Source of the DNA: Vogesella indigofera
GTDB taxonomy: Bacteria > Pseudomonadota > Gammaproteobacteria > Burkholderiales > Chromobacteriaceae
Assembly (NCBI RefSeq): GCF_003633895.1
Contig: NZ_RBID01000017.1
Location: forward strand, 222,507 to 286,506
Length of the DNA: 64,000 bases
Direction: 5' to 3'
Part shown: piece after piece, positions 1-64,000 of the stretch
Layout of the letters: each line of letters opens with the position of its first letter
Numbering within the stretch: position 1 is the stretch's first letter
The notes under the pieces: model-generated
Database searches by the model: none
Seen by the model: only the letters and a program-made list of their open reading frames with translations
What the model was told of the DNA's origin: nothing
Program-made: the position numbers and the translations under genes

Positions 1-26
1 ATGACGAGGCTGGCGACAAGGCATGA
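1..26 (+). CDS. 3' end of an upstream gene, probably rbfA (partial)
   Basis: Reading from base 3 gives Asp-Glu-Ala-Gly-Asp-Lys-Ala followed by TGA at 24-26. The stop overlaps the truB start as ATGA, the usual sign of translational coupling. The acidic tail and the position directly before truB suit ribosome-binding factor A, which precedes truB in most proteobacteria. Only seven codons are visible, so the identity rests on gene order and not on sequence. Confidence 0.45.
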
Positions 27-949
27 GTGCACCACGTCGGGTGAAATTGCCGATCAACGGCGTGCTGCTGCTGGACAAGCCTTACGACGTCAGCTCCAAC
101 GGAGCCCTGCAAAAGGCGCGCTGGCTGTACAGCGCCGCCAAGGCCGGGCATACCGGCGTGCTCGATCCGCTGGCGACCGGCCTGCTGCCGGTGTGCTTCG
201 GCGAGGCGACCAAGTTTTCGTCCTATCTGCTGGATGCCGACAAGGGCTACCGTGCCACCGTCAAGTTCGGCCAGGTCACCACCACCGGTGACATCGAGGG
301 CGAGGTGGTCATCGAGCGGCCGGTGACGTTTGACCGCGCGGCGCTGGAGCAAACGTTGGCCGCATTCTGCGGCGTGATTACCCAGGTGCCGCCGATGTAT
401 TCGGCGCTGAAATTCCAGGGGCGGCCGCTGTACGAGTATGCGCGCGAAGGCATCGAGATCGAGCGTGCCGGGCGCGAGGTCAGCATCCATCGCATCGAGC
501 TGCTGTCGTTTGACGGTGTCGATACCGCGGTGATCGAGGTGCTGTGCAGCAAGGGCACCTATATCCGTACCCTGGCACAGGATGTGGGCGAGCGGCTCGG
601 TTGCGGCGCGCACCTCACCGGCCTGCGCCGTACCACCACCGGCGGTTTCCGCCTGGAAGACGCGCATACGTTGGAAGCCATCGAGGCACTGCCGCGCGAG
701 GCGCGCGACGGCTTGCTGCTGCCGGTCGATATCCTGGTGTTGCATTTCCCCGAACAAACGTTGGCCGCAGAAGACGCACGCCGTTTTTGTCACGGCCAGG
801 CCGTGCGCGGTGCCCAAAACTGTGCGACAATGCAGCGCTTTCGTGTTTACCAAGCGCAGACACGGGAGTTTCTCGGACTGGCGGATGCAAGCGAAGATGG
901 CTTGCTTCAACCGGTACGGGTAATGGTTGCTCCGGCAACCGTCTTGTGA
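23..949 (+). CDS. truB: tRNA pseudouridine-55 synthase TruB
   Basis: The product (308 aa) isomerises U55 to pseudouridine in the T-loop of tRNAs. The family motif G-H-T-G-x-L-D-P-L-A-T-G-L-L is at residues 42-54, and its Asp falls at position 48, the number of the catalytic Asp in E. coli TruB. The length is normal and the C-terminal third has the usual PUA-like part. The ATG at 23 overlaps the stop of the preceding frame. The gene lies in the conserved order truB-rpsO-pnp and is probably the end of the nusA-infB operon. Two copies of the dispersed 13-bp word lie inside it (352 and 757), both encoding Gln-Thr-Leu-Ala-Ala. Confidence 0.96.
   Translation: MSAPRRVKLPINGVLLLDKPYDVSSNGALQKARWLYSAAKAGHTGVLDPLATGLLPVCFGEATKFSSYLLDADKGYRATVKFGQVTTTGDIEGEVVIERPVTFDRAALEQTLAAFCGVITQVPPMYSALKFQGRPLYEYAREGIEIERAGREVSIHRIELLSFDGVDTAVIEVLCSKGTYIRTLAQDVGERLGCGAHLTGLRRTTTGGFRLEDAHTLEAIEALPREARDGLLLPVDILVLHFPEQTLAAEDARRFCHGQAVRGAQNCATMQRFRVYQAQTREFLGLADASEDGLLQPVRVMVAPATVL
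352..364 (+). repeat. AACGTTGGCCGCA word inside truB
   Basis: Exact copy of the dispersed word AASGTTGGCCGCA. It is read as Thr-Leu-Ala-Ala with a TTG leucine codon, in a gene that otherwise favours CTG. Confidence 0.8.
757..769 (+). repeat. AACGTTGGCCGCA word inside truB, second copy
   Basis: Exact copy about 400 bp after the first one. It is again preceded by a Gln codon and read as Thr-Leu-Ala-Ala in the same reading frame. Confidence 0.8.
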
Positions 950-1021
950 AGTGTGGATGGGTTTCGGCTCGCTACACTTGTCGGGTGGCAACACCCTAAA
1001 CCGATATCGGAGTTTATTATT

Positions 1022-1291
1022 ATGGCAATGACCGCCGCTCAAAAAGCACAGATCGTTAAAGACTACCAGCGCCAGGAAGGCGACACCGGTTCTACCGAAG
1101 TTCAGGTAGCGCTGCTGACCGCTCGTATCAACGATCTGACCCCGCACTTCAAAGCGAACACCAAGGATCATCACAGCCGTCGCGGCCTGCTGAAACTGGT
1201 TAGCTCCCGTCGTCGTCTGCTTGACTACCTCAAGCGCACTGACGTCGCTGGCTACCGCGCTCTGATCGCTCGTCTGGGTCTGCGTAAGTAA
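1022..1291 (+). CDS. rpsO: 30S ribosomal protein S15
   Basis: Small-subunit protein of 89 aa that binds the central domain of 16S rRNA and bridges to the large subunit. It begins Met-Ala-Met-Thr-Ala-Ala-Gln-Lys and carries the family's H-F-K[13 protein letters not shown] core. The start is chosen to give the standard 89 residues; a CGGAG ribosome binding site lies at 1008-1012. An in-frame start further upstream would add non-homologous residues. The gene is followed by a strong terminator and stands between truB and pnp, as in most proteobacteria. Confidence 0.97.
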
Positions 1292-1303
1292 TCGGTTTAA
1301 ATT

Positions 1304-1336
1304 CGAAAAAGTCGCAGCCTGTCTGCGACTTTTTCG
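1304..1336 (+). terminator. rpsO terminator, bidirectional shape
   Basis: A perfect 14-bp stem (1304-1317 with 1323-1336) has a 5-nt loop. It has an A run on the 5' side and a T run on the 3' side. It separates rpsO from pnp, so pnp probably has its own promoter in the 120-bp leader that follows. Confidence 0.88.
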
Positions 1337-1455
1337 TTTCTGCAGTATCTTATTGAGTCAACGGGGGGAGCCTCTAGGAATCGGTATCGGTTACGGTGTT
1401 GATTGCTAGGGGTTCCCGTTGCAAGTTCTATTCCTTAAATCAAAGGAAACCTCAC

Positions 1456-3603
1456 GTGTTTAATAAAGTTACCAAATCGTTCCAGTACGGTCGCCACACC
1501 GTGACCCTGGAAACCGGCGAAGTTGCCCGTCAGGCATCCGGTGCCGTTGTCGTTACTGTTGAAGATACCGTGGTGCTGGTATCGGTTGTCGGCTCCAAGA
1601 ACGTCAAGCCGGGCCAGGACTTCTTCCCGCTGACCGTGGATTACCTGGAGCGTACCTACGCTGCCGGCAAGATCCCGGGCGGCTTCTTCAAGCGTGAAGG
1701 CAAGCAGTCGGAAAAAGAAATCCTGACCTGCCGCCTGATCGACCGTCCGATCCGTCCGCTGTTCCCGGAAGGCTTCTACCACGACGTACAGATCGTGGCC
1801 ACCGTGATGTCGCTGAACCCGGAAGTGGATTCCGACATCCCGGCGATGATCGGTGCTTCCGCCGCTCTGGCGATCTCCGGCCTGCCGTTCAACGGCCCGA
1901 TCGGCGCCGCCCGTGTCGGCTACGCCAACGGCGAATACATCCTGAACCCGACCAGCACCGAGCTGCTGACTTCGGAAATGGATCTGGTCGTTGCCGGTAC
2001 CCAGCGTGCGGTACTGATGGTGGAATCCGAAGCCAAGGAACTGTCCGAAGCGATCATGCTCGGCGGCGTGGTATTCGGCCACGAGCAGCTGCAAGCGGCG
2101 ATCAACGCCATCAACGAATTCGCTGACGAAGTGAACCCGGTGATGTGGGACTGGACCGCACCGGCCCAGAACGACGAGCTGATCGGCAAGATCCGTGACA
2201 TCTCCGGCGAAATGATCGCCAACGCCTTCCGCATCCGCCAGAAGGGCGCCCGTTCCGAAGCACTGGGCGCCGCCTGGTCCGCCGTGAAGAGCGCACTGAT
2301 CAACGAAGACACCGACACCCTGCTGGCCAACGAGATCAAGGGCATCTTCAAGTCGCTGGAAGCCGAAATCGTGCGTGGCCAGATCCTGGCCGGCGAACCG
2401 CGTATCGACGGTCGCGACACCCGTACCGTGCGTCCGATCGCCATCCGCACCGGCGTGCTGCCGCGCGTACACGGCTCCGCGCTGTTCACCCGTGGCGAAA
2501 CCCAGGCCATCGTGACCACCACGCTGGGCACCAAGCGTGACGAGCAGATCATCGACGCGCTGGCCGGTGAATACACCGACCGCTTCATGCTGCACTACAA
2601 CTTCCCGCCGTACTCCACCGGTGAAGCCGGCCGCATGGGCCCGCCGAAGCGTCGTGAAATCGGTCACGGCCGTCTGGCCAAGCGCGCGCTGGCACAGGTG
2701 CTGCCATCGGAAGCCGACTTCGGCTACACCATGCGTATCGTGTCGGAAATCACCGAATCCAACGGCTCCTCGTCGATGGCATCGGTATGCGGCGGCTGCC
2801 TGTCGCTGCTGTCCGCCGGTGTGCCGCTGAAGGCGCACGTGGCCGGTATCGCCATGGGCCTGATCCTGGAAGGCAACCGCTTCGCGGTGCTGACCGATAT
2901 CCTGGGTGACGAAGACCACCTCGGCGACATGGACTTCAAGGTTGCCGGTACCGCTGCCGGTATCACCGCGCTGCAGATGGACATCAAGATCCAGGGCATC
3001 ACCAAGGACATCATGCAGATCGCGCTGGAGCAGGCCAAGGAAGGCCGTATCCACATCCTCGGTCACATGAAGGAAGCGATCGAAGGCCCGCAAGAGCTGT
3101 CGACCCACGCGCCACGCCTGTACGTGATGAAGATCAACCCGGAGAAAATCCGTGAAGTGATCGGCAAGGGTGGCGAAACCATCCGCGCCATCACCAAGGA
3201 CACCGGCTGCGAGATCAATATCGGCGAAGACGGCACCATCACCATCGCTTCGGTTTCGACCGAGAGCGCGGAAGCGGCCAAGAAGCGCATCGAAGAGATC
3301 ACTGCCGAAGTGGAAGTGGGCAAGGTCTACGAAGGTCCGGTCGTGAAGATCCTCGACAACAACGTCGGCGCCATCGTTTCGATCATGCCGGGCAAGGATG
3401 GTCTGGTGCACATTTCGCAGATCGCCCACGAGCGCATCAAGAACGTGGCCGACTACCTGCAGGAAGGCCAGATCGTGAAAGTGAAAGCGATCGAGATGGA
3501 CGACCGCGGTCGCGTGCGTCTGTCGATCAAGGCGCTGCTGGACAATCCGGCTGCCGCTCCGGCCAGCGGCGACGCTGCCTTCGGCCTGAAAACCGGCGCC
3601 TAA
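1456..3603 (+). CDS. pnp: Polyribonucleotide nucleotidyltransferase (PNPase)
   Basis: 3'-to-5' phosphorolytic exoribonuclease and degradosome partner, 715 aa. It has two RNase PH-like domains, a KH domain with Gly-Lys-Gly-Gly near residues 570-573, and a C-terminal S1 domain from about residue 622. I choose GTG at 1456: the family N-terminus [11 protein letters not shown] starts here, an AAGGA site lies 8 nt upstream, and the length is standard. In-frame codons further upstream give a non-conserved 20-residue extension. A leader of about 120 nt lies between the rpsO terminator and the start; PNPase autoregulates through its leader in E. coli, but no specific element was recognised here. Confidence 0.97.
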
Positions 3604-3626
3604 GCCCGTACCCTGACGCCAGTATC

Positions 3627-3662
3627 AACCGCCTGTCCGGCTTGCCGGGCAGGCGGTTTTTT
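3627..3662 (+). terminator. pnp terminator
   Basis: A GC-rich stem (3627-3640 with 3645-3658) contains one T-G pair and has loop CTTG and a run of T residues. It ends pnp before the convergent alkA gene. Confidence 0.88.
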
Positions 3663-3665
3663 ATT

Positions 3666-3678
3666 TGCGGCCAACCTT
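3666..3678 (-). repeat. AAGGTTGGCCGCA word at the pnp/alkA junction
   Basis: Exact copy on the minus strand, followed at once by a half-site GGTTGG, so that CCAACC and GGTTGG can pair. It lies just beyond the pnp terminator at a convergent junction. Confidence 0.8.
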
Positions 3679-3695
3679 TACGGTTGGCTGAGGTG

Positions 3696-4379
3696 TCAGC
3701 TGGTGCCGGTCGCCGCCGAGCGGCGCTTGCCCGGCCGCGGCTGGTAGTCGGCGAGGCTCGGCACCTGCCACAGATACCAGGTCGCGACGCTGCGGTAGGG
3801 GCTGCAGGCGGCGGTGGCGGCCTGCAGCTCGCGCCGGCCGGGCAGCGCCGGCAATGCTTTCAGGAAGCGGTAGCCCTCGCGCACGCCGAAGTCATCGACG
3901 GGCAGGATGTCCGGCCGTGCCAGGGTGTAGAGCAGCAGCATTTCCACCGTCCAGCGGCCGATGCCCGGCAGCGTCACCAGCCTTTCGATCAGCGCGTCGT
4001 CGGATAGCTGCGCCGCCTCCCGCCGCGACGGCACGCGGCCGTCCAGTGTGGCGGCGGCGATGACGTGGATGGTGGCGGCCTTGCGTCCGGAAAAGCCGCA
4101 GCCACGCAATTTCCCGGTGTCCAGCGCCAGCAGTTGTGCCGGCGTCGGGAACGCTGGCTGCGGCTGACCGGCCAGCAGCCGCGCCAGCATGGCATCGCCG
4201 GCGCGCACGTGCAGTTGCTGGTAGGCGACGGCGCGCACCAGCGCCTCGTACGGCTCGCGCGCCGGCTTGGGCTGCAGCCGGCAGTGGCCGACCTCGGCCA
4301 CCAGCTGCGCCCAGTCGGCGTCGATGGCGGCCAGATGCCGGCTGGCGGCGTGGTAGGAGTCATGCGGCAGGGTAGACAT
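3696..4379 (-). CDS. alkA: DNA-3-methyladenine glycosylase II (AlkA/HhH-GPD family)
   Basis: Base-excision repair glycosylase removing alkylated purines; 227 aa, the short form without the E. coli N-terminal extension. The helix-hairpin-helix L-P-G-I-G-R-W-T is at about residues 137-144. The catalytic Asp follows in Pro-Val-Asp-Asp (162-163). The start at 4379 (Met-Ser-Thr-Leu-Pro) is preferred over one 29 codons upstream, which adds an Arg/Pro-rich stretch unlike the family; no clear ribosome binding site is visible. It is divergent from ada across a 200-bp gap, which points to joint control of the adaptive response. Confidence 0.9.
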   Translation of the reverse strand: MSTLPHDSYHAASRHLAAIDADWAQLVAEVGHCRLQPKPAREPYEALVRAVAYQQLHVRAGDAMLARLLAGQPQPAFPTPAQLLALDTGKLRGCGFSGRKAATIHVIAAATLDGRVPSRREAAQLSDDALIERLVTLPGIGRWTVEMLLLYTLARPDILPVDDFGVREGYRFLKALPALPGRRELQAATAACSPYRSVATWYLWQVPSLADYQPRPGKRRSAATGTS

Positions 4380-4492
4380 GGGCGGCAGGGTGGCGGATGG
4401 CAGACAGGGCACGCTAACCCTGCGCCGTGGCGGCCGCATCCTGTTTCTTGCGCCGGCCTGTTGCAATGGCGGTCACTGTCGCAAAATAGGCG

Positions 4493-4542
4493 AATTCGAC
4501 AGCAAGCGGCGGGGTGCCGGGCGCCGCCGCGTTGGCTACAGT
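4493..4542 (+). promoter_or_regulatory. Candidate Ada operator and promoter of ada
   Basis: AATT at 4493-4496 and GCAA at 4502-4505 are separated by 5 nt, the arrangement of the A and B boxes that methylated Ada binds in E. coli. A weak -35 (GTGCCG, 4514-4519) and a fair -10 (TACAGT, 4537-4542) with a 17-bp spacer follow, placing the box upstream of -35 as in E. coli. The match is short and could be chance; the alkA/ada context is the main support. Confidence 0.4.
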
Positions 4543-4582
4543 AGGCTCATACGGTGGCTGACGAGTACAAAAGGACATGACC

Positions 4583-5662
4583 ATGACCGCGACAGCAAAA
4601 CGCCGCGCCCTGGCGGCGGCAACGGAGGGCGATCCGCGCTGGGCGGCGGTGCTGGCACGCGATGCGCGCGCCGACGGCCGCTTCTATTACTCGGTGCAGA
4701 GCACCGGCGTCTACTGCCGGCCGTCGTGTGCGGCGCGGCAGGCGCGGCCGGAGAATGTGCGTTTTCACGCCAGCTGCGCCGATGCCGAACGCGCCGGCTT
4801 CCGCCCCTGCCAACGCTGCAAGCCGGACCAGCCGCCGCTGGCGCAGCAGCACGCGCAGAAGGTCACCGCCGCCTGCCGCCTGATCGACAGCGCGGACACG
4901 CTGCCGGACCTGGCAACGTTGGCCGCAGCGGTCGGCCTCAGCCGCTATCACTTCCACCGCCTGTTCAAGCAGCACACCGGGCTGACACCGAAGGCCTACG
5001 CCGCCGCGCGCCGCGCCGAGCGCGTGCGCAACGAGCTGCAGCAGCACGACACGGTGACGGCGGCGATCTTCGATGCCGGTTTCAATGCCAACAGCCGCTT
5101 CTACGCGCAGGCCGACGCGGTGCTGGGCATGACGCCCGGCGACTACCGCGCCGGTGGTGCGCGCACGGTGATCCGCTTCGCCATCGGCCAGTGCACGCTG
5201 GGCGCGATCCTGGTGGCGCAGAGCGAGCGCGGCGTGTGCGCGATTTCGCTGGGCGACGACGCCGAGGCGCTGCTGCACGAGCTGCAGGACCGCTTCCCGC
5301 GCGCGGAGCTGATCGGTGGTGACGCCGACTTCGAGCAGCTGGTGGCGACGGTGGTCGGCTTTGTCGAGGCGCCGGCGCTGGGGCTGGACTTGCCGCTGGA
5401 CGTGCGCGGCACCGCCTTTCAGCAGCGGGTGTGGCAGGCATTGCGCGAGATTCCGCCCGGCGAGACCGCCAGTTATCGCGACATCGCCCGGCGCATCGGC
5501 GCGCCGCAGGCAGTGCGCGCGGTGGCCGGTGCCTGTGCGGCCAACGTGCTGGCGGTGGCGATTCCCTGCCATCGCGTGGTGCGCACCGACGGCAGCCTGT
5601 CCGGCTACCGCTGGGGCGTGGCGCGCAAGCAGGCGCTGCTGGCGCGCGAGGCCAAGCCGTGA
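4583..5662 (+). CDS. ada: Ada: methylphosphotriester/O6-methylguanine-DNA methyltransferase and AraC-type activator
   Basis: Suicidal methyl acceptor and transcription activator of the adaptive response, 359 aa. The N-terminal Ada zinc domain has Cys45, Cys49, Cys76 and Cys79; the first is the expected phosphotriester methyl acceptor. An AraC-type helix-turn-helix follows (about 95-190). The C-terminal methyltransferase has Pro-Cys-His-Arg with Cys329. ATG at 4583 is 7 nt from AAGGA (4571-4575); an in-frame ATG at 4577 is only 1 nt away and less likely. alkB follows after 55 nt, probably in one operon. A copy of the 13-bp word (4915) encodes Thr-Leu-Ala-Ala. Confidence 0.95.
   Translation: MTATAKRRALAAATEGDPRWAAVLARDARADGRFYYSVQSTGVYCRPSCAARQARPENVRFHASCADAERAGFRPCQRCKPDQPPLAQQHAQKVTAACRLIDSADTLPDLATLAAAVGLSRYHFHRLFKQHTGLTPKAYAAARRAERVRNELQQHDTVTAAIFDAGFNANSRFYAQADAVLGMTPGDYRAGGARTVIRFAIGQCTLGAILVAQSERGVCAISLGDDAEALLHELQDRFPRAELIGGDADFEQLVATVVGFVEAPALGLDLPLDVRGTAFQQRVWQALREIPPGETASYRDIARRIGAPQAVRAVAGACAANVLAVAIPCHRVVRTDGSLSGYRWGVARKQALLAREAKP
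4915..4927 (+). repeat. AACGTTGGCCGCA word inside ada
   Basis: Exact copy read as Thr-Leu-Ala-Ala with a TTG codon. Confidence 0.8.
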
Positions 5663-5717
5663 GCGCGGGCGCTTGTGGCGCGGCGATGGCCGCTGCGTTC
5701 AAACCAGGGCGCGGGCG

Positions 5718-6365
5718 ATGACCATCGACCTGTTTGCCGATCAGCCGCCACAGTGGCAGGAGTCGCTCGGGGACGGCGCGCTGGTGCTGCGCGGTTTTGC
5801 ACTGCCGTACGCGGCGGCGCTGCTGCAGGCCTTGCCGCCGCTGCTGGCGCAGGCGCCGTTGCGCCACATGCTCACCCCCGGCGGCCAGCCGATGTCGGTG
5901 GCGATGAGCAGCTGCGGCGACTACGGCTGGGTCAGCGATCGCCGCGGCTACCGCTACGCGGCGCAGGACCCGGCCAGCGGCGTGTCGTGGCCACCGCTGC
6001 CGGCGGACTGGTTGCAACTGGCCGCCAGTGCGGCGGCGGCGGCCGGTTTTGCCGGCTTTGCGCCGGATGCCTGCCTGATCAACTGCTACCAGCCGGGTGC
6101 GCGCATGGCGCTGCATCAGGACCGCGACGAGCGCGATTTCAGCCAGCCCATCGTGTCGGTGTCGCTGGGCCTGCCGGTGGTGTTCCTGTTTGGCGGCCTG
6201 CAGCGCAGCGAACGCGCGCAACGGGTGCCGCTGGCGCACGGCGACGTGGTGGTGTGGGGCGGGCCGGCGCGGCTGCGCTACCACGGCGTGCTGCCGCTGC
6301 AGCCGGGCAGCCATCCGCTGCTGGGGGCGCAGCGCATCAATCTCACCTTCCGCAAGGCGCGCTAG
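5718..6365 (+). CDS. alkB: Alkylated DNA repair dioxygenase AlkB
   Basis: Fe(II)/2-oxoglutarate dioxygenase that removes 1-methyladenine and 3-methylcytosine lesions by oxidative demethylation. It is 215 aa against 216 in E. coli. The iron ligands are His133, Asp135 (H-x-D) and His189; Arg206 and Arg212 in R-I-N-L-T-F-R match the 2-oxoglutarate-binding arginines. All five are offset by two from E. coli AlkB. The ATG at 5718 gives the family N-terminus; the ribosome binding site is poor, which fits coupling to ada upstream. With alkA it completes the alkylation repair set. Confidence 0.95.
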   Translation: MTIDLFADQPPQWQESLGDGALVLRGFALPYAAALLQALPPLLAQAPLRHMLTPGGQPMSVAMSSCGDYGWVSDRRGYRYAAQDPASGVSWPPLPADWLQLAASAAAAAGFAGFAPDACLINCYQPGARMALHQDRDERDFSQPIVSVSLGLPVVFLFGGLQRSERAQRVPLAHGDVVVWGGPARLRYHGVLPLQPGSHPLLGAQRINLTFRKAR

Positions 6366-6443
6366 CGGCGGGCCTTGACCCGGCCGTGCCCGGTCGTGCG
6401 GCTGGCGTTGCCGCTACCGTTCAGCACCCGTTGCGGTAACAAC

Positions 6444-6480
6444 GCCGCACCCCACAGGCTGGGGCGCGGTGTTGGTTTTT
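6444..6480 (+). terminator. alkB terminator
   Basis: A 12-bp stem with two wobble pairs (6444-6455 with 6461-6472) is followed by TTGGTTTTT. Confidence 0.6.
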
Positions 6481-6530
6481 ATTGCCTGACCGGCATCACC
6501 GCCACGGCCGGGCGGTGCGGGTAAGCGCGA

Positions 6531-6562
6531 CAAGGTTGGCCGCAGCGTTGCGGCCAACCTTG
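6531..6562. terminator. Inverted pair of the 13-bp word between convergent genes
   Basis: Exact copies at 6532-6544 (plus) and 6549-6561 (minus), 4 nt apart, form a perfect 14-bp hairpin between alkB and the acyl-CoA synthetase. It has no T run of its own, so a terminator role is inferred. Confidence 0.65.
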
Positions 6563-6566
6563 CGGC

Positions 6567-8213
6567 TTACTCGATGGCCGAGTTGGCGCGCGTCTGCTGT
6601 CGCAGCAGGAATTTCTGGATCTTGCCGGTGGAGGTGCGCGCAATCGGGCCGAAGATGATGCGCTTGGGCACCTTGAAGCGGGCGAGGTGGGCGCGGCAAT
6701 GTTCGATCACCGCCGCCTCGTCGCCGCTGACGCCTTCGCGCAGCTCGATGAAGGCGCACGGCACCTCGCCCCATTTCGGGTCCGGCAGCGCCACCACCGC
6801 CGCCGCGATCACGTCCGGGAAGCGGCACAGCACGTCTTCCACTTCCAGTGACGAGATGTTCTCGCCGCCGGAGATGATCACGTCCTTGGAGCGGTCCTTG
6901 ATCTTGACGTAGCCGTCGGGCTGGATCACCGCCAGGTCGCCGGTATGGAACCAGTCGCCGGCCAGCGCCTCGGCGGTGGCCGCCTCGTTCTTCAGGTAGC
7001 CCTTCATCACCAGGTTGCCGCGGAACATGATCTCGCCCATGGTCTCGCCGTCGTGTGGCACTTCCTGCATCGTCTCCGGATCCAGCACCGTCATGCCGTG
7101 CTGCATGGTGTAGCGCACGCCCTGGCGGCCGTTGCGCTCGGTGCGGCTGGACAGGTCCAGCGCCTGCCACGCCGGCTGCTTGGCGCAGACCGCGGCCGGA
7201 CCGTAGGTCTCGGTGAGGCCGTAGACGTGGGTGATGTTGAAGCCGAGCTTCTCCATGCCCTCGATCACCGCCGACGGTGGCGCGGCGCCGGCCACCAGGC
7301 AGCTGACCGGGTGGTCGATGCCCTGTTTGCACTCGGCCGGCGCGTTGATCAGCATGGTGTGCACGATGGGCGCGCCGCAGTAGTGGCTGACCTTGTGCTG
7401 CTTGATCAGCTCGAAAATCAGTCGCGGGTCGACACGGCGCAGGCAGACGTTGGTGCCAACGTTGGCCGCAACCGTCCACGGGAAGCACCAGCCGTTGCAG
7501 TGGAACATCGGCAGCGTCCACAGGTAGATGGCGTGGTGCGGCATGCCCCAGTCGACGATGTTGCTGATGGCGTTGAGGTAGGCACCGCGATGGTGGTAGA
7601 CCACACCCTTGGGGTTGCCGGTGGTGCCGGAGGTGTAGTTCAGCGCGATGGGGTCCCATTCGTCGGCCGGCAGCTGCCAGGCGAACTCCGGGTCGCCGCC
7701 GGCGAGAAAGTCCTCGTACTCCATCTGCCCCAGGCGCTCGCCGGGGCCGTCGTATTCCGCGTCGTCGACATCGATCACCAGCGGCGGCGTTTCCAGCAGC
7801 GCCAGCGCCGGCGCGATGGTGAAGCTGAACTCGCGGTCGGTGATCAGCACCCGCGCCTCGCCGTGCTGCAGCATGAAGGCAATCGCCTCCGGGTCCAGCC
7901 GGGTGTTGAGGGTGTTCAGTACCGCACCGGACATCGGCACGCCGAAGTGGCACTCCACCATCGCCGGGATGTTGGGCAGCATCACCGCCACGGTGTCGCC
8001 GGCGGTGACGCCGTGGCGTTGCAGCGCCGAGGCCAGACGTCGGCTGCGGGTGTAGGTGTCGCGCCAGTTGCGCTGCAGGCTGCCGTGGATCACGGCGATG
8101 TGTTCGGGGTAGACGCTGGCGGCGCGCTCGATGAAACCCAGCGGCGACAGCGCGGTGAAATTGGCGGCGGTCTTGCAAAGACCGGTCTGGTAGGGCTTGC
8201 GTGCTTGTGACAT
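6567..8213 (-). CDS. AMP-forming acyl-CoA synthetase, DmdB/AlkK-like
   Basis: Probable medium- or branched-chain acyl-CoA ligase, 548 aa. The adenylation motif Y-T-S-G-T-T-G-N-P-K-G-V, the Y-G-L-T-E-T-Y-G motif, the T-G-D-L-A hinge region and the C-terminal G-K-I-Q-K-F lysine motif are present. The segment L-P-M-F-H-C-N-G-W-C-F-P-W is typical of the subfamily holding 3-methylmercaptopropionyl-CoA ligase and medium-chain acyl-CoA synthetases; substrate cannot be told from sequence. The start at 8213 has AGGAGAG just upstream; an earlier in-frame start gives a non-conserved leader. Fatty or branched-chain acid use is likely, given the liu genes elsewhere in the window. Confidence 0.88.
   Translation of the reverse strand: MSQARKPYQTGLCKTAANFTALSPLGFIERAASVYPEHIAVIHGSLQRNWRDTYTRSRRLASALQRHGVTAGDTVAVMLPNIPAMVECHFGVPMSGAVLNTLNTRLDPEAIAFMLQHGEARVLITDREFSFTIAPALALLETPPLVIDVDDAEYDGPGERLGQMEYEDFLAGGDPEFAWQLPADEWDPIALNYTSGTTGNPKGVVYHHRGAYLNAISNIVDWGMPHHAIYLWTLPMFHCNGWCFPWTVAANVGTNVCLRRVDPRLIFELIKQHKVSHYCGAPIVHTMLINAPAECKQGIDHPVSCLVAGAAPPSAVIEGMEKLGFNITHVYGLTETYGPAAVCAKQPAWQALDLSSRTERNGRQGVRYTMQHGMTVLDPETMQEVPHDGETMGEIMFRGNLVMKGYLKNEAATAEALAGDWFHTGDLAVIQPDGYVKIKDRSKDVIISGGENISSLEVEDVLCRFPDVIAAAVVALPDPKWGEVPCAFIELREGVSGDEAAVIEHCRAHLARFKVPKRIIFGPIARTSTGKIQKFLLRQQTRANSAIE
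7458..7470 (+). repeat. AACGTTGGCCGCA word inside the acyl-CoA synthetase
   Basis: Exact copy antisense to the gene, read on the coding strand as Ala-Ala-Asn-Val. Confidence 0.75.
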
Positions 8214-8428
8214 CCGGCTCTCCTGTGGTGCTGCTTTGTGTCGTGCCGTCCGGCCCGGCTCGGGGCAGGGCGGCGCCAACTGTTATCTGGACGATGGTTG
8301 CGGCAAAACCTTGCGCAACTTTGTGTCAAATGTAACGAATCGTTGCCACAGGGCATTTTGTGGTGCCGCTGCTCTAAAATGGGGTTTTTACTCGCTATGC
8401 CAGTGTTTTCTGGCCAAGGAGCGTCGTG

Positions 8429-10468
8429 ATGATGCAACACCCGCCGCCAGAGGCCGCGCCCGGCGCCATGCTGCTGTCCGGGCTGGACCTGCTGGACCAG
8501 GGCGTCACCGTGTTCGATGCCGAGCTGAAGCTGGTGGCCTGCAACCAGCGCTTCCTGACGCTGCTGGATTTCCCGCCGCAGCTGGCGGCGGTGGGCACGC
8601 CGTTCGAAGCCTATATCCGTTATAACGCCTGCCGCGGCGAATACGGCCCCGGCAATGCGGAGTTGCAGGTGGCGGAGCGGGTGGTGCGCGCGCAGCGCTT
8701 CGAGCGCCATGACCTTGAGCGCCTGCGTCCGGACGGCTCGGTGCTGCGCGTGCGCGGCGAGCCGTTGCCACAGGGCGGATTCATCGCGCTGTACACCGAC
8801 CAGACCGAACAGCAGGCCTACGCGCGGCTGCTGCAGCAGCAGAAGCAGGATCTGGAAGGTCACGTCGGGCAGCGCACCGCCGAGCTGGAGCAGGCGCGGC
8901 ACCAGCTGCGTGCCGCGCAGGCGGCCAACGTGCAGCTCGGTGCCGACTTGCAGCGCAGCGAACAGCGGCTGCGGCTGATCACCGACACCATCCCGGCGCT
9001 GATCGCCTATTTCGACCACGGCCAGATCTACCGTTACGCCAACAAGGGCTACGCCGACTGGTTCGGCCGCGACAGCGCGCAGATGAGCGGGCGCCACATC
9101 TCGCAGGCGCTGGGCAGCAAGTTCTACGCCGCGGTGCAGCGCTACGTCGAAGCGGCGCTGACCGGCAAGCAGCTCAGCTACGAATACTCGATGGAAAAGG
9201 ACGACGGCAGCACCATCTTCGCGCGCAGCACGCTGGTGCCGGAGATCGCCGCCGACGGCGAGGTGCTGGGCTGCTTCGTGCTGTCCTTCGACATCACCGA
9301 GCAGAAACAGACCCAGGCGGCGCTGGTGCAGGCGCAGAAGATGGAAGCCATCGGCCAGCTGTCCGGCGGCATGGCGCACGACTTCAACAACATGCTGACC
9401 GTGGTGCTGGGCAATCTCGGCGAATTGCGCCGCCATCTGCAGCAGCAGCCGGCGTTGCTGGACTATCTCGATCCGGCGCTCCACGCCGCCGGGCGCGGCG
9501 TGGAGCTGGTGCGGCGGCTGCTGGGTTTTGCCCGCCAGCAGCCGCTGCTGGCGCAGCCGGTACGCATCGGCGAGCTGATCCGCGGCATGATGCAGCTGCT
9601 GCAGCGCTCGCTGCCGGAAAACATCGTGCTGGATTGCCAGCTGGCGGCGGAGCTCGACTACGTGATGGCCGACGCGAACCAGCTGGAAAGCGCCATCCTC
9701 AACCTGGTGCTGAACGCGCGCGACGCGATGCCGGACGGCGGCAGGCTGCAGATTGCGGCCAACGTCGAGACGCTGGATGCGCGTGCCGCTGCCGAGTGGC
9801 AGCTGGCCGCCGGCGACTATATCCGCATCGACGTGACGGACAATGGCTGCGGCATGGCGCCGGCGCTGCAGCTGCGCGTGTTCGAGCCGTTCTTCACCAC
9901 CAAGCAGTTCGGCAGCGGCAGCGGCCTCGGGCTCGCGATGGTGTACGGCTTTGCGCGTCAGTCCGGCGGCCAGGTCAGCGTCAGCAGTCAGCTGGGGCGC
10001 GGCAGCGTGTTCAGCCTGCGCCTGCCGCGCACCACGCCGACGGCGCAGCCGCACGGCCTGCTCGATTTCAGTGGCAAGGCCGGTGGCCGTGAGCGGCCGC
10101 TGGTGCTGTTGGTGGAGGATGATCCGGAAGTGCGGCGCGTGGTGCAGCGGCAGCTGAGTGCGCTCGGCTACCCGGTGGTGGAGGCGGAAAACGGCGATGA
10201 GGCGGCGACGCTGCTGGCCAGCATCGCCGATATCGGCCTGCTGCTGAGCGACATCGTGATGCCGGGGCAGCTCGGCGGCCGCCAGCTGGCGGCGCTGGCG
10301 CGGCAGCAACGGCCGGCGATCCGCATCCTGCTGATGAGCGGCTACGCCGCGCCGCCGGAAGCGGAGGACGACAGCACCCGCGACATTCCGCTGCTGGCCA
10401 AACCCTTTACCGAGGCCCAGCTGGCCCGGATGCTCGACGAGGTGATGCTGTGTCCCAGAACGAACTGA
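8429..10468 (+). CDS. Soluble PAS-domain hybrid sensor histidine kinase
   Basis: Hybrid kinase of 679 aa without signal peptide or membrane segment, so a cytoplasmic sensor. Order: PAS-like domain (about 15-125), a coiled coil rich in Gln and Leu (about 130-180), a second PAS (about 185-295), HisKA with phospho-acceptor His317 in A-H-D-F-N-N-M, HATPase_c with N-box L-N-A-R-D-A-M and D-N-G-C-G-M, and a C-terminal receiver with Asp608 in L-S-D-I-V-M-P. AAGGA at 8416-8420 best serves the ATG at 8429; GTG 8426 and ATG 8432 are alternatives. The response regulator overlaps its 3' end by 19 nt. The signal sensed is unknown. Confidence 0.92.
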   Translation: MMQHPPPEAAPGAMLLSGLDLLDQGVTVFDAELKLVACNQRFLTLLDFPPQLAAVGTPFEAYIRYNACRGEYGPGNAELQVAERVVRAQRFERHDLERLRPDGSVLRVRGEPLPQGGFIALYTDQTEQQAYARLLQQQKQDLEGHVGQRTAELEQARHQLRAAQAANVQLGADLQRSEQRLRLITDTIPALIAYFDHGQIYRYANKGYADWFGRDSAQMSGRHISQALGSKFYAAVQRYVEAALTGKQLSYEYSMEKDDGSTIFARSTLVPEIAADGEVLGCFVLSFDITEQKQTQAALVQAQKMEAIGQLSGGMAHDFNNMLTVVLGNLGELRRHLQQQPALLDYLDPALHAAGRGVELVRRLLGFARQQPLLAQPVRIGELIRGMMQLLQRSLPENIVLDCQLAAELDYVMADANQLESAILNLVLNARDAMPDGGRLQIAANVETLDARAAAEWQLAAGDYIRIDVTDNGCGMAPALQLRVFEPFFTTKQFGSGSGLGLAMVYGFARQSGGQVSVSSQLGRGSVFSLRLPRTTPTAQPHGLLDFSGKAGGRERPLVLLVEDDPEVRRVVQRQLSALGYPVVEAENGDEAATLLASIADIGLLLSDIVMPGQLGGRQLAALARQQRPAIRILLMSGYAAPPEAEDDSTRDIPLLAKPFTEAQLARMLDEVMLCPRTN

Positions 10469-11187
10469 CGGCGGCGGTGCCGGCCGAAAAACTGATCTAC
10501 GTGGTGGAAGACGATCTGGCCGTGGCGCGGCTGATCAGCGGCGTGCTGGCGGAGTACCAGTTCCGTCACGAAACCTTCCGCGCCGGCCACGCCTTCCTGC
10601 AACGGCTGCGGCAGCAGGCGCCGGACCTGTGCATCGTCGACCTCGGCCTGCCGGACATGGACGGCATGGCGCTGGTGCGACAGATCCGCGAGCGCCATCG
10701 CTGCGGCGTGATCATCCTCACCGGCCGCGGCCATGTCGGCGACCGGGTGATGGGGCTGGAAAGCGGCGCCGACGACTACATCATGAAACCGTTCGAACCG
10801 CGCGAGCTGGTGGCGCGGGTGCGCAGCATCCTGCGCCGCTGCGAGGCGCCGGGCGAGATCGGCGATGCGGCGCGGCAACGGGTGGCGCATTTTTCCGGCT
10901 GGCGCTTCGACGTGGCGCGGCTGTCGCTGTACGCGCCGGACGGCGGCGAGCGCCCGCTCAGCGCCGGCGAGGGGCTGATGCTGCTGCGCTTCCTGGAGCG
11001 GCCCAACCGCGTGCTGCCGCGCGAGCAGCTACTGGGGCAGCACGACATCTCGCCGTTCGACCGCAGCATCGACGTGCGCATCTCGCGGCTGCGGCGCAAG
11101 CTGGAAGACGACTCCTACAATCCGCGCCTGATCAAGACCGTGTACGGCGCCGGCTACCTGTTCGTCAGCAGCGTGGTGTGGGAATAG
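10450..11187 (+). CDS. OmpR/PhoB-family response regulator
   Basis: DNA-binding response regulator of 245 aa. It has a receiver domain with acidic pair Asp21-Asp22, phospho-acceptor Asp64 (I-V-D-L-G-L-P) and a K-P-F lysine. A winged-helix output domain ends K-T-V-Y-G-A-G-Y-L-F. The GTG start at 10450 lies inside the kinase gene, 19 nt before its stop, so the two are translationally coupled and very likely partners. With a receiver in the kinase and another here, a phosphorelay or a competing phosphate sink is possible. Confidence 0.93.
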   Translation: MSQNELTAAVPAEKLIYVVEDDLAVARLISGVLAEYQFRHETFRAGHAFLQRLRQQAPDLCIVDLGLPDMDGMALVRQIRERHRCGVIILTGRGHVGDRVMGLESGADDYIMKPFEPRELVARVRSILRRCEAPGEIGDAARQRVAHFSGWRFDVARLSLYAPDGGERPLSAGEGLMLLRFLERPNRVLPREQLLGQHDISPFDRSIDVRISRLRRKLEDDSYNPRLIKTVYGAGYLFVSSVVWE

Positions 11188-11212
11188 CGCGTTCGCGCGT
11201 TGCGGAACAAGG

Positions 11213-11246
11213 CTGCGGCCAACCTTGTGCTCAAGGTTGGCCGCAG
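11213..11246. terminator. Inverted pair of the 13-bp word, convergent junction
   Basis: Exact copies at 11214-11226 (minus) and 11233-11245 (plus) form a perfect 15-bp stem with loop TGCT, between the response regulator and the convergent oxidoreductase. This is the only hairpin in that gap. Confidence 0.7.
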
Positions 11247-11263
11247 CGTTTTGACATTTGCCC

Positions 11264-12301
11264 TTACACCGGCAGTTCGCAGCCGCTGCGGGCGCTGTCC
11301 AGCCCCAGCTCGATCAGCTGCATCACCGCAATCGCGTCGTCCGCCGGCACCGGGTTGGCGCCTTCGCCGCGGATTGCTGCCGCCACCGCACTGTAGTAGT
11401 GGCGGTAGTCGCCGTTCAGGGTGGGCACCACGTCGCCGTGCTCCTCGCCATCCTGCTGCCAGTAGTGCAGGCCGTGCAGCGTGTCCTCGCCCCAGCCGGC
11501 GCAGCCCGGCGCCTCGCCGCGTTTCAGCGCCGCTTCCTGGGTGTCCAGCCCGTATTTCACGTAGCTGCCCAGCGTGCCGTGCACCGCGAAGCGCGGTACG
11601 CCGCCGCTGATCAGGCTGCTGGCCGACAGCCGCACCCGCAGCCGGCCGTAGTGCAGCTGCACGTGGAAGTAGTCGGTGGCGACGGCACCGCAGCGCTGCG
11701 CGGCGAAGTCGGCGTGGATGGTGCGCGGCCGGCCGAACAGTTGCAGTGTCTGGTCCAGCAGGTGCGGGCCGAGGTCGAACCACAGCCCGCCGCCGCCGCC
11801 GGCGGATTCGCGCCAGCGCGCCTGCACCTGCGGCCGGTAGCGCTCGAAGCGCGACTCGAACAGCGCGATGTCGCCCAGCGTGCCGTCCTGCAGCAGCTGG
11901 TGCACGGTGAGGAAGTCGGCATCCCAGCGCCGGTTGTGAAACGCCGACAACAGGCAGCGGTGCACGCCGGCCATCACCTGCAGCTCCTGCGCCTCGGCCG
12001 CGGTCAGCGTGAACGGCTTGTCGACCACCACGTGCTTGCCGGCGGCCAGTGCCGCCGCGGCCAACGGGAAGTGGCTGTCGTTGGGGCTGGCGATCACCAC
12101 CAGGTCGATGTCCGGATCGGCCAGCACCAGCGCCACGTCACTGAGTACGCGGCTGCCGGGGTGCTCGTGCAGCAGCTGTTCACCCTTGCTGCTGACGATG
12201 GTGTGCAGGCACAGCTGCGGGCAGGCGTGCAGCAGCGGGGCGTGGATGGTACGACCGGCGTAGCCATAGCCGATCAGGGCGACGTTCAGGGGCATGCTCA
12301 T
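11264..12301 (-). CDS. Gfo/Idh/MocA-family NAD(P)-dependent oxidoreductase
   Basis: Probable sugar or cyclitol dehydrogenase, 345 aa, resembling the E. coli YdgJ branch. The N-terminal Rossmann fold starts G-Y-G-Y-A-G-R-T (11-18). The D-K-P motif with Lys95 and the D-L-G-P-H segment (Asp175, His179) are the usual catalytic residues. The start at 12301 has GGAAG 8 nt upstream; a second Met two codons in is possible. It stands alone with no sugar genes nearby, so the substrate is unknown. Confidence 0.9.
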   Translation of the reverse strand: MSMPLNVALIGYGYAGRTIHAPLLHACPQLCLHTIVSSKGEQLLHEHPGSRVLSDVALVLADPDIDLVVIASPNDSHFPLAAAALAAGKHVVVDKPFTLTAAEAQELQVMAGVHRCLLSAFHNRRWDADFLTVHQLLQDGTLGDIALFESRFERYRPQVQARWRESAGGGGGLWFDLGPHLLDQTLQLFGRPRTIHADFAAQRCGAVATDYFHVQLHYGRLRVRLSASSLISGGVPRFAVHGTLGSYVKYGLDTQEAALKRGEAPGCAGWGEDTLHGLHYWQQDGEEHGDVVPTLNGDYRHYYSAVAAAIRGEGANPVPADDAIAVMQLIELGLDSARSGCELPV

Positions 12302-12420
12302 GGTGGGTCTTCCGGTGGGTCTCTGCTTTCAGCCTAGTCCAAGCGTGGCGGGCGGCTGGATTCATTGCGTGGCCGGTGGCGCTTTAATGGCCTGGCATGA
12401 GGGGACGGGACGGGGGCAAG

Positions 12421-12452
12421 AAAAAGGCCCCGTGTCGTGGTGACACGGGGCC
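12421..12452 (-). terminator. Terminator of the YdgA-like gene
   Basis: A perfect 11-bp stem (12426-12436 with 12442-12452) has an A run on the plus strand before it, giving a U run for minus-strand transcripts. Confidence 0.88.
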
Positions 12453-12459
12453 GCTGGCC

Positions 12460-14043
12460 TTACTGGGCGGCCGAGGCGGCCGGCGGTGCGTCTTCCTCGG
12501 CGGCTTCCTCCCACGGCAGGGCAACACGGGTGCTGTTGACCAGTAGCGTGCCGTTCTTGAAGTCGATCTTGGTGGCCAGCTGGCCATTCTGCTGCGAGAT
12601 CAGCTTCTGGCTTTCCCATTCGCTGAGCTGGGCGTCGAGCAGGCTCTTGGCCAAGTTGTCGATTTCGCCGAGATCCGGTTGCTCTTCGGCGCTGGCGTCG
12701 ACGGTGAACAGGTTGCGCGCCTGCGCCACCACCATGTTTTCCAGCGTCTGGCGCGGCAGCTCGATGTTGAGCAGCGCGATGAAGCGCTTGATGAATTCCA
12801 GCGGCGTCTTCAGGTCGCTTTCTTGCAGCCCCTGCAGCGCGATCTGGCCGTCAAGCTTGGCCTCGCCGGTCGGCATGCGCAGCGAGAAGGTGTTGATCAT
12901 GATCTTCGGATCGTTGATCAGCAGCGGCAGGCCCTGCTTGGTGATCGCCTCGATGTAGCGCTTGCGCAGCTGCGTCGGGTCCTTTTCCTCGAACGGGATG
13001 CGGGTGAAGGCCTGGTCCAGCTTCACCAGCGTCGGGCCGTGCAGGTGGTTGGCGGAGATGTCCAGCTTCAGCGGCCCGTACACGCTGTCGTTGTAGCTGA
13101 AGGTGTCGAAATCCAGCTTGCCGCGGGTATTGATGAATTCTTCCTGCTCGCTGGTGACGATCTGGTACTTCAGGTTTTTCAGCTCGACATTCGACGGGCG
13201 GAATTCGCCGCTCGGGTTGATGAACTCGCCGACGCGCACACGGCTGACCAGGTGGATCAGCTCGTTGAGCTTGATGCTGTACGGAATGCTCTCGTTCCAC
13301 TTCAGGCTGACATTGGCCACCGACAGCTCGCCGGTGCCGAGCTTGACGCCGGTGTTGCCGGGGCGCACGTCGGACAGGTAGCGGATGTTGTCGAAGCTGA
13401 AGCGGCCCTTGGGGCCGGCTTCCAGTACGAAACCGGGCGATACCGATTCGGCCTGGTATTCCTTGTAGCCGTCGGCGTAGTTCAGGCGCAGGTCGAAACC
13501 GCGCCAGGTCATCTTCACGCCGGCGAGGGTCTCCTCGTAGTCGAATTGCGGCACCGCCACGCTCAGTTCGCCACCGCCGGCAAGGCCGAGGCGGTTGACC
13601 ACGGTGATCGGCTCGGCGTCGCCAAAGAAGCGCTGCAGCGTCTTGCGCGTGCCCTCGCTCATGTCGAAGGTGGTCTCGACACGGGCACGGCCGGGGCTGA
13701 AGTGGCCGCTGAGCAGGCCCGGCAGCGGGCCGTGCGCCACGTCGTGGTGGTAGCGGATGGTGCCCTGGAACAGCGGGCGCACGTTTTCCGGCAGCAGGCC
13801 GATGTAGGGGCCGAGCAGTTCCTGGTTGAACTCCAGCTCGGTGGTTTCCTGCGACGAGAACCAGCCGCGCTGATACTGGTGCGACTTGACCTTGAACACC
13901 GACATCGCCGCAATCATCTGGTGTTGCTCTGCCAGCGTCTCCTCGGCCTTGATGCCGGCCCAGTAGGAAAAAGCGCCATAGAAAGCAAAAGTGCCGGCGA
14001 CAGCGGCGGCGGTGAGTTTGATAGCGTGCTTGTTGACGTTCAC
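12460..14043 (-). CDS. YdgA/DUF945 family periplasmic protein
   Basis: Inner-membrane-anchored protein of 527 aa with one N-terminal membrane segment (about 9-30) and a long periplasmic beta-rich part. The early Y-x-R-G-W-F-S-S-Q-E motif and the Y-H-H-D-V-x-H-G-P-L motif near residue 100 are hallmarks of DUF945 (E. coli YdgA). The molecular function of the family is not established. The gene is divergent from the desaturase. It ends in an Ala/Glu-rich tail. Confidence 0.88.
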   Translation of the reverse strand: MNVNKHAIKLTAAAVAGTFAFYGAFSYWAGIKAEETLAEQHQMIAAMSVFKVKSHQYQRGWFSSQETTELEFNQELLGPYIGLLPENVRPLFQGTIRYHHDVAHGPLPGLLSGHFSPGRARVETTFDMSEGTRKTLQRFFGDAEPITVVNRLGLAGGGELSVAVPQFDYEETLAGVKMTWRGFDLRLNYADGYKEYQAESVSPGFVLEAGPKGRFSFDNIRYLSDVRPGNTGVKLGTGELSVANVSLKWNESIPYSIKLNELIHLVSRVRVGEFINPSGEFRPSNVELKNLKYQIVTSEQEEFINTRGKLDFDTFSYNDSVYGPLKLDISANHLHGPTLVKLDQAFTRIPFEEKDPTQLRKRYIEAITKQGLPLLINDPKIMINTFSLRMPTGEAKLDGQIALQGLQESDLKTPLEFIKRFIALLNIELPRQTLENMVVAQARNLFTVDASAEEQPDLGEIDNLAKSLLDAQLSEWESQKLISQQNGQLATKIDFKNGTLLVNSTRVALPWEEAAEEDAPPAASAAQ

Positions 14044-14130
14044 GATCCGGCCTGAGTGACGAAATGACTGCGTATCTTACAATAGCCGCGCCGGTGTGAC
14101 GAATCGGTACGCTGGCGACTGTCGATTCTT

Positions 14131-14161
14131 TTGCCGTTTACGCCGGCGAATTGTGTAAAAT
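14131..14161 (+). promoter_or_regulatory. Probable promoter of the desaturase gene
   Basis: TTGCCG at 14131-14136 and TGTAAA at 14154-14159 have a 17-bp spacer, about 40 nt before the start codon. An overlapping TAAAAT at 14156-14161 is the alternative -10. Confidence 0.45.
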
Positions 14162-14201
14162 GCCGCGTTATCTCTATTAAAACCAAGAGGTTTGACTACG
14201 A

Positions 14202-15383
14202 ATGGAATGGCTTAACGGTCTGATCGACCTGCCCTGGTGGGGTTATATCGTGGTGGCATTGGTCCTGACCCACATCACCATCGCGTCGGTGACCATCTTC
14301 CTGCATCGTCATCAAGCGCACCGCGCACTGGATCTGCACCCGATTCCTAGCCACTTTTTCCGTTTCTGGCTGTGGCTGACGACCGGCCAGGTCACCAAGG
14401 AATGGGCGGCGATTCACCGCAAGCACCATGCGCGCTGCGAAACGGCGGAAGATCCGCACAGCCCGCAAGTGCTGGGCATCAAGAAAGTCATGTGGGAAGG
14501 CGCCGAACTGTACCGCGCTGCCTGCAAGGACCGCAGCATCATGGAAAAATTCGGCCACGGCACGCCTGACGACTGGCTGGAACACAATCTGTACACCAAG
14601 CACACCGGCAAGGGCATCCTGCTGATGCTGGCCATCGACGTGCTGCTGTTCGGTGCCGCCGGCCTGTCGATCTGGGCGGTGCAGATGGCATGGATTCCGT
14701 TCTTCGCCGCCGGCGTGATCAACGGTATCGGCCACTTCTGGGGCTATCGCAACTTCGAGAACGAAGACGCCTCCACCAACGTGCTGCCGTGGGGCATCCT
14801 GATCGGTGGTGAAGAGCTGCACAACAACCATCACACCTTCGGTACCTCGGCCAAGCTGTCGTACAAGTGGTTCGAGTTCGATATCGGCTGGATGTACATC
14901 CGCATGCTGGAGATCGCCGGCCTCGCGAAGGTGCGCAAGGTGGCGCCGCGGCTGGTGGAAGAGCAGCGTACCCAGCAGCTGGATCTGGAGCACCTGCAGG
15001 CAATCATCGCCAACCGCTACGCGGTGGCGGCGCGCTATGCCCGCGAGCTGAAGGACGTGTACCGCGTCGAGGTGGAAAAGCTGCACCTGCCGGAGCTGAA
15101 GGCGCCGCAGCTGGTGCGCAAGATGAAGGTCTGGCTGAAGCAGGACGCCAAGGACACCCCGGCGCAAGAACGCGAACAGCTGGCGGTGGTACTGGAAAAG
15201 AGCCAGGTGCTGCACACCGTGTACTCGATGCGCCAGGAACTGTCGCGCCTGTGGGAGCGTTCGTCGCTGACCCGTGACGAGCTGCTGAAGGAACTGCAGG
15301 ACTGGTGCGCCCGCGCCGAAGCCAGCGGTATCGAATCGCTGCAGCGTTTCTCGCAGAGCCTGCGCCGCGCCTCGGTGGCCTGA
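14202..15383 (+). CDS. Membrane fatty acid desaturase (acyl-CoA/delta-9 type)
   Basis: Di-iron desaturase of 393 aa that introduces a double bond into membrane acyl chains. It has the three histidine boxes H-R-H-Q-A-H (35-40), H-R-K-H-H (72-76) and H-N-N-H-H (207-211). Membrane segments lie near 12-32 and 140-175. The C-terminal 130 residues are charged and helical. The catalytic part matches the DesC/stearoyl-CoA-type family. An AAGAGG site precedes the ATG. It is monocistronic, with its own promoter and terminator; a role in adjusting membrane fluidity is inferred from the family. Confidence 0.92.
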   Translation: MEWLNGLIDLPWWGYIVVALVLTHITIASVTIFLHRHQAHRALDLHPIPSHFFRFWLWLTTGQVTKEWAAIHRKHHARCETAEDPHSPQVLGIKKVMWEGAELYRAACKDRSIMEKFGHGTPDDWLEHNLYTKHTGKGILLMLAIDVLLFGAAGLSIWAVQMAWIPFFAAGVINGIGHFWGYRNFENEDASTNVLPWGILIGGEELHNNHHTFGTSAKLSYKWFEFDIGWMYIRMLEIAGLAKVRKVAPRLVEEQRTQQLDLEHLQAIIANRYAVAARYARELKDVYRVEVEKLHLPELKAPQLVRKMKVWLKQDAKDTPAQEREQLAVVLEKSQVLHTVYSMRQELSRLWERSSLTRDELLKELQDWCARAEASGIESLQRFSQSLRRASVA

Positions 15384-15406
15384 TCACCGCTGTTGTCTGA
15401 ATCCAG

Positions 15407-15431
15407 CGCCGGAGCGAGTCTCCGGCGTTTT
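15407..15431 (+). terminator. Desaturase terminator
   Basis: Stem CGCCGGAG (15407-15414) with CTCCGGCG (15420-15427), then TTTTG. Confidence 0.75.
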
Positions 15432-15486
15432 GTTTGGTGCCGCTGGTCGGCACCCGTGCCCACCATCCATTTATTCGGGAGTCGCA

Positions 15487-15831
15487 ATGAGTCTGTATCG
15501 CCACAAACCAGGCAAGCGCATGTCGGAAGCCGTGGTCGTCAACGGCCTGATCTACACCGTACAGGTACCGGAAAGCGGCGAGGGTGATGCCCGCGCGCAG
15601 ACCGCCGAGACCCTGGGCCTGATCGACACCGTACTGGCCGAGCTGGACAGCGACAAGAGCAAGATCGTGGAAGCCACCATTTTCCTGACCGACCTCACCG
15701 ATTTCGATGCCATGAACGAGGCGTGGGACGCCTGGGTGGCGGAGGGCAATGCCCCGGTGCGCTGCACGGTACAGGCGAAACTGGCCCACCCCGACTGGAA
15801 GATCGAGATCCGCATCGTCGCCAGCCGTTAA
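15487..15831 (+). CDS. RidA/YjgF family enamine-imine deaminase
   Basis: Small protein of 114 aa of the Rid family, which hydrolyses reactive enamine or imine intermediates such as 2-aminoacrylate. It has the core I-Y-T-V-Q-V-P...T-F-L-T-D-L-T-D-F and the V-R-C-T-V-Q-A segment carrying the conserved arginine expected of active Rid proteins. GGGAG lies 7 nt before the ATG. Which Rid subgroup it belongs to cannot be settled by eye. A bidirectional terminator follows. Confidence 0.87.
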   Translation: MSLYRHKPGKRMSEAVVVNGLIYTVQVPESGEGDARAQTAETLGLIDTVLAELDSDKSKIVEATIFLTDLTDFDAMNEAWDAWVAEGNAPVRCTVQAKLAHPDWKIEIRIVASR

Positions 15832-15865
15832 GCTTGGCGTGCGCCGGCCGTTTGGCCGCCGCGCA

Positions 15866-15905
15866 AAAAGGCCGCCAGCACCCTCACCGGTGCTGGCGGC
15901 CTTTT
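15866..15905. terminator. Strong bidirectional terminator after ridA
   Basis: A 17-bp perfect stem (15866-15882 with 15889-15905) has an A run on one side and a T run on the other. Confidence 0.88.
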
Positions 15906-15967
15906 GCATGCCATATGGCCGGCCTTTTTCCGTATCCGCGCGCAAGGATGCGGGGCTTGAGTGGGGG

Positions 15968-16001
15968 CAAGGTTGGCCGCAACGCATTGCGGCCAACCTT
16001 G
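15968..16001. terminator. Inverted pair of the 13-bp word, convergent junction
   Basis: Exact copies at 15969-15981 (plus) and 15988-16000 (minus) form a 15-bp stem with loop CGCA before the end of the ABC transporter gene. A separate classical terminator already exists 60 bp away, so termination alone does not explain this hairpin. Confidence 0.65.
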
Positions 16002-16010
16002 GTGGTGGGC

Positions 16011-17804
16011 TTATTCGCTGAGCGACTCCAGCTTCCACTCGCCACCGCTGCGCAGCGTCAGCGCGAACTGGTGGTGGATCAGCAGCGTGCTGCGGTGGCC
16101 GACGCTGACCAGCGTGGCGTGCGGCAGGCGGCTGCGCAGCAGGCGGTACAGCGCCTCTTCCAGCCCTTCGTCCATCGCCGAGGTCGCCTCGTCGAGGAAG
16201 ATCACCTTCGGCGCCGCCAGCAGCAGACGGCCGAAGCCCAGCCGCTGCTGCTCGCCCAGCGACAGGATGCGGCCCCAGTCGGCCTCTTCGTCCAGTTTGT
16301 CGATCAGGTGGCCCAGCTGCACCGAACGCAGTACTTCCGCCGCGCGCTCGTTGTTGGCCGAGGCCGGGTGCGGGTAGTGCAGCGCCGCGCGCAGGCTGCC
16401 CAGCGGCAGGTAGGGGCGCTGCGACAGGAACAGCACCTCGCTCTGCGGCGGGCGCTGGATGTGGCCGTCGCAGTGCGGCCACAGCCCGGCGATGGCGCGC
16501 AGCAGCGTGGTCTTGCCGCTGCCGGACGGGCCGCGGATCAGCAGCGCCTGGCCGGCGCTGAGGCTGAAGCTGAGCTGGGACAGCAGCGTCTGGCCGTCGG
16601 GGGTGCGCAGCGACAGCTGTCGCACGCTGAGGCCTTCGCTCTGCGGTGTCAGCTCCGGGGTCGGCAGCTGGTCGGCGCTGTGGATGGCGTCGATGAAGCC
16701 GGTCAGACGATCCAGCACCGCCTTGAAACCGGCGAACTCGTCGTAGGCGCTGCGGAAGAAGGACAGGTTGCTTTGCAACTGGCCGAAGGCCTGCGAGGTC
16801 TGCACCATGTCGCCAAGCGTGATCTGCTTGGAGAAGAAGCGCGGCGCCTGCAGGATGAACGGGAAGATCACCCCGGTCTGGCTGACGATCAGGTTGAAGC
16901 CGGACAGCTTCAGCGTCCGGTGCACGATGTCCCAGGCGTTGCCGATCACCTGGCGGAAGCGCAGGCGCAGGGTGGTGCCCTCGACCTTCTCGCCGCGGTA
17001 GAAGGCGATGTTCTCGCCGTACTCGCGCAGCCGCACCAGCGCATAACGGTAGTCGGCGCCGAATTTCTCGTTGAGGAAGTTGAGCCGGATCAGCGGCTTA
17101 CCGATGCGGAACGCCAGCACGGTGGCGACGATCACGTAGATGTAGACCATGAACACCAGCCCGCGCGGGATCTCGACGCCGAACAGCGCGAACACGCCGG
17201 ACAGCCCCCACAGGATCAGCGTGAACTCGAAGGTGGACACCAGCGCGTCGATCACCCCCATCGCCAGCGACAGTGAGGAGCCGACAAAGCTGCTGATGTC
17301 CTGCTGGATACGCTGGTCCGGGTTATCCGCCGGCTTGGCCAGGTGCTGGCTGCGGTAGTAGCCCTGCTTGTCCAGCCACTTGCCGAGGAAGTACTCGTTG
17401 AGCGACTCCCGCCAGTGAATGGCAAACACCTGACGCAGGTAGTACTCCAGCAGCGAGCGGCCAACGTGTACCGCCGCCAGCACCCCGAAAATCAGCATCG
17501 AGGCCCAGAACAGCTTCACGTTCAGCTGTTGCAGTGCGCTGTACATATCGTTGTACCAGCGCGAGAACAGCACGTTGACGCGCACCCCGGCCAGCGTGAT
17601 CAGCAGGATGGCGCCCAGGCTCAGCAGCGGTTTCCAGCCGCTGATGCGCGGGGTGAAAAACGGTGCCGCCAGCCGCCAGAACTGGCGTCCCCACATGGTG
17701 GTGCGCGCCAGCGCGACCCCCAGCAACAGTGATACCAGCAGCGTGATGGCGGTAGCCTTGCCCAGCCAGATGGCGCTTTGCAGCAGTTCCTGACTCCAGT
17801 TCAT
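16011..17804 (-). CDS. SbmA/BacA-type ABC transporter, YddA-like fused permease-ATPase
   Basis: Half-transporter of 597 aa: six membrane segments in the first 380 residues, with the SbmA/BacA-like core (F-x-x-R-W-Y-N-D-M-Y and the R-x-x-L-N-E-Y sequence), then an ABC ATPase. Walker A is G-P-S-G-S-G-K-T-T with Lys431. The signature is L-S-L-G-E-Q-Q-R, a common variant in this family, and Walker B is V-I-F-L-D-E-A-T-S. It probably works as a homodimer in the inner membrane. Relatives handle peptides, cobalamin or very-long-chain acyl groups; the substrate is unknown. The start at 17804 has AAGGAG close upstream. Confidence 0.9.
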   Translation of the reverse strand: MNWSQELLQSAIWLGKATAITLLVSLLLGVALARTTMWGRQFWRLAAPFFTPRISGWKPLLSLGAILLITLAGVRVNVLFSRWYNDMYSALQQLNVKLFWASMLIFGVLAAVHVGRSLLEYYLRQVFAIHWRESLNEYFLGKWLDKQGYYRSQHLAKPADNPDQRIQQDISSFVGSSLSLAMGVIDALVSTFEFTLILWGLSGVFALFGVEIPRGLVFMVYIYVIVATVLAFRIGKPLIRLNFLNEKFGADYRYALVRLREYGENIAFYRGEKVEGTTLRLRFRQVIGNAWDIVHRTLKLSGFNLIVSQTGVIFPFILQAPRFFSKQITLGDMVQTSQAFGQLQSNLSFFRSAYDEFAGFKAVLDRLTGFIDAIHSADQLPTPELTPQSEGLSVRQLSLRTPDGQTLLSQLSFSLSAGQALLIRGPSGSGKTTLLRAIAGLWPHCDGHIQRPPQSEVLFLSQRPYLPLGSLRAALHYPHPASANNERAAEVLRSVQLGHLIDKLDEEADWGRILSLGEQQRLGFGRLLLAAPKVIFLDEATSAMDEGLEEALYRLLRSRLPHATLVSVGHRSTLLIHHQFALTLRSGGEWKLESLSE

Positions 17805-17917
17805 CGGTTCTCCTTATGGCGCAGTAATGCAAAACCCGGTTCGATATGGCCGCCAGCATAGCGTTTTTTGCGCGGGCGGGGCAGCGGCAAACTCCGCTGC
17901 GGGGGGATTGACAGCTT

Positions 17918-17926
17918 TGCTACAAT
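17918..17926 (+). promoter_or_regulatory. Extended -10 promoter element of cysS
   Basis: TGCTACAAT is an extended -10 box about 40 nt before the cysS start. TTGACA at 17908-17913 is too close (7 nt) to be its -35. Confidence 0.5.
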
Positions 17927-17966
17927 AGCGGTTCACCAATAACCAACTGCACAGGCTCATCCAGTC

Positions 17967-19337
17967 ATGCTTAATCTTTACAACACACTGACCCGCCAAA
18001 AAGAAGCATTCAACCCGATCGAACCCGGCAAGGTAAAGATGTATGTGTGTGGCATGACTGTCTACGACCTGTGCCACATCGGCCACGCGCGCATGCTGAC
18101 CGCCTTCGACGTGATCTACCGCTGGTTTGCCGCCTCCGGTTATGACGTCACCTACGTGCGCAACATCACCGACATCGACGACAAGATCATCAAGCGCGCC
18201 GCCGAGCGCGGCATCAGCGCCGAGGCGCTGGTGGAAGAAACCATCGCCGCCATGCACGCCGACACCGGGGCGCTGGGCCTGTTGCGGCCAACCTTCGAGC
18301 CGCGCGCCACCCAGCACATCGGCGGCATGCAGGACATCATCAGCAAGCTGATCAGCCGCGGCAAGGCCTACCCGGCGGCCAACGGCGACGTCTACTACGC
18401 GGTGCGCGAGTTCGACGGCTACGGCAAGCTGTCCGGCAAGACGCTGGACAACCTGCGCGCCGGCGAGCGCGTCGAGGTCGACCCCAACAAGCGCGACGCG
18501 CACGACTTCGTGCTGTGGAAAGCGGCCAAGCCGGGCGAGCCGCAGTGGCAGAGCCCGTGGGGCGCCGGCCGTCCGGGGTGGCATATCGAGTGCTCGGCGA
18601 TGAGCTGCCACCACCTGGGCGAGCATTTCGACATCCACGGCGGCGGTGAAGACCTGCAGTTCCCGCACCACGAGAACGAAATCGCGCAGAGCGAGGGCGC
18701 GCACGGCCAGCAGTACGTGAACTACTGGATGCACAACGGCTTCATCAACGTCGACGGCGAAAAGATGTCCAAGAGCCTGGGCAACTTCTTCACCATCCGC
18801 GACGTGCTGGGCCATTTCGACGGCGAGGTGATCCGCTTCTTCATCGTGCGCAGCCACTACCGCAGCCCGGTCAACTTCACCGACGGCATCCTCAACGACG
18901 CCAAGCAGGGCCTGACCCGCCTCTACACCGCCTTGCGCGGGCTGGAGCTGCCGGCGACGAGCGGCATCGACTGGAACAATGCCTACGCGGCGCGTTTCAA
19001 GGCGGCGATGGACGATGACTTCGGCACTTCCGAGGCGATCTCCGTGCTGTTCGAGCTGGCCGGCGAAGTCAACAAGAGCCGCGACGTGCAGCAGGCGCGC
19101 CTGCTGAAAGATCTGGCCGGCGTGCTGGGCCTGTTGCAGCGTGATCCGGAAGCCTTCCTGCAGGGCGAAGCCGGCGACGGCCTGTCGGCGGCGCAGATCG
19201 AGGCGCTGATCCAGGCGCGCAAGGACGCGCGCGCCGCCAAGGACTGGGCCGAGTCCGACCGCATCCGCGACCAGCTGACCGCCGCCGGCATCGTGCTGGA
19301 AGACAGCGCCGGTACCACCACCTGGCGCCGTGCCTGA
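17967..19337 (+). CDS. cysS: Cysteinyl-tRNA synthetase
   Basis: Class I aminoacyl-tRNA synthetase of 456 aa. HIGH motif at residues 37-40 and KMSKS at 266-270. Zinc ligands are visible as Cys28, the Cys of W-H-I-E-C-S-A-M, and the H-H-E-N-E segment. Length is normal. It has its own promoter and a terminator before rpmE. A copy of the 13-bp word (18283) is read in this frame as Leu-Arg-Pro-Thr. Confidence 0.97.
18283..18295 (-). repeat. AAGGTTGGCCGCA word inside cysS
   Basis: Exact copy, antisense to the gene. Confidence 0.75.
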
Positions 19338-19352
19338 GCACGGGCGGGCAGG

Positions 19353-19374
19353 GCTGGCCGCTGGCCAGCTTTTG
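19353..19374 (+). terminator. cysS terminator
   Basis: Stem GCTGGCC (19353-19359) with GGCCAGC (19363-19369), followed by TTTTG. Confidence 0.6.
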
Positions 19375-19375
19375 C

Positions 19376-19404
19376 TTGCCAAACCCTTACCAAGTGCGGA
19401 TAAT
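19376..19404 (+). promoter_or_regulatory. rpmE promoter
   Basis: TTGCCA (19376-19381), a 17-bp spacer and GATAAT (19399-19404) make a good sigma-70 promoter about 60 nt before the L31 start. Confidence 0.75.
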
Positions 19405-19464
19405 GCTGCGTTTTAGATGAAGCGCAGGCAAAACCCCTGCGCCCGATTGAAAAGGAAACCGAAC

Positions 19465-19680
19465 ATGCAAGCTGACATCCAGCCGAACTACAAAGAAGTT
19501 AACGTGACTTGCTCTTGCGGCAACACCTTTGCCACCAAGTCCACCATGGCCAAAGACGCCTTCCACATCGAAGTGTGCTCCGAGTGCCACCCGTTCTACA
19601 CTGGCAAACAGAAGATCGTTGACACCGCTGGCCGTGTTGACCGCTTCAACCAGAAGTTCGGCAGCTTCTTCAAGCGCTAA
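19465..19680 (+). CDS. rpmE: 50S ribosomal protein L31
   Basis: Large-subunit protein of 71 aa of the zinc-binding (C+) type, with Cys16, Cys18, Cys38 and Cys41 and the motif [22 protein letters not shown] precedes the ATG at 19465; a start 16 codons earlier gives an Arg-rich extension foreign to L31. It is flanked by its own promoter and a strong terminator. Zinc-type L31 is the form typically replaced under zinc limitation; no zinc-independent paralogue is in this window. Confidence 0.97.
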
Positions 19681-19700
19681 TTACGCTTGCAGCAGTCCGG

Positions 19701-19727
19701 AAAAAGGCAGCCACGGCTGCCTTTTTT
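19701..19727 (+). terminator. rpmE terminator
   Basis: Stem AAAAAGGCAGCC (19701-19712) with GGCTGCCTTTTTT; classical intrinsic terminator. Confidence 0.88.
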
Positions 19728-19774
19728 GTTGTTCCGGTTTATCCTGAAGCCCATTGTCCGAGTACGGCTGTCCC

Positions 19775-21406
19775 ATGCTGACCTATAGCGACTCCTCCCA
19801 GTCCCGCCTGCCTGCCGCCACTGAAAAGCCGTGGCTATTGTTGTTGCTGACCTTTGTCTGGCTGTGGCCGGGCATTGTGGGGCACACGCCGTGGAAGCCG
19901 GACGAACCCTACGTCACCGCCGTGGTGCAGCACATGCTGGCCGGCGGCCCGTGGTGGCTGCCGGCGATCGACGGCCAGGCGTATCTCGACAGCGCGCCGC
20001 TGTATTACTGGGTGGCGACCCTGTTCGCGCGGCTGCTGTCGCCGTGGCTGCTGCCGCTGCATGATGCGGCGCGGCTGGCGACGCCGCTGTTCATGGCGAT
20101 CGGCCTCGCTTTTGCCGGCGGTGTCGGCCGCGAGCTGATCGGTCGCCGTCATGGCCGCAGCGTGGTGCTGATCCTGATCGGTTGCCTGGGGCTGATCGTC
20201 ACCGGTCACGAGATGAACCCGGTGGTGGCCGGCTTTGCCGGTTTTGCCGCGGCGCTGTACGCGCTGGTGCTGACGCGGCGGGCGCCGGCGCTGGCCGGTG
20301 CCATCCTCGGCGCGGCGACAGTGGTGCTGTTTCTGGCCACCAGCCTGCTGCCGGTGCTGCTGGTGTGGAGCGTGGCGCTGATGCTGCCGGCCTTCGTCAG
20401 CTGGCGCAACAAGGGTTACGCCATCACGTTGTTGATGGCGCTGCTGTTTGCCTTGCCGCTGGCGGCACTGTGGCCGCTGGCACTGTATCGCGGCGCGCCG
20501 GCGGTGTTCCATGCCTGGTGGCAGTTCCACGCGCTGGGGCCGCTGGACGGCTTCGGCGGCCTCGGCCTGTTCCACGAGTTCGGCTACTACCCGAAGCTGA
20601 TGCTGTGGTACGCCTGGCCGGCGTGGACGCTGTGGAAGAACCGCCGCTACGAGTTGCCGCTGCTGCAGTTGCCGCTGCTGTTCTTCGCGGTGATCCTGCT
20701 GCTGCTGACCTTCTCCAATCGCAGCCATACCGAGGACGCGATGCCGCTGCTGCTGCCGCTGGCGGTGCTGGCGGCGGTGGAGCTGGACAGCCTGCGCCGT
20801 GGCGCCGCTGCCTTCCTCAACTGGTTCGGCCTGATGGCATTCGGCCTGTTCTCGCTGCTGGTGTGGCTGGGCTGGGCGGCGATGAACTTCGGTTGGCCGG
20901 CCAAGCTGGCGGAGCGCGCCAGCTATTTCAGTCCCTACTATGAGCCGCAGGTATCGTGGCTGGCGCTGCTGCTGGCGCTGGTCGCCACCGCGCTGTGGGG
21001 CTGGGCGGTGACGCGGCGCCATCTGCGCGGCCGCCAGGCGGTGACCAACTGGGCCGCCGGACTGGCGCTGCTGTGGGGGCTGCTGATGACGCTGTGGCTG
21101 CCGTTCCTCGATGCCGCCAAGAGCTATCAGCCGGTAGTGCAGGGCATGATGCGGGCGATGCCGGCCGGCGAGCACTGCGTGTCGGTATCGGCCAGCCAGC
21201 AGCTGGCGCGCATCAGCTGGGGCTATTACGCCGGCCTGCGCCTGCAGCCGGTGGCCGACGGTGCCGCGCCGGCCTGCAACCTGTTGCTGATGGTGCGCGA
21301 TCGTCGTGTCGATACGCCGCCGCTGCCGGGCTGGCAGGCGCGCTGGAGCGGCAACCGCGCCCGCGACAAGCGCGAGCAGTTCGTGTTGTGGCAGCGCCTG
21401 CCGTAA
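19775..21406 (+). CDS. GT39/ArnT-like membrane glycosyltransferase
   Basis: Polytopic protein of 543 aa with about 11-12 hydrophobic segments. The first lies near residues 20-40 and is followed by P-W-K-P-D-E-P-Y, the conserved acidic D-E loop of PMT/ArnT-type transferases that use a polyprenyl-phosphate sugar. A small periplasmic C-terminal domain follows. Such proteins modify lipid A or glycosylate proteins; the sugar and acceptor cannot be read from sequence. I use ATG 19775; an in-frame TTG lies 7 codons upstream. The ribosome binding site is weak. It is not in a polysaccharide cluster. Confidence 0.8.
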   Translation: MLTYSDSSQSRLPAATEKPWLLLLLTFVWLWPGIVGHTPWKPDEPYVTAVVQHMLAGGPWWLPAIDGQAYLDSAPLYYWVATLFARLLSPWLLPLHDAARLATPLFMAIGLAFAGGVGRELIGRRHGRSVVLILIGCLGLIVTGHEMNPVVAGFAGFAAALYALVLTRRAPALAGAILGAATVVLFLATSLLPVLLVWSVALMLPAFVSWRNKGYAITLLMALLFALPLAALWPLALYRGAPAVFHAWWQFHALGPLDGFGGLGLFHEFGYYPKLMLWYAWPAWTLWKNRRYELPLLQLPLLFFAVILLLLTFSNRSHTEDAMPLLLPLAVLAAVELDSLRRGAAAFLNWFGLMAFGLFSLLVWLGWAAMNFGWPAKLAERASYFSPYYEPQVSWLALLLALVATALWGWAVTRRHLRGRQAVTNWAAGLALLWGLLMTLWLPFLDAAKSYQPVVQGMMRAMPAGEHCVSVSASQQLARISWGYYAGLRLQPVADGAAPACNLLLMVRDRRVDTPPLPGWQARWSGNRARDKREQFVLWQRLP

Positions 21407-21422
21407 GCGCTCGCCGCCAACA

Positions 21423-21448
21423 AAAACGCCACCTGACGGTGGCGTTTT
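21423..21448. terminator. Bidirectional terminator, GT39 gene/aacS
   Basis: Perfect stem AAAACGCCACC (21423-21433) with GGTGGCGTTTT (21438-21448). Confidence 0.85.
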
Positions 21449-21457
21449 GCATGCGGT

Positions 21458-21477
21458 TGCGGCCAACGTTGGCCGCA
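21458..21477. repeat. Fused palindrome TGCGGCCAACGTTGGCCGCA
   Basis: Two copies of the 13-bp word overlap head to head to give a perfect 20-bp palindrome at a convergent junction. As RNA it would make a 7-bp stem with a 6-nt loop. Confidence 0.8.
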
Positions 21478-21481
21478 GGCG

Positions 21482-23443
<1,962 letters not shown>

Positions 23444-23597
23444 ATCAAGTCTCTCCTCAGGAAGCGTGTGGGGTCGCTCAAGGGTGTCGTTCTTTATTAT
23501 GAAAGCTGTTTGTCGGCCAGTTTACTGCACAGCCATGCCTGCGGTATAGGCCGCCGGCCACGCGATCCGTGCCGCGTGTGGCCGGCTGGCGGCGTGT

Positions 23598-23627
23598 TGC
23601 GGCCAACCTTGAGCAGGGTTGGCCGCA
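23598..23627. repeat. Inverted 13-bp word, one arm imperfect, downstream of the VOC gene
   Basis: Exact copy at 23598-23610 (minus); the facing arm AGGGTTGGCCGCA at 23615-23627 has one mismatch. It can form a hairpin after the VOC gene. Confidence 0.65.
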
Positions 23628-23638
23628 TGCGCGGCGGC

Positions 23639-24178
23639 TCAGTCTTCCGAATAGCTGCCGTCGTGCATCCAGCGCGCGTGCTGCGGTGCCTTCCGCGTTT
23701 CTGCCCATTCGTTGAGCATGTCCCACTTCACCTCGTCCAGCATCTGCATCATCTTCGGCGTGCCGGTATTGCAAGCCAGCTCCAGGCGGTGGCCGTTGGG
23801 GTCGAAGAAGTAGATCGACTTGAAGATGGTGTGGTCGGTGGGGCCGATCACGTCGATGCCGGCGGCCTGCAGGCGTGCCTTGGTGGCGAGCAGTGTGTCC
23901 AGCGAGTCCACTTCCATCGCCAGATGCTGCACCCAGTTGGGCGTGTTCTGGTCGCGGTCCATCGGCGGCCGCGTCGGCAGCTCGAAGAAGGCGAGGATGT
24001 TGCCCTGGCCAGCGTCGAGGAATACGTGCATGTACGGGTCCGGCGCCTTGGTGGACGGTACTTCGTTTTCGGCGATTGCCAGCACGAACTTCATGTCGAG
24101 GTGTTTCACGTACCACTCCACCGTTTCCTTGGCGTCCTTGCAGCGATAGGCGACATGGTGAATTTTCTTGATCAGCAT
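23639..24178 (-). CDS. VOC (glyoxalase/bleomycin resistance/dioxygenase) family protein
   Basis: Metalloenzyme-fold protein of 179 aa with two beta-alpha-beta-beta-beta modules. The first opens I-H-H-V-A-Y-R-C-K-D and the second has W-V-Q-H-L-A-M-E-V-D and F-F-D-P-N-G-H-R-L-E-L; these hold the likely metal His and Glu. The reaction is unknown. It is divergent from the IclR regulator and upstream of aacS, so it is probably part of the IclR-controlled catabolic unit. Confidence 0.82.
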   Translation of the reverse strand: MLIKKIHHVAYRCKDAKETVEWYVKHLDMKFVLAIAENEVPSTKAPDPYMHVFLDAGQGNILAFFELPTRPPMDRDQNTPNWVQHLAMEVDSLDTLLATKARLQAAGIDVIGPTDHTIFKSIYFFDPNGHRLELACNTGTPKMMQMLDEVKWDMLNEWAETRKAPQHARWMHDGSYSED

Positions 24179-24300
24179 GATGGTTCTCTCCGTGAGCGGT
24201 GGCCGTGGTGCGGCGCTGATTTCAGTCTGGCACTGATCGCGGTGGCGGCCAGTGGCGATGCTGGCAAGTTAACCATTAATTCGTTATTGGTCAATTTGTT

Positions 24301-24321
24301 CGATAATAACAAATATTATCG
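24301..24321. promoter_or_regulatory. Perfect palindrome, candidate IclR-type operator
   Basis: CGATAATA and TATTATCG are separated by 5 nt (ACAAA) in an AT-rich island between the divergent VOC and IclR genes. TGCTAGAAT at 24343-24351 resembles an extended -10 for the regulator. The position suggests an operator for both directions. Confidence 0.6.
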
Positions 24322-24402
24322 CCGTTGCTGGCGTGGCGAAAATGCTAGAATTGCCGCCGTTTCAACAACACTGACCATGCCAGCGGGCAAGACGGGGTAA
24401 CG

Positions 24403-25167
24403 ATGGAAAAAGACCGGCGCGGAATCCAATCAATCGAGGTGGGCGGCAGCCTACTGCAGACGCTGGTGCGTCACGGTGCGCCGATGATGCTGAAGGACCT
24501 GGCCGGCGAGGCCGGCATGCCGGCGGCGAAGGCGCATCCCTATCTGGTGAGTTTTGGCAAGCTGGGGCTGATCGAGCAGGATGCGGGCAGCGGCCTGTAC
24601 AAGCTGGGGCCGTTTGCCTTGCAGATGGGGCTGGTGGCGCTGCACGAACTGGACGCGGTCAAGATCGCCACCGAACGGGCGGCGGCGCTGTCGCTGGACA
24701 TCCAGCAGAACGTGGCGCTGGCGGTGTGGGGCAACCACGGCCCGACCGTGGTGCGGATCCAGGAGTGCAATCGCGTGGTGCACATCAATATGCGGACCGG
24801 CACGGTGATGTCGCTGCTGGACTCGGCAACCGGCAAGGTGTTTGCCGCCTACCTGCCGCCGCGGCTGACCGAGGAGATGATCGCCAGCGAGATGGCGGCG
24901 CGGCAGGCTGGTATCGAGGAGCAGGCCGCGTTCCAGTCGGCGCTGCAGCGGGTGCGCGAGCGCGGCATGGCGCGCGCGGTGGGCTATCCCTTGCCCGGCA
25001 TCAACGCTTTCAGTGTGCCGGTGTTCGATCACGCCGGCCAGCTGGCACTGGTGATGACCACGCTGGGGCCGGCGGCGACGTTTTCCTCGGACTGGAACGG
25101 GGTGATCGCGCAGCGGCTGCGCAGCGCGGCGGCCGACATCTCCGCGCAGATCGGCTATCGCGGCTGA
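24403..25167 (+). CDS. IclR-family transcriptional regulator
   Basis: Regulator of 254 aa with an N-terminal winged helix-turn-helix (about 10-65: S-L-L-Q-T-L-V...M-L-K-D-L-A-G-E-A-G-M-P) and a C-terminal IclR effector domain ending A-D-I-S-A-Q-I-G-Y. It faces the VOC-aacS unit across a 224-bp AT-rich region with a palindrome, and probably controls it. The effector is unknown; a catabolic acid would fit the family. Confidence 0.9.
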   Translation: MEKDRRGIQSIEVGGSLLQTLVRHGAPMMLKDLAGEAGMPAAKAHPYLVSFGKLGLIEQDAGSGLYKLGPFALQMGLVALHELDAVKIATERAAALSLDIQQNVALAVWGNHGPTVVRIQECNRVVHINMRTGTVMSLLDSATGKVFAAYLPPRLTEEMIASEMAARQAGIEEQAAFQSALQRVRERGMARAVGYPLPGINAFSVPVFDHAGQLALVMTTLGPAATFSSDWNGVIAQRLRSAAADISAQIGYRG

Positions 25168-25252
25168 GTCGTGGCGTCACAGGTGGGTGTCTGACTGCAT
25201 TCACTGTCGTCGTGACGCCGGCGCCGCGGGTGCGGCGCTCACAAAAAGAAAA

Positions 25253-25276
25253 ACGGGCTGGCAGATGCCAGCCCGT
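25253..25276 (-). terminator. Terminator of the DUF2249 gene, displaced by a MITE-like insertion
   Basis: A perfect 11-bp stem (25253-25263 with 25266-25276) has a plus-strand A run beside it, so it ends minus-strand transcription. The repeat element at 25291-25439 now lies between this terminator and the stop codon. Confidence 0.85.
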
Positions 25277-25290
25277 TGCCGTATTGCTTA

Positions 25291-25439
25291 GAACCTGTTC
25301 ACGATCTGCTGCGGCTGATATCGATGGGCGATACGGCGCTGAAAACGGCTTCGAATGCTTGTTTGTATCTGGAGAAACGCCGCGTCCTCAGCTGTTTTCG
25401 CCTTGTCTCGCTCTAGCTCGCGAGATCGTGAACACGTTC
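25291..25439 (+). mobile_element. MITE-like element, copy 1 (149 bp)
   Basis: The terminal inverted repeats GAACCTGTTCACGATCT and GAACGTGTTCACGATCT (right end complemented) match at 16 of 17 positions. TTA flanks both ends (25288-25290 and 25440-25442). The right TTA is the complement of the DUF2249 stop codon. It encodes no transposase. Two further copies lie at 49767 and 61471 in the same orientation. Confidence 0.8.
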
Positions 25440-25778
25440 TTAGCCGCCGGAGCAGCCGCAACCGCCGCCGCCGCCACAACCGCCTTGCTGGGCTGCTGGC
25501 GCCTGGGCCGGTGCCGGCTCGCTGTCGGCGACATGGATGGTGAAGTCGATGACGACCTGTTGCGGCGAGCGCTCCACGTAGTTGATCAGCACCTGGCCAC
25601 CGTAGCGCTGCTCGATCTGGCCGAGCAGTGGCAGCGGATCGTGGTCGTTGACGAAGCGCATGCGCTCGCCGTGGTTCAGCGATTCCAGCGCGCCAAAAAT
25701 GGCGGCATGACGGAAACGCTTGGCCACGCCGCGCGCATCAAAAGGGAAAACCGACAAATCAGAGGTGTGGGTGTGCAT
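25440..25778 (-). CDS. DUF2249 protein with a Cys/Gly-rich C-terminal tail
   Basis: Small soluble protein of 112 aa. Residues 10-85 match DUF2249: F-D-A-R-G, then I-F-G-A-L-E-S-L-N-H-G-E and V-N-D-H-D-P-L-P-L. DUF2249 proteins often accompany hemerythrin or nitric-oxide-linked genes, but their function is not settled. After an Ala/Pro/Gln linker the protein ends in a Gly-rich tail with Cys101, Cys107 and Cys109, which could bind a metal. AGGAG precedes the Met at 25778; an earlier in-frame start lacks support. The stop codon abuts a MITE-like element. Confidence 0.8.
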   Translation of the reverse strand: MHTHTSDLSVFPFDARGVAKRFRHAAIFGALESLNHGERMRFVNDHDPLPLLGQIEQRYGGQVLINYVERSPQQVVIDFTIHVADSEPAPAQAPAAQQGGCGGGGGCGCSGG

Positions 25779-25886
25779 GGATGGACTCCTGTCTGTAACA
25801 GTGCCCAGCTTACGCACCCGCCGCGCCGCTTTCCTTGAGGCAAAATAAGCGCCGGCGCCGCAGTGCCAGGGTTCGGTATTCGGCGT

Positions 25887-26432
25887 TCAGTATTCGGCGT
25901 CGGCCAGCAACGGCGCGGCGCGATCCCTGGCCGACAGCTGCAGGCCGTCGCACAGCGGCCAGGCAATCGCCAGTTGCGGGTCATCCCAGCGCAGCGCGCG
26001 CTCGTGCTGCGGGCTCCAGTAGGCGGTAGTCTTGTACAGCACTTCGGCGTGTTCGCTCAGCGTGACAAAACCATGGGCGAAGCCTTCCGGTATCCACAGC
26101 TGGCGATGGTTGGCCGCCGACAGCAGGGTGCCGAAGTGGCGGCCGAAGGTGGCGGAGTCGCGGCGCAGATCGACGACGACGTCGAATACCTCGCCGGCCA
26201 CACAGCGCACCAGCTTGCCTTGCGCCTGCGGCGGCAGCTGGTAGTGCAAGCCGCGCAGCACGCCGCGGCTGGAGCGGGAGTGGTTGTCCTGCACGAACTC
26301 GACGTGGCGGCCGATGGCGGCATCGAATTGCTGCTGGTGGAAGCTCTCGTAGAAAAAACCGCGTTCGTCACCATGGATGCGGGGTTCGATCAGCCACAGG
26401 CCGGACAGGCCGGTTTCGCGGAACGGGCTCAT
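25887..26432 (-). CDS. rmlC: dTDP-4-dehydrorhamnose 3,5-epimerase
   Basis: Third step of dTDP-L-rhamnose synthesis, 181 aa. The cupin fold carries V-L-R-G-L-H-Y-Q and P-E-G-F-A-H-G-F, and the D-x-R-x-x-S-x-T-F-G motif, all diagnostic for RmlC. Its ATG follows the rmlA stop directly (TGA-ATG). It is the last gene of rmlBDAC. L-rhamnose goes to O-antigen or exopolysaccharide, though no transferase gene is adjacent. Confidence 0.95.
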   Translation of the reverse strand: MSPFRETGLSGLWLIEPRIHGDERGFFYESFHQQQFDAAIGRHVEFVQDNHSRSSRGVLRGLHYQLPPQAQGKLVRCVAGEVFDVVVDLRRDSATFGRHFGTLLSAANHRQLWIPEGFAHGFVTLSEHAEVLYKTTAYWSPQHERALRWDDPQLAIAWPLCDGLQLSARDRAAPLLADAEY

Positions 26433-27311
26433 TCAGCACCCTTCTTGCAGCAATTGCAGCAGGTAGCGACCATAACCGGTCTTGGCCAGTGGTGCGGCCA
26501 ACCTTTGCAGCTGGCCGTCGTCGATGTAGCCCATGCGCCACGCCACTTCTTCCGGACAGGCCACCTTCAGGCCCTGGCGTTTTTCGAGGGTGGCGATGAA
26601 CTGGCTGGCCTCCAGCAGCGAGTCATGGGTGCCGGTATCCAGCCAGGCGTAGCCGCGGCCCATGGTCTCGACTGTGAGCGTGCCGCGTGCGAGGTAGGCG
26701 GCATTGACGTCGGTGATCTCCAGCTCGCCGCGCGGCGACGGCTTGATCGACTTGGCAATATCGACCACTTGTGCGTCGTAGAAGTACAGGCCGGTGACGG
26801 CGTAATGGGACTTGGGCTGCGCCGGTTTCTCTTCGATGCTGATGGCCTGGCCTGCGCCATCGAACTCGACCACGCCGTAGCGCTCCGGGTCGTTGACGCG
26901 ATAGGCGAACACGGTGGCGCCCTGTGCTTGCGCCGCGGTGTGCTGCAACTGGCTGGCCAGCTCGGCACCGTAGAAAATATTGTCGCCCAGCACCAGTGCC
27001 GACGGCGCACCGGCGAGGAAGGACTCGCCGAGGATGAAGGCCTGTGCCAGGCCATCCGGGCTGGGCTGCACCGTGTACTGCAGCCGGATGCCCCACTGGC
27101 TACCGTCGCCCAGCAGTTGCCGGAAGCGGGGGGTGTCCTGCGGCGTGGAAATGATCAGGATGTCGCGGATGCCGGCCAGCAACAGCGTGGTCAGCGGGTA
27201 GTAGATCAGCGGCTTGTCGTAGACCGGCAGCAGCTGCTTGCTGACGGCCAGGGTGGCCGGGTACAGGCGGGTGCTGGCGCCACCGGCGAGGATGATGCCT
27301 TTACGGTTCAT
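26433..27311 (-). CDS. rmlA: Glucose-1-phosphate thymidylyltransferase
   Basis: First committed step to dTDP-rhamnose, 292 aa. It has the nucleotidyltransferase signature [11 protein letters not shown] and the G-D-N-I-F-Y-G metal-binding segment. The start overlaps the rmlD stop as ATGA. A copy of the 13-bp word (26493) is encoded as Arg-Leu-Ala-Ala with AGG and TTG codons. Confidence 0.96.
26493..26505 (-). repeat. AAGGTTGGCCGCA word inside rmlA
   Basis: Exact copy on the coding strand; AGG-TTG-GCC-GCA reads Arg-Leu-Ala-Ala. Confidence 0.78.
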
Positions 27312-28219
27312 GGTTTTCTTGCGTTATCGAGGGTCTGGAACAACTGCGCCACGCCTTCCTGCCATGACGGCAGCTGCAGGCCGAAGGTGAGCCGCAGCTT
27401 GCTGCAGTCGAGCACGGAATTGGCCGGCCGCGTGGCCCGCTGCGGGTACTCGTCGCTGCTGACCGCGTGCAGGCCGTCCGGCGGCAGCATCAGCGTCCAG
27501 CCTGCATCGCGGGCCAGCGCGATGACGTGGGCGGCGTAGTCGTGCCAGCTGGTGCGGCCGCTGGCGGCAAGGTGGTAGGTGCCGTAGCTGGTGCTGTCAG
27601 GGTAGTTGGCGTAGTGCGGCAGCAACAGCGCGCACACGTCCGCCAGCAGGCTGGCCGGGGTCGGGGCGCCAAACTGGTCGTCGACCACGGCCAGGCGGTC
27701 GCGGGTTGCGGCCAGCCTGAGTATGGTTTTCAGGAAATTCTGGCCATAGACGCCGGCCACCCACGAGCTGCGCAGGATGTAGTGGCGGCAGCCGCTGTCG
27801 CGGATGGCCTGTTCGCCCAGCCATTTGCTGCGGCCATACACCGATTGCGGATTGGCGCTGTCGTCTTCCAGCCAGGCGCCGAACTTGCTGCCGTCGAACA
27901 CGTAGTCGCTGGAGTAGTGCACCAGCAGCGCGTTGTGCTGTGCCGCCCACTGAGCCAGCTGCGCCGGTGCTGCAGCGTTGACGGCATGGGCCAGCGCGAT
28001 TTCATCCTCGGCCTGATCGACCGCGGTATAGGCCGCGGCATTGACAATGATGTCGGGCTGTAAGGCGTCCAGCGTCGCGGCCAGGGTGTGCGGTGCCGCC
28101 AGATCGAATTGCTGGCGGCCGGGGCAGCTCAGTACCCCGTGCAGCGCCAGCGCGCGCTTGAGCTCGAAGCCGACCTGGCCGCTGCCGCCGGTGATCAGGA
28201 TTTTTGCCGGGTAGCTCAT
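27308..28219 (-). CDS. rmlD: dTDP-4-dehydrorhamnose reductase
   Basis: Last step of dTDP-L-rhamnose synthesis, 303 aa, short-chain dehydrogenase fold. Nucleotide-binding G-G-S-G-Q-V-G is near the N-terminus, with S-S-D-Y-V-F-D-G and Y-G-R-S-K (Tyr-x-x-x-Lys) following. ATG at 28219 overlaps the rmlB stop (ATGA), which decides the start against an in-frame upstream extension. Order rmlB-D-A-C with coupled junctions. Confidence 0.95.
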
Positions 28220-29283
28220 GACTGGCCTCCGTATTGCCGGGTCAGCCAGTCGCGGTAGTGGCCGCTGCTGACGCCCTCGACCCAGTCCTGGTTGTCCAGA
28301 TACCACTGGACGGTTTTGCGGATGCCGGAGTCGAAGGTTTCGGCCGGTTTCCAGCCCAGCTCGCGTTCCAGTTTGCGTGCGTCGATGGCGTAGCGGCGGT
28401 CGTGGCCGGGGCGCTCTTGCACATGGGTGATCTGTTCGGCGTAGCCTTTGCCGTCGGCGCGCGGACGCAATTCGTCCAGCAGGCTGCAGATGGTGCGGAC
28501 CACATCGAGGTTGGCTTTCTCGTTCCAGCCGCCGACGTTGTAGGTTTCGCCGGTGGTTCCGGCCGCCAGTACGCGGCGGATGGCTGCGCAGTGGTCTTTG
28601 ACGTACAGCCAGTCACGGATCTGCTGGCCGTCGCCGTAAATCGGCAGTGGCTTGCCGGCCAGAGCATTGAGAATGACCAGCGGGATCAGTTTTTCCGGGA
28701 AGTGGTAGGGGCCGTAGTTGTTGCTGCAATGGGTGGTCAGTACCGGCAGGCCGTAGCTGTGGTGCCAGGCCCGTACCAGATGGTCGGACGCCGCCTTGCT
28801 GGCAGAGTACGGGCTGTTCGGCTCGTAGCGGTGATCTTCGGCGAACGGTGCGTCCTCTGCGGCCAAGGTGCCGTAGACTTCGTCGGTGGAGACGTGCAGC
28901 AGGCGGAAGGCGGTCTTGCCTGCGGCAGGCAGGTCGTTCCAGTAGGCACGTACCGATTCCAGCAGCTTGAAGGTGCCGACGACATTGGTCTCGATGAAGT
29001 CGCCCGGACCGTGGATGGAGCGGTCGACGTGGCTCTCGGCGGCAAAGTTGAGTACCGCGCGCGGCTGGTGCTCGGCCAGCAGGCGGCCCAGCAGCGCGCG
29101 ATCGCCGATGTCGCCGTGCACGAAGCGGTGCCGGTCGTCGCCTTGCAGGCTGGCCAGCGTCTGCAGGTTGCCGGCGTAGCTCAGCTTGTCCAGATTGACG
29201 ACTAGCTCGTCACTGCCGGCCAGCCAGTCCAGCACGAAATTGCCGCCGATAAAGCCGGCACCACCGGTTACCAGAATGGTCAT
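28216..29283 (-). CDS. rmlB: dTDP-glucose 4,6-dehydratase
   Basis: Second step of dTDP-L-rhamnose synthesis, 355 aa, first gene of the rmlBDAC operon. The Rossmann motif [10 protein letters not shown], the segment E-S-H-V-D-R-S-I, the catalytic T-D-E-V-Y-G and the Y-S-A-S-K motif are present. The start at 29283 gives the standard N-terminus (M-T-I-L-V-T-G-G); an upstream in-frame extension does not match the family. Confidence 0.96.
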
Positions 29284-29424
29284 GTTGCTCTTTGCTTGCG
29301 GAAGTCGGTCGGGAAGGTCGCAGTGCGGCGGCGCGCCGCCACGGCACTGCTTGTTGCCGGATTGTACTTGCCTTGGCGGCGTAACACGAGCCGCCGCTAT
29401 AACGCCGGCAGCGGCAAAGCACAA

Positions 29425-29459
29425 CGGCCAGCCGGCGACCGTTGGTCGCCGGCTGGCCG
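29425..29459 (-). terminator. Long perfect hairpin after hmgL
   Basis: A 16-bp perfect GC-rich stem (29425-29440 with 29444-29459) has a 3-nt loop. The following U tract on the minus strand is poor, so it may stabilise the RNA rather than terminate cleanly. Confidence 0.6.
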
Positions 29460-29475
29460 CATAAACGGCAAGGAC

Positions 29476-30369
29476 TCAGCTGCGCAGGCCGCGTGCCTTG
29501 GCATACTTGGAGCCCGGCTCGCGCACCAGTGCCTCGGCAATGAACCAGGCGGTATCGGCCAGCTGCTCCAGATCCACCCCGGTGTGGTAGCCCAGCCCGT
29601 GCAGCAGGTAGACCACGTCTTCGGTGGCCACGTTGCCGGAGGCGCCCTTGGCATACGGGCAGCCGCCCAGCCCGGCCACCGAGCTGTCGAAGGTGCGTAC
29701 CCCGGCCTGCAGCGCGGTGTGGATATTGGCAATCGCCATGCCGTAGGTGTCGTGGAAATGGCCGGCCAGCTTGGCCACCGGTACCACCTCGGTCACCGCA
29801 TCCAGCATCGCGGTCACCTTGTTGGGGGTGCCCACGCCGATGGTGTCGCCCAGCGAGATTTCGTAGCAGCCCATGTCGTACAGCGCACGCGCCACCTCGG
29901 CCACCTTGTACGGGGCGGTGTCGCCTTCGTACGGGCAGCCCAGCACACAGGACACATAGCCGCGCACCTTGATGTTTGCCGCCTGCGCCCGCTTCATCAC
30001 CGATTCGAAGCGCAGCAGGCTCTCGGCGATGCTGGCGTTGATGTTCTTGTGGCTGAACGCCTCGCTGGCGGCACCGAACACCGCGATCTCGCGCACGCCG
30101 GCTTCCAGCGCCGCATCCAGCCCCTTGTCGTTGGGCACCAGCACCGGGTAGTCGATGCCGGCGTCCAGGTCCAGCGCCTGCAGCACCTGCAGGCTGTCGG
30201 CCATCTGCGGCACCCACTTGGGCGACACGAAGGCGCCGGCCTCGATAGTGCGCAAGCCGGCTGCGGCCAACCTTTCAATCAGCTCCAGCTTGGTAGCCAG
30301 GCTGATACTGTGCTTTTCATTCTGCAGCCCGTCGCGCGGGCCGACTTCGACGATTTTTACGTGGGTCAT
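29476..30369 (-). CDS. liuE: Hydroxymethylglutaryl-CoA lyase
   Basis: Cleaves HMG-CoA to acetoacetate and acetyl-CoA, the last step of leucine degradation; 297 aa. The HMGL-like TIM barrel has [11 protein letters not shown] near the N-terminus, H-F-H-D-T-Y-G (metal His) and the G-L-G-G-C-P-Y active-site cysteine loop. AAGGAAC precedes the Met at 30369. It follows the carboxylase alpha gene, separated by a CACGGAA-arm repeat. Acetoacetate made here can feed AacS at 21.5 kb. Confidence 0.95.
30262..30274 (-). repeat. AAGGTTGGCCGCA word inside the HMG-CoA lyase gene
   Basis: Exact copy on the coding strand; AGG-TTG-GCC-GCA encodes Arg-Leu-Ala-Ala. Confidence 0.78.
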
Positions 30370-30384
30370 GCTGAGTTCCTTTTT

Positions 30385-30501
30385 CGCCACGGAAGGCACG
30401 GAAGAAAATCCCGTCCCGAAGGTATGCCGTTGTTGCCCCTTGCTGGGGATGGGTGTTGTGCCTTTGGTTTTGTCCGTGGCTTCCGTGTGCTTTCGTGGCA
30501 A
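30385..30501. repeat. CACGGAA-arm repeat, copy 1
   Basis: The left arm GCCACGGAAGGCACGGAAG (from 30386) is answered by a right arm with CCGTGGCTTCCGTGTGC and TTTCGTGGC (30472-30501), giving long imperfect inverted arms around a 65-bp centre. It separates the carboxylase alpha gene from the lyase gene. Confidence 0.65.
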
Positions 30502-30509
30502 CCAACAAA

Positions 30510-32480
30510 TCAATCCGCCTCGAAATCCACCAGCTCGTCGCCGTCGCTGACCTGCTCGCCGGCGGCAAAGTAGAACGCCAGCACCTTGCCGTCGGCCGGC
30601 GCGGTAATGGTGTGTTCCATCTTCATCGCTTCCAGAATCAGCAACGGTTCACCCTTGGCCACGCGGGTGCCGGCTTCGGCCAGCAGCGCCACCACGCGGC
30701 CCGGCATCGGCGCCTTCATGTGGGTTTCGCCGTGCACGCCTGCTTCTTCATAGGCGTAAGGATCGAGGTAGTCCACGGCAATGCGCTCGCCGTCGGCAAA
30801 CAGCACGCGCTGCGCGCCGTGGCGTACCAGTGTGGCGCTGATCTGCTTGCCGCCCAGGTTGGCCGTAAGCTGCTTGCCCTGCAGGCTGGCGCGCAGCGGG
30901 ATGTCGCTGCCGTTGACGCTGACCAGCTGCTGCTCCTGTTGTTGCTGGCGCAGCAGCACCTCGATGCGGCTGTCGCCGTGGGCAAAGCCGAGGCGACGCT
31001 CCAGCGTGCCGTTCAGGCGCCAGCCCTGCAGCGCGCCGAAGGCATGGTTGTCGTCGCTGGCTGCGGCCAACGTTTCACCCACTGCCAGCAGCGCCAGCTG
31101 TTCGCTGGACGGCGCGGCGGGGGCGGGCAGCAGGCTGTCGTGGTAACGGGCGATCAGGCCGGTATCCACGTCGCCGCTGGCAAACGCCGGGTTGGCGGCA
31201 ATGCGGCGCAGGAAGCGGATATTGGTGGTGACGCCCACCACCTGGTAGGCGGCCAGCGCCGCGTCCAGCTGCTGCAGCGCCGCCTCACGCGTTTCGCCCC
31301 ACACGATCAGCTTGGCGATCATCGGGTCGTAGAACGGCGAAATGGTGTCGCCCTCCAGTACACCGGTATCGACGCGCACATGGGCGTTCTCCGCCGGCGG
31401 TTGCAGGTGCACCAGCGTGCCGGTGGCCGGCAGGAAGCCCTTGTCCGGGTCTTCGGCGTAGATGCGCGCCTCGATGCTGTGGCCGTGGATCGCCAGCTGC
31501 TGCTGTTGCAGCGGCAGCGGCTGGCCGCTGGCCACTTTCAGCTGCCAGGCCACCAGGTCCTGGCCGGTGATCATCTCGGTAACTGGGTGCTCCACCTGCA
31601 GGCGGGTGTTCATTTCCATGAAGTAGAACTGCCCCGACTCCACATCCATGATGAATTCCACGGTGCCGGCGCCGACATAGCCGACGGCGCGCGCGGCAGC
31701 TACCGCCGCTTCGCCCATCGCCTGCCGGGTTGCCGCCGGCAGGTGCGGTGCCGGGGCTTCTTCCAGCACTTTCTGGTGGCGGCGCTGCACCGAGCAGTCG
31801 CGCTCGAACAGGTAGACACAGCCGCCCAGACTGTCGGCAAACACCTGGATCTCCACGTGGCGCGGACGGGTCAGGTATTTCTCCACCAGCACCTTGTCGT
31901 CGCCAAAGCTGGCGCGCGCCTCGCGCTGGCAGCTGGCCAGCGCAGCGATAAAGTCGTCACTGCGCTCCACGATGCGCATGCCCTTGCCGCCACCGCCGGC
32001 ACTGGCCTTGATCAGCACCGGGTAGCCCATCTTGTCGGCTTCGGCCTTCAGGAACTGTTCATCCTGATTGTCGCCGTGATAGCCCGGCACCAGTGGCACG
32101 TTGGCTTTTTCCATCAACGCCTTGGCGGCGGATTTGCTGCCCATGGCGGCAATGGCGCTGGCCGGCGGGCCGATGAAGGCGATGCCGGCAGCCTCGCAGG
32201 CGGCGGCGAAGTCTTCGTTTTCCGACAGGAAGCCGTAGCCCGGATGCACCGCCTGCGCGCCGCTTTGTTTGGCAATGTCGAGGATCAGCCCGGCCTTGAG
32301 GTAGGACTCGGCGGCCGGCGCCGGCCCCAGACGGTAGGCTTCATCCGCCAGTTTCACGAAGCGGGCGCTGGCGTCGGCATCGGAATACACCGCCACGGTG
32401 CGGATGCCCATGGCGCAGGCGGTCTTGATCACGCGGCAGGCGATTTCGCCACGGTTGGCGATGAGGATCTTAGTGAACAT
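30510..32480 (-). CDS. liuD: 3-methylcrotonyl-CoA carboxylase, alpha (biotin carboxylase/BCCP) subunit
   Basis: ATP-dependent carboxylation of biotin for 3-methylcrotonyl-CoA in leucine breakdown; 656 aa. The biotin carboxylase part opens [13 protein letters not shown] and has the glycine-rich [10 protein letters not shown] loop. A linker follows, and a C-terminal biotinyl domain with E-A-M-K-M-E (Lys620) ends the protein. The liu neighbours decide for methylcrotonyl- over propionyl- or acetyl-CoA carboxylase. GGGAGAG precedes the Met at 32480. A partial duplicate of its first 11 codons lies upstream. Confidence 0.93.
31062..31074 (-). repeat. AACGTTGGCCGCA word inside liuD
   Basis: Exact copy on the coding strand, read Thr-Leu-Ala-Ala. 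Confidence 0.78.
32447..32480 (-). repeat. Direct repeat, true 5' end of liuD
   Basis: These 34 bp begin the carboxylase alpha gene ([11 protein letters not shown]). They match 32568-32601 at 33 of 34 positions. Confidence 0.85.
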
Positions 32481-32567
32481 GGTGCTCTCCCGTGGCGAAC
32501 TCGCCGCGGCACTGGCGTGCCGTCTGGCAATTTTGCTGCGCAGCTGCGCAGCCTTGCGGCTGCTGGT

Positions 32568-32601
32568 CGCCACGGTTGGCGATGAGGATCTTGGTGAACA
32601 T
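32568..32601 (-). pseudogene. Duplicated first 11 codons of liuD (decoy start)
   Basis: An almost identical copy of the liuD start lies 121 bp upstream of the real one. From its ATG at 32601 it reads [11 protein letters not shown], then 32 unrelated residues, and stops at TAA overlapping the true start region. It has a usable AAAGGGAAAG site upstream. It is either debris of a tandem duplication or a translated leader. Confidence 0.75.
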
Positions 32602-32725
32602 ATGGGAGCTTTCCCTTTTCTTGTCTGTTCGCTGCAGAGAGGACTAAGCGGCGGAATCCACCCGTTCAAATTTGCCGGTGGGACGCAGTGTTTTGCCTAC
32701 CCGGGGTTGCTTGCGGCCAAGGTCA

Positions 32726-32738
32726 AAGGTTGGCCGCA
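32726..32738 (+). repeat. AAGGTTGGCCGCA word downstream of liuC
   Basis: Exact copy faced by an imperfect arm (TTGCGGCCAA at 32711-32720), forming a 10-bp hairpin 13 bp beyond the liuC stop. Confidence 0.72.
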
Positions 32739-32750
32739 AGGGCGGGGTGG

Positions 32751-33542
32751 TCAGTCCTTGATCCACTGTGGCGGACGCTTGTCGAAGAAGGCGGCCAGGC
32801 CTTCGCGCGCCTCGTCGGTGACGCGGGTGGCGGCGATGGTGTGCGCGGTGTCGTCCAGCAGCGTGTCGTCCAGCGGCGAGCCCTGTCGCAGGTCGGCCAG
32901 CAACTCCTTGGCGGCGGTCAGCGCGTGCGGACCGCCACGGACCAGCTCGGCGGCCACTTCGGCAACGCGTGTATCCAGTGCCTCGGCTGACACCACCTCA
33001 TGCACCAGGCCGATGCGCTCGGCGGTGGCGGCGTCGATGCGCTCGGCGGTCAGGAAGTAGCGTCGTGCCTGGCGCTGGCCGATGGCATCGGCGACATAGG
33101 GGCCGATGGTGGCCGGGATCAGGCCGAGGCGCACTTCGGTCAGCGCGAACTTGGCGGCGTCGGTGGCGATGGCGATGTCGCATACCGCGGTGAGACCGGT
33201 GCCACCGGCCATTGCCGCGCCGTGGATGCGCGCGATCACCGGCTTCTTGCTGCGGTAGATGCCTTTCAGCATCGCCGCCAGCTTGCGCGCGTCGTCGAGG
33301 TTCTGTGCCTCGCTGTAACCGGCGGCGCGGCGCATCCAGTCCAGATCGGCGCCGGCGGAGAAGCTCTTGCCACGTCCGGCCAGCACGATTACGCGCACGC
33401 CGGCATCCTCGTTCAGGATGCGGAAGGCGGCGGTGAGATCGGCGATCAGGTGCTCGTTCATCGCATTGTGCAGCTCCGGGCGGTTCATCCACACGGTGGC
33501 GACCTGACCGGCGCGTTCGATTTCCAAGGTGCTGTAAGTCAT
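32751..33542 (-). CDS. liuC: Methylglutaconyl-CoA hydratase (enoyl-CoA hydratase family)
   Basis: Crotonase-fold protein of 263 aa, placed by context at the hydration of 3-methylglutaconyl-CoA to HMG-CoA. Oxyanion-hole segments are F-S-A-G-A-D-L-D-W-M and G-A-A-M-A-G-G-T-G-L; the Glu of A-L-T-E-V-R-L-G-L-I-P is a usual catalytic position. The sequence alone would only say enoyl-CoA hydratase; its place between the two carboxylase subunits gives the assignment. The start at 33542 fits the family N-terminus (M-T-Y-S-T-L-E-I). Confidence 0.88.
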   Translation of the reverse strand: MTYSTLEIERAGQVATVWMNRPELHNAMNEHLIADLTAAFRILNEDAGVRVIVLAGRGKSFSAGADLDWMRRAAGYSEAQNLDDARKLAAMLKGIYRSKKPVIARIHGAAMAGGTGLTAVCDIAIATDAAKFALTEVRLGLIPATIGPYVADAIGQRQARRYFLTAERIDAATAERIGLVHEVVSAEALDTRVAEVAAELVRGGPHALTAAKELLADLRQGSPLDDTLLDDTAHTIAATRVTDEAREGLAAFFDKRPPQWIKD

Positions 33543-33562
33543 TGGAAAGCCCTTTCTTTTAT

Positions 33563-33683
33563 TTGCCACAGAAACCACGGAAGAGCACAGAAGTCATGGC
33601 AGCCCGGCTGGGTATCTCTACGCTGTGGCGGCCGTCAAGGCGGGCGCCGTTGTCCGTGTTTTCTGTGGATTCCGTGGCTAAAG
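33563..33683. repeat. CACGGAA-arm repeat, copy 2
   Basis: Left arm TTGCCACAGAAACCACGGAA (33563-33582); right arm GTCCGTGTTTTCTGTGG and ATTCCGTGGC up to about 33680. It has the same architecture as the copy at 30385 and lies between liuB and liuC. Confidence 0.65.
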
Positions 33684-33687
33684 AAAA

Positions 33688-35286
33688 CTACATGCGGAAC
33701 ACGCCAAAGCGTGTTTTTTCCACCGGCGCCGATAGGGTCGCTTCCAGCGCCAGGCTCAACACCTCGCGCGTTTGCGCCGGGTCGATCACGCCGTCGTCCC
33801 ACAGTCGCGCGCTGGCGTAGTAGGGGTGGCCCTGCTGCTCGTACTGCTCGCGCACCGGCGCTTTCAGCGCTTCTTCCTGCTCTGGCGTGAAGGCGTCGCC
33901 CAGCTGTTCCTTCTTCACCTGCGCCAGCACGCCGGCGGCCTGTTCGCCGCCCATTACCGAGATGCGGCTGTTCGGCCACATCCACAGGAAGCGCGGCGAG
34001 TAGGCGCGGCCGCACATGCCGTAGTTGCCGGCGCCGAAGCTGCCGCCGATCAGTACCGTGAACTTGGGTACGCTGGCGCAGGCCACCGCGGTCACCAGCT
34101 TGGCGCCGTCCTTGGCGATGCCGCCGTTTTCGTACTTCTTGCCGACCATGAAGCCGGTGATGTTCTGCAGGAACACCAGCGGAATGCCACGCTGGCAGCA
34201 CAGCTCGACGAAGTGCGCGCCCTTGAGCGCGGACTCGGAAAACAGGATGCCGTTGTTGGCGATGATGCCGACGCGGTAACCGTTGAGACGGGCAAAACCC
34301 GTCACCAACGTCGTACCGTAGTTCTGTTTGAATTCGTCGAAGTCGGAGTTGTCGACTAGGCGCGCGATGATCTCGCGCACATCGAACGGCTTTTTCGCAT
34401 CGGCCGGGATTACGCCGTAGATTTCCTCGGCGCCGTAGCGCGGCGGGCGCGGGTCGATGCGGTCGAGCGTGCCCTGTTTCTGCCAGTTGAGGTCGGACAC
34501 GATGCGGCGGGCGATGGCCAGCGCGTGGGCGTCGTTCTGCGCCAGATGGTCGGCGACGCCAGATATTCTGGTATGCACGTCGCCGCCGCCCAGCTCTTCC
34601 GCCGTCACCACCTCGCCGGTGGCGGCCTTCACCAGCGGCGGGCCGCCGAGGAAGATGGTGCCCTGGTCCTTGACGATCACCGTCTCGTCGCTCATCGCCG
34701 GCACGTAGGCGCCGCCGGCGGTGCAGCTGCCCATCACCACCGCGATCTGCGGGATGCCGTCGGCAGACAGCTTGGCCTGGTTGTAGAAGATGCGGCCGAA
34801 GTGGTCGCGATCGGGGAACACCTCGTCCTGCAGCGGCAGGAAGGCGCCGCCGGAATCGACCAGGTAGACGCAGGGCAGGCGGTTTTCGCGGGCGATTTCC
34901 TGTGCGCGCAGGTGTTTTTTCACCGTCATCGGGTAGTAGGTGCCGCCCTTGACGGTGGCGTCGTTGGCGATGACCAGACACTCGATGCCGGAAATGCGGC
35001 CCACCCCGGTGATGACGCTGGCGCCGGGGGCGTCGTCGCCATACATGCCGTAGGCGGCCAGCTGCGACAATTCGAGGAAGGGCGAGCCGGGGTCGAGCAG
35101 CAGGTTGATGCGCTCGCGCGGCAACAGCTTGCCGCGGGCGACGTGTTTCTCGCGCGCCTTGTCGCCGCCGCCCAGCGCGGCCTTGGCGACTTTTTCTTTC
35201 AGGTCGGCCACCAGCGCGCGCATCTTGTCGGCATTGGCCTGGAAGTCGGCGGCGCGGGGGGAGAGCTTGGATTCGATGATGGGCAT
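33688..35286 (-). CDS. liuB: 3-methylcrotonyl-CoA carboxylase, beta (carboxyltransferase) subunit
   Basis: Transfers the carboxyl group from biotin to 3-methylcrotonyl-CoA; 532 aa, the usual size. Two crotonase-type carboxyltransferase halves are visible, with the [13 protein letters not shown] acyl-CoA site and [16 protein letters not shown] in the C-terminal half. The M-P-I-I-E-S-K-L start at 35286 is the family start; a GTG- or ATG-led extension of nine residues is possible. Works with the alpha subunit encoded two genes downstream. Confidence 0.95.
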
Positions 35287-35321
35287 GGTTGCGCCTCTAT
35301 CGGTACGGAACAAGGTGCGGC

Positions 35322-35334
35322 AAGGTTGGCCGCA
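35322..35334 (+). repeat. AAGGTTGGCCGCA word downstream of liuA
   Basis: Exact single copy between liuA and liuB. Confidence 0.75.
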
Positions 35335-35358
35335 CCGCTTGGGCTTGGCGGGCCGCGC

Positions 35359-36528
35359 TTAGCGGGTCTCGGCCATCAGTTCGCGGCCGATCAGCCAGCG
35401 GCGGATTTCGCTGGTGCCGGCGCCGATCTCGTACAGCTTGGCGTCGCGCAGCAGGCGGCCGGTCGGGTATTCGTTGATGTAGCCGTTGCCACCCAGACAC
35501 TGGATGGCGTCCAGCGCCATCTGCGTCGCCGCTTCGGCGGCGTAGAGGATGGCGCCGGCGGCGTCCTTGCGCGTCTGGCGCCCGGATTCGCCACGGTCCA
35601 GCGCCTGGCCGACGGCGTAGACGTAGGCGCGGCTGGCAGAAAGCTTCACGTACATGTCGGCCAGCTTGCCCTGCATCAGCTGGAAGTCGCCGATGGCCTG
35701 GCCGAACTGCTTGCGGTCGTTCAGGTAGGGCACGGTCACGTCCATGCACGCCTGCATGATGCCCAGCGGGCCGGCGGACAGCACCGCGCGTTCGAAGTCG
35801 AGGCCGCTCATCAGCACCTTGACGCCGTTGCCTTCGCCGCCCAGCACGTTTTCTTCCGGCACGAAGCAGTCGTCAAAGAAGATCGGGTAGGTGTTGGAGC
35901 CGCGCATGCCCAGCTTGTCCAGCTTGCTGCCGTGGCTGAAGCCGGCAAAGCCTTTTTCGATGATGAAGGCGGTAATGCCTTTCGGGCCGGCGTTGACGTC
36001 GGTCTTGGCGTACACCACCAGCGTGTCGGCGTCGCCGCCGTTGGTGATCCACATCTTGCTGCCGTTGAGCTTGTAACCGCCGTCGACCTTGTCGGCACGC
36101 AGCTTCATGCTCACCACGTCGGAGCCGGCATTCGGCTCGGACATTGCCAGCGCGCCGACGTGTTCGCCGGAGATCAGCTTGGGCAGATACTTGCGTTTCT
36201 GCTCGTCGTTGCCATTCTTGTAGATCTGGTTCACGCACAGATTGGAGTGCGCGCCGTAGGAGAGGGCGACCGAGGCGCTGGCGCGGGAGATTTCTTCCAT
36301 CGCGATCATGTGCGCGAGGTAGCCCATGTTGGCGCCGCCGTACTCTTCGCTGACGGTGATGCCCAGCAGGCCGAGATCGCCGAACTTCTGCCACAGGTCG
36401 GCCGGGAACAGGTTGTCGCGGTCGATGTCGGCGGCGCGCGGGGCGATTTCGCTCTGGGCGAAGTCGCGCACCGTTTCGCGCAGCATGTCGTAGGTGTCAC
36501 CGTGGGCAAAGCGCAAGCTGCTGTACAT
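35359..36528 (-). CDS. liuA: Isovaleryl-CoA dehydrogenase
   Basis: FAD-dependent oxidation of isovaleryl-CoA to 3-methylcrotonyl-CoA; 389 aa. The acyl-CoA dehydrogenase fold shows [15 protein letters not shown] and [10 protein letters not shown]. The catalytic base is Glu246 in G-L-D-F-E-R, the helix-G position typical of isovaleryl-CoA dehydrogenases rather than the C-terminal Glu of most relatives. AAGGAG lies directly before the ATG. First gene of the liuABCD-E unit, downstream of a LiuR-type operator. Confidence 0.95.
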
Positions 36529-36637
36529 GTGTCTCTCCTTTGTGCGAACTGCCCGGTGCCGTTGGCATCTCGTGGCGGCTATCTCTGTGTTGTAGCGGAT
36601 GGTGGCGATTGCGCCATCTGCGCTGCGGCATGACTTA

Positions 36638-36666
36638 ATCTTGAATTACGCTTACGTTAACGTCAA
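36638..36666 (-). promoter_or_regulatory. LiuR-type operator and promoter of liuA
   Basis: On the minus strand TTGACGTTAACGTAAG (36666-36651) is a near-perfect palindrome around ACGTTAACGT. TTGACG serves as a -35, with CAAGAT 17 bp on as a weak -10. MerR-family activators typically bind across such a spacer. Confidence 0.65.
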
Positions 36667-36707
36667 TACAAAATGACGAAACCATCCTTCAGGATGGCGG
36701 GAAAGCC

Positions 36708-37109
36708 TCAGGCTGTGGCGTCCTTGCCGGTCATGGTGTCGATCACCTGGCGGCAGTGGCCTTCCAGTACCACAATCTCGGACAGCACCGCGTCGATATC
36801 GTTGCGCTGTTCTTCCAGTTGCTTCTTGCGCTCGGACAACAGCTGCAGCAGCTTCAGCGACTGGCTGGCCTCGTCGCGCGCCAGTTCGTACAGGTCGAGG
36901 ATCTCGCGGATCTCCGACAGCGCGAGGCCGATGCGCTTGCCGCGCAGGATCAGCTTCAGCCGTGCGCGGTCGCGGTGGGTAAACAGGCGCTGGCGGCCTT
37001 CGCGCTGCGGCTCGATCAGGCCCTGTTCCTCGTAGAAGCGGATGGTGCGCAGGGTGATGTCAAAATCCCGTGCCAGGTCGGAAATGGTGAAAAGGCGTTC
37101 TTCGCTCAT
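36708..37109 (-). CDS. liuR: MerR-family regulator of leucine/isovalerate catabolism
   Basis: Regulator of 133 aa with an N-terminal MerR winged helix (F-T-I-S-D-L-A-R-D-F...T-I-R-F-Y-E-E-Q-G-L-I) and a C-terminal dimerisation coiled coil with Glu/Gln-rich helices. It lacks the cysteines of metal-sensing MerR proteins, as expected for a coenzyme-A-ester-responsive LiuR. It lies between two matching palindromes (36651 and 37177), which would place liuA, itself and the divergent ligase under its control. Confidence 0.87.
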   Translation of the reverse strand: MSEERLFTISDLARDFDITLRTIRFYEEQGLIEPQREGRQRLFTHRDRARLKLILRGKRIGLALSEIREILDLYELARDEASQSLKLLQLLSERKKQLEEQRNDIDAVLSEIVVLEGHCRQVIDTMTGKDATA

Positions 37110-37170
37110 GATGGTTCCTGTTGGTCTGGCGCGATTGTAGCGTTTTTTGCCGGCCTTGCCGCGACAAGGC

Positions 37171-37199
37171 TTGAGTTTACGTTAACGTAATAGTAAGTT
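37171..37199 (+). promoter_or_regulatory. LiuR-type operator between liuR and the acyl-CoA ligase
   Basis: The perfect palindrome TTACGTTAACGTAA (37177-37190) fills the 17-bp spacer between TTGAGT (37171-37176) and TAAGTT (37194-37199). It shares the 10-bp core of the liuA operator. Confidence 0.7.
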
Positions 37200-37241
37200 T
37201 GTGGCAAAGCGATAACAGCACAATGCAACGGAGAACACACC

Positions 37242-38942
37242 ATGACGTCGATGTCCGCTCTACCCAGTTATGTGCACGGCACCGGTGACAAGCCGCTGAT
37301 CGGCCAGACCATCGGCCAGTTTTTTGACGACGCCTGCCGCCGTTTTGCCGAACGCGACGCGCTGATCGTGCGTCACCAGGGCATACGCTGGCGTTACGCC
37401 GAGCTGCAGGAGCAGGTCGAGCGCCTTGCCTGCGGCCTGCGCCGGCTGGGGCTGCAGACTGGCGAGCGCATCGGCATCTGGTCACAGAACAACAGCGAGT
37501 GGCTGCTGATGCAGTTCGCCACCGCCAAGGCCGGACTGGTGCTGGTTAACATCAATCCCGCCTATCGCCGCAGCGAGCTGGAATATGCGCTGAACAAGGT
37601 CGATTGCCGCGCGCTGGTACTGGCGCCGAGCTTCAAGAGCAGCGACTACCTCGCGATGGTGAACGATCTCGCGCCGGAGCTGGCCGCAAGCCGGCCGGGC
37701 GAATTGCAGGCGGCGAAGCTGCCGGCGCTGCGCTGGGTGATTCGCCTGGGCGAGGAGGTGACGGCGGGCATGCTCAACTTCCCGGCCTTGCTGGCCGAGC
37801 CGACGGCGGCAGAGCGGCAAACGTTGGCCGCAATCGGCGACGCGCTGCAGTTCGACGACGCCATCAATATCCAGTTCACCTCCGGCACCACCGGCAGCCC
37901 GAAAGGCGCCACGCTCACCCACCACAACATCCTCAACAACGGCTTTTTCGTCGGCGAGGCGATGCGCCTCACCGAGCACGACCGGCTGTGCATCCCGGTG
38001 CCGCTCTACCACTGCTTCGGCATGGTGCTGGGGGTGCTGGCCTGCCTCACCCATGGTGCGGCGATGGTGTTCCCGTCGGAAGCGTTCGAGCCGCTGGCGG
38101 TGCTGCAGACGGTGGCGGAGGAGAAGTGCACCGCGCTGCACGGCGTGCCGACCATGTTCATCGCGGTGCTGGATCACCCGCGCTTCGCCGAATTCGACCT
38201 GTCCGCACTGCGCACCGGCATCATGGCCGGCAGCCCGTGCCCGATCTCGGTGATGGAGCGGGTGGTGGCGCAGATGCACATGGCCGAGGTCACCATCGCC
38301 TACGGAATGACCGAGACCAGCCCGGTCAGCTTCCAGAGCGCGACCGATACCCCGGTGGCGAAAAAAGTGGCCACCGTGGGCCGCATCCATCCGCACGTGG
38401 AGGTCAAGATCGTCGACGTCGAGGGCCGCATCGTGCCGCGCGGCGAAACCGGCGAGCTGCTCACCCGCGGCTACTCGGTGATGCTCGGCTACTGGGGCGA
38501 CGAGGAAAAAACGCGTGAAGCGATCGACGCTGCCGGCTGGATGCACACCGGCGACCTGGCGGTGCTGGACGCCGACGGCTACTGCAATATCGTCGGCCGG
38601 GTGAAGGACATGGTGATCCGCGGCGGCGAGAACATCTATCCGCGCGAGATCGAGGAATTCCTGTACCGCCATCCCAAGGTGCAGGACGTGCAGGTGGTCG
38701 GCGTGCCGGACACCAAGTATGGCGAGGAGCTGTGCGCGTGGATACGGCTGCGCGACGGCGAGAGCTGCACCGTGGAAGAAATCCGCGCCTTCTGCGACGG
38801 CCAGATCGCGCACTACAAGATCCCGCGCTACATCGAATTCGTCGATGCCTTCCCGATGACCATCACCGGCAAGATCCAGAAATTCATGATGCGGCAGCAG
38901 ATGAAGGACAAGCTGGGGCTGGACGAAGCCAAGACCGCCTGA
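37242..38942 (+). CDS. AMP-forming fatty-acid/branched-chain acyl-CoA ligase, LiuR-regulated
   Basis: Ligase of 566 aa resembling ACSF2-like acyl-CoA synthetases. Motifs are [26 protein letters not shown] and the C-terminal G-K-I-Q-K-F lysine. GGAGA is 8 nt before the ATG. Its promoter holds a LiuR-type palindrome, so I infer activation of isovalerate or a related branched or short acid for the liu pathway. A copy of the 13-bp word (37820) encodes Thr-Leu-Ala-Ala. Confidence 0.88.
37820..37832 (+). repeat. AACGTTGGCCGCA word inside the acyl-CoA ligase
   Basis: Exact copy, preceded by a Gln codon and read Thr-Leu-Ala-Ala, exactly as the two copies in truB. Confidence 0.8.
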
Positions 38943-39017
38943 CGCGGCAGTGCCCTGCGCTGTGCCGGGTCAGCAGCAGCCGTGTGCGGTGTCGCCACCG
39001 CCACGGCTGTTTCTTTT

Positions 39018-39039
39018 TTGCGGCCAACGTTGGCCGCAA
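39018..39039. repeat. Fused palindrome of the 13-bp word, convergent junction
   Basis: TGCGGCCAACGTTGGCCGCA at 39019-39038 is flanked by one more T and A on each side and preceded by a T run. It lies between the ligase and the small minus-strand gene at 39222. Confidence 0.8.
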
Positions 39040-39221
39040 CCGTCGTTGTTCGCCGGTCGCGATTACCCGCGCCGGCCGGCGCGCGGCATGGTGGCGAGTG
39101 TTGCTTTGTGCCTGGCGCGCCCTGGCGCCGATGGCAAGCGCAGTCGCCGGTGTCGAGTTTAGCCGCAGCGGTGTGCCTGCGGCCAAGCGCTCACCAGCTG
39201 CCGGCCGGCGACCACCAGCGG

Positions 39222-39548
39222 CTAGGTGCCGCCCACGTGCCAGCTCAGCACTTCGCGCTGTTCTTCCGCTTCGGCACGGGCGGTGGCGATGCGATCTTCC
39301 TTCAGCTGGGCGCGCACCGTGTCCGGCAGTGCGGCCAGCGCGTCGCTGATGGCGGCGGCGAGCAGATCGCCGACCATGCACGCCGGGTCGCGCTGTCGCA
39401 GGTGGGCCAGCGCTTCCAGCTCGCGCACCAGTGCTGCCGGCACCGGGCCGGACACATTGCGCACCGAGGAGCTGCGCAGGTCGCAGCTGTAGGCACTGGC
39501 GGTGCCGCTGCACCAGCTGGCAACCAGTTCGTTGATCTTGTCACCCAT
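39222..39548 (-). CDS. Small hypothetical protein, possible ribbon-helix-helix-like
   Basis: Protein of 108 aa, not firmly recognised. The middle part (P-V-P-A-A-L-V-R-E-L-E-A-L-A-H-L-R-Q-R...L-L-A-A-A-I-S-D-A-L) resembles the helical region of small proteobacterial proteins sometimes labelled pilin-assembly or tip components. The start is supported by GGAGG 9 nt upstream. No membrane segment or signal. It stands alone, divergent from the pirin gene, 400 bp away. Confidence 0.6.
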   Translation of the reverse strand: MGDKINELVASWCSGTASAYSCDLRSSSVRNVSGPVPAALVRELEALAHLRQRDPACMVGDLLAAAISDALAALPDTVRAQLKEDRIATARAEAEEQREVLSWHVGGT

Positions 39549-39950
39549 GGTCTCTGCCTCCGCATTGGTTTCGGGCGCCTCGATGCCGCACCCCGTAGTG
39601 CTTTATAGCCGCTGGATCGCGAATTGGGACGCCCCGCGCCGGTGGCCCGGCTGGTCTATGGCGTCGCCGTGACGGGGGGCAGACGGGGTGACGGCGGCGG
39701 CCATGGTCGGCTGCGCTCGTCGATCGCTTGAAAGCGGAGGCGGCCGCTGCGGCGTGGCCGTTGTCGCGGTTTCGCCCTGGTTGCGTGCCACCGGCTGGCC
39801 CTGTTCCCTGGAGGGCACCGGCCTGGGCCTTGTTCGGTTTTCCTGAACGGGCCGTCGGTTTTTTCCGCTATGGTGCGCGTGGCGCGGGCGCTACAGTGCC
39901 GGCATCGGGATTGGCAACCGCCAGTCAGCGTACATCCAAGGAGCCAGAAC
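39549..39950. other. Intergenic region between divergent genes, no recognised element
   Basis: About 400 bp of GC-rich sequence must hold the promoters of the small hypothetical gene and of the pirin gene. I see no convincing -35/-10 pair, hairpin or repeat. Reading frames here look like compositional noise. Confidence 0.5.
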
Positions 39951-40646
39951 ATGATTGCTATCCGTCCCGCCCACGCCCGCGGCAAGGCCGATTTTGGCTG
40001 GCTGCAGAGCCGCCACAGCTTTTCCTTCGGCCACTACTACGATCCGGCGCACATGGGCTTTTCCGATCTGCGCGTGATCAACGACGACCGCGTCGCGCCG
40101 CGCGCCGGCTTCGATACCCACGGCCACCGCGACATGGAAATCATCAGCTACGTGCTCGACGGCGCCATCCGCCACCGCGATTCCGCCGGCAACGAGGCGG
40201 TGCTGCGCGCCGGCGAATTCCAGGTGATGAGTGCCGGCCGCGGCATCATGCACAGCGAGTTCAATGCCAGCAACGACGCGTCGCTGCACTTCCTGCAGAT
40301 CTGGATCGAGCCGCGCGAGGCGGGCGGCGAACCGGGCTACCAGCAGAAGGACTTCGGCCTGCAGTCGGGGCTGACGCTGGTGGCCTCGCCGGACGCTGCC
40401 GCCGGCAGCCTCGCCATCCGCCAGGACGCACGCCTGTACCAGCTGCTGCTGGCGCCGGGCGAGGCGCTGGATTTCGCGCAGGCCAGCGGCCGCCGCAGCT
40501 ATGTGCACCTGATCCGCGGCAGTCTGCAGCTGGCGGATGTGCAACTGGCGCCGGGCGATGGCGCCAGGGTCAGCCAGTTGCCGGCCTACACCCTGCGCAA
40601 CAACGGCAGCGAACCGCTGCAGGCGCTGCTGTTCGATCTGGCCTGA
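39951..40646 (+). CDS. Pirin family protein (quercetin dioxygenase-like bicupin, YhhW type)
   Basis: Cytoplasmic bicupin of 231 aa. The N-terminal cupin keeps the four metal ligands His57 and His59 (H-G-H-R-D-M-E), His101 and Glu103 (M-H-S-E-F-N). F-G-H-Y-Y-D-P and R-V-I-N-D-D-R-V are typical of the YhhW branch, some members of which cleave quercetin in vitro. The physiological role is unknown. AAGGAG lies 9 nt before the ATG at 39951. A single copy of the 13-bp word follows about 95 bp downstream. Confidence 0.9.
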   Translation: MIAIRPAHARGKADFGWLQSRHSFSFGHYYDPAHMGFSDLRVINDDRVAPRAGFDTHGHRDMEIISYVLDGAIRHRDSAGNEAVLRAGEFQVMSAGRGIMHSEFNASNDASLHFLQIWIEPREAGGEPGYQQKDFGLQSGLTLVASPDAAAGSLAIRQDARLYQLLLAPGEALDFAQASGRRSYVHLIRGSLQLADVQLAPGDGARVSQLPAYTLRNNGSEPLQALLFDLA

Positions 40647-40740
40647 GCCGGCGCTGTCGCCGCCCGCCGCTGTCCGCGCGACCAGCCGGGCGGGGCGCAA
40701 GGTCTTGCCGTCGCGCCACGCGCCGGCTTGTGTGCTGGCC

Positions 40741-40753
40741 AAGGTTGGCCGCA
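40741..40753 (+). repeat. AAGGTTGGCCGCA word downstream of the pirin gene
   Basis: Exact single copy in the intergenic region between the pirin and the small gene at 40884. Confidence 0.75.
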
Positions 40754-40883
40754 AGGTCTGCTGACGCACCGGCCGCGGCTGTCTGCACGGCATGGGGCGT
40801 CAGCCATGGCCGCCCGTCGCCCCGTGCCACCGCGCCGGTGTTTACTGGCTACACTCAAAGTCAGGGATCCGGGAGGACGAGCC

Positions 40884-41213
40884 ATGAAGCTGGGGCTGGA
40901 AGAAATGCTGCAGCTGCTGCAGGAAGTGGAGCAGGGCGATCCGCTGGATTTTGCCGACCTGCCGATGGATGAAGACCAGTTGCGGCGACTGGTACTGAGT
41001 GACCTGCTGCAGCGCGATCAGCAACTGCAGGCCAGCGCCTCGGCGGAGGAATGCCAGCTGATCTACCTGCTGTCCACCGCGCGGCTGGTGCTGGAAAACC
41101 TGCTGCTGCACCTGCAGTTGCTGCGGCTGAAGCAGCCGGAAGGCGGCAGCGACGCGCAGTGGCAGGTCTTGCTGCGGCGCTTCCGGCGCGGTGACGACGA
41201 CGGCGCGGCGTGA
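40884..41213 (+). CDS. Small Leu/Gln-rich helical hypothetical protein
   Basis: Protein of 109 aa not recognised. It is predicted almost wholly helical, acidic in the first half (L-D-F-A-D-L-P-M-D-E-D), with a hydrophobic leucine-rich helix near 70-92 (T-A-R-L-V-L-E-N-L-L-L-H-L-Q-L-L) and a basic then acidic tail. A good GGGAGGA site lies 7 nt before the ATG, which supports it as a real gene. It could be a small adaptor or oligomerising protein; no partner is suggested by the neighbours. Confidence 0.6.
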   Translation: MKLGLEEMLQLLQEVEQGDPLDFADLPMDEDQLRRLVLSDLLQRDQQLQASASAEECQLIYLLSTARLVLENLLLHLQLLRLKQPEGGSDAQWQVLLRRFRRGDDDGAA

Positions 41214-41741
41214 TACTCGCCGCCCGCTTGCCGCTGAGAGCTGGCGTGACAGCCCCAGCGCCAGCCCACCGTCGTCGCTGAGCGGTATGCCGGGCCGCCG
41301 CCGCGGTGGCTGTCGCCGTGCCTTGTCTGATCCTCACCTTTACTCCTGCGTGGCGGCCTGTGGCGGCGGCTGTCACTTGCATCTCGCTCACCACCGCGGC
41401 GCGTACCCCTGCCCAATCACCTCGCGCGCTTGCCGCTGCTGCCGTCGCTATGCGGCGCCATGATCTTCCGCATCGTGTTCTCGTTGCCGGCCGGTGGCGG
41501 TTGTGGGTTTTTCGCCGGCGGCCTTCTATAACGGTGAGGTGACGTTTCCGGCCGCGTTGTCGCCGGAAAGGTCGACCTGGCGCGCGGCAACCGGCCGCGC
41601 CGTTGCAATAAAACCGGCCGCCGCACCGGCGCGCCACCGCAGTGCGCGGGTGGCGGTGCTGGCCGTGGCGTGGCCGGGTACTGGGCGTGGTGAGCGGCGG
41701 CCGTTGCGGTCTGGCTGCGATCCGGCGCGAAGGTGGATGCC
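41214..41741. other. Gene-free region upstream of the S8 protease
   Basis: About 530 bp with no credible gene. Open frames on both strands lack ribosome binding sites and have proline/arginine-rich noise composition. No strong hairpin, repeat or promoter was recognised. The protease promoter presumably lies at its end. Confidence 0.5.
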
Positions 41742-44138
41742 ATGCATCGTTCGATCCTGCTTTGCTGTCTGGCCTTGCTGTTTCCGTGCTTCGCCACTGC
41801 GGCCAAGCTTGCGCCGACCGCGGCGGCACCGCTGCTGGCGCCGCCGGCGGTACTGGCGGACCGCGACGGCAACGGTCTCGGCGACAGCCTGCAGCAGCAG
41901 CTGGCCACGGCGGCGCCGGACGCGCGCTTCGACGTGGTGGTCACCTTCCGGCAGCCGGCACAGGCGGCCGCCGCACGCCAGACGCTGGGCAACTTCGTGC
42001 CGCGTCATGAATTCAAGCTGATCCCCGGTTTTGCCGGCCGCCTCAGCGCGGCGCAGATCCGCGGGCTGTTGCACGCGCCGGGCCTGCTGCGCATCGAGGA
42101 AGACGCCACGGTGCGCACCCAGCTCGACGCCGCGCGCGCCGACTTCGGCATCGAGGCCGCGCGTGGCTTGGCGGCCAGCGGCCTGAGCGGGCGCAATGTC
42201 GGCATCTGTATCGTCGATACCGGCGTCGATCCGCTGCACGAGCAGCTGGACAACGGCAAGGTGGCGGCCTTCATCGACTATGTCGCCGGCCGCAGCGTGC
42301 CCTACGACGATAACGGCCACGGTACCCATGTCGCCGCCATCGCCGCCGGCGATGGTAGCGGCGGCGCCTCGGCTGCCGCGTTGCAGGGCGTGGCCAGCGG
42401 TGCCGCGCTGTACGCCGCCAAGGTGCTCGACGCGCAGGGCAGCGGGGCGGAAAGCAATGTGGTCGCCGGCATCCAGTGGTGTGCCGCCCAGGCCGGGGTG
42501 CACGTCATTTCCATGAGCCTGGCCGCGTTGCCGCCGGCCGACGGCAAGGACGCGATGAGCCAGGCGGTGGATGCCGCGGTGGCGGCGGGCAAGGTATTGG
42601 TGGTGGCCGCCGGCAATGACGGCGACGAGCCCGGCACCGTCGGCTCGCCCGGCGCGGCGGTGGGGGCGATCACCGTCGGCGCCTGTGCCGAGTGGTCGGC
42701 AGTGCCGGCTGCGGCCAACCATTCCGACGGTGTGTACCTGACGGCGTTTTCCAGTCGCGGGCCGATCACGGTGAACGCCAGCACCAGCTATATCAAGCCC
42801 GATGTCTGCGCCCCGGGGCACCGCATTGCCGCGGCCAAGTCCGGCAGCACCGGCGACTACGTGGTTTATAGCGGCACCTCGATGGCGACGCCGTTTGTTG
42901 CCGGCACCGTGGCACTGGCGTTGGAGGCCAATCCGGCACTGAAGGGCAATCCGGCGCAGGTGCGCAGCCTGCTGGAGGGCAGCGCGCAGGATCGCGGCGC
43001 CAGCGGCAAGGACAATGAGTGGGGCGCCGGTCTGCTCGACGGCTACGCCTTTGTCGCCCGCGCACAGAATGCCGCCGCCAGCGTCCGCACCGCGATGCCC
43101 ACCGCCGTGCATCTGGATGCCAGTGTCGGCAGCAACCAGCTGTGGAGCCACAGCTTCAGCCTCGCCGACGGCGACCTGGGCCAGCCGCTGGCGGCCACGG
43201 TGACCATCGTCGGCCAGCCGCTGTGTGTGCTGCAGTTTGGCGGCTCCTGCTTTGCCTACCAGTGGGATCCGGATCTCGATGCCCGGTTGCTGGCGCCGGA
43301 TGGCACGCAGCTGTCGGCCAGCGGCTGCATGGGCGAGGGCATGGACTGCGCCGCGCCGCGTACGCCGCTGGTGGCGCTCGGCCGCCAGGAAACGCTGCAT
43401 GCGATGCCGACCGTGGCTGGCACTTACCGTATCGAGGTATGGGGCGCCCAGGACAGTGTCAATAACGGCAGGGGCGGCAGCTTCGCGCTCGACCTGTCGC
43501 GCGGCCCGCTGGCCGCCGCGGTGGTCAGCCCCGACTTTGCGCTGAGCACCACCCCGGCCAGCCGCAGCGTGGTCAGCGGCGGCGGCACCAGCTACACCAC
43601 CACCGTCACCGCCACGGGCGGTTTCGGCAGCAGTGTCGATCTCGGCGTCAGCGGCTTGCCGCTTGGTGCCAGCGGCAGCTTCAGCCCCGATCCGCTTAGC
43701 GGTGGTAGCGGTTCTGCCACCCTCAGCGTGACCACCAGCAGCAATACCGTGGCCGGCAGTTACCCGCTGCTGATCAGCGGCATCGGTGGCGGACTGAGCC
43801 GCAGCAGCACGGCCACGCTGGTGGTGACGGCGCCCAACGCCGACTTTGCGCTGGTGGTGTCACCAAACAGCCGCACGGTGAAGCGCGGCGGCCGCACCAG
43901 TTATACCGCCACCATCAGCCCGCTGAACGGCTTTAGCGGTGCCGTCACGCTCGGCGTCTCCAACCTGCCGTCCGGCGCCACCTTCGGCTTCAGCCCCAAT
44001 CCGGTGGCCGGCGCCGGCTCGTCCACGCTGACCGTCAAGACCGGCAAGACGACACCGGTCGGCAGCTATCAGCTGCAGGTGACCGGCAGCAGCGGCAGCC
44101 TGAGCCACAGCCAGAGCGTGGGTCTGGTCGTGCGCTAG
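41742..44138 (+). CDS. Secreted subtilisin-like serine protease (S8) with two C-terminal Ig-like repeats
   Basis: Exported protease of 798 aa. A signal peptide covers residues 1-21, then a calcium-loop-like D-R-D-G-N-G-L-G-D (40-48). An I9-like propeptide follows (about 62-125). The S8 domain has Asp159 (V-D-T-G-V-D), His193 (H-G-T-H), Asn292 and Ser380 (G-T-S-M-A-T-P). A P-domain-like beta region is at about 450-590. Two homologous repeats of about 95 residues (near 598-697 and 701-798) start S-P-D-F-A-L / A-D-F-A-L. ATG 41742 is 8 nt from AAGG; GTG at 41733 is the alternative. Confidence 0.92.
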   Translation: MHRSILLCCLALLFPCFATAAKLAPTAAAPLLAPPAVLADRDGNGLGDSLQQQLATAAPDARFDVVVTFRQPAQAAAARQTLGNFVPRHEFKLIPGFAGRLSAAQIRGLLHAPGLLRIEEDATVRTQLDAARADFGIEAARGLAASGLSGRNVGICIVDTGVDPLHEQLDNGKVAAFIDYVAGRSVPYDDNGHGTHVAAIAAGDGSGGASAAALQGVASGAALYAAKVLDAQGSGAESNVVAGIQWCAAQAGVHVISMSLAALPPADGKDAMSQAVDAAVAAGKVLVVAAGNDGDEPGTVGSPGAAVGAITVGACAEWSAVPAAANHSDGVYLTAFSSRGPITVNASTSYIKPDVCAPGHRIAAAKSGSTGDYVVYSGTSMATPFVAGTVALALEANPALKGNPAQVRSLLEGSAQDRGASGKDNEWGAGLLDGYAFVARAQNAAASVRTAMPTAVHLDASVGSNQLWSHSFSLADGDLGQPLAATVTIVGQPLCVLQFGGSCFAYQWDPDLDARLLAPDGTQLSASGCMGEGMDCAAPRTPLVALGRQETLHAMPTVAGTYRIEVWGAQDSVNNGRGGSFALDLSRGPLAAAVVSPDFALSTTPASRSVVSGGGTSYTTTVTATGGFGSSVDLGVSGLPLGASGSFSPDPLSGGSGSATLSVTTSSNTVAGSYPLLISGIGGGLSRSSTATLVVTAPNADFALVVSPNSRTVKRGGRTSYTATISPLNGFSGAVTLGVSNLPSGATFGFSPNPVAGAGSSTLTVKTGKTTPVGSYQLQVTGSSGSLSHSQSVGLVVR

Positions 44139-44251
44139 CGGCGGGCAGTGCACTGCCGCAATGCTGCCCACGCTTGCCGTTTCATGAGAAAATCCCCCGC
44201 ATCACGGGCAGCCCTGCGCTGCCCGCCTTGTTTTGCAGCCGGAACCTTGCC

Positions 44252-46186
44252 ATGCCCCACAATGCTTCACCCCGCGTGCTGTCCATCATCCCGCCGATGA
44301 CGCAGCTGAACACGCCTTACCCGTCCACCGCCTACATCACCGGCTTTCTGCGCTCGCGCCAGATCGATGCGGTGCAGGAGGACCTGGCGCTGGCGCTGGT
44401 GTTGCAGCTGTTCTCGGTGGCCGGCCTGAAGGCGGTGCGCGAGCGCATCGACGCCATCGCGCCGAAAAAGCGCAGTCATCAGGTACGCCATTTCGTCGAG
44501 TTTTTCGAACGCTATCTCGCCACAATCGGCCCGGTGATCCGCTTTTTGCAGGGCGGCGATTCCACCGTCAGCCATCGCATCTGCAGCCGCGGCTTTTTGC
44601 CTGAGGGCGCGCGTTTTGCCGCGCTGGACAACTATGTCGACCCGGATGATCCGGACGGCGGCGATCCGCTGGCGTGGGCGTTCGGCGCGCTGGGGGCGCA
44701 GGACAGGGCGCGGCATCTGGCCACGCTGTACCTGAATGATTTGTCCGACGTGCTGCGCGACGCGGTGGACGAGCGCTTCGAGTTCGTGCGCTACGCCGAA
44801 TCGCTGGCGATGAGCCAGCCCACCTTCGAACCGCTGGCCGCTGCGCTGGCGGCACCGCCGACGCTGGTGGACGACACGCTGCAGGCGCTGACGATTGCCG
44901 CCATCGACAAGCACCAGCCTGACCTCGTGCTGCTGTCGGTGCCGTTCCCCGGCTCGGTGTACGCCGCGTTCCGCATCGCGCAGACCATCAAGCAACGTTG
45001 GCCGCATATCAAGACCGCGCTGGGTGGCGGCTTCGTCAACACCGAGCTGCGCGAACTGCGCGAGCCGCGCGTGTTCGACTACTTCGACTTCGTGACGCTG
45101 GACGACGGCGAGAAGCCCATCCTCGCGCTGCTGGAGCACCTGCAGGGGCAGCGTGGCGTCAGCCGGCTGGTGCGCACCTTCGTGCGCGACGGCGATCTGG
45201 ATGGCAATGGAGTAGTGCGCTACGTCAACATGATGGAAGGCGACATCGCCTTCGAGGACGTCGGCGCGCCGACCTGGGACGGGCTGCCGATCGATCGTTA
45301 CCTGTCGCTCCTGGACATGCTCAACCCGATGCACCGGCTGTGGAGCGACGGCCGCTGGAACAAGCTGACCGTGGCGCACGGCTGCTACTGGAAGAAGTGC
45401 AGCTTCTGCGACGTGACGCTGGACTACATCTCGCGCTACGAGACGGCGTCCGCCGCCACGCTGGTCGACCGCATCGAGGCCATCATCGCCGAGACCGGCC
45501 AGACCGGTTTCCACTTCGTGGACGAGGCGGCGCCGCCGAAGATGCTGCGCGCGCTGGCCGAGGAGCTGTTGCGCCGCAATGTCAGCATCTCGTGGTGGGG
45601 CAATATCCGCTTCGAGAAATCGTTCACCCCCGAGCTGTGCCAGCTGCTGGCCGAATCCGGCTGCATCGCCATCTCCGGCGGGCTGGAGGTGGCCTCCGAC
45701 CGCCTGCTGAAGCTGATGAAGAAGGGCGTATCGGTCGACCAGGTGGCGCGGGTGACGCAGGGCTTTACCGAGGCCGGCGTGCTGGTGCACGCCTACCTGA
45801 TGTACGGCTTCCCGACGCAGACGGTGCAGGACACCGTGGACGCGCTGGAGTACGTGCGCCAGCTGTTCGAGAACGGCTGCATCCAGAGCGGCTTCTTCCA
45901 CCGCTTTGCCTGTACCGTGCACTCGCCGGTGGGGCAGAACCCGGAGGAGTACGGCGTCAAGCTGATCCCGTTGCCGGAGGTGACCTTTGCCAAGAACGAC
46001 ATCGGCTTCATCGACCCGACCGGCACCGATCACGACGCGATGGGCCGTGCGCTGAACAAGGCGCTGTACAACTACATGCACGGCATCGGGCTGGAGGCGG
46101 ACGTGCGCGAGTGGTTCGACAGCAAGGTGCCGCGCACGCGGGTGTCGCGCCATTTCATCAGCAAGGCGCTGTTCAGCCAGCGCTGA
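44252..46186 (+). CDS. Radical SAM protein with N-terminal B12-binding-like domain and CX4CX2C cluster motif
   Basis: Protein of 644 aa. The N-terminal half resembles the cobalamin-binding fold (I-I-P-P-M-T-Q-L-N-T-P-Y-P-S-T-A-Y-I, then L-V-L-L-S-V-P-F-P-G and A-L-G-G-G-F-V-N-T-E) but I see no D-x-H-x-x-G base-off motif. The radical SAM domain starts with G-C-Y-W-K-K-C-S-F-C-D: Cys378, Cys383 and Cys386, four residues between the first two instead of the usual three. I-S-G-G-L-E-V-A and Y-L-M-Y-G-F-P-T are further SAM-domain segments. The reaction is unknown. GGAA precedes the ATG at 44252. Confidence 0.85.
   Translation: MPHNASPRVLSIIPPMTQLNTPYPSTAYITGFLRSRQIDAVQEDLALALVLQLFSVAGLKAVRERIDAIAPKKRSHQVRHFVEFFERYLATIGPVIRFLQGGDSTVSHRICSRGFLPEGARFAALDNYVDPDDPDGGDPLAWAFGALGAQDRARHLATLYLNDLSDVLRDAVDERFEFVRYAESLAMSQPTFEPLAAALAAPPTLVDDTLQALTIAAIDKHQPDLVLLSVPFPGSVYAAFRIAQTIKQRWPHIKTALGGGFVNTELRELREPRVFDYFDFVTLDDGEKPILALLEHLQGQRGVSRLVRTFVRDGDLDGNGVVRYVNMMEGDIAFEDVGAPTWDGLPIDRYLSLLDMLNPMHRLWSDGRWNKLTVAHGCYWKKCSFCDVTLDYISRYETASAATLVDRIEAIIAETGQTGFHFVDEAAPPKMLRALAEELLRRNVSISWWGNIRFEKSFTPELCQLLAESGCIAISGGLEVASDRLLKLMKKGVSVDQVARVTQGFTEAGVLVHAYLMYGFPTQTVQDTVDALEYVRQLFENGCIQSGFFHRFACTVHSPVGQNPEEYGVKLIPLPEVTFAKNDIGFIDPTGTDHDAMGRALNKALYNYMHGIGLEADVREWFDSKVPRTRVSRHFISKALFSQR
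44994..45006 (+). repeat. AACGTTGGCCGCA word inside the radical SAM gene
   Basis: Exact copy, here in a different frame (Gln-Arg-Trp-Pro-His). Confidence 0.75.
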
Positions 46187-46200
46187 CACCGAGCGGAAAA

Positions 46201-46238
46201 CACTGCGGCCAACCTTGTCACCAAGGTTGGCCGCAGTG
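46201..46238. terminator. Inverted pair of the 13-bp word, convergent junction
   Basis: Exact copies at 46204-46216 (minus) and 46223-46235 (plus) extend to a perfect 17-bp stem with a 4-nt loop between the radical SAM gene and yheS. It is the only hairpin there. Confidence 0.72.
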
Positions 46239-46268
46239 CTGTTGGGGGCGGCTCTGGCGGGTGCTTGC

Positions 46269-48170
46269 TCAGCCCTCCAGTGCCTCCATCGCTTCCTGCA
46301 GTTCCAGCCACGCCATTTCCATTTCCTCCAGCTGGGCGGAGAGTTCGCCCTGTCGCTTCAGCGCGGCGGCCAGCCGTGCCTTGTTGTGCTCCTGGTAGGC
46401 TTCTTCCAGCAGCAGGAAGGCGTCCAGCTCGGCCTTTTCGACGTTAAGCGTGGCCATGTCCTTGTCCAGCTTGTTCTGCTTGGTCTGCAGCGGCTTGCGT
46501 TGCGCCGCCAGCTTGTTGCGGGCATCGGCCTCCAGCCGCTTCTGTTCCTTGCGGTTGACGCCGTCGCTGGCGGCGCTGCCCGGCGCCTTGCCGTTGTCGG
46601 CCTGCTGCTGCAGCCGCCACTGGCGGTAGTCTTCCAGATCGCCGTCAAACGGCTGCACCTTGCCGCCGGCCACCAGCCAGAAAGCGTCGGTGGTGGATTC
46701 CAGCAGCGAGCGGTCGTGCGACACCACGATCAGCGCGCCGCCGAAGTCCTGCAGCGCCAGCATCAGCGCGTGACGCATGTCGAGGTCGAGGTGGTTGGTC
46801 GGTTCGTCTAGCAGCAGCAGGTTGGGCTTCTGCCACACCAGCAGTGCCAGCGCCAGGCGCGCCTTTTCGCCGCCGGACATCGGCCCGACCAGCGCGTTGA
46901 CGGTGTCGCCGCGGAAGTTGAAGCCGCCAAGGAAGCTGCGCAACTCCAGCTCGCGCGCCTGCGGCGCCAGCTTCTGCATGTGCCACAGCGGCGATTCGTC
47001 GGAACGCAAGGTATCGAGCTGGTGCTGGGTGAAGTAGCCGATGCGCAGCATCTTGGCGCCGATCACCTCGCCGGCCAGCGGCTGCAGCTCGCCGGCCAGC
47101 AGCTTCACCAGCGTCGACTTGCCGGCGCCGTTGACACCGAGCAGGCCGATGCGGCTACCGGATTCCACCGACAGCGACAGCTGGCGCAGGATGGGGGTGT
47201 CGCCGTAGCCGACATCGGCGCGTTCCAGCTTCAGCAGCGGGTTGGGCAGGTTGTCCGGGGTGTCGAAGTGGAAGTCGAACGGCGAATCGACGTGCGCCGG
47301 CGCGATGCGTTCCAGTTTCTCCAGCGCCTTGATGCGGCTCTGCGCCTGGCGTGCCTTGCTGGCCTTGGCCTTGAAGCGGGTGATGAACGATTCCAGGTGC
47401 GCGACCTGGCGCTGCTGTTTCTCGTAGTTGCCCTGCTGCTGGGCCAGCTTTTCCGCGCGCATCACCTCGAACTGGCTGTAGTTGCCGGTGTAGAGGGTGA
47501 GCTTCTGCTGCGACACGTCGACGATGTGCGTCACCACGCTGTCGAGGAAGTCGCGGTCGTGCGAGATCACGATCAGCGTGCCTTCGTAGGCCTTCAGCCA
47601 GTCTTCCAGCCACAGCACCGTTTCCAGGTCCAGGTGGTTGGTCGGTTCGTCCAGCAGCAGCAGGTCGGAGCGGCACATCAGCGCCTGCGCCAGGTTCAGG
47701 CGCATGCGCCAGCCGCCGGAGAAGGTGGACACCGCGCGGCTCTGGTGTTCGACGGGGAAGCCGAGGCCGGCCAGCAGCTTGCCGGCGCGGGCGGCGGCGG
47801 AATAGCCGTCGATGCGGTCCAGCTCGGCGTGCAGGCTGCCGATGGCGTTACCGTCGGCACTGGCTTCGGCGGCGGCCAACCCTTGCTGCAGGCGGCGCAG
47901 CTCGGCATCGCCGTCGAGCACGAAATCGAGTGCCGATTGCGGCAGCGCCGGGGTTTCCTGCGCCACGTGCGCCATGGTCCAGTGCGGCGGCAGCAGCACT
48001 TCGCCGCTTTCGGCGTGCAGTTCGCCCTTCAGCAGCGCGAAGACGCTGGACTTGCCGGCGCCGTTGGCACCGGTCATGCCGACCTTGTTGCCGGGGTTGA
48101 TGGTGAGGTTGGCCGCAACAAGCAGTTCTTTCAGGCCACGGCGCAGGGACAGGTTTTTTAGCTGGATCAT
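46269..48170 (-). CDS. yheS: ABC-F family ATPase YheS
   Basis: Soluble tandem ABC ATPase of 633 aa, ribosome-associated ABC-F type, no membrane segments. Walker A motifs are G-A-N-G-A-G-K-S-S and G-V-N-G-A-G-K-S-T; signatures are F-S-G-G-W-R-M-R and M-S-G-G-E-K-A-R; both Walker B motifs read L-L-L-L-D-E-P-T-N-H-L-D. The linker between them is rich in Gln/Lys/Arg, and the C-terminus is a charged coiled coil of about 110 residues. It ends convergent to the radical SAM gene; tsaD lies upstream in the same direction. Confidence 0.94.
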   Translation of the reverse strand: MIQLKNLSLRRGLKELLVAANLTINPGNKVGMTGANGAGKSSVFALLKGELHAESGEVLLPPHWTMAHVAQETPALPQSALDFVLDGDAELRRLQQGLAAAEASADGNAIGSLHAELDRIDGYSAAARAGKLLAGLGFPVEHQSRAVSTFSGGWRMRLNLAQALMCRSDLLLLDEPTNHLDLETVLWLEDWLKAYEGTLIVISHDRDFLDSVVTHIVDVSQQKLTLYTGNYSQFEVMRAEKLAQQQGNYEKQQRQVAHLESFITRFKAKASKARQAQSRIKALEKLERIAPAHVDSPFDFHFDTPDNLPNPLLKLERADVGYGDTPILRQLSLSVESGSRIGLLGVNGAGKSTLVKLLAGELQPLAGEVIGAKMLRIGYFTQHQLDTLRSDESPLWHMQKLAPQARELELRSFLGGFNFRGDTVNALVGPMSGGEKARLALALLVWQKPNLLLLDEPTNHLDLDMRHALMLALQDFGGALIVVSHDRSLLESTTDAFWLVAGGKVQPFDGDLEDYRQWRLQQQADNGKAPGSAASDGVNRKEQKRLEADARNKLAAQRKPLQTKQNKLDKDMATLNVEKAELDAFLLLEEAYQEHNKARLAAALKRQGELSAQLEEMEMAWLELQEAMEALEG

Positions 48171-48216
48171 AGCGATTCGGTAGGGCGGCCGCCGCGTGGC
48201 GGCCGGCGGGTAAGGG

Positions 48217-49242
48217 TCAGGCCTTGGGCAGGGTGGACAGATCCCAGCGCGGCTTCACGGTAAAGCTGCCGGCGGTGCGCGCGTACTGCAGGCGCATGGC
48301 GCCGGCGAAGGCGATCATCGCGCCGTTGTCGGTGCACAGCTTCAGCGGCGGGTAGAACACGCCGAAGCGGCGTTTGGCGGCGGCGGCATCCAGCGCCGCG
48401 CGCAGCTGCTTGTTGGCACCGACACCGCCGGCGACCACGATGCGCTGCAGGCCGTGCTGTTTCAGCGCCTTCACGCACTTGCTGACCAGCACGTCGACGA
48501 TGGCCTCCTGGAAGGCGCGGCAGATGTCCTTGCGCGCCTGCTCGTCGATACTGCCGTATTCGGCCTCGACCTGCTTCTTCAGCATCAGCACCGCGGTTTT
48601 CAGGCCGGAGAAGCTCATGTCCAGGTTGTCGCTGTGCAGCATCGGGCGCGGCAGGGTGAAGCGTTCCGGGTCGCCTTCTTCCGCCAGTTTCGACAGCAGC
48701 GGGCCGCCGGGATAGGGCAGGCCGAGCAGCTTGGCGGTCTTGTCGAAGGCCTCGCCGGCGGCGTCGTCCAGCGTTTCGCCGAGGATCTGGTAATCGCCGA
48801 CGCCGCGCACGGCCATGATCTGGGTGTGGCCGCCGGAGACCAGCAGCGCGAGGAAGGGGAATGCCGGCCGCGGGTCGGCCAGTAGCGGCGACAGCAGGTG
48901 GCCTTCGAGGTGGTGCACGCTGATCACCGGGATGTTCAGTCCCACCGCCAGCGCATTGGCGAAGCTGGCGCCGACCAGCAGTGCGCCGCCGAGGCCGGGG
49001 CCTTCGGTGTAGGCGATGGCGTCGATGTCCTGCAGCGTCTTGCCGGCTTCGGCGAGACAGGCACGGGTCAGCGGCGTGACGCGGCGGATGTGGTCGCGGC
49101 TGGCCAGCTCCGGCACCACGCCGCCGTATTCGGCGTGCATCGCCATCTGCGAGTGCAGCTGGTCGGCAATCAGGCCGCGTTCGGTGTCGTACAGCGCGAC
49201 GCCGGTTTCGTCGCAAGACGATTCAATTCCCAATACGAGCAT
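48217..49242 (-). CDS. tsaD: tRNA N6-threonylcarbamoyladenosine transferase TsaD
   Basis: Transfers threonylcarbamoyl to A37 of ANN-decoding tRNAs, together with TsaB and TsaE; 341 aa. ASKHA fold with metal ligands His111 and His115 (H-H-L-E-G-H), an L-V-S-G-G-H-T phosphate loop and D-N-G-A-M-I-A near the C-terminus. The start at 49242 gives [13 protein letters not shown], the family start; the longer frame has no support. It is divergent from the OsmC-like gene. Confidence 0.96.
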
Positions 49243-49346
49243 GTGAGTGGCTTCAAAACTAAACAATCTTTCCATTTTACCGGTGATTCTTTGTTCGCCC
49301 AAATCGGCAGTGATACGCTTGCGGTCTGAATCCAAGGGGAAGCAAG

Positions 49347-49766
49347 ATGAAAGCAAGACTGAAGTGGGTGGATGGCGTGTGTTTCATGGGCGAAACCGGC
49401 AGCGGCCATGCGGTGGTGATGGACGGCGCCCCGGAAGGCGGCGGCCGCAACCTCGGCCCGCGGCCGATGGAACTGCTGCTGCTGGGTACCGCCGGCTGCA
49501 CCAGCTACGACGTGCTGAACATCCTGAAGAAGTCGCGCCAGGACGTGCGCGACTGCTGGGTGGAGATGGACGCCGAGCGTGCCGACAGCGACCCGAAGGT
49601 GTTCACCAAGATTCACTTCCACTTCGTGGTGGTGGGCCGTGAGCTGAAGGCGGACGTGGTGGAGCGCGCCATCAAGCTGTCGGCGGAGAAGTACTGCTCG
49701 GCCTCGATCATGCTCGGCAAGACCGCCGACATTACCCACGATTTCGAGATCCGCAGTGACGACTGA
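49347..49766 (+). CDS. OsmC/YhfA family protein
   Basis: Small thiol protein of 139 aa of the OsmC superfamily, YhfA branch. It has [20 protein letters not shown] with Cys51 and a second cysteine, Cys117, in K-Y-C-S-A. OsmC proteins use such a pair to reduce organic hydroperoxides; the YhfA branch is less characterised. GGGGAAG precedes the ATG. Its TGA stop is immediately followed by a MITE-like element. Confidence 0.9.
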
Positions 49767-49919
49767 GAGCCTGTTCACGATCTGCTGTGGCTTGATCTCA
49801 AGGGTGGCGATACCGCGTTGAAAACGGCTTCTCCATGCGGGTTTATATCCAGATCAACGCCGCTTCCTCCGCCGTTTTCGCCTTGTCTCGCTCTAACTCG
49901 CGATATCGTGAACACGCTC
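49767..49919 (+). mobile_element. MITE-like element, copy 2 (153 bp)
   Basis: Inverted ends GAGCCTGTTCACGATCT and GAGCGTGTTCACGATAT (right end complemented). The flanks are TGA (49764-49766, the osmC-like stop codon) and TAA (49920-49922), a TNA pair with one difference. The internal CCGTTTTCGCCTTGTCTCGC is shared with copy 3 and, bar one base, with copy 1. Confidence 0.8.
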
Positions 49920-49930
49920 TAAGCCAAATC

Positions 49931-49952
49931 TTGCGGCCAACCTTGGCCGCAA
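49931..49952. repeat. 13-bp word with a palindromic half downstream of the OsmC-like gene
   Basis: Exact AAGGTTGGCCGCA on the minus strand at 49932-49944. The facing arm TTGGCCGCAA makes TTGCGGCCAA and TTGGCCGCAA pair around CC. Confidence 0.75.
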
Positions 49953-49963
49953 TCGCCATGCCA

Positions 49964-49987
49964 AACGCCACCCTTGCCGGTGGCGTT
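49964..49987 (+). terminator. Hairpin before the flagellar operon
   Basis: Stem AACGCCACC (49964-49972) with GGTGGCGTT (49979-49987) has only a short T tract after it. The same GCCACC/GGTGGC stem occurs at 21423. It probably ends the OsmC-like transcript, now displaced by the mobile element. Confidence 0.55.
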
Positions 49988-50104
49988 GCCGTTTCCGGCG
50001 CGCGGCGGCAAATCTTGCCGCCTTGCCGGCGGCGGATGCGCCATTGGGCGGGAGTTTTCGGCCGTCGTGGCCGGAACTTGAGCGCTGGGCGGCTGTTTTT
50101 TGAT

Positions 50105-50120
50105 TGGCACAGTTCATGCT
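50105..50120 (+). promoter_or_regulatory. Sigma-54 promoter of flgB
   Basis: TGGCAC-N5-ATGCT, with GG and GC exactly 10 nt apart, differs by one base from the sigma-54 consensus TGGCAC-N5-TTGCW. It lies about 30 nt before the flgB start, at the head of the rod/hook operon. Confidence 0.78.
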
Positions 50121-50151
50121 TTAAGGATGCCAACTTAACGGACGACCGATC

Positions 50152-50562
50152 ATGCTCGACAAGATTTCCGACCACCTCAACTTCTTCCAGCAATCGCTTG
50201 GCCTGCGTGCCAAGAAGGTGGAAGTGATTGCCAGCAATATCGCCAACGCGGATACGCCAGGCTACAAGGCGGTGGATTTCGATTTCGGCAAGGCACTGCA
50301 AGGCCAGCTACGCGCATCGCAAAGCGGCTTGGCGCTGGCGACCAGCAACGAGCGCCACCTGGCAGCCCAGGGCCACGCCAGCGTCGATGACGGCGGCCTG
50401 CAGTATCGCAGTGCGGTACAGCCCAGCCTCGACGGCAACACCGTCGATATGGATGTCGAGCGCGCCGCGTTTACTGACAACGCGATGAAATACCAGTCCA
50501 CGCTGACCTTCCTCAACCGGAGAATCAGCGGGCTGATGGACGCAATCAAGGGTGGGCAATAA
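50152..50562 (+). CDS. flgB: Flagellar basal-body proximal rod protein FlgB
   Basis: Proximal rod subunit of 136 aa, exported by the flagellar type III system without a cleaved signal. The N-terminal rod signature A-S-N-I-A-N-A-D-T-P-G-Y-K-A is at about residues 26-39, followed by an Asp/Gly-rich middle and an amphipathic C-terminal helix. It heads flgBCDEFGHI; flgC starts 2 nt after its stop. Confidence 0.95.
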   Translation: MLDKISDHLNFFQQSLGLRAKKVEVIASNIANADTPGYKAVDFDFGKALQGQLRASQSGLALATSNERHLAAQGHASVDDGGLQYRSAVQPSLDGNTVDMDVERAAFTDNAMKYQSTLTFLNRRISGLMDAIKGGQ

Positions 50563-50564
50563 CC

Positions 50565-50975
50565 ATGTCGCTGTCTAATGTCTTCAATATTGCCGGCTCG
50601 GCGCTGACGGCGCAGTCGATGCGCCTGAACCTGGTGGCCAGCAATATCGCCAACGCGGAGAGCGCCACCAGTTCCACCGGCGAGCCGTTCCGCGGCCGTC
50701 ACGCGGTGTTCACCGCCACGCCGGTGACGGCCGACATGCCGCAGGTAGCCGGTGTGCGGGTGACCTCGATCGTCGAGGACACCTCGCCGTTCCGCCTCAA
50801 GTACGAACCGGGCCATCCGCTGGCCGACGAGCGTGGCTACATCAAGATGCCCAACGTCAACCCGGTGGAAGAAATGGCCGACATGATTTCCGCTTCGCGC
50901 TCCTACCAGACCAGTGTCGAAGTAATGAATACCGCAAAGACCCTGCTGCAAAAAACCTTGCAGCTTGGCCAGTAA
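50565..50975 (+). CDS. flgC: Flagellar basal-body rod protein FlgC
   Basis: Rod subunit of 136 aa. The N-terminus N-I-A-G-S-A-L-T-A-Q-S-M-R-L-N, the rod motif A-S-N-I-A-N-A-E and the family core N-P-V-E-E-M-A-D-M-I-S-A-S-R-S-Y-Q-T identify FlgC. Translated almost in contact with flgB and exported as the next rod layer. Confidence 0.95.
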   Translation: MSLSNVFNIAGSALTAQSMRLNLVASNIANAESATSSTGEPFRGRHAVFTATPVTADMPQVAGVRVTSIVEDTSPFRLKYEPGHPLADERGYIKMPNVNPVEEMADMISASRSYQTSVEVMNTAKTLLQKTLQLGQ

Positions 50976-50991
50976 CCGTTAGAGGTCTCGC

Positions 50992-51663
50992 ATGGCAACC
51001 GTAAACAGCGCCACCGCCACCGGCATCGACTATGAGTCGTTCAACGTCGCCAGCAACAAGGCGGCCAGTAACGCCGAAGACATCCAGAACCGCTTCCTGA
51101 AGCTGCTGACCACGCAGCTGAAAACCCAGGATCCGTCGAACCCGATGGACAACGCGCAAATGACCAGCCAGATGGCGCAGATCAGCACCGTCAGCGGCCT
51201 GGAAAGCGTCAACGCCTCGATCAAGGCGCTGTCGGACAACCAGTCCGCCAGCCAGTCGCTGCTGGCGACGCTGATGATCGGCCGCTACGCGCTGATCCCC
51301 GGCAACGAAGTCAGCCTTAATGGCGGCGCGGCCAAGGCGGTGGTGGATTTCCCGCAGTCGGCCAGCGACGCGGTGGTCACCATCAAGAACGCCGCCGGCG
51401 TGGTGGTCAGCGAGATCAAGCTTGGCGCGCAGACAGCCGGCCAGCTGACGGTCGGCTGGGACGGCAAGAACGCGGCCGGTGTGCAGCAGCCGGACGGCCA
51501 GTATTCGATCTCGATCAAGGCGGTGAACGGGACTGTGGCGGTGGATGCCAAGATCCTGAATCCGGTCAAGATCAGCAGTGTGGCGATCGACAAGGGCGTT
51601 TCTTCATTGGTGCTGGAAAACGGCAAGCGGATGTCGATGAGCGACGTGACGCAACTTATCTAA
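50992..51663 (+). CDS. flgD: Flagellar hook capping protein FlgD
   Basis: Scaffold of 223 aa that caps the growing hook. The N-terminal region has F-L-K-L-L-T-T-Q-L-K-T-Q-D-P-S-N-P-M-D-N-A-Q-M, the export and capping motif of FlgD. The C-terminal half has the FlgD Ig-like part with V-G-W-D-G-K-N-A-A-G. It lies 16 nt after flgC. Confidence 0.95.
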   Translation: MATVNSATATGIDYESFNVASNKAASNAEDIQNRFLKLLTTQLKTQDPSNPMDNAQMTSQMAQISTVSGLESVNASIKALSDNQSASQSLLATLMIGRYALIPGNEVSLNGGAAKAVVDFPQSASDAVVTIKNAAGVVVSEIKLGAQTAGQLTVGWDGKNAAGVQQPDGQYSISIKAVNGTVAVDAKILNPVKISSVAIDKGVSSLVLENGKRMSMSDVTQLI

Positions 51664-51695
51664 GACATTCCGGTTAAGCATTCGGGGGATAGAAC

Positions 51696-53006
51696 ATGGG
51701 TTTCCAGCAAGGTTTGAGTGGTCTGAGCGCAGCGTCCAAGCAGTTGGACGTGATCGGCAACAATATTGCCAACGGCAGCACCATCGGTTTCAAGGGCTCG
51801 CGCGTCGAGTTTGGCGATCTGTACGCCCGTTCTCTGGCCTCGGCCTCGACCCAGGCGGGTACCAATACCCAGGCCGGCGTCGGGGTGCAGGTACTGGCGG
51901 TGTCGCAGCAGTTCCAGCAGGGCAACATCACCACCACCAACAATCCGCTGGACATGGCGATTTCCGGTAACGGCTTTTACCGGTTGACCAGCGAAAACAC
52001 CGGCAACGGCGGCATCGAGGCGTTTTCCCGCAACGGCGAGTTCAAGCTGGACAAGGAAGGCTACATCGTCAACAACGGCTACTACCTGAACGGCTACCAG
52101 ATGGTCAACGGCGTGAAAACCGGTGCCGAACAGCCGCTGCAGGTGTCCACCATCAACAGCGGCATCGCCAAGGCGACCGGTGCTCCCGGCGAGCGCGGCA
52201 TCGACTGGAGCTTTAACCTGAACGGCGGCGGCGCGGTGATCGACCCGGCGGTCAAACCGTTTGACCCGCTGGACGCGTCCACCTATTCCTATACCAGCGG
52301 TGCCAAGTTCTACGACAACTACGGCAACGTGCATACCGTGTCGGTGTACTTTGCCCGCCGCGCCTCGACCACCGACCCGGTGGTGCCGGCCACCGTGCCG
52401 CCGTCGACGCTGGACGTGAACAACTGGGACGTGTACCACTCGGTAGACGGCACCCTGGTAGCGGGCGCGCCGACCCAGGTCAAGTTTGACCAGTCCGGTC
52501 AGCTGACCGCGTGGTCGGACAACATCATCACCATTGCCGCCGATACCAGTGCCGCCAGTGCCCACCCTGCATTCGATATCGACTTCACCAACAGCACCCA
52601 GTACAGCGGCGATTACAGCGTCTCCCGCCAAGTGGCCGGCGGCTATCCGGCCGGCAAGTTCACCGGTATCGGCGCCGACTCCGCCGGTGTGATCTACGCC
52701 AACTACACCAACGGCGTGACCGAGCCGATCGGCCAGATCACCTTGTACAACTTCTCCAACATCCAGGGTCTGGTGCCAAATGGCAACAACCGCTGGCTGT
52801 ATAGCAGCGATGCCGGCGCCCGCAGCATGGCCGACCCCAACTCTGGCGGCATGGGCTACATCAAGCCGTCGGCGCTGGAGGAGTCCAACGTCGATACCAC
52901 CGCCGAACTGGTGAACATGATCATTGCGCAGCGCTACTACCAGGCCAACGCGCAGACCATCAAGACCCAAGACACCATCATGCAGACCCTGCTCAACCTG
53001 CGTTAA
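51696..53006 (+). CDS. flgE: Flagellar hook protein FlgE
   Basis: Hook subunit of 436 aa. It starts with G-F-Q-Q-G-L-S-G-L-S-A-A-S-K-Q-L-D-V-I-G-N-N-I-A-N and ends with the paired helix E-E-S-N-V-D-T-T-A-E-L-V-N-M-I-I-A-Q-R-Y-Y-Q-A-N-A-Q-T. The variable middle domain is Thr/Ser/Val-rich, as in hook proteins. GGGGGA lies 6 nt before the start. Confidence 0.95.
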   Translation: MGFQQGLSGLSAASKQLDVIGNNIANGSTIGFKGSRVEFGDLYARSLASASTQAGTNTQAGVGVQVLAVSQQFQQGNITTTNNPLDMAISGNGFYRLTSENTGNGGIEAFSRNGEFKLDKEGYIVNNGYYLNGYQMVNGVKTGAEQPLQVSTINSGIAKATGAPGERGIDWSFNLNGGGAVIDPAVKPFDPLDASTYSYTSGAKFYDNYGNVHTVSVYFARRASTTDPVVPATVPPSTLDVNNWDVYHSVDGTLVAGAPTQVKFDQSGQLTAWSDNIITIAADTSAASAHPAFDIDFTNSTQYSGDYSVSRQVAGGYPAGKFTGIGADSAGVIYANYTNGVTEPIGQITLYNFSNIQGLVPNGNNRWLYSSDAGARSMADPNSGGMGYIKPSALEESNVDTTAELVNMIIAQRYYQANAQTIKTQDTIMQTLLNLR

Positions 53007-53042
53007 TGCGGGTTGAGACGCTAAGCGCGGAGAGACGGATTC

Positions 53043-53786
53043 ATGGATAAGGTGCTGTATCTGGCAATGAATGGTGCGAAGCACGTCGCATGGCAACAGG
53101 CGACCACTTCCAACAACCTTGCCAACGTCCATACCAACGGCTTCAAGGCCGATCTGGCGTCTTTCCGGGCGCTGCGCGTGATCGGCGACGGTGCGCCGAC
53201 GCGTACCTACCAGGTCGACAATACCGTCGGTCACGACATGAGCCAGGGTTCGCTGCAGCTGACCGGCAACGAAAGTGATTTCGCGCTGGCAACGCCGGGT
53301 TTTTTTGCGGTGCAGGCACCGGGTGGTGGCGAGGCCTACACCCGCGACGGCGGCTACATCGTCGACACCGAAGGCGTGATGCGCACCCGTTCCGGGCTGG
53401 CGATCCAGGGTGAGGGTGGCCAGATCGTGGTGCCGCCGGGCTCGCGGATCACCCTCGGCATCGACGGGACGGTATCGGCTTCCGCCAGCGTCGGCGCCGA
53501 CCGTACCGTGCAGGTGCTGGGTCGCATCAAGCTGGTCAATCCGGGGGAGCGTGCGGTGTACAAGGGCGATGACGGCCTGTTCCGCCAGCACGACGGCCAA
53601 GACGCACCGGCTGCGGCCAACGTGCAGCTGAAGAGCGGCTTCCTGGAGGCCAGCAACGTCAATGCGGTCGAGAGCCTGGTGCAGATGATCAGCCACTCCC
53701 GCCATTACGATCTCAATATCAAGCTGATGCAGACGGCGGAGCAGAATGCCCGCCAGGCGACAGAATTGCTGTCGATTACCGGCTAA
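53043..53786 (+). CDS. flgF: Flagellar basal-body rod protein FlgF
   Basis: Rod protein of 247 aa with M-D-K-V-L-Y-L-A-M-N-G-A-K, N-N-L-A-N-V-H-T-N-G-F-K at the N-terminus and an S-N-V-N-A-V-E-S-L-V-Q-M-I C-terminal helix. It is encoded between flgE and flgG, as in most proteobacteria. Confidence 0.95.
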   Translation: MDKVLYLAMNGAKHVAWQQATTSNNLANVHTNGFKADLASFRALRVIGDGAPTRTYQVDNTVGHDMSQGSLQLTGNESDFALATPGFFAVQAPGGGEAYTRDGGYIVDTEGVMRTRSGLAIQGEGGQIVVPPGSRITLGIDGTVSASASVGADRTVQVLGRIKLVNPGERAVYKGDDGLFRQHDGQDAPAAANVQLKSGFLEASNVNAVESLVQMISHSRHYDLNIKLMQTAEQNARQATELLSITG

Positions 53787-53810
53787 ACGAACCGATAATA
53801 GGATAACAAC

Positions 53811-54593
53811 ATGATTCGTGCCTTGTATGTGGCCAAGACCGGTATGGATGCCAGCCAGTTCAAGCTGGACGTGGTGTCCAACAACCTCGCCAACGTGAAT
53901 ACCAAGGGCTTCAAGCGCTCCAACGCCATTTTTGAAGACCTGTACTACCAGACCCTGCGCCAGCCCGGCGCCCAGCTGTCGAACGGCAACGTGCTGCCGA
54001 CCGGCCTGCACGCAGGCACCGGTGCCGCTCCGGTGGCCACCGCGCGGGTGCACACCCAGGGCGAGATGATCCGCACCGAGCAGTCGCTGGACATGGCGAT
54101 CGCCGGCGACGGTTTCTTCCGCATCCAGCAGACCGACGGCACCATCGCCTACACCCGCAACGGCGAGTTCAAGCGCAACAATGAAGGCCTGGTGGTCAAT
54201 GCCGCCGGCCTGGCGCTGGATCCGGCGATCACCATTCCGGCGACCGCCACCAAGATCACGCTGTCGCCGGAAGGTCTGTTGGAGTATTTCGATGCCGGGG
54301 CGACGACCGCTACCGGTTCGTTCCAGATCAACACCGCCACCTTCATCAACCCGCAGGGGCTGGAAAGCATCGGCGGCAACCTGTATCTGGCGACCGGCGC
54401 GTCCGGTGACCCGATCGAAGGCCAGCCCGGCCTCGATGGCCGCGGCACCATTTCGCAGGGCTATGTCGAGGGTTCCAACGTCAACGTGACCGAAGAGCTG
54501 ATCAACATGATCACCGCGCAGCGCGCCTACGAGATCAACTCGCGCGCGATCAAGACCGCCGACGAAATGCTGCAGAAGCTGACCCAGCTCTAA
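53811..54593 (+). CDS. flgG: Flagellar distal rod protein FlgG
   Basis: Distal rod subunit of 260 aa, the standard size. N-terminal A-L-Y-V-A-K-T-G-M-D-A, N-N-L-A-N-V-N-T-K-G-F-K, then F-E-D-L-Y-Y-Q-T-L-R-Q-P-G-A, which is diagnostic for FlgG. The C-terminus has E-G-S-N-V-N-V-T-E-E-L-I-N-M-I-T-A-Q-R-A-Y-E. Confidence 0.96.
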   Translation: MIRALYVAKTGMDASQFKLDVVSNNLANVNTKGFKRSNAIFEDLYYQTLRQPGAQLSNGNVLPTGLHAGTGAAPVATARVHTQGEMIRTEQSLDMAIAGDGFFRIQQTDGTIAYTRNGEFKRNNEGLVVNAAGLALDPAITIPATATKITLSPEGLLEYFDAGATTATGSFQINTATFINPQGLESIGGNLYLATGASGDPIEGQPGLDGRGTISQGYVEGSNVNVTEELINMITAQRAYEINSRAIKTADEMLQKLTQL

Positions 54594-54610
54594 AGTCTAA
54601 GGAGTAGCCC

Positions 54611-55300
54611 ATGAAGCGCCTGCTGAATCTTGTGTTGCCGCTGTGTTCGGCGCTGCTCTTGGCCGCCTGCGCGGTACAGACGGCGCCGATCACGCATCAG
54701 CCGATGGCGGTGCGGCCGCAGCCGCAGCCGGCGCAGCTGCCAGCCGACGGCTCCATCTTCCAGGCCGCCAGCTACCAGCCGCTGTTCGAGGACAAGGTGC
54801 CGGTGCGTGTCGGCGACATCCTCACCGTCACCATCCGCGAAAACAACCGCTCCAGTAGCAAGGAAGAGACCGAGGGCGAGCGCGATTCCTCGATCAACGG
54901 CGGCATCAATGCCGGCGTGTCGCTGCCGTTCTTCCCCGGCGCCATCGAGAAGAAACTGGGCGGTGCCAGCCTGAACGGCAGTGGCAGCGCCAGCGAGAGC
55001 GGCTCCAGCAGCAATACCAACAGCAGCTCCTTCAATGCCTCCATCACCGTGACCGTGATCGACGTCTACCCGAACGGCAATCTGCTGGTCAGCGGCGAGA
55101 AACAGATGAAGATCAACGGCGAGCATGAATTCATCCGCCTGTCCGGGGTGATCAACCCGCGCGACATCAAGCAGGGCAACAACGTCGAATCGACGCGGAT
55201 GGCCGATGCCCGCATCGAGCAGATCAACCAGGGCCGCAGCCGCGCTTATAATGACACCGGCTGGCTGCAGAAAATCTTCCTGTCACTGCTGCCGTTTTAA
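54611..55300 (+). CDS. flgH: Flagellar L-ring lipoprotein FlgH
   Basis: Outer-membrane L-ring lipoprotein of 229 aa. A signal peptide ends at lipobox L-A-A-C with Cys20. The family core G-D-I-L-T-V-T-I-R-E-N-N and the C-terminal N-N-V-E-S-T-R-M-A-D-A-R-I-E follow, with a Ser/Gly-rich stretch in the middle. It forms the bushing in the outer membrane with FlgI below. Confidence 0.95.
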   Translation: MKRLLNLVLPLCSALLLAACAVQTAPITHQPMAVRPQPQPAQLPADGSIFQAASYQPLFEDKVPVRVGDILTVTIRENNRSSSKEETEGERDSSINGGINAGVSLPFFPGAIEKKLGGASLNGSGSASESGSSSNTNSSSFNASITVTVIDVYPNGNLLVSGEKQMKINGEHEFIRLSGVINPRDIKQGNNVESTRMADARIEQINQGRSRAYNDTGWLQKIFLSLLPF

Positions 55301-55310
55301 GGGATAAGCG

Positions 55311-56408
55311 ATGTCGCGTTTTGTCGTGGTGGTTTGCCTGGCGCTGCTGGCCGGTCCGCTGTTTGCCGCCCAGAAGATCAAGGAGCTGGCCAGCGTGGCC
55401 GGGGTGCGCTCCAACCCGCTGATCGGTTACGGCCTGGTGGTCGGCCTCGATGGTAGTGGCGACAAGGCCAGCGCCTCGCCGTTCACCGGCCAGTCGCTGG
55501 GCAATATGCTGAACCAGCTCGGGGTGCAGATCCCGCAGGGGATGAAGATCGACCCGAAGAACGTGGCCGCGGTGAGCCTGACCGCGACCCTGCCGCCGTT
55601 TGCGCGGCGCGGCCAGGCGCTGGACATCACGGTGTCGTCGATCGGCGATGCCAAGAGCCTGCGTGGCGGCACCTTGCTGCTGTCGCCGCTGAAGGGTATC
55701 GACGGCCAGATCTACGCGCTGGCACAGGGTAATGTGGTGGTCGGCGGTGCCGGCGCCGCCGCCGGGGGCAGCAAGACGCAGATCAACCACCTCAGTGTTG
55801 GCCGCATTCCGGCGGGGGCGACGGTCGAGCGCGAGTTGCCGGCTTCGCTGGGCATGGGCGACATGGTGGCGCTGCAGTTGCTGGAATCGGATTTCACCAC
55901 CGCCAACCGCGTGGTACAGGCGATCAATCGCGAGCTGGGCGGCCAGACGGCGCGGGCGCTGGACGGTCGCCAGATCGAGGTGCGGGCGCCGCAGGACAGC
56001 AATGCACGGATCCAGTTTCTGTCGCGGCTGGAAAATATTGCCGTCGAGGCGGCAGAAGTTTCCCCCGTGGTGATCATCAATGCCCGTACCGGCTCCATCG
56101 TGATGAACAAGGCGGTACGCATCGACCCGTGCGCGATTGCCCACGGCAACCTGTCGGTGACGGTCAACAGCACCTCGACGGTGAGCCAGCCACCACCGCT
56201 GAGCGGCGGCCAGACGGCGGTCACCCGCAAGGCCGATGTCAGTGTCAGTGCCGACGGCAGCAAGGTGGTCAACATTCCCGGCGGTGCCTCGCTGTCGGAG
56301 GTGGTCGGCGCCCTGAATTCGGTTGGCGCCACGCCGCAGGACCTGATCTCCATCCTGCAGGCGATGAAGGCTTCCGGCTCGCTGAAGGCGGAATTGCAGA
56401 TCATCTGA
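55311..56408 (+). CDS. flgI: Flagellar P-ring protein FlgI
   Basis: Periplasmic P-ring subunit of 365 aa with a cleavable signal peptide (about 1-19). The mature start I-K-E-L-A-S-V-A-G-V-R-S-N-P-L-I-G-Y-G-L-V-V-G-L-D-G-S-G-D-K is diagnostic. It ends the first flagellar transcription unit, since a terminator follows. Confidence 0.96.
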   Translation: MSRFVVVVCLALLAGPLFAAQKIKELASVAGVRSNPLIGYGLVVGLDGSGDKASASPFTGQSLGNMLNQLGVQIPQGMKIDPKNVAAVSLTATLPPFARRGQALDITVSSIGDAKSLRGGTLLLSPLKGIDGQIYALAQGNVVVGGAGAAAGGSKTQINHLSVGRIPAGATVERELPASLGMGDMVALQLLESDFTTANRVVQAINRELGGQTARALDGRQIEVRAPQDSNARIQFLSRLENIAVEAAEVSPVVIINARTGSIVMNKAVRIDPCAIAHGNLSVTVNSTSTVSQPPPLSGGQTAVTRKADVSVSADGSKVVNIPGGASLSEVVGALNSVGATPQDLISILQAMKASGSLKAELQII

Positions 56409-56414
56409 GCGGCA

Positions 56415-56427
56415 AGGTTGGCCGCAA
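56415..56427 (+). repeat. AAGGTTGGCCGCA word downstream of flgI
   Basis: Exact single copy just before the flgI terminator; the only copy inside the flagellar region. Confidence 0.75.
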
Positions 56428-56437
56428 GCCAGTTGCA

Positions 56438-56470
56438 AGGCGATGTCCCTGACGGGCATCGCCTTTTTTG
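56438..56470 (+). terminator. Terminator between flgI and flgJ
   Basis: Stem AAGGCGATG-T-CCC pairs with GGGCATCGCCTT with one bulge, followed by T residues. It splits the flg cluster into two transcription units. Confidence 0.78.
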
Positions 56471-56472
56471 CT

Positions 56473-56488
56473 GGCCTGATTCTTGCTG
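56473..56488 (+). promoter_or_regulatory. Sigma-54-like promoter of flgJ
   Basis: TGGCCT-N5-TTGCT with GG and GC 10 nt apart, immediately after the flgI terminator and 36 nt before flgJ. The -12 half is perfect; the -24 half differs at two bases. Confidence 0.65.
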
Positions 56489-56524
56489 TAAATCCGGCAT
56501 CTGTGTCTGTTTAGCGTCCCTGCC

Positions 56525-57430
56525 ATGCAAGTTTCCCGCGATGCCAGCAATCAATTAGCGATCGATCCCAATGCGACCGAGCGCCTGTCTTCCCTTGCGC
56601 GCAGCAATCCGAAGGAAGCGATCCGGCAGGTCGCCAGCCAGTTCGAGGCCATCCTGCTGAACCAGATGATGGCGTCGATGCGCAGCAACGGTTTTGACGG
56701 CGAAGAGGATTCCTCGGAGCTGGGCACCTACCGCGGCATGCTCGACCAGCAGATGGTCAACGCGATGGTGCAGGGCGGCGGTACCGGGCTGGCCGACATG
56801 CTGGCCCGTCAGATCGAGGGCGTGGCGCGGATTGACCAGGCCGCGACGCCGGCGGCTAGCAGTGGCATGCTGCCCTTGCCGGCGCTACCCGCCGCGGCGG
56901 CGAAAGCCATCCGCAAGTATGCGGAAGCTGCCGGCACCGCCACGGCGGCGCCGGCACCAGTGGCGATTCCGAGCGAGCGGCAGGCATTTGTCAGCACCCT
57001 GTTGCCGCATGCCGGCCAGGCGGCCGAGCGCCTCGGCGTGGCGCCGGAATTGCTAGTTGGTCACGCCGCACTGGAAAGCGGCTGGGGCAGTCGCAGCATC
57101 CGTCATCCGGATGGCCGCGAGAGCTACAACCTGTTCGGCATCAAGGCCGGCGGCTCGTGGCGCGGCGAATCGGTGGCGACGCTGACCACCGAGTACGTCG
57201 ACGGCAAGGCGCGCAAGCAGGTGGAATCGTTCCGTTCCTATCCGAGCCTGGAGGCGGCATTCGACGATTACGCCAAGTTGCTGGAAGGCAGTAGCCGCTA
57301 CCAGCACGCGCTGAACCAAGGCGATAACGCGCAGGGCTTTGCCGTGGCGCTGCAGCAGGGTGGCTACGCCACCGATCCAGCGTATGCGCGCAAACTGGCC
57401 GGCGTCGCCCAGTCCCTGCTGGCACGCTAA
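56525..57430 (+). CDS. flgJ: Flagellar rod-cap and peptidoglycan hydrolase FlgJ
   Basis: Bifunctional protein of 301 aa. The N-terminal rod-scaffolding part has Q-F-E-A-I-L-L-N-Q-M-M-A-S-M-R and G-T-Y-R-G-M-L-D-Q-Q. A Pro/Ala linker (about 105-150) follows, then a C-terminal glucosaminidase domain with H-A-A-L-E-S-G-W-G; Glu184 is the expected catalytic acid. The dual-domain form is the beta/gammaproteobacterial type. The stop codon TAA doubles as part of the flgK promoter. The ribosome binding site is weak. Confidence 0.94.
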   Translation: MQVSRDASNQLAIDPNATERLSSLARSNPKEAIRQVASQFEAILLNQMMASMRSNGFDGEEDSSELGTYRGMLDQQMVNAMVQGGGTGLADMLARQIEGVARIDQAATPAASSGMLPLPALPAAAAKAIRKYAEAAGTATAAPAPVAIPSERQAFVSTLLPHAGQAAERLGVAPELLVGHAALESGWGSRSIRHPDGRESYNLFGIKAGGSWRGESVATLTTEYVDGKARKQVESFRSYPSLEAAFDDYAKLLEGSSRYQHALNQGDNAQGFAVALQQGGYATDPAYARKLAGVAQSLLAR

Positions 57431-57455
57431 AGTTCAGCCGCCTAGCTGCCGATAA
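57428..57455 (+). promoter_or_regulatory. Sigma-28 (FliA) promoter of flgKL
   Basis: TAAAGTT (57428-57434) and GCCGATAA (57448-57455) match the sigma-28 consensus TAAA-N15-GCCGATAA with a spacer one base longer. The -35 box starts with the flgJ stop codon. Confidence 0.78.
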
Positions 57456-57476
57456 AGAACAACGGGAGAGTGAATC

Positions 57477-59315
57477 ATGAGTGGTATTTTCAGTATCGGT
57501 ATCAGTGGTCTCAATGCGGCACGCGCGGCATTGGACGTGACCAGCCACAACATCAGCAACGTCAATACCGATGGCTACAACCGCCAGCGTCTTTCCCAGA
57601 GTGCGGCGACGCCACAGTTTGTCGGTTACGGCTATGCCGGCCGTGGTGTCGACCTGTACGCGGTATCGCGGCTGTACGACGGCTTCATGGACGAGCAGCT
57701 GCAGAATGTCACCGCGTCCAGCAGCGGCTTCCAGACCCAGGCCTCCGCCCTCTCCGATATCGACAACCTGATTACCGATGGCAATGCCGGCCTCTCCAAC
57801 CTGATGCAGGGTTTCTACGCCAGCCTGCAAACGCTCAGCCAGCAGCCGACCTCCATCGCCGCGCGGCAGTCGGTGATCAGCCAGGCCGAGTCGCTGTCCG
57901 GCCGTTTCCAGTCGATGAATACGCGCATGGAAGAGGTGCGTAACGGCCTGATCAACCAGATCAATACCTCGGTGGAGGGGGTCAACTCCTACGCCAGGCA
58001 GATCGCCGCCCTCAACGAGCAGATCATTTCCCTGAACCAGGGTGAGGGCCGCGCGCCCAACGACCTGCTGGACCAGCGCGACACGCTGGTACGCGACCTG
58101 AACAAGCTGATCAAGACCGACGTGGTCGAGCAGTCCGACGGCATGTATAGCGTCTACATCGGCCAGGGCCACCCGCTGGTGATCGGCGAGACCAGTTACG
58201 AAATGACCATGATGCGTGGCGCACCGGCGCAGCCGGAAGATCCGGAAGCGCCGTCACTGGGCATCAAGCTGCCAGGTACCAATAACACGGTGGTGCTTAA
58301 TTCGCAGCTGATCGCCGGTGGCAGCATCGCCGGCGCCATGACCACGCTGAATTACGATGTTGCCCGCGTGCAGGCCGACCTCGGCCGTATGGCGGTCGAG
58401 TTTTCCGACGCGATGAACCGGCAGCAGGCATTGGGTGTCGACCTGAACGGTCTGCCGGCCAGTACCCCGATGTTTGCCGACTTGACCGCCTTCCGTACTA
58501 CCGCAGAGAACGCGACCACACCGGCCGGTGAAGCCAAGGCGATGCGTGATGCCTTGCGCCGTTTTGCCGTGGCGGTGCAGGAGCCATCGCAGCTGGCGGT
58601 CGCCTCCGGCATCCAGGCCGGTGCCACCACGCCGGTCGACCCGATCGAGGTGCCGGGCGGCAAGCCGTCCATTTCGGCGATCTGGCAGGTATCCAACCTG
58701 TCGCCGGCGGCTAACCCGACCCTGCCGGCGGCCCCGGCGCTGGCCTTGAACTATATTCCAGGCAATACCCCACCGTTCGAGGCGGATTTCGGCGGCACCA
58801 TCGTGCCGGTGACGCAGTCGGCAAGCCAGGCCGGCGTTTACGAATTCACCCTCGCCAGCGGCCAGCACATCGCCTTCAAGTTCGAGGGGCAAGCGGCAAC
58901 CAACCAGACCATCCCGGTGACGCCGCGCACCGGCGCCGCAGGCGAGTCGGCGCAGCTGGATAACGCCAACCTGCTGGAAATGGCCCGCTTGCAGACGCGG
59001 CCACTGATGGCGGCGACGCCCAACTCCACCTCGACCTTCCTGCCCGCGGTCGGCGCCGCGCGCACCGGCAGCCTGCAGTCGTTTTACGGCCAGACCGTCA
59101 GCTATGTCGGTAGCCGTACCAATGTGGTACAGGTGAGTTTGACGGCACAGGAAGCGGCGTTGCAGGAAGTAAAATTGAAGAGGGAATCGTTCTCCGGCGT
59201 CAATCTCGACGAGGAAGCGGCGAATCTTATACGCTATCAGCAGGCCTACCAGGCATCGAGCAAGGTTATCCAGGTAGCGCAGGAAATTTTCCAGTCACTG
59301 CTGGATCTGCGTTGA
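57477..59315 (+). CDS. flgK: Flagellar hook-filament junction protein FlgK
   Basis: Hook-associated protein 1, 612 aa. N-terminus S-I-G-I-S-G-L-N-A-A-R-A-A-L-D-V-T-S-H-N-I-S-N-V-N-T-D-G-Y-N-R-Q, with the family P-N-D-L-L-D-Q-R-D segment and C-terminal S-G-V-N-L-D-E-E-A-A-N-L-I-R-Y-Q-Q-A-Y-Q-A-S. GGGAGAG lies upstream. Expressed late under the sigma-28 promoter with flgL. Confidence 0.95.
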   Translation: MSGIFSIGISGLNAARAALDVTSHNISNVNTDGYNRQRLSQSAATPQFVGYGYAGRGVDLYAVSRLYDGFMDEQLQNVTASSSGFQTQASALSDIDNLITDGNAGLSNLMQGFYASLQTLSQQPTSIAARQSVISQAESLSGRFQSMNTRMEEVRNGLINQINTSVEGVNSYARQIAALNEQIISLNQGEGRAPNDLLDQRDTLVRDLNKLIKTDVVEQSDGMYSVYIGQGHPLVIGETSYEMTMMRGAPAQPEDPEAPSLGIKLPGTNNTVVLNSQLIAGGSIAGAMTTLNYDVARVQADLGRMAVEFSDAMNRQQALGVDLNGLPASTPMFADLTAFRTTAENATTPAGEAKAMRDALRRFAVAVQEPSQLAVASGIQAGATTPVDPIEVPGGKPSISAIWQVSNLSPAANPTLPAAPALALNYIPGNTPPFEADFGGTIVPVTQSASQAGVYEFTLASGQHIAFKFEGQAATNQTIPVTPRTGAAGESAQLDNANLLEMARLQTRPLMAATPNSTSTFLPAVGAARTGSLQSFYGQTVSYVGSRTNVVQVSLTAQEAALQEVKLKRESFSGVNLDEEAANLIRYQQAYQASSKVIQVAQEIFQSLLDLR

Positions 59316-59336
59316 TAGTTTTCAGAGGATAAGGCA

Positions 59337-60299
59337 ATGAGAGTCAGCAGCAATACCCAATACATCATGGGCACCTACAACCTGCAGAGCAAGGGTTCCC
59401 AGCTCAATCGCCTCAACGAGCAGCTGTCGACCCTGAAACGCATCAACCGGGCATCGGATGACCCGGTGGCGGCGGCCACGCTGGTCGATATCAACCAGTC
59501 CAAGTCGATGAATACGCAGCAATCCAGCAATGCCAAGGCGGCCGCCTCGCAGCTGGCAATTACCGATACCATCCTCGGCAACGTCTCCAACACCATCATC
59601 TCGATCAAGACCCTGGCGGTGCAGGCGGGCAACACTGTGCTGACCAACGAAGACCGGCAGGCGATCCAGAACGAGATGCGCGAGAAGGTAAAAGAGCTGG
59701 TTTCGCTCGCCAACAGCACCGACGGCGCGTCCAACTATATCTTCGGCGGCACCGACAAGAGCAAGCCGCCGTTTACCATGGCGGTGCAGGCGACCCCGCC
59801 GCAGCTGAATATCAACTACCAGGGCAATGACCAGCGCCAGTACATGGCGATCTCGTCCAGCCGCGAGATCGCGGTGACCGAGCCCGGTTCGGTGGTGTTT
59901 GGTCGTACCTCAACTCCGGCCGGACCCGCCCCGGCAGGGCCGACCGCAGCCGGCAACGAGCTGTGGCAGTCGCTATCGGTGTTCGACGAGGCGCTGTCGG
60001 CCGGCTCGGTGGATCCCAACTACGCCACCAATATTGCGACGGCCATCCAGGGGCTGGATGACGGCCTGTCGCAGGTGCTGGCCAGCCGGGCCTCGCTGGG
60101 TTCGCGCATGCAGGAGACCGATTCGCTGATCGAGATGGGTGATGCCCTGAGCGTGCAATACGCGTCGCAGATCAGCAATCTGGAAGACCTGGATCTGGCC
60201 AAGGCGGTGTCCGACTTCGAGATGGCCAGGACCGCGCTGGAAGTCACGCAGAAAACCTTTTCCCAGGTGAAGAGCCTGTCCCTGTTCAACTACCTCTGA
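59337..60299 (+). CDS. flgL: Flagellar hook-filament junction protein FlgL
   Basis: Hook-associated protein 3, 320 aa. It resembles flagellin at the ends: M-R-V-S-S-N-T-Q-Y, the L-N-E-Q-L-S-T-L-K-R-I-N-R-A-S-D-D-P-V-A-A segment, and a C-terminal coil ending A-L-E-V-T-Q-K-T-F-S-Q-V-K-S-L-S-L-F-N-Y-L. It starts 21 nt after flgK. argE begins 7 nt after its stop with no terminator between. Confidence 0.95.
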   Translation: MRVSSNTQYIMGTYNLQSKGSQLNRLNEQLSTLKRINRASDDPVAAATLVDINQSKSMNTQQSSNAKAAASQLAITDTILGNVSNTIISIKTLAVQAGNTVLTNEDRQAIQNEMREKVKELVSLANSTDGASNYIFGGTDKSKPPFTMAVQATPPQLNINYQGNDQRQYMAISSSREIAVTEPGSVVFGRTSTPAGPAPAGPTAAGNELWQSLSVFDEALSAGSVDPNYATNIATAIQGLDDGLSQVLASRASLGSRMQETDSLIEMGDALSVQYASQISNLEDLDLAKAVSDFEMARTALEVTQKTFSQVKSLSLFNYL

Positions 60300-60306
60300 T
60301 CGCGCC

Positions 60307-61470
60307 ATGCAAACCATCCTCGCCCAGCTGATCGCTTTTGACACCACCAGTCGTGAGTCCAACCTGGCCCTGATCCGGTGGGTGCAGGACTATCTGGCGC
60401 AGTTTGGCGTGGACAGCACGCTGACTTTTTCCGATGCCGGCGACAAGGCCAACCTGTTTGCTGTGATCGGGGGTCCGGCGCTGCCGATCGTGGTGTTGTC
60501 CGGGCACACCGACGTGGTGCCGGTCGACGGCCAGAGCTGGCAGAGCGACCCTTTCATCATGAGCGAGCGCGAGGGTCGTCTCTATGGTCGCGGCAGTTGC
60601 GACATGAAGGGCTTCATCGCGTGCGTGCTGTCCCTGGTCGAGGAGTGGACAAGGTTGGCCGCAGCCGGCCAGTTGCAGCGCGCCATCGGTATCGCGCTGT
60701 CTTACGACGAGGAAGTCGGTTGTCTGGGCGTCGGGCGCCTGATTGCCGACCTGCAGCAGCGACAGTTGCCGATCGAGGGCTGCATCATCGGCGAGCCGAC
60801 CATGATGCGGCCGGTGATCGCCCACAAGGGCATTGCCCATTACCGTTGCCGCGTGCTCGGCCGCGCCGCGCATTCCTCGCTGACGCCCAAGGGTGTCAAC
60901 GCCATCGAGTATGCCGCCAAGCTGATCGTGCACATCCGCAAGCTGGCCGATGCCGAACAGAGTTTCGGCATGCGACAGGCACTGTATGACGTGCCGTTCA
61001 CCACCTTGCAGACCGGCGTCATCCACGGCGGCACCGCGGCCAACATCGTGCCCAAGGATTGCGAGTTCGTGTTCGAGTGCCGCTGGCTGCCGGGTGACAA
61101 TCACCAGCGTTTCGTCGACTCGGTGCGCGACTACGCGGCGCTGCTGAGCGCGGAGATGCAGCAGGTGGCGCCAGAGGCGGCGATCAGCTTCGAGCCGCTG
61201 GTCAACTGCCCGCCGTTCGAATCGGACGCCGACAGCAGTGTGCGCCAGCATGTCGACGCGCTGTGCCATGGTTGCCTTGGCGAAGCGGTGGCCTACACCA
61301 CCGAGGCCGGCCGCTTTGCCGAGGCCGGTATTGCCGCGGTGGTGTGCGGCCCCGGTTCGATCGAGCAGGCGCACCGTCCCGACGAGTATGTTGAGCTCGG
61401 CCAGCTGGCGCTGTGCCGCGACTGGCTGTTGCGGCTGACCGAGCGCCTTGTGCGCCCGGTGGGGCTGTAA
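60307..61470 (+). CDS. argE: Acetylornithine deacetylase ArgE (M20 metallopeptidase family)
   Basis: Zinc hydrolase of 387 aa that removes acetate from N-acetylornithine in arginine synthesis. S-G-H-T-D-V-V-P and R-G-S-C-D-M-K-G-F carry the first metal ligands; S-Y-D-E-E-V-G-C-L-G carries the catalytic Glu pair and is typical of ArgE rather than DapE. It follows flgL by 7 nt, so flagellar transcripts may read into it. A copy of the 13-bp word (60651) encodes Arg-Leu-Ala-Ala. Its TAA stop abuts a MITE-like element. Confidence 0.88.
   Translation: MQTILAQLIAFDTTSRESNLALIRWVQDYLAQFGVDSTLTFSDAGDKANLFAVIGGPALPIVVLSGHTDVVPVDGQSWQSDPFIMSEREGRLYGRGSCDMKGFIACVLSLVEEWTRLAAAGQLQRAIGIALSYDEEVGCLGVGRLIADLQQRQLPIEGCIIGEPTMMRPVIAHKGIAHYRCRVLGRAAHSSLTPKGVNAIEYAAKLIVHIRKLADAEQSFGMRQALYDVPFTTLQTGVIHGGTAANIVPKDCEFVFECRWLPGDNHQRFVDSVRDYAALLSAEMQQVAPEAAISFEPLVNCPPFESDADSSVRQHVDALCHGCLGEAVAYTTEAGRFAEAGIAAVVCGPGSIEQAHRPDEYVELGQLALCRDWLLRLTERLVRPVGL
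60651..60663 (+). repeat. AAGGTTGGCCGCA word inside argE
   Basis: Exact copy read as AGG-TTG-GCC-GCA, Arg-Leu-Ala-Ala, with two codons unusual for this genome. Confidence 0.8.
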
Positions 61471-61620
61471 GAGGCTGTTCACGATCTGTTGCGACTTGAT
61501 CCCGGTGGGGCATAGGCTGTTGAAAGCGGCTTAGGCATGCTTGTTCATCTCTGGATAAACGCCGCTTCCTCAGCCGTTTTCGCCTTGTCTCGCGTGAGCG
61601 TGCGGATCATGAACACGCTC
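61471..61620 (+). mobile_element. MITE-like element, copy 3 (150 bp)
   Basis: Inverted ends GAGGCTGTTCACGATCT and GAGCGTGTTCATGATCC (right end complemented). Flanked on both sides by TAA (61468-61470, the argE stop codon, and 61621-61623), a clean 3-bp TNA duplication. It shares the CGCCGCTTCCTC and CGTTTTCGCCTTGTCTCGC core with copy 2. Confidence 0.8.
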
Positions 61621-61689
61621 TAAGAATCTTCTTTACTGTCTTTCGTTCCCCCTTCAAAATCCCGACCCTCCATTGCGGTGGAGAGTGAT

Positions 61690-61722
61690 GCCCGCGCCGT
61701 TACCCACGGCGGCGGGCTTGTT
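61690..61722 (+). other. GC-rich hairpin before the symporter gene
   Basis: GCCCGCGCCGT pairs with ACGGCGGCGGGC with one bulge around TACCC, followed by TTGTTGTC. It ends about 25 nt before the start codon. It could be a terminator for argE or a leader structure; nothing decides. Confidence 0.4.
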
Positions 61723-61745
61723 GTCATTTCAAGGTGGGACAAACC

Positions 61746-63128
61746 ATGAAACAAACTACGCAACCCGCGACACCCGCGGGTCAGGCGCGGGATGCCTTTA
61801 CCAGCAGCTTCGGCGTGCTGGCGGCGACGCTCGGTTCCGCGGTCGGGCTGGGCAATATCTGGAAGTTTCCTTATGTCACCGGTGCCAATGGCGGCGCCGG
61901 TTTCCTGCTGGTGTACCTGCTGGCCACGCTGTTGGTCGGCCTGCCGGTGATGATTGCCGAGATCATGCTTGGCCGCAAAGCCAAGGCCGACGCGGTCACC
62001 ACCCTGCGGGTGCTGGCACCGGCCGGGCAATACTGGTGGCTGATCGGTGCCTCCGGGGTGCTGGCGGCGTTCCTGATCCTTTCGTTCTATTCCGAAGTGG
62101 CGGGCTGGGTGTTCGCCTATGTGTTCAAGGCCATCGGCGGCGACATCCTGAGCAAGGATCCGGCGCAGACCTCGGCCGCGTTCGGCGCGCTGGTGTCCGA
62201 TCCGCTGCAGTCGCTGCTGTGGCAGTGGGGCGTGCTGCTGTTCATCGGCGGTATCTTGTTGCTGGGCGTGGCCAAGGGTATCGAGGCGGTCACCAAGAGG
62301 CTGATGCCGGTGCTGTTCATCCTGTTGCTGGTGCTGGGCGTGCGCAGCCTGATGCTGCCGGGCGCGTCGCAGGGGCTGGCCTTCCTGTTCGCCCCCGATT
62401 TTTCCAAGATCACCGCCGAAGTGGCGTTGATCGCGATGGGGCTGGCGTTCTTCAAGTTGTCGATCGGCATGGGCACCATGATGACCTATGGCAGCTATTT
62501 CCGTGATGACCAGAACATTCCTGCCACCACGGTACGGGTGATGAGCGCCGACCTGTTCGTGTCGATGCTGGCCGGTATCGTGGTGTTCCCGGCGGTGTTC
62601 ACCTTCGGCTTCAAGCCGGAAGCCGGGCCGTCGCTGCTGTTCATCACCATTCCGGCGGTGTTCGCCAGCATGCCGATGGGGCACCTGTTCATGGTGCTGT
62701 TCTTCGTGCTGTCGGCGGTGGCGGCCACCGGTGCCATGCTGTCGCTGCTGGAAGTGCCGGTGTCGGTGATGGTCGGCCGTTTCGGCATCAGCCGTGCCAG
62801 GGCGACGCTGATCAACCTGCTGCTGCTGGGCGTGATCGGCGCCAGCTGCGCGCTGTCCAACAGCGTGCTGGCCGACGTCAAGCTGTTCGGCATGACCTTC
62901 TTCGACTTGTTCGACTTCGTGTCATCGTCCATCCTGTTGCCGATAGGCGGCATCTTCATCTGCCTGTTCGTGTCCTGGGTATGGGGCAAGGACAAGATGA
63001 TGGCGGCACTGTCGAACGAAGGCGTGCTGCACAACCGTGTCGTGGTGCAGCTGCTGTACGGTTTGCTGAAATACGTGACCCCGCTGCTGATCCTGCTGGT
63101 GATGCTGAAGGGGCTGGGGCTGCTGTAA
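61746..63128 (+). CDS. Sodium-dependent amino acid symporter, NSS (neurotransmitter:sodium symporter) family
   Basis: Inner-membrane symporter of 460 aa with about 11 membrane segments, the short bacterial NSS form. The first helix has G-S-A-V-G-L-G-N-I-W-K-F-P-Y, the unwound sodium and substrate site of LeuT-type proteins, and helix 6 has F-F-K-L-S-I-G-M-G-T-M-M-T-Y-G-S-Y. The substrate is probably an amino acid; which one is unknown. AAGGTGG lies 8 nt before ATG 61746, which is preferred over the GTG at 61734. Confidence 0.92.
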   Translation: MKQTTQPATPAGQARDAFTSSFGVLAATLGSAVGLGNIWKFPYVTGANGGAGFLLVYLLATLLVGLPVMIAEIMLGRKAKADAVTTLRVLAPAGQYWWLIGASGVLAAFLILSFYSEVAGWVFAYVFKAIGGDILSKDPAQTSAAFGALVSDPLQSLLWQWGVLLFIGGILLLGVAKGIEAVTKRLMPVLFILLLVLGVRSLMLPGASQGLAFLFAPDFSKITAEVALIAMGLAFFKLSIGMGTMMTYGSYFRDDQNIPATTVRVMSADLFVSMLAGIVVFPAVFTFGFKPEAGPSLLFITIPAVFASMPMGHLFMVLFFVLSAVAATGAMLSLLEVPVSVMVGRFGISRARATLINLLLLGVIGASCALSNSVLADVKLFGMTFFDLFDFVSSSILLPIGGIFICLFVSWVWGKDKMMAALSNEGVLHNRVVVQLLYGLLKYVTPLLILLVMLKGLGLL

Positions 63129-63206
63129 GTCGGGCAGGGGCTGCCGTATTGGCAGTCTCTGCTATAGAACAAGCAGGAGCAGGGCAAGCAGAAACGGGAG
63201 AAGAGG

Positions 63207-63707
63207 ATGGCAGGCCGATTGCTGGTTGGCGCCGTTGCCGCCGCCTGCGGTGGCGCACTGGTGCTGTTCTTGCTGCTGTCGCAGGAGCGCCTGCCGGTGG
63301 CGGAGTCCGTGTTCCCGCCGGATCGCAATGGCGACCTGCTGCGTGACGACGTCGGCGAGCTGATTGCCGCGCGCTTTGCCGGCAATGCGGCGGCGTTTGC
63401 CGCCAGCAGCCAGCTGGCGCGGGCGTGGCAGCGCGCGGTGCGGCAGACCGATCCGGCCAGGCTGGGGCCGGAGGTGACGCAGGTGCGCTACGCGATGTCC
63501 TGTGTGCTGAGCGAGCAGACGCTGGGCAAGGCCAGGGTCGATGCGCAGACCATGCTGCACTTCCTCGACCTGCTGCATGCGCGGATGTTCGATACCCTGG
63601 CGCGGCGGCAGCTGTGGCAGCAGTACGAACGCAGCGCCAGCCGCATTCCGCACGGGGAAACGCCGCTCAACCCCTGTCGTTTCGACGTCTCGGCGATGGT
63701 GGGCTGA
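63207..63707 (+). CDS. Hypothetical membrane-anchored or secreted protein with a calcium-loop-like motif
   Basis: Protein of 166 aa not recognised. A hydrophobic segment (about 5-25) without a clear cleavage site suggests an N-terminal anchor. D-R-N-G-D-L-L-R-D-D (39-48) resembles a dockerin/EF-hand calcium loop. The rest is helical, with Cys99 and Cys157 able to form a disulfide in the periplasm. GAGAAGAGG precedes the ATG. It lies 78 bp after the symporter and could be its co-transcribed partner, though that is only position. Confidence 0.6.
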   Translation: MAGRLLVGAVAAACGGALVLFLLLSQERLPVAESVFPPDRNGDLLRDDVGELIAARFAGNAAAFAASSQLARAWQRAVRQTDPARLGPEVTQVRYAMSCVLSEQTLGKARVDAQTMLHFLDLLHARMFDTLARRQLWQQYERSASRIPHGETPLNPCRFDVSAMVG

Positions 63708-63725
63708 GCCGTCACGCCATCAAGC

Positions 63726-63759
63726 AAACGTTGGCCGCAAGTGATTGCGGCCAACGTTT
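63726..63759. terminator. Inverted pair of the 13-bp word with T tract, convergent junction
   Basis: Exact copies at 63727-63739 (plus) and 63746-63758 (minus) make a 15-bp perfect stem with loop GTGA, followed by seven T residues. This is the clearest case of the word acting as an intrinsic terminator. Confidence 0.82.
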
Positions 63760-63761
63760 TT

Positions 63762-64000
63762 TTATTCGCTTTTCGGACGCAGCGCGGCGAGGGCCGCCTT
63801 TTGCATTTCCAGGGTGCGGATCTGCATCGACAGCGCGCCCAGGTTCATGGTGAGCCAGGTTTCCACCACGCGCAGCTCGGCCATGCGGCGGTCGATTTCC
63901 TCTTCGCTCATCGGTGGCAGGAACGGCTGGGCGCCCGGCGGGGTCGCGCTTTGCATCATCTGGCGGAACAGGGCGAACGGATCGGCAGGATTGAAATCGG
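63762..64000 (-). CDS. PhaM-like polyhydroxyalkanoate granule-associated protein (partial)
   Basis: The frame runs off the window edge; the visible C-terminal 78 residues begin D-F-N-P-A-D-P-F-A-L-F-R-Q-M. The segment E-E-E-I-D-R-R-M-A-E-L-R-V-V-E-T-W-L-T-M-N-L followed by I-R-T-L-E-M-Q-K-A-A-L resembles the conserved helical domain of PhaM, the activator of class I PHA synthase in betaproteobacteria. An internal ATG at 63959 is not the start, since the homology continues upstream. Identity is by memory of the family and not certain. Confidence 0.7.
   Translation of the reverse strand, partial: DFNPADPFALFRQMMQSATPPGAQPFLPPMSEEEIDRRMAELRVVETWLTMNLGALSMQIRTLEMQKAALAALRPKSE

What the first reader, a model, noticed from the sequence alone, without database searches (positions are those of the whole stretch)
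352..63758. A 13-bp word, AASGTTGGCCGCA, is scattered 32 times through the window: candidate undescribed uptake-type sequence
Seen in sequence: exact copies at 352, 757, 3666, 4915, 6532, 6549, 7458, 11214, 11233, 15969, 15988, 18283, 21458, 21465, 23598, 26493, 30262, 31062, 32726, 35322, 37820, 39019, 39026, 40741, 44994, 46204, 46223, 49932, 56415, 60651, 63727 and 63746. That is one per 2 kb, where chance predicts about 0.004 in 64 kb. Established knowledge: Neisseriaceae (GCCGTCTGAA dialects) and Pasteurellaceae use dispersed words of this size and density for DNA uptake, often as terminator hairpins. Inference: this is a DNA-uptake-like or other chromosome-wide signal of a Chromobacteriaceae lineage, unrelated in sequence to the known words. 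I know of no description of it.
Basis: partly seen in the sequence, partly recalled or inferred. Interest (0 to 1): 0.88.

Follow-up and report, generated by a model that had tools for sequence, protein, structure and literature searches.

The report
New DNA-uptake word in Vogesella
Vogesella chromosomes carry about 2,000 copies of one 10-letter DNA word, and related bacteria carry near-identical variants; this is most likely an undescribed 'self' tag read by a ComP-like pilus protein during DNA uptake, extending a system known from Neisseria to a sister family.

Summary
In detail: 32 exact 13-mers, none expected. The host is a Vogesella (Chromobacteriaceae). Its 3.62-Mb genome holds 1372 copies of the 13-mer; the real core is GTTGGCCGCA (2057 copies; reversed control 9), equal on both strands, with weaker 5' CAA(G/C) and 3' A and flat flanks beyond. 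All 14 Vogesella genomes have 1876-2895 cores; no other genome in the order sample stands out. Sister genera carry related words, GTTGGCCGAA or GTTGGCCGAG, 240-2224 copies per genome; the remaining genera lack them. Words show no leading-strand bias, are enriched between genes, form inverted pairs 3' of genes, are rare in sampled low-GC stretches, and are conserved between species above background. Every Vogesella encodes a minor pilin; its soluble domain matches only Neisseria ComP, the DUS receptor, among solved structures. Across 37 orthologues, a loop motif N-x-D-x-G occurs in 21 of 22 from word-carrying genomes and 0 of 15 from word-less ones. Best reading: a DUS-like uptake-sequence system with at least three new dialects, aligning 8-9/12 with known DUS but breaking its invariant CTG. 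The literature searched does not describe it. Uptake itself is untested.

The parts
352..364 (+). uptake-type word AACGTTGGCCGCA (intragenic)
757..769 (+). word AACGTTGGCCGCA (intragenic)
3666..3678 (-). word AAGGTTGGCCGCA (intergenic)
4915..4927 (+). word AACGTTGGCCGCA (intragenic)
5536..5545 (-). core only GTTGGCCGCA (intragenic)
6532..6544 (+). word AAGGTTGGCCGCA, left arm of inverted pair between convergent genes
6549..6561 (-). word AAGGTTGGCCGCA, right arm of inverted pair
7458..7470 (+). word AACGTTGGCCGCA (intragenic)
9754..9763 (-). core only GTTGGCCGCA (intragenic)
11214..11226 (-). word AAGGTTGGCCGCA, inverted pair between convergent genes
11233..11245 (+). word AAGGTTGGCCGCA, inverted pair
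15969..15981 (+). word AAGGTTGGCCGCA, inverted pair between convergent genes
15988..16000 (-). word AAGGTTGGCCGCA, inverted pair
18283..18295 (-). word AAGGTTGGCCGCA (intragenic)
21458..21470 (-). word AACGTTGGCCGCA, overlapping palindromic pair
21465..21477 (+). word AACGTTGGCCGCA, overlapping palindromic pair
23598..23610 (-). word AAGGTTGGCCGCA, inverted pair inside a called ORF
23618..23627 (+). core only GTTGGCCGCA (5' AGG), partner of 23598
26493..26505 (-). word AAGGTTGGCCGCA
30262..30274 (-). word AAGGTTGGCCGCA (intragenic)
31062..31074 (-). word AACGTTGGCCGCA (intragenic)
32726..32738 (+). word AAGGTTGGCCGCA (intergenic)
35322..35334 (+). word AAGGTTGGCCGCA
37820..37832 (+). word AACGTTGGCCGCA (intragenic)
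39019..39031 (-). word AACGTTGGCCGCA, overlapping palindromic pair between convergent genes
39026..39038 (+). word AACGTTGGCCGCA, overlapping palindromic pair
40741..40753 (+). word AAGGTTGGCCGCA (intergenic)
42710..42719 (-). core only GTTGGCCGCA (intragenic)
44994..45006 (+). word AACGTTGGCCGCA (intragenic)
46204..46216 (-). word AAGGTTGGCCGCA, inverted pair between convergent genes
46223..46235 (+). word AAGGTTGGCCGCA, inverted pair
48108..48117 (+). core only GTTGGCCGCA (intragenic)
49932..49944 (-). word AAGGTTGGCCGCA (intergenic)
53612..53621 (-). core only GTTGGCCGCA (intragenic)
55797..55806 (+). core only GTTGGCCGCA (intragenic)
56414..56426 (+). word AAGGTTGGCCGCA (intergenic)
60651..60663 (+). 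word AAGGTTGGCCGCA (intragenic)
63727..63739 (+). word AACGTTGGCCGCA, left arm of a terminator-like inverted pair
63746..63758 (-). word AACGTTGGCCGCA, right arm; followed by a T run on the + strand

Best explanation
The word is a DNA-uptake-sequence-like 'self' signal. A ComP-like minor pilin (P0001, encoded near pilQ-aroK-aroB in Vogesella) on a type IV pilus binds double-stranded DNA carrying GTTGGCCGCA. The pilus pulls it through PilQ, and ComEA, ComEC and DprA pass it on to recombination. Because DNA carrying the word is taken up more often, uptake and recombination spread and maintain the word across the chromosome. Related dialects (GTTGGCCGAA, GTTGGCCGAG) do the same in sister genera. 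Shown here: the word's abundance, lineage specificity, strand symmetry, interspecies conservation, the presence of the genes, and an association of ComP loop type with presence of the word. Inferred: binding, uptake enhancement, and uptake-driven accumulation.
For: Counts and specificity: 14/14 Vogesella have 1876-2895 cores, 48 other family members 8-58, and no other genome in the order sample stands out. Yardstick: known DUS core GCCGTCTGAA gives 252-4285 in genus f44/g53 (taken to be Neisseria) and background nearly everywhere else. Sharp motif, flat flanks. No polarity: 157 on leading, 159 on lagging strand (summed). Intergenic 121 seen vs 50 expected; inverted pairs 3' of genes. Rare in sampled low-GC stretches. 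Words conserved between species 31/35 vs 30-57% of all 10-mers. Receptor: soluble domain of P0001 hits only ComP structures 2NBA, 2M3K, 5HZ7; Foldseek top hit 2M3K, weak. ComEC 12/14, DprA 14/14, ComEA 14/14. Sister-genus dialects. ComP loop N-x-D-x-G in 21/22 from word-carrying genomes, 0/15 from word-less ones; [YF]K before WPxLP likewise 21/22 and 0/15.
Against: No uptake or binding experiment exists. The DUS invariant CTG is absent, and Vogesella ComP has one cysteine pair, not the two disulfides of Neisseria ComP. Genus g3 keeps a ComP-like pilin without any word. G058 and G059 show no ComEC hit and G049's is split (drafts). G045 carries 1872 words but its best pilin hit lacks the ComP WPxLP motif (80% complete genome). 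The ComP loop motifs were chosen after seeing the alignment, rest on few independent lineages, and the shorter N-x-D also occurs in 4 of 15 word-less proteins. Competence genes alone are common in bacteria.
Confidence: 0.84

Rival explanations
1. The word is a polar chromosome-maintenance site (Chi, KOPS/FtsK, or a similar repair or segregation signal) bound by an intracellular protein.
For: Such sites are short, abundant, lineage-specific and conserved (own knowledge); the word is all of these.
Against: No leading-strand bias in the single-contig genome G060 (157 vs 159); the word is scarce in low-GC stretches and is associated with an extracellular pilin type.
Confidence: 0.04
2. The word is chiefly a transcription-terminator hairpin arm spread by selection on termination.
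For: Inverted pairs lie 3' of genes, 18 of 29 intergenic pairs are convergent in G000, some with T runs.
Against: Most copies are single and over half are inside genes (133 single intragenic, 55 single intergenic); terminators need no fixed 10-mer identical at every site.
Confidence: 0.03
3. The word is part of a mobile or REP/MITE-like repeat family.
For: Many identical copies, some as inverted pairs.
Against: No conservation outside about 15 bp, many copies within coding frames, scarcity in the sampled low-GC stretches.
Confidence: 0.01
4. It is a methylation- or restriction-associated, HIP1-like dispersed word with a DNA-modification role.
For: HIP1-like words in cyanobacteria are abundant and of unclear function (own knowledge).
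Against: The word is asymmetric and over 10 bp long with graded flanks; presence of the word is associated with a DNA-uptake pilin type.
Confidence: 0.03
5. It is an uptake sequence, but the receptor is another pilin, such as the FimT-like pilin encoded next to comP.
For: The FimT-like gene sits next to comP in Vogesella and diverges in step with it; FimT pilins bind DNA in other bacteria (own knowledge).
Against: ComP is the known receptor type in the sister family, and its sequence type separates word carriers from non-carriers.
Confidence: 0.08

Closest known systems
DNA uptake sequence (DUS) dialects of Neisseriaceae and receptor ComP (Frye et al. 2013, PMC3630211)
   Same: 10-mer core plus semi-conserved 5' bases; about one copy per 1.4-2.1 kb in Vogesella, on both strands; inverted pairs; lineage dialects; ComP-type minor pilin.
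   Different: Core GTTGGCCG(C/A)(A/G) lacks the invariant CTG (it has CCG); 8-9/12 identity to the nearest dialects; ComP orthologue has one cysteine pair; different family, in which that paper found no obvious DUS in the five genomes it examined.
Uptake signal sequence (USS) of Pasteurellaceae
   Same: Dispersed, asymmetric word that marks self DNA.
   Different: Different core sequence and family; receptor there is a different, predicted pilin (ComN, PMC12616744).
Chi and KOPS sites
   Same: Short, abundant, lineage-specific words.
   Different: Those are skewed to the leading strand (own knowledge); this word is not.

Membership tests
Neisseriaceae DUS | very high genomic count on both strands | tested here: met
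   2057 copies, 1040/1017; Neisseria yardstick 252-4285
Neisseriaceae DUS | invariant CTG at +6..+8 | tested here: not met
   CCG in all dialects found; invariance from PMC3630211
Neisseriaceae DUS | A at +10 | tested here: met
   met in GCA and GAA forms; genus g5 has G instead
Neisseriaceae DUS | semi-conserved 5' dinucleotide before the 10-mer | tested here: met
   A at -2 85%, G or C at -1 94% in G000
Neisseriaceae DUS | copies often as inverted pairs 3' of genes | tested here: met
Neisseriaceae DUS | enhances transformation by DNA that carries it | not testable with these tools
   needs transformation assays
ComP (DUS receptor pilin) | type IV pilin with soluble domain homologous to ComP | tested here: met
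   soluble domain hits only ComP structures, best E 4e-10; Pfam ComP_DUS 46 bits vs cut-off 27.3, though a PilE-like pilin also passes that model
ComP (DUS receptor pilin) | helix plus five antiparallel strands | tested here: inconclusive
   helix and five strands in a pLDDT 68 model; Foldseek top hit 2M3K, E 0.07
ComP (DUS receptor pilin) | two disulfides (beta1-DD loop, beta4-beta5) | tested here: not met
   only two cysteines in the mature domain of P0001
ComP (DUS receptor pilin) | sequence-specific binding of the word | not testable with these tools
   needs binding assays
Pasteurellaceae USS | AAGTGCGGT-type core | tested here: not met
   motif shows no such core; USS sequence from own knowledge
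Chi/KOPS polar sites | strong leading-strand bias | tested here: not met
   157 vs 159

The most novel reading that the evidence does not exclude
The DUS/ComP language predates the split of Neisseriaceae and Chromobacteriaceae. Chromobacteriaceae hold a second branch of it with core GTTGGCCG and at least three 3' dialects (CA, AA, AG), lost in several genera together with the ComP sequence type that reads it.
Probability: 0.55. Interest if true: 0.87.

Novelty: new variant of a known kind. Interest (0 to 1): 0.8.

Why it matters
Self-tagged DNA uptake is known in two families. This adds what looks like a second branch of the Neisseria-type system in a sister family, with dialects, apparent losses, and a receptor candidate whose sequence type is associated with the word. 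That makes it possible to test how receptor and word co-evolve, outside Neisseria. It also suggests these bacteria take up DNA selectively, and offers a practical tag for transforming them.

Tried and rejected
Pfam ComP_DUS as a presence test: it passes in 61 of 62 family genomes and in PilE-like P0002, so it does not discriminate; PDB comparison of the soluble domain does. A first reading of the ComP alignment, that N-x-D alone separates word carriers from non-carriers, was wrong: 4 of 15 word-less proteins have it; the longer N-x-D-x-G separates 21/22 from 0/15. Family f18 as a guess for Neisseriaceae was wrong; the order-wide search placed DUS in f44/g53. Low GC of L148 came from masked N bases. 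Searches of the paper library for the word strings returned titles with no apparent bearing (not read individually). Replication-polar, repeat-element and terminator-only readings were tested and set aside.
Full report
Observation. All 32 copies of AASGTTGGCCGCA are present (one coordinate is off by one), against none in 100 shuffles. Seven more copies of the core GTTGGCCGCA lie in the window, 39 in all. In the whole 3.62-Mb genome the 13-mer occurs 1372 times and the core 2057 times, nearly equally on both strands; reading the pattern backwards gives 1 and 9. In 92 kb the core was seen 57 times where a third-order Markov model expects 0.68.

Motif. Across 266 cores in 492 kb of this genome the motif is CAA(G/C)-GTTGGCCGCA-A, with information at background beyond about -4 and +11. 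One-mismatch variants at core positions 3-6 and 9 are rare in the same sample; positions 1, 2, 7, 8 and 10 tolerate some, position 10 the most. So it is a short, sharply defined word and not the end of a longer repeat.

Who has it. A search with the genome's ComP-like pilin names the genus as Vogesella. All 14 Vogesella genomes held have 1876-2895 cores; the other 48 family members have 8-58, and no other genome in a 398-genome sample of the order stands out. As a yardstick, the known DUS core GCCGTCTGAA gives 252-4285 copies in the genus f44/g53, taken here to be Neisseria, and background in nearly all others. Within Vogesella the 5' AA(G/C) is strong in five species (13-mer/10-mer ratio about 0.66) and weaker in nine (0.24-0.33) (ratios).

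Sister dialects. Sampling other genera showed related words: GTTGGCCGAG in g5; GTTGGCCGAA in g6, g7, g9, g10 and in G010, one species of g2. Whole-genome counts of GTTGGCCGAR are 240-2224 in these; in g3, g4, g8 and the other g2 they are 28-154, the highest being two g8 genomes. Frye et al. 2013 (PMC3630211) found no obvious DUS in five Chromobacterium, Laribacter, Lutiella and Pseudogulbenkiania genomes. Its table of over-represented 10-mers could not be read here.

Relation to DUS. Written as 12-mers without gaps, AGGTTGGCCGAA matches simDUS and mucDUS at 9 of 12 positions; the Vogesella form AGGTTGGCCGCA matches at most 8. A random 12-mer of this composition reaches 9 against any of eight dialects on either strand with probability 0.004 in one register, so about 0.02 if five registers are allowed (that multiplication is mine). 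The dialect strings are from my own knowledge, checked against the text. The DUS invariant CTG is CCG here. Homology is suggested, not shown.

Genomic behaviour. In G060, a single-contig genome, sampled words fall 157 on the leading and 159 on the lagging strand by GC skew (summed), against polar sites such as Chi or KOPS. In G000, 121 of 266 words are intergenic where 50 are expected; inside genes the reading frames are used unevenly (gene calls from a simple caller written here), which I read as avoidance of frames that encode disruptive residues. Inverted pairs lie 3' of genes; 18 of 29 intergenic pairs in G000 are between convergent genes and 1 between divergent genes. The pair at 63727/63746 is followed by a T run. 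Words are scarce in stretches of lower GC: three 20-kb samples (L121, L122, L132; GC 0.56-0.57) have 3, 1 and 0 cores, while each of the other twenty samples has 7 or more; L132 encodes a TniB transposition protein. Between clade-A species at one locus, 31 of 35 aligned words are intact where 30-57% of all 10-mers are.

Receptor candidate. P0001 (142 aa, outside the window at G000:C11) is a type IV pilin whose gene lies near pilQ-aroK-aroB in the three Vogesella loci examined at that length, with aroB nearby in all 14. The soluble domain's only PDB sequence matches are Neisseria ComP structures 2NBA, 2M3K and 5HZ7 (2NBA is labelled there by its generic name and identified as N. subflava ComP from PMC12061091). 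An AlphaFold2 model of the V. alkaliphila orthologue from three sequences (pLDDT 68) has a helix and five strands, and its top Foldseek hit is ComP 2M3K, at a weak E of 0.07. ComEA and DprA models match in 14/14 Vogesella and ComEC in 12/14.

ComP and the word. In an alignment of 37 orthologues plus a fragment of N. subflava ComP, the loop motif N-x-D-x-G is found in 21 of 22 proteins from word-carrying genomes (the exception, G061, reads NTDPD) and in none of the 15 from word-less genomes. The shorter N-x-D is in all 22 but also in 4 of the 15, all g3, which have a three-residue insertion just before it. The pair [YF]K before the WPxLP motif, as in Neisseria ComP, is in 21 of 22 (G010 has YT) and 0 of 15. 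G010, the one word-carrying species of g2, reads NTDAG where three word-less g2 species read NARAD. These motifs were picked after seeing the alignment and relatedness is not corrected for. In g4, which has no word, the best hits examined are other pilins without WPxLP. g9 was left out of the alignment: G045 carries words but its best hit lacks WPxLP. That this loop contacts DNA is inferred from modelling of Neisseria ComP, in which the alpha1-beta1 and beta1-beta2 loops are the consistent DNA contacts (PMC12061091), and from aligned position.

Literature. The searches run found no paper joining uptake sequences with Vogesella, three joining them with Chromobacteriaceae, all titled on Neisseriaceae or Neisseria species, and none naming the words in this sense among the titles listed. 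Searches added nothing on this word. The library holds open-licence papers only.

Verdict. An uptake-sequence system in Vogesella and sister genera is the best reading (0.84). It works like DUS and may be related to it, but it is not filed as a DUS dialect in the strict sense, because the CTG invariant and the second disulfide of ComP are not met. Binding and uptake remain to be tested.

Noticed in passing
L121, L122, L132 (G000 contig C1, 40-90 kb and 370-390 kb): Lower-GC stretches almost without the word; L132 has a TniB transposition gene, L122 a KAP-NTPase gene: possibly acquired DNA.
   Followed up: partly
L062:6583-7014:-: FimT-like minor pilin next to comP, diverging in step with it within Vogesella; a second candidate for DNA binding. 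No Pfam match.
   Followed up: partly
G010 in genus g2 (L180-L183, L207): The only g2 species with the word (1386 copies of GTTGGCCGAR) and, of the four g2 proteins compared, the only one with the N-x-D-x-G ComP loop: a natural within-genus contrast.
   Followed up: partly
L196-L198 (G045, genus g9): Besides the GAA word, the palindrome GCTTAAGC is over-represented (26 vs 0.9 expected in 60 kb): a HIP1-like dispersed palindrome.
   Followed up: no
L115 (Craterilacuibacter sp. RT1T): CTACTCCC/GGGAGTAGG repeats, about ten copies within 20 kb; possibly a tandem array.
   Followed up: no
L063-L066 (four Vogesella): Further repeated words TTTACCCTGAT and GTTACGCCCTGT in these pooled samples, unrelated to the finding.
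   Followed up: no
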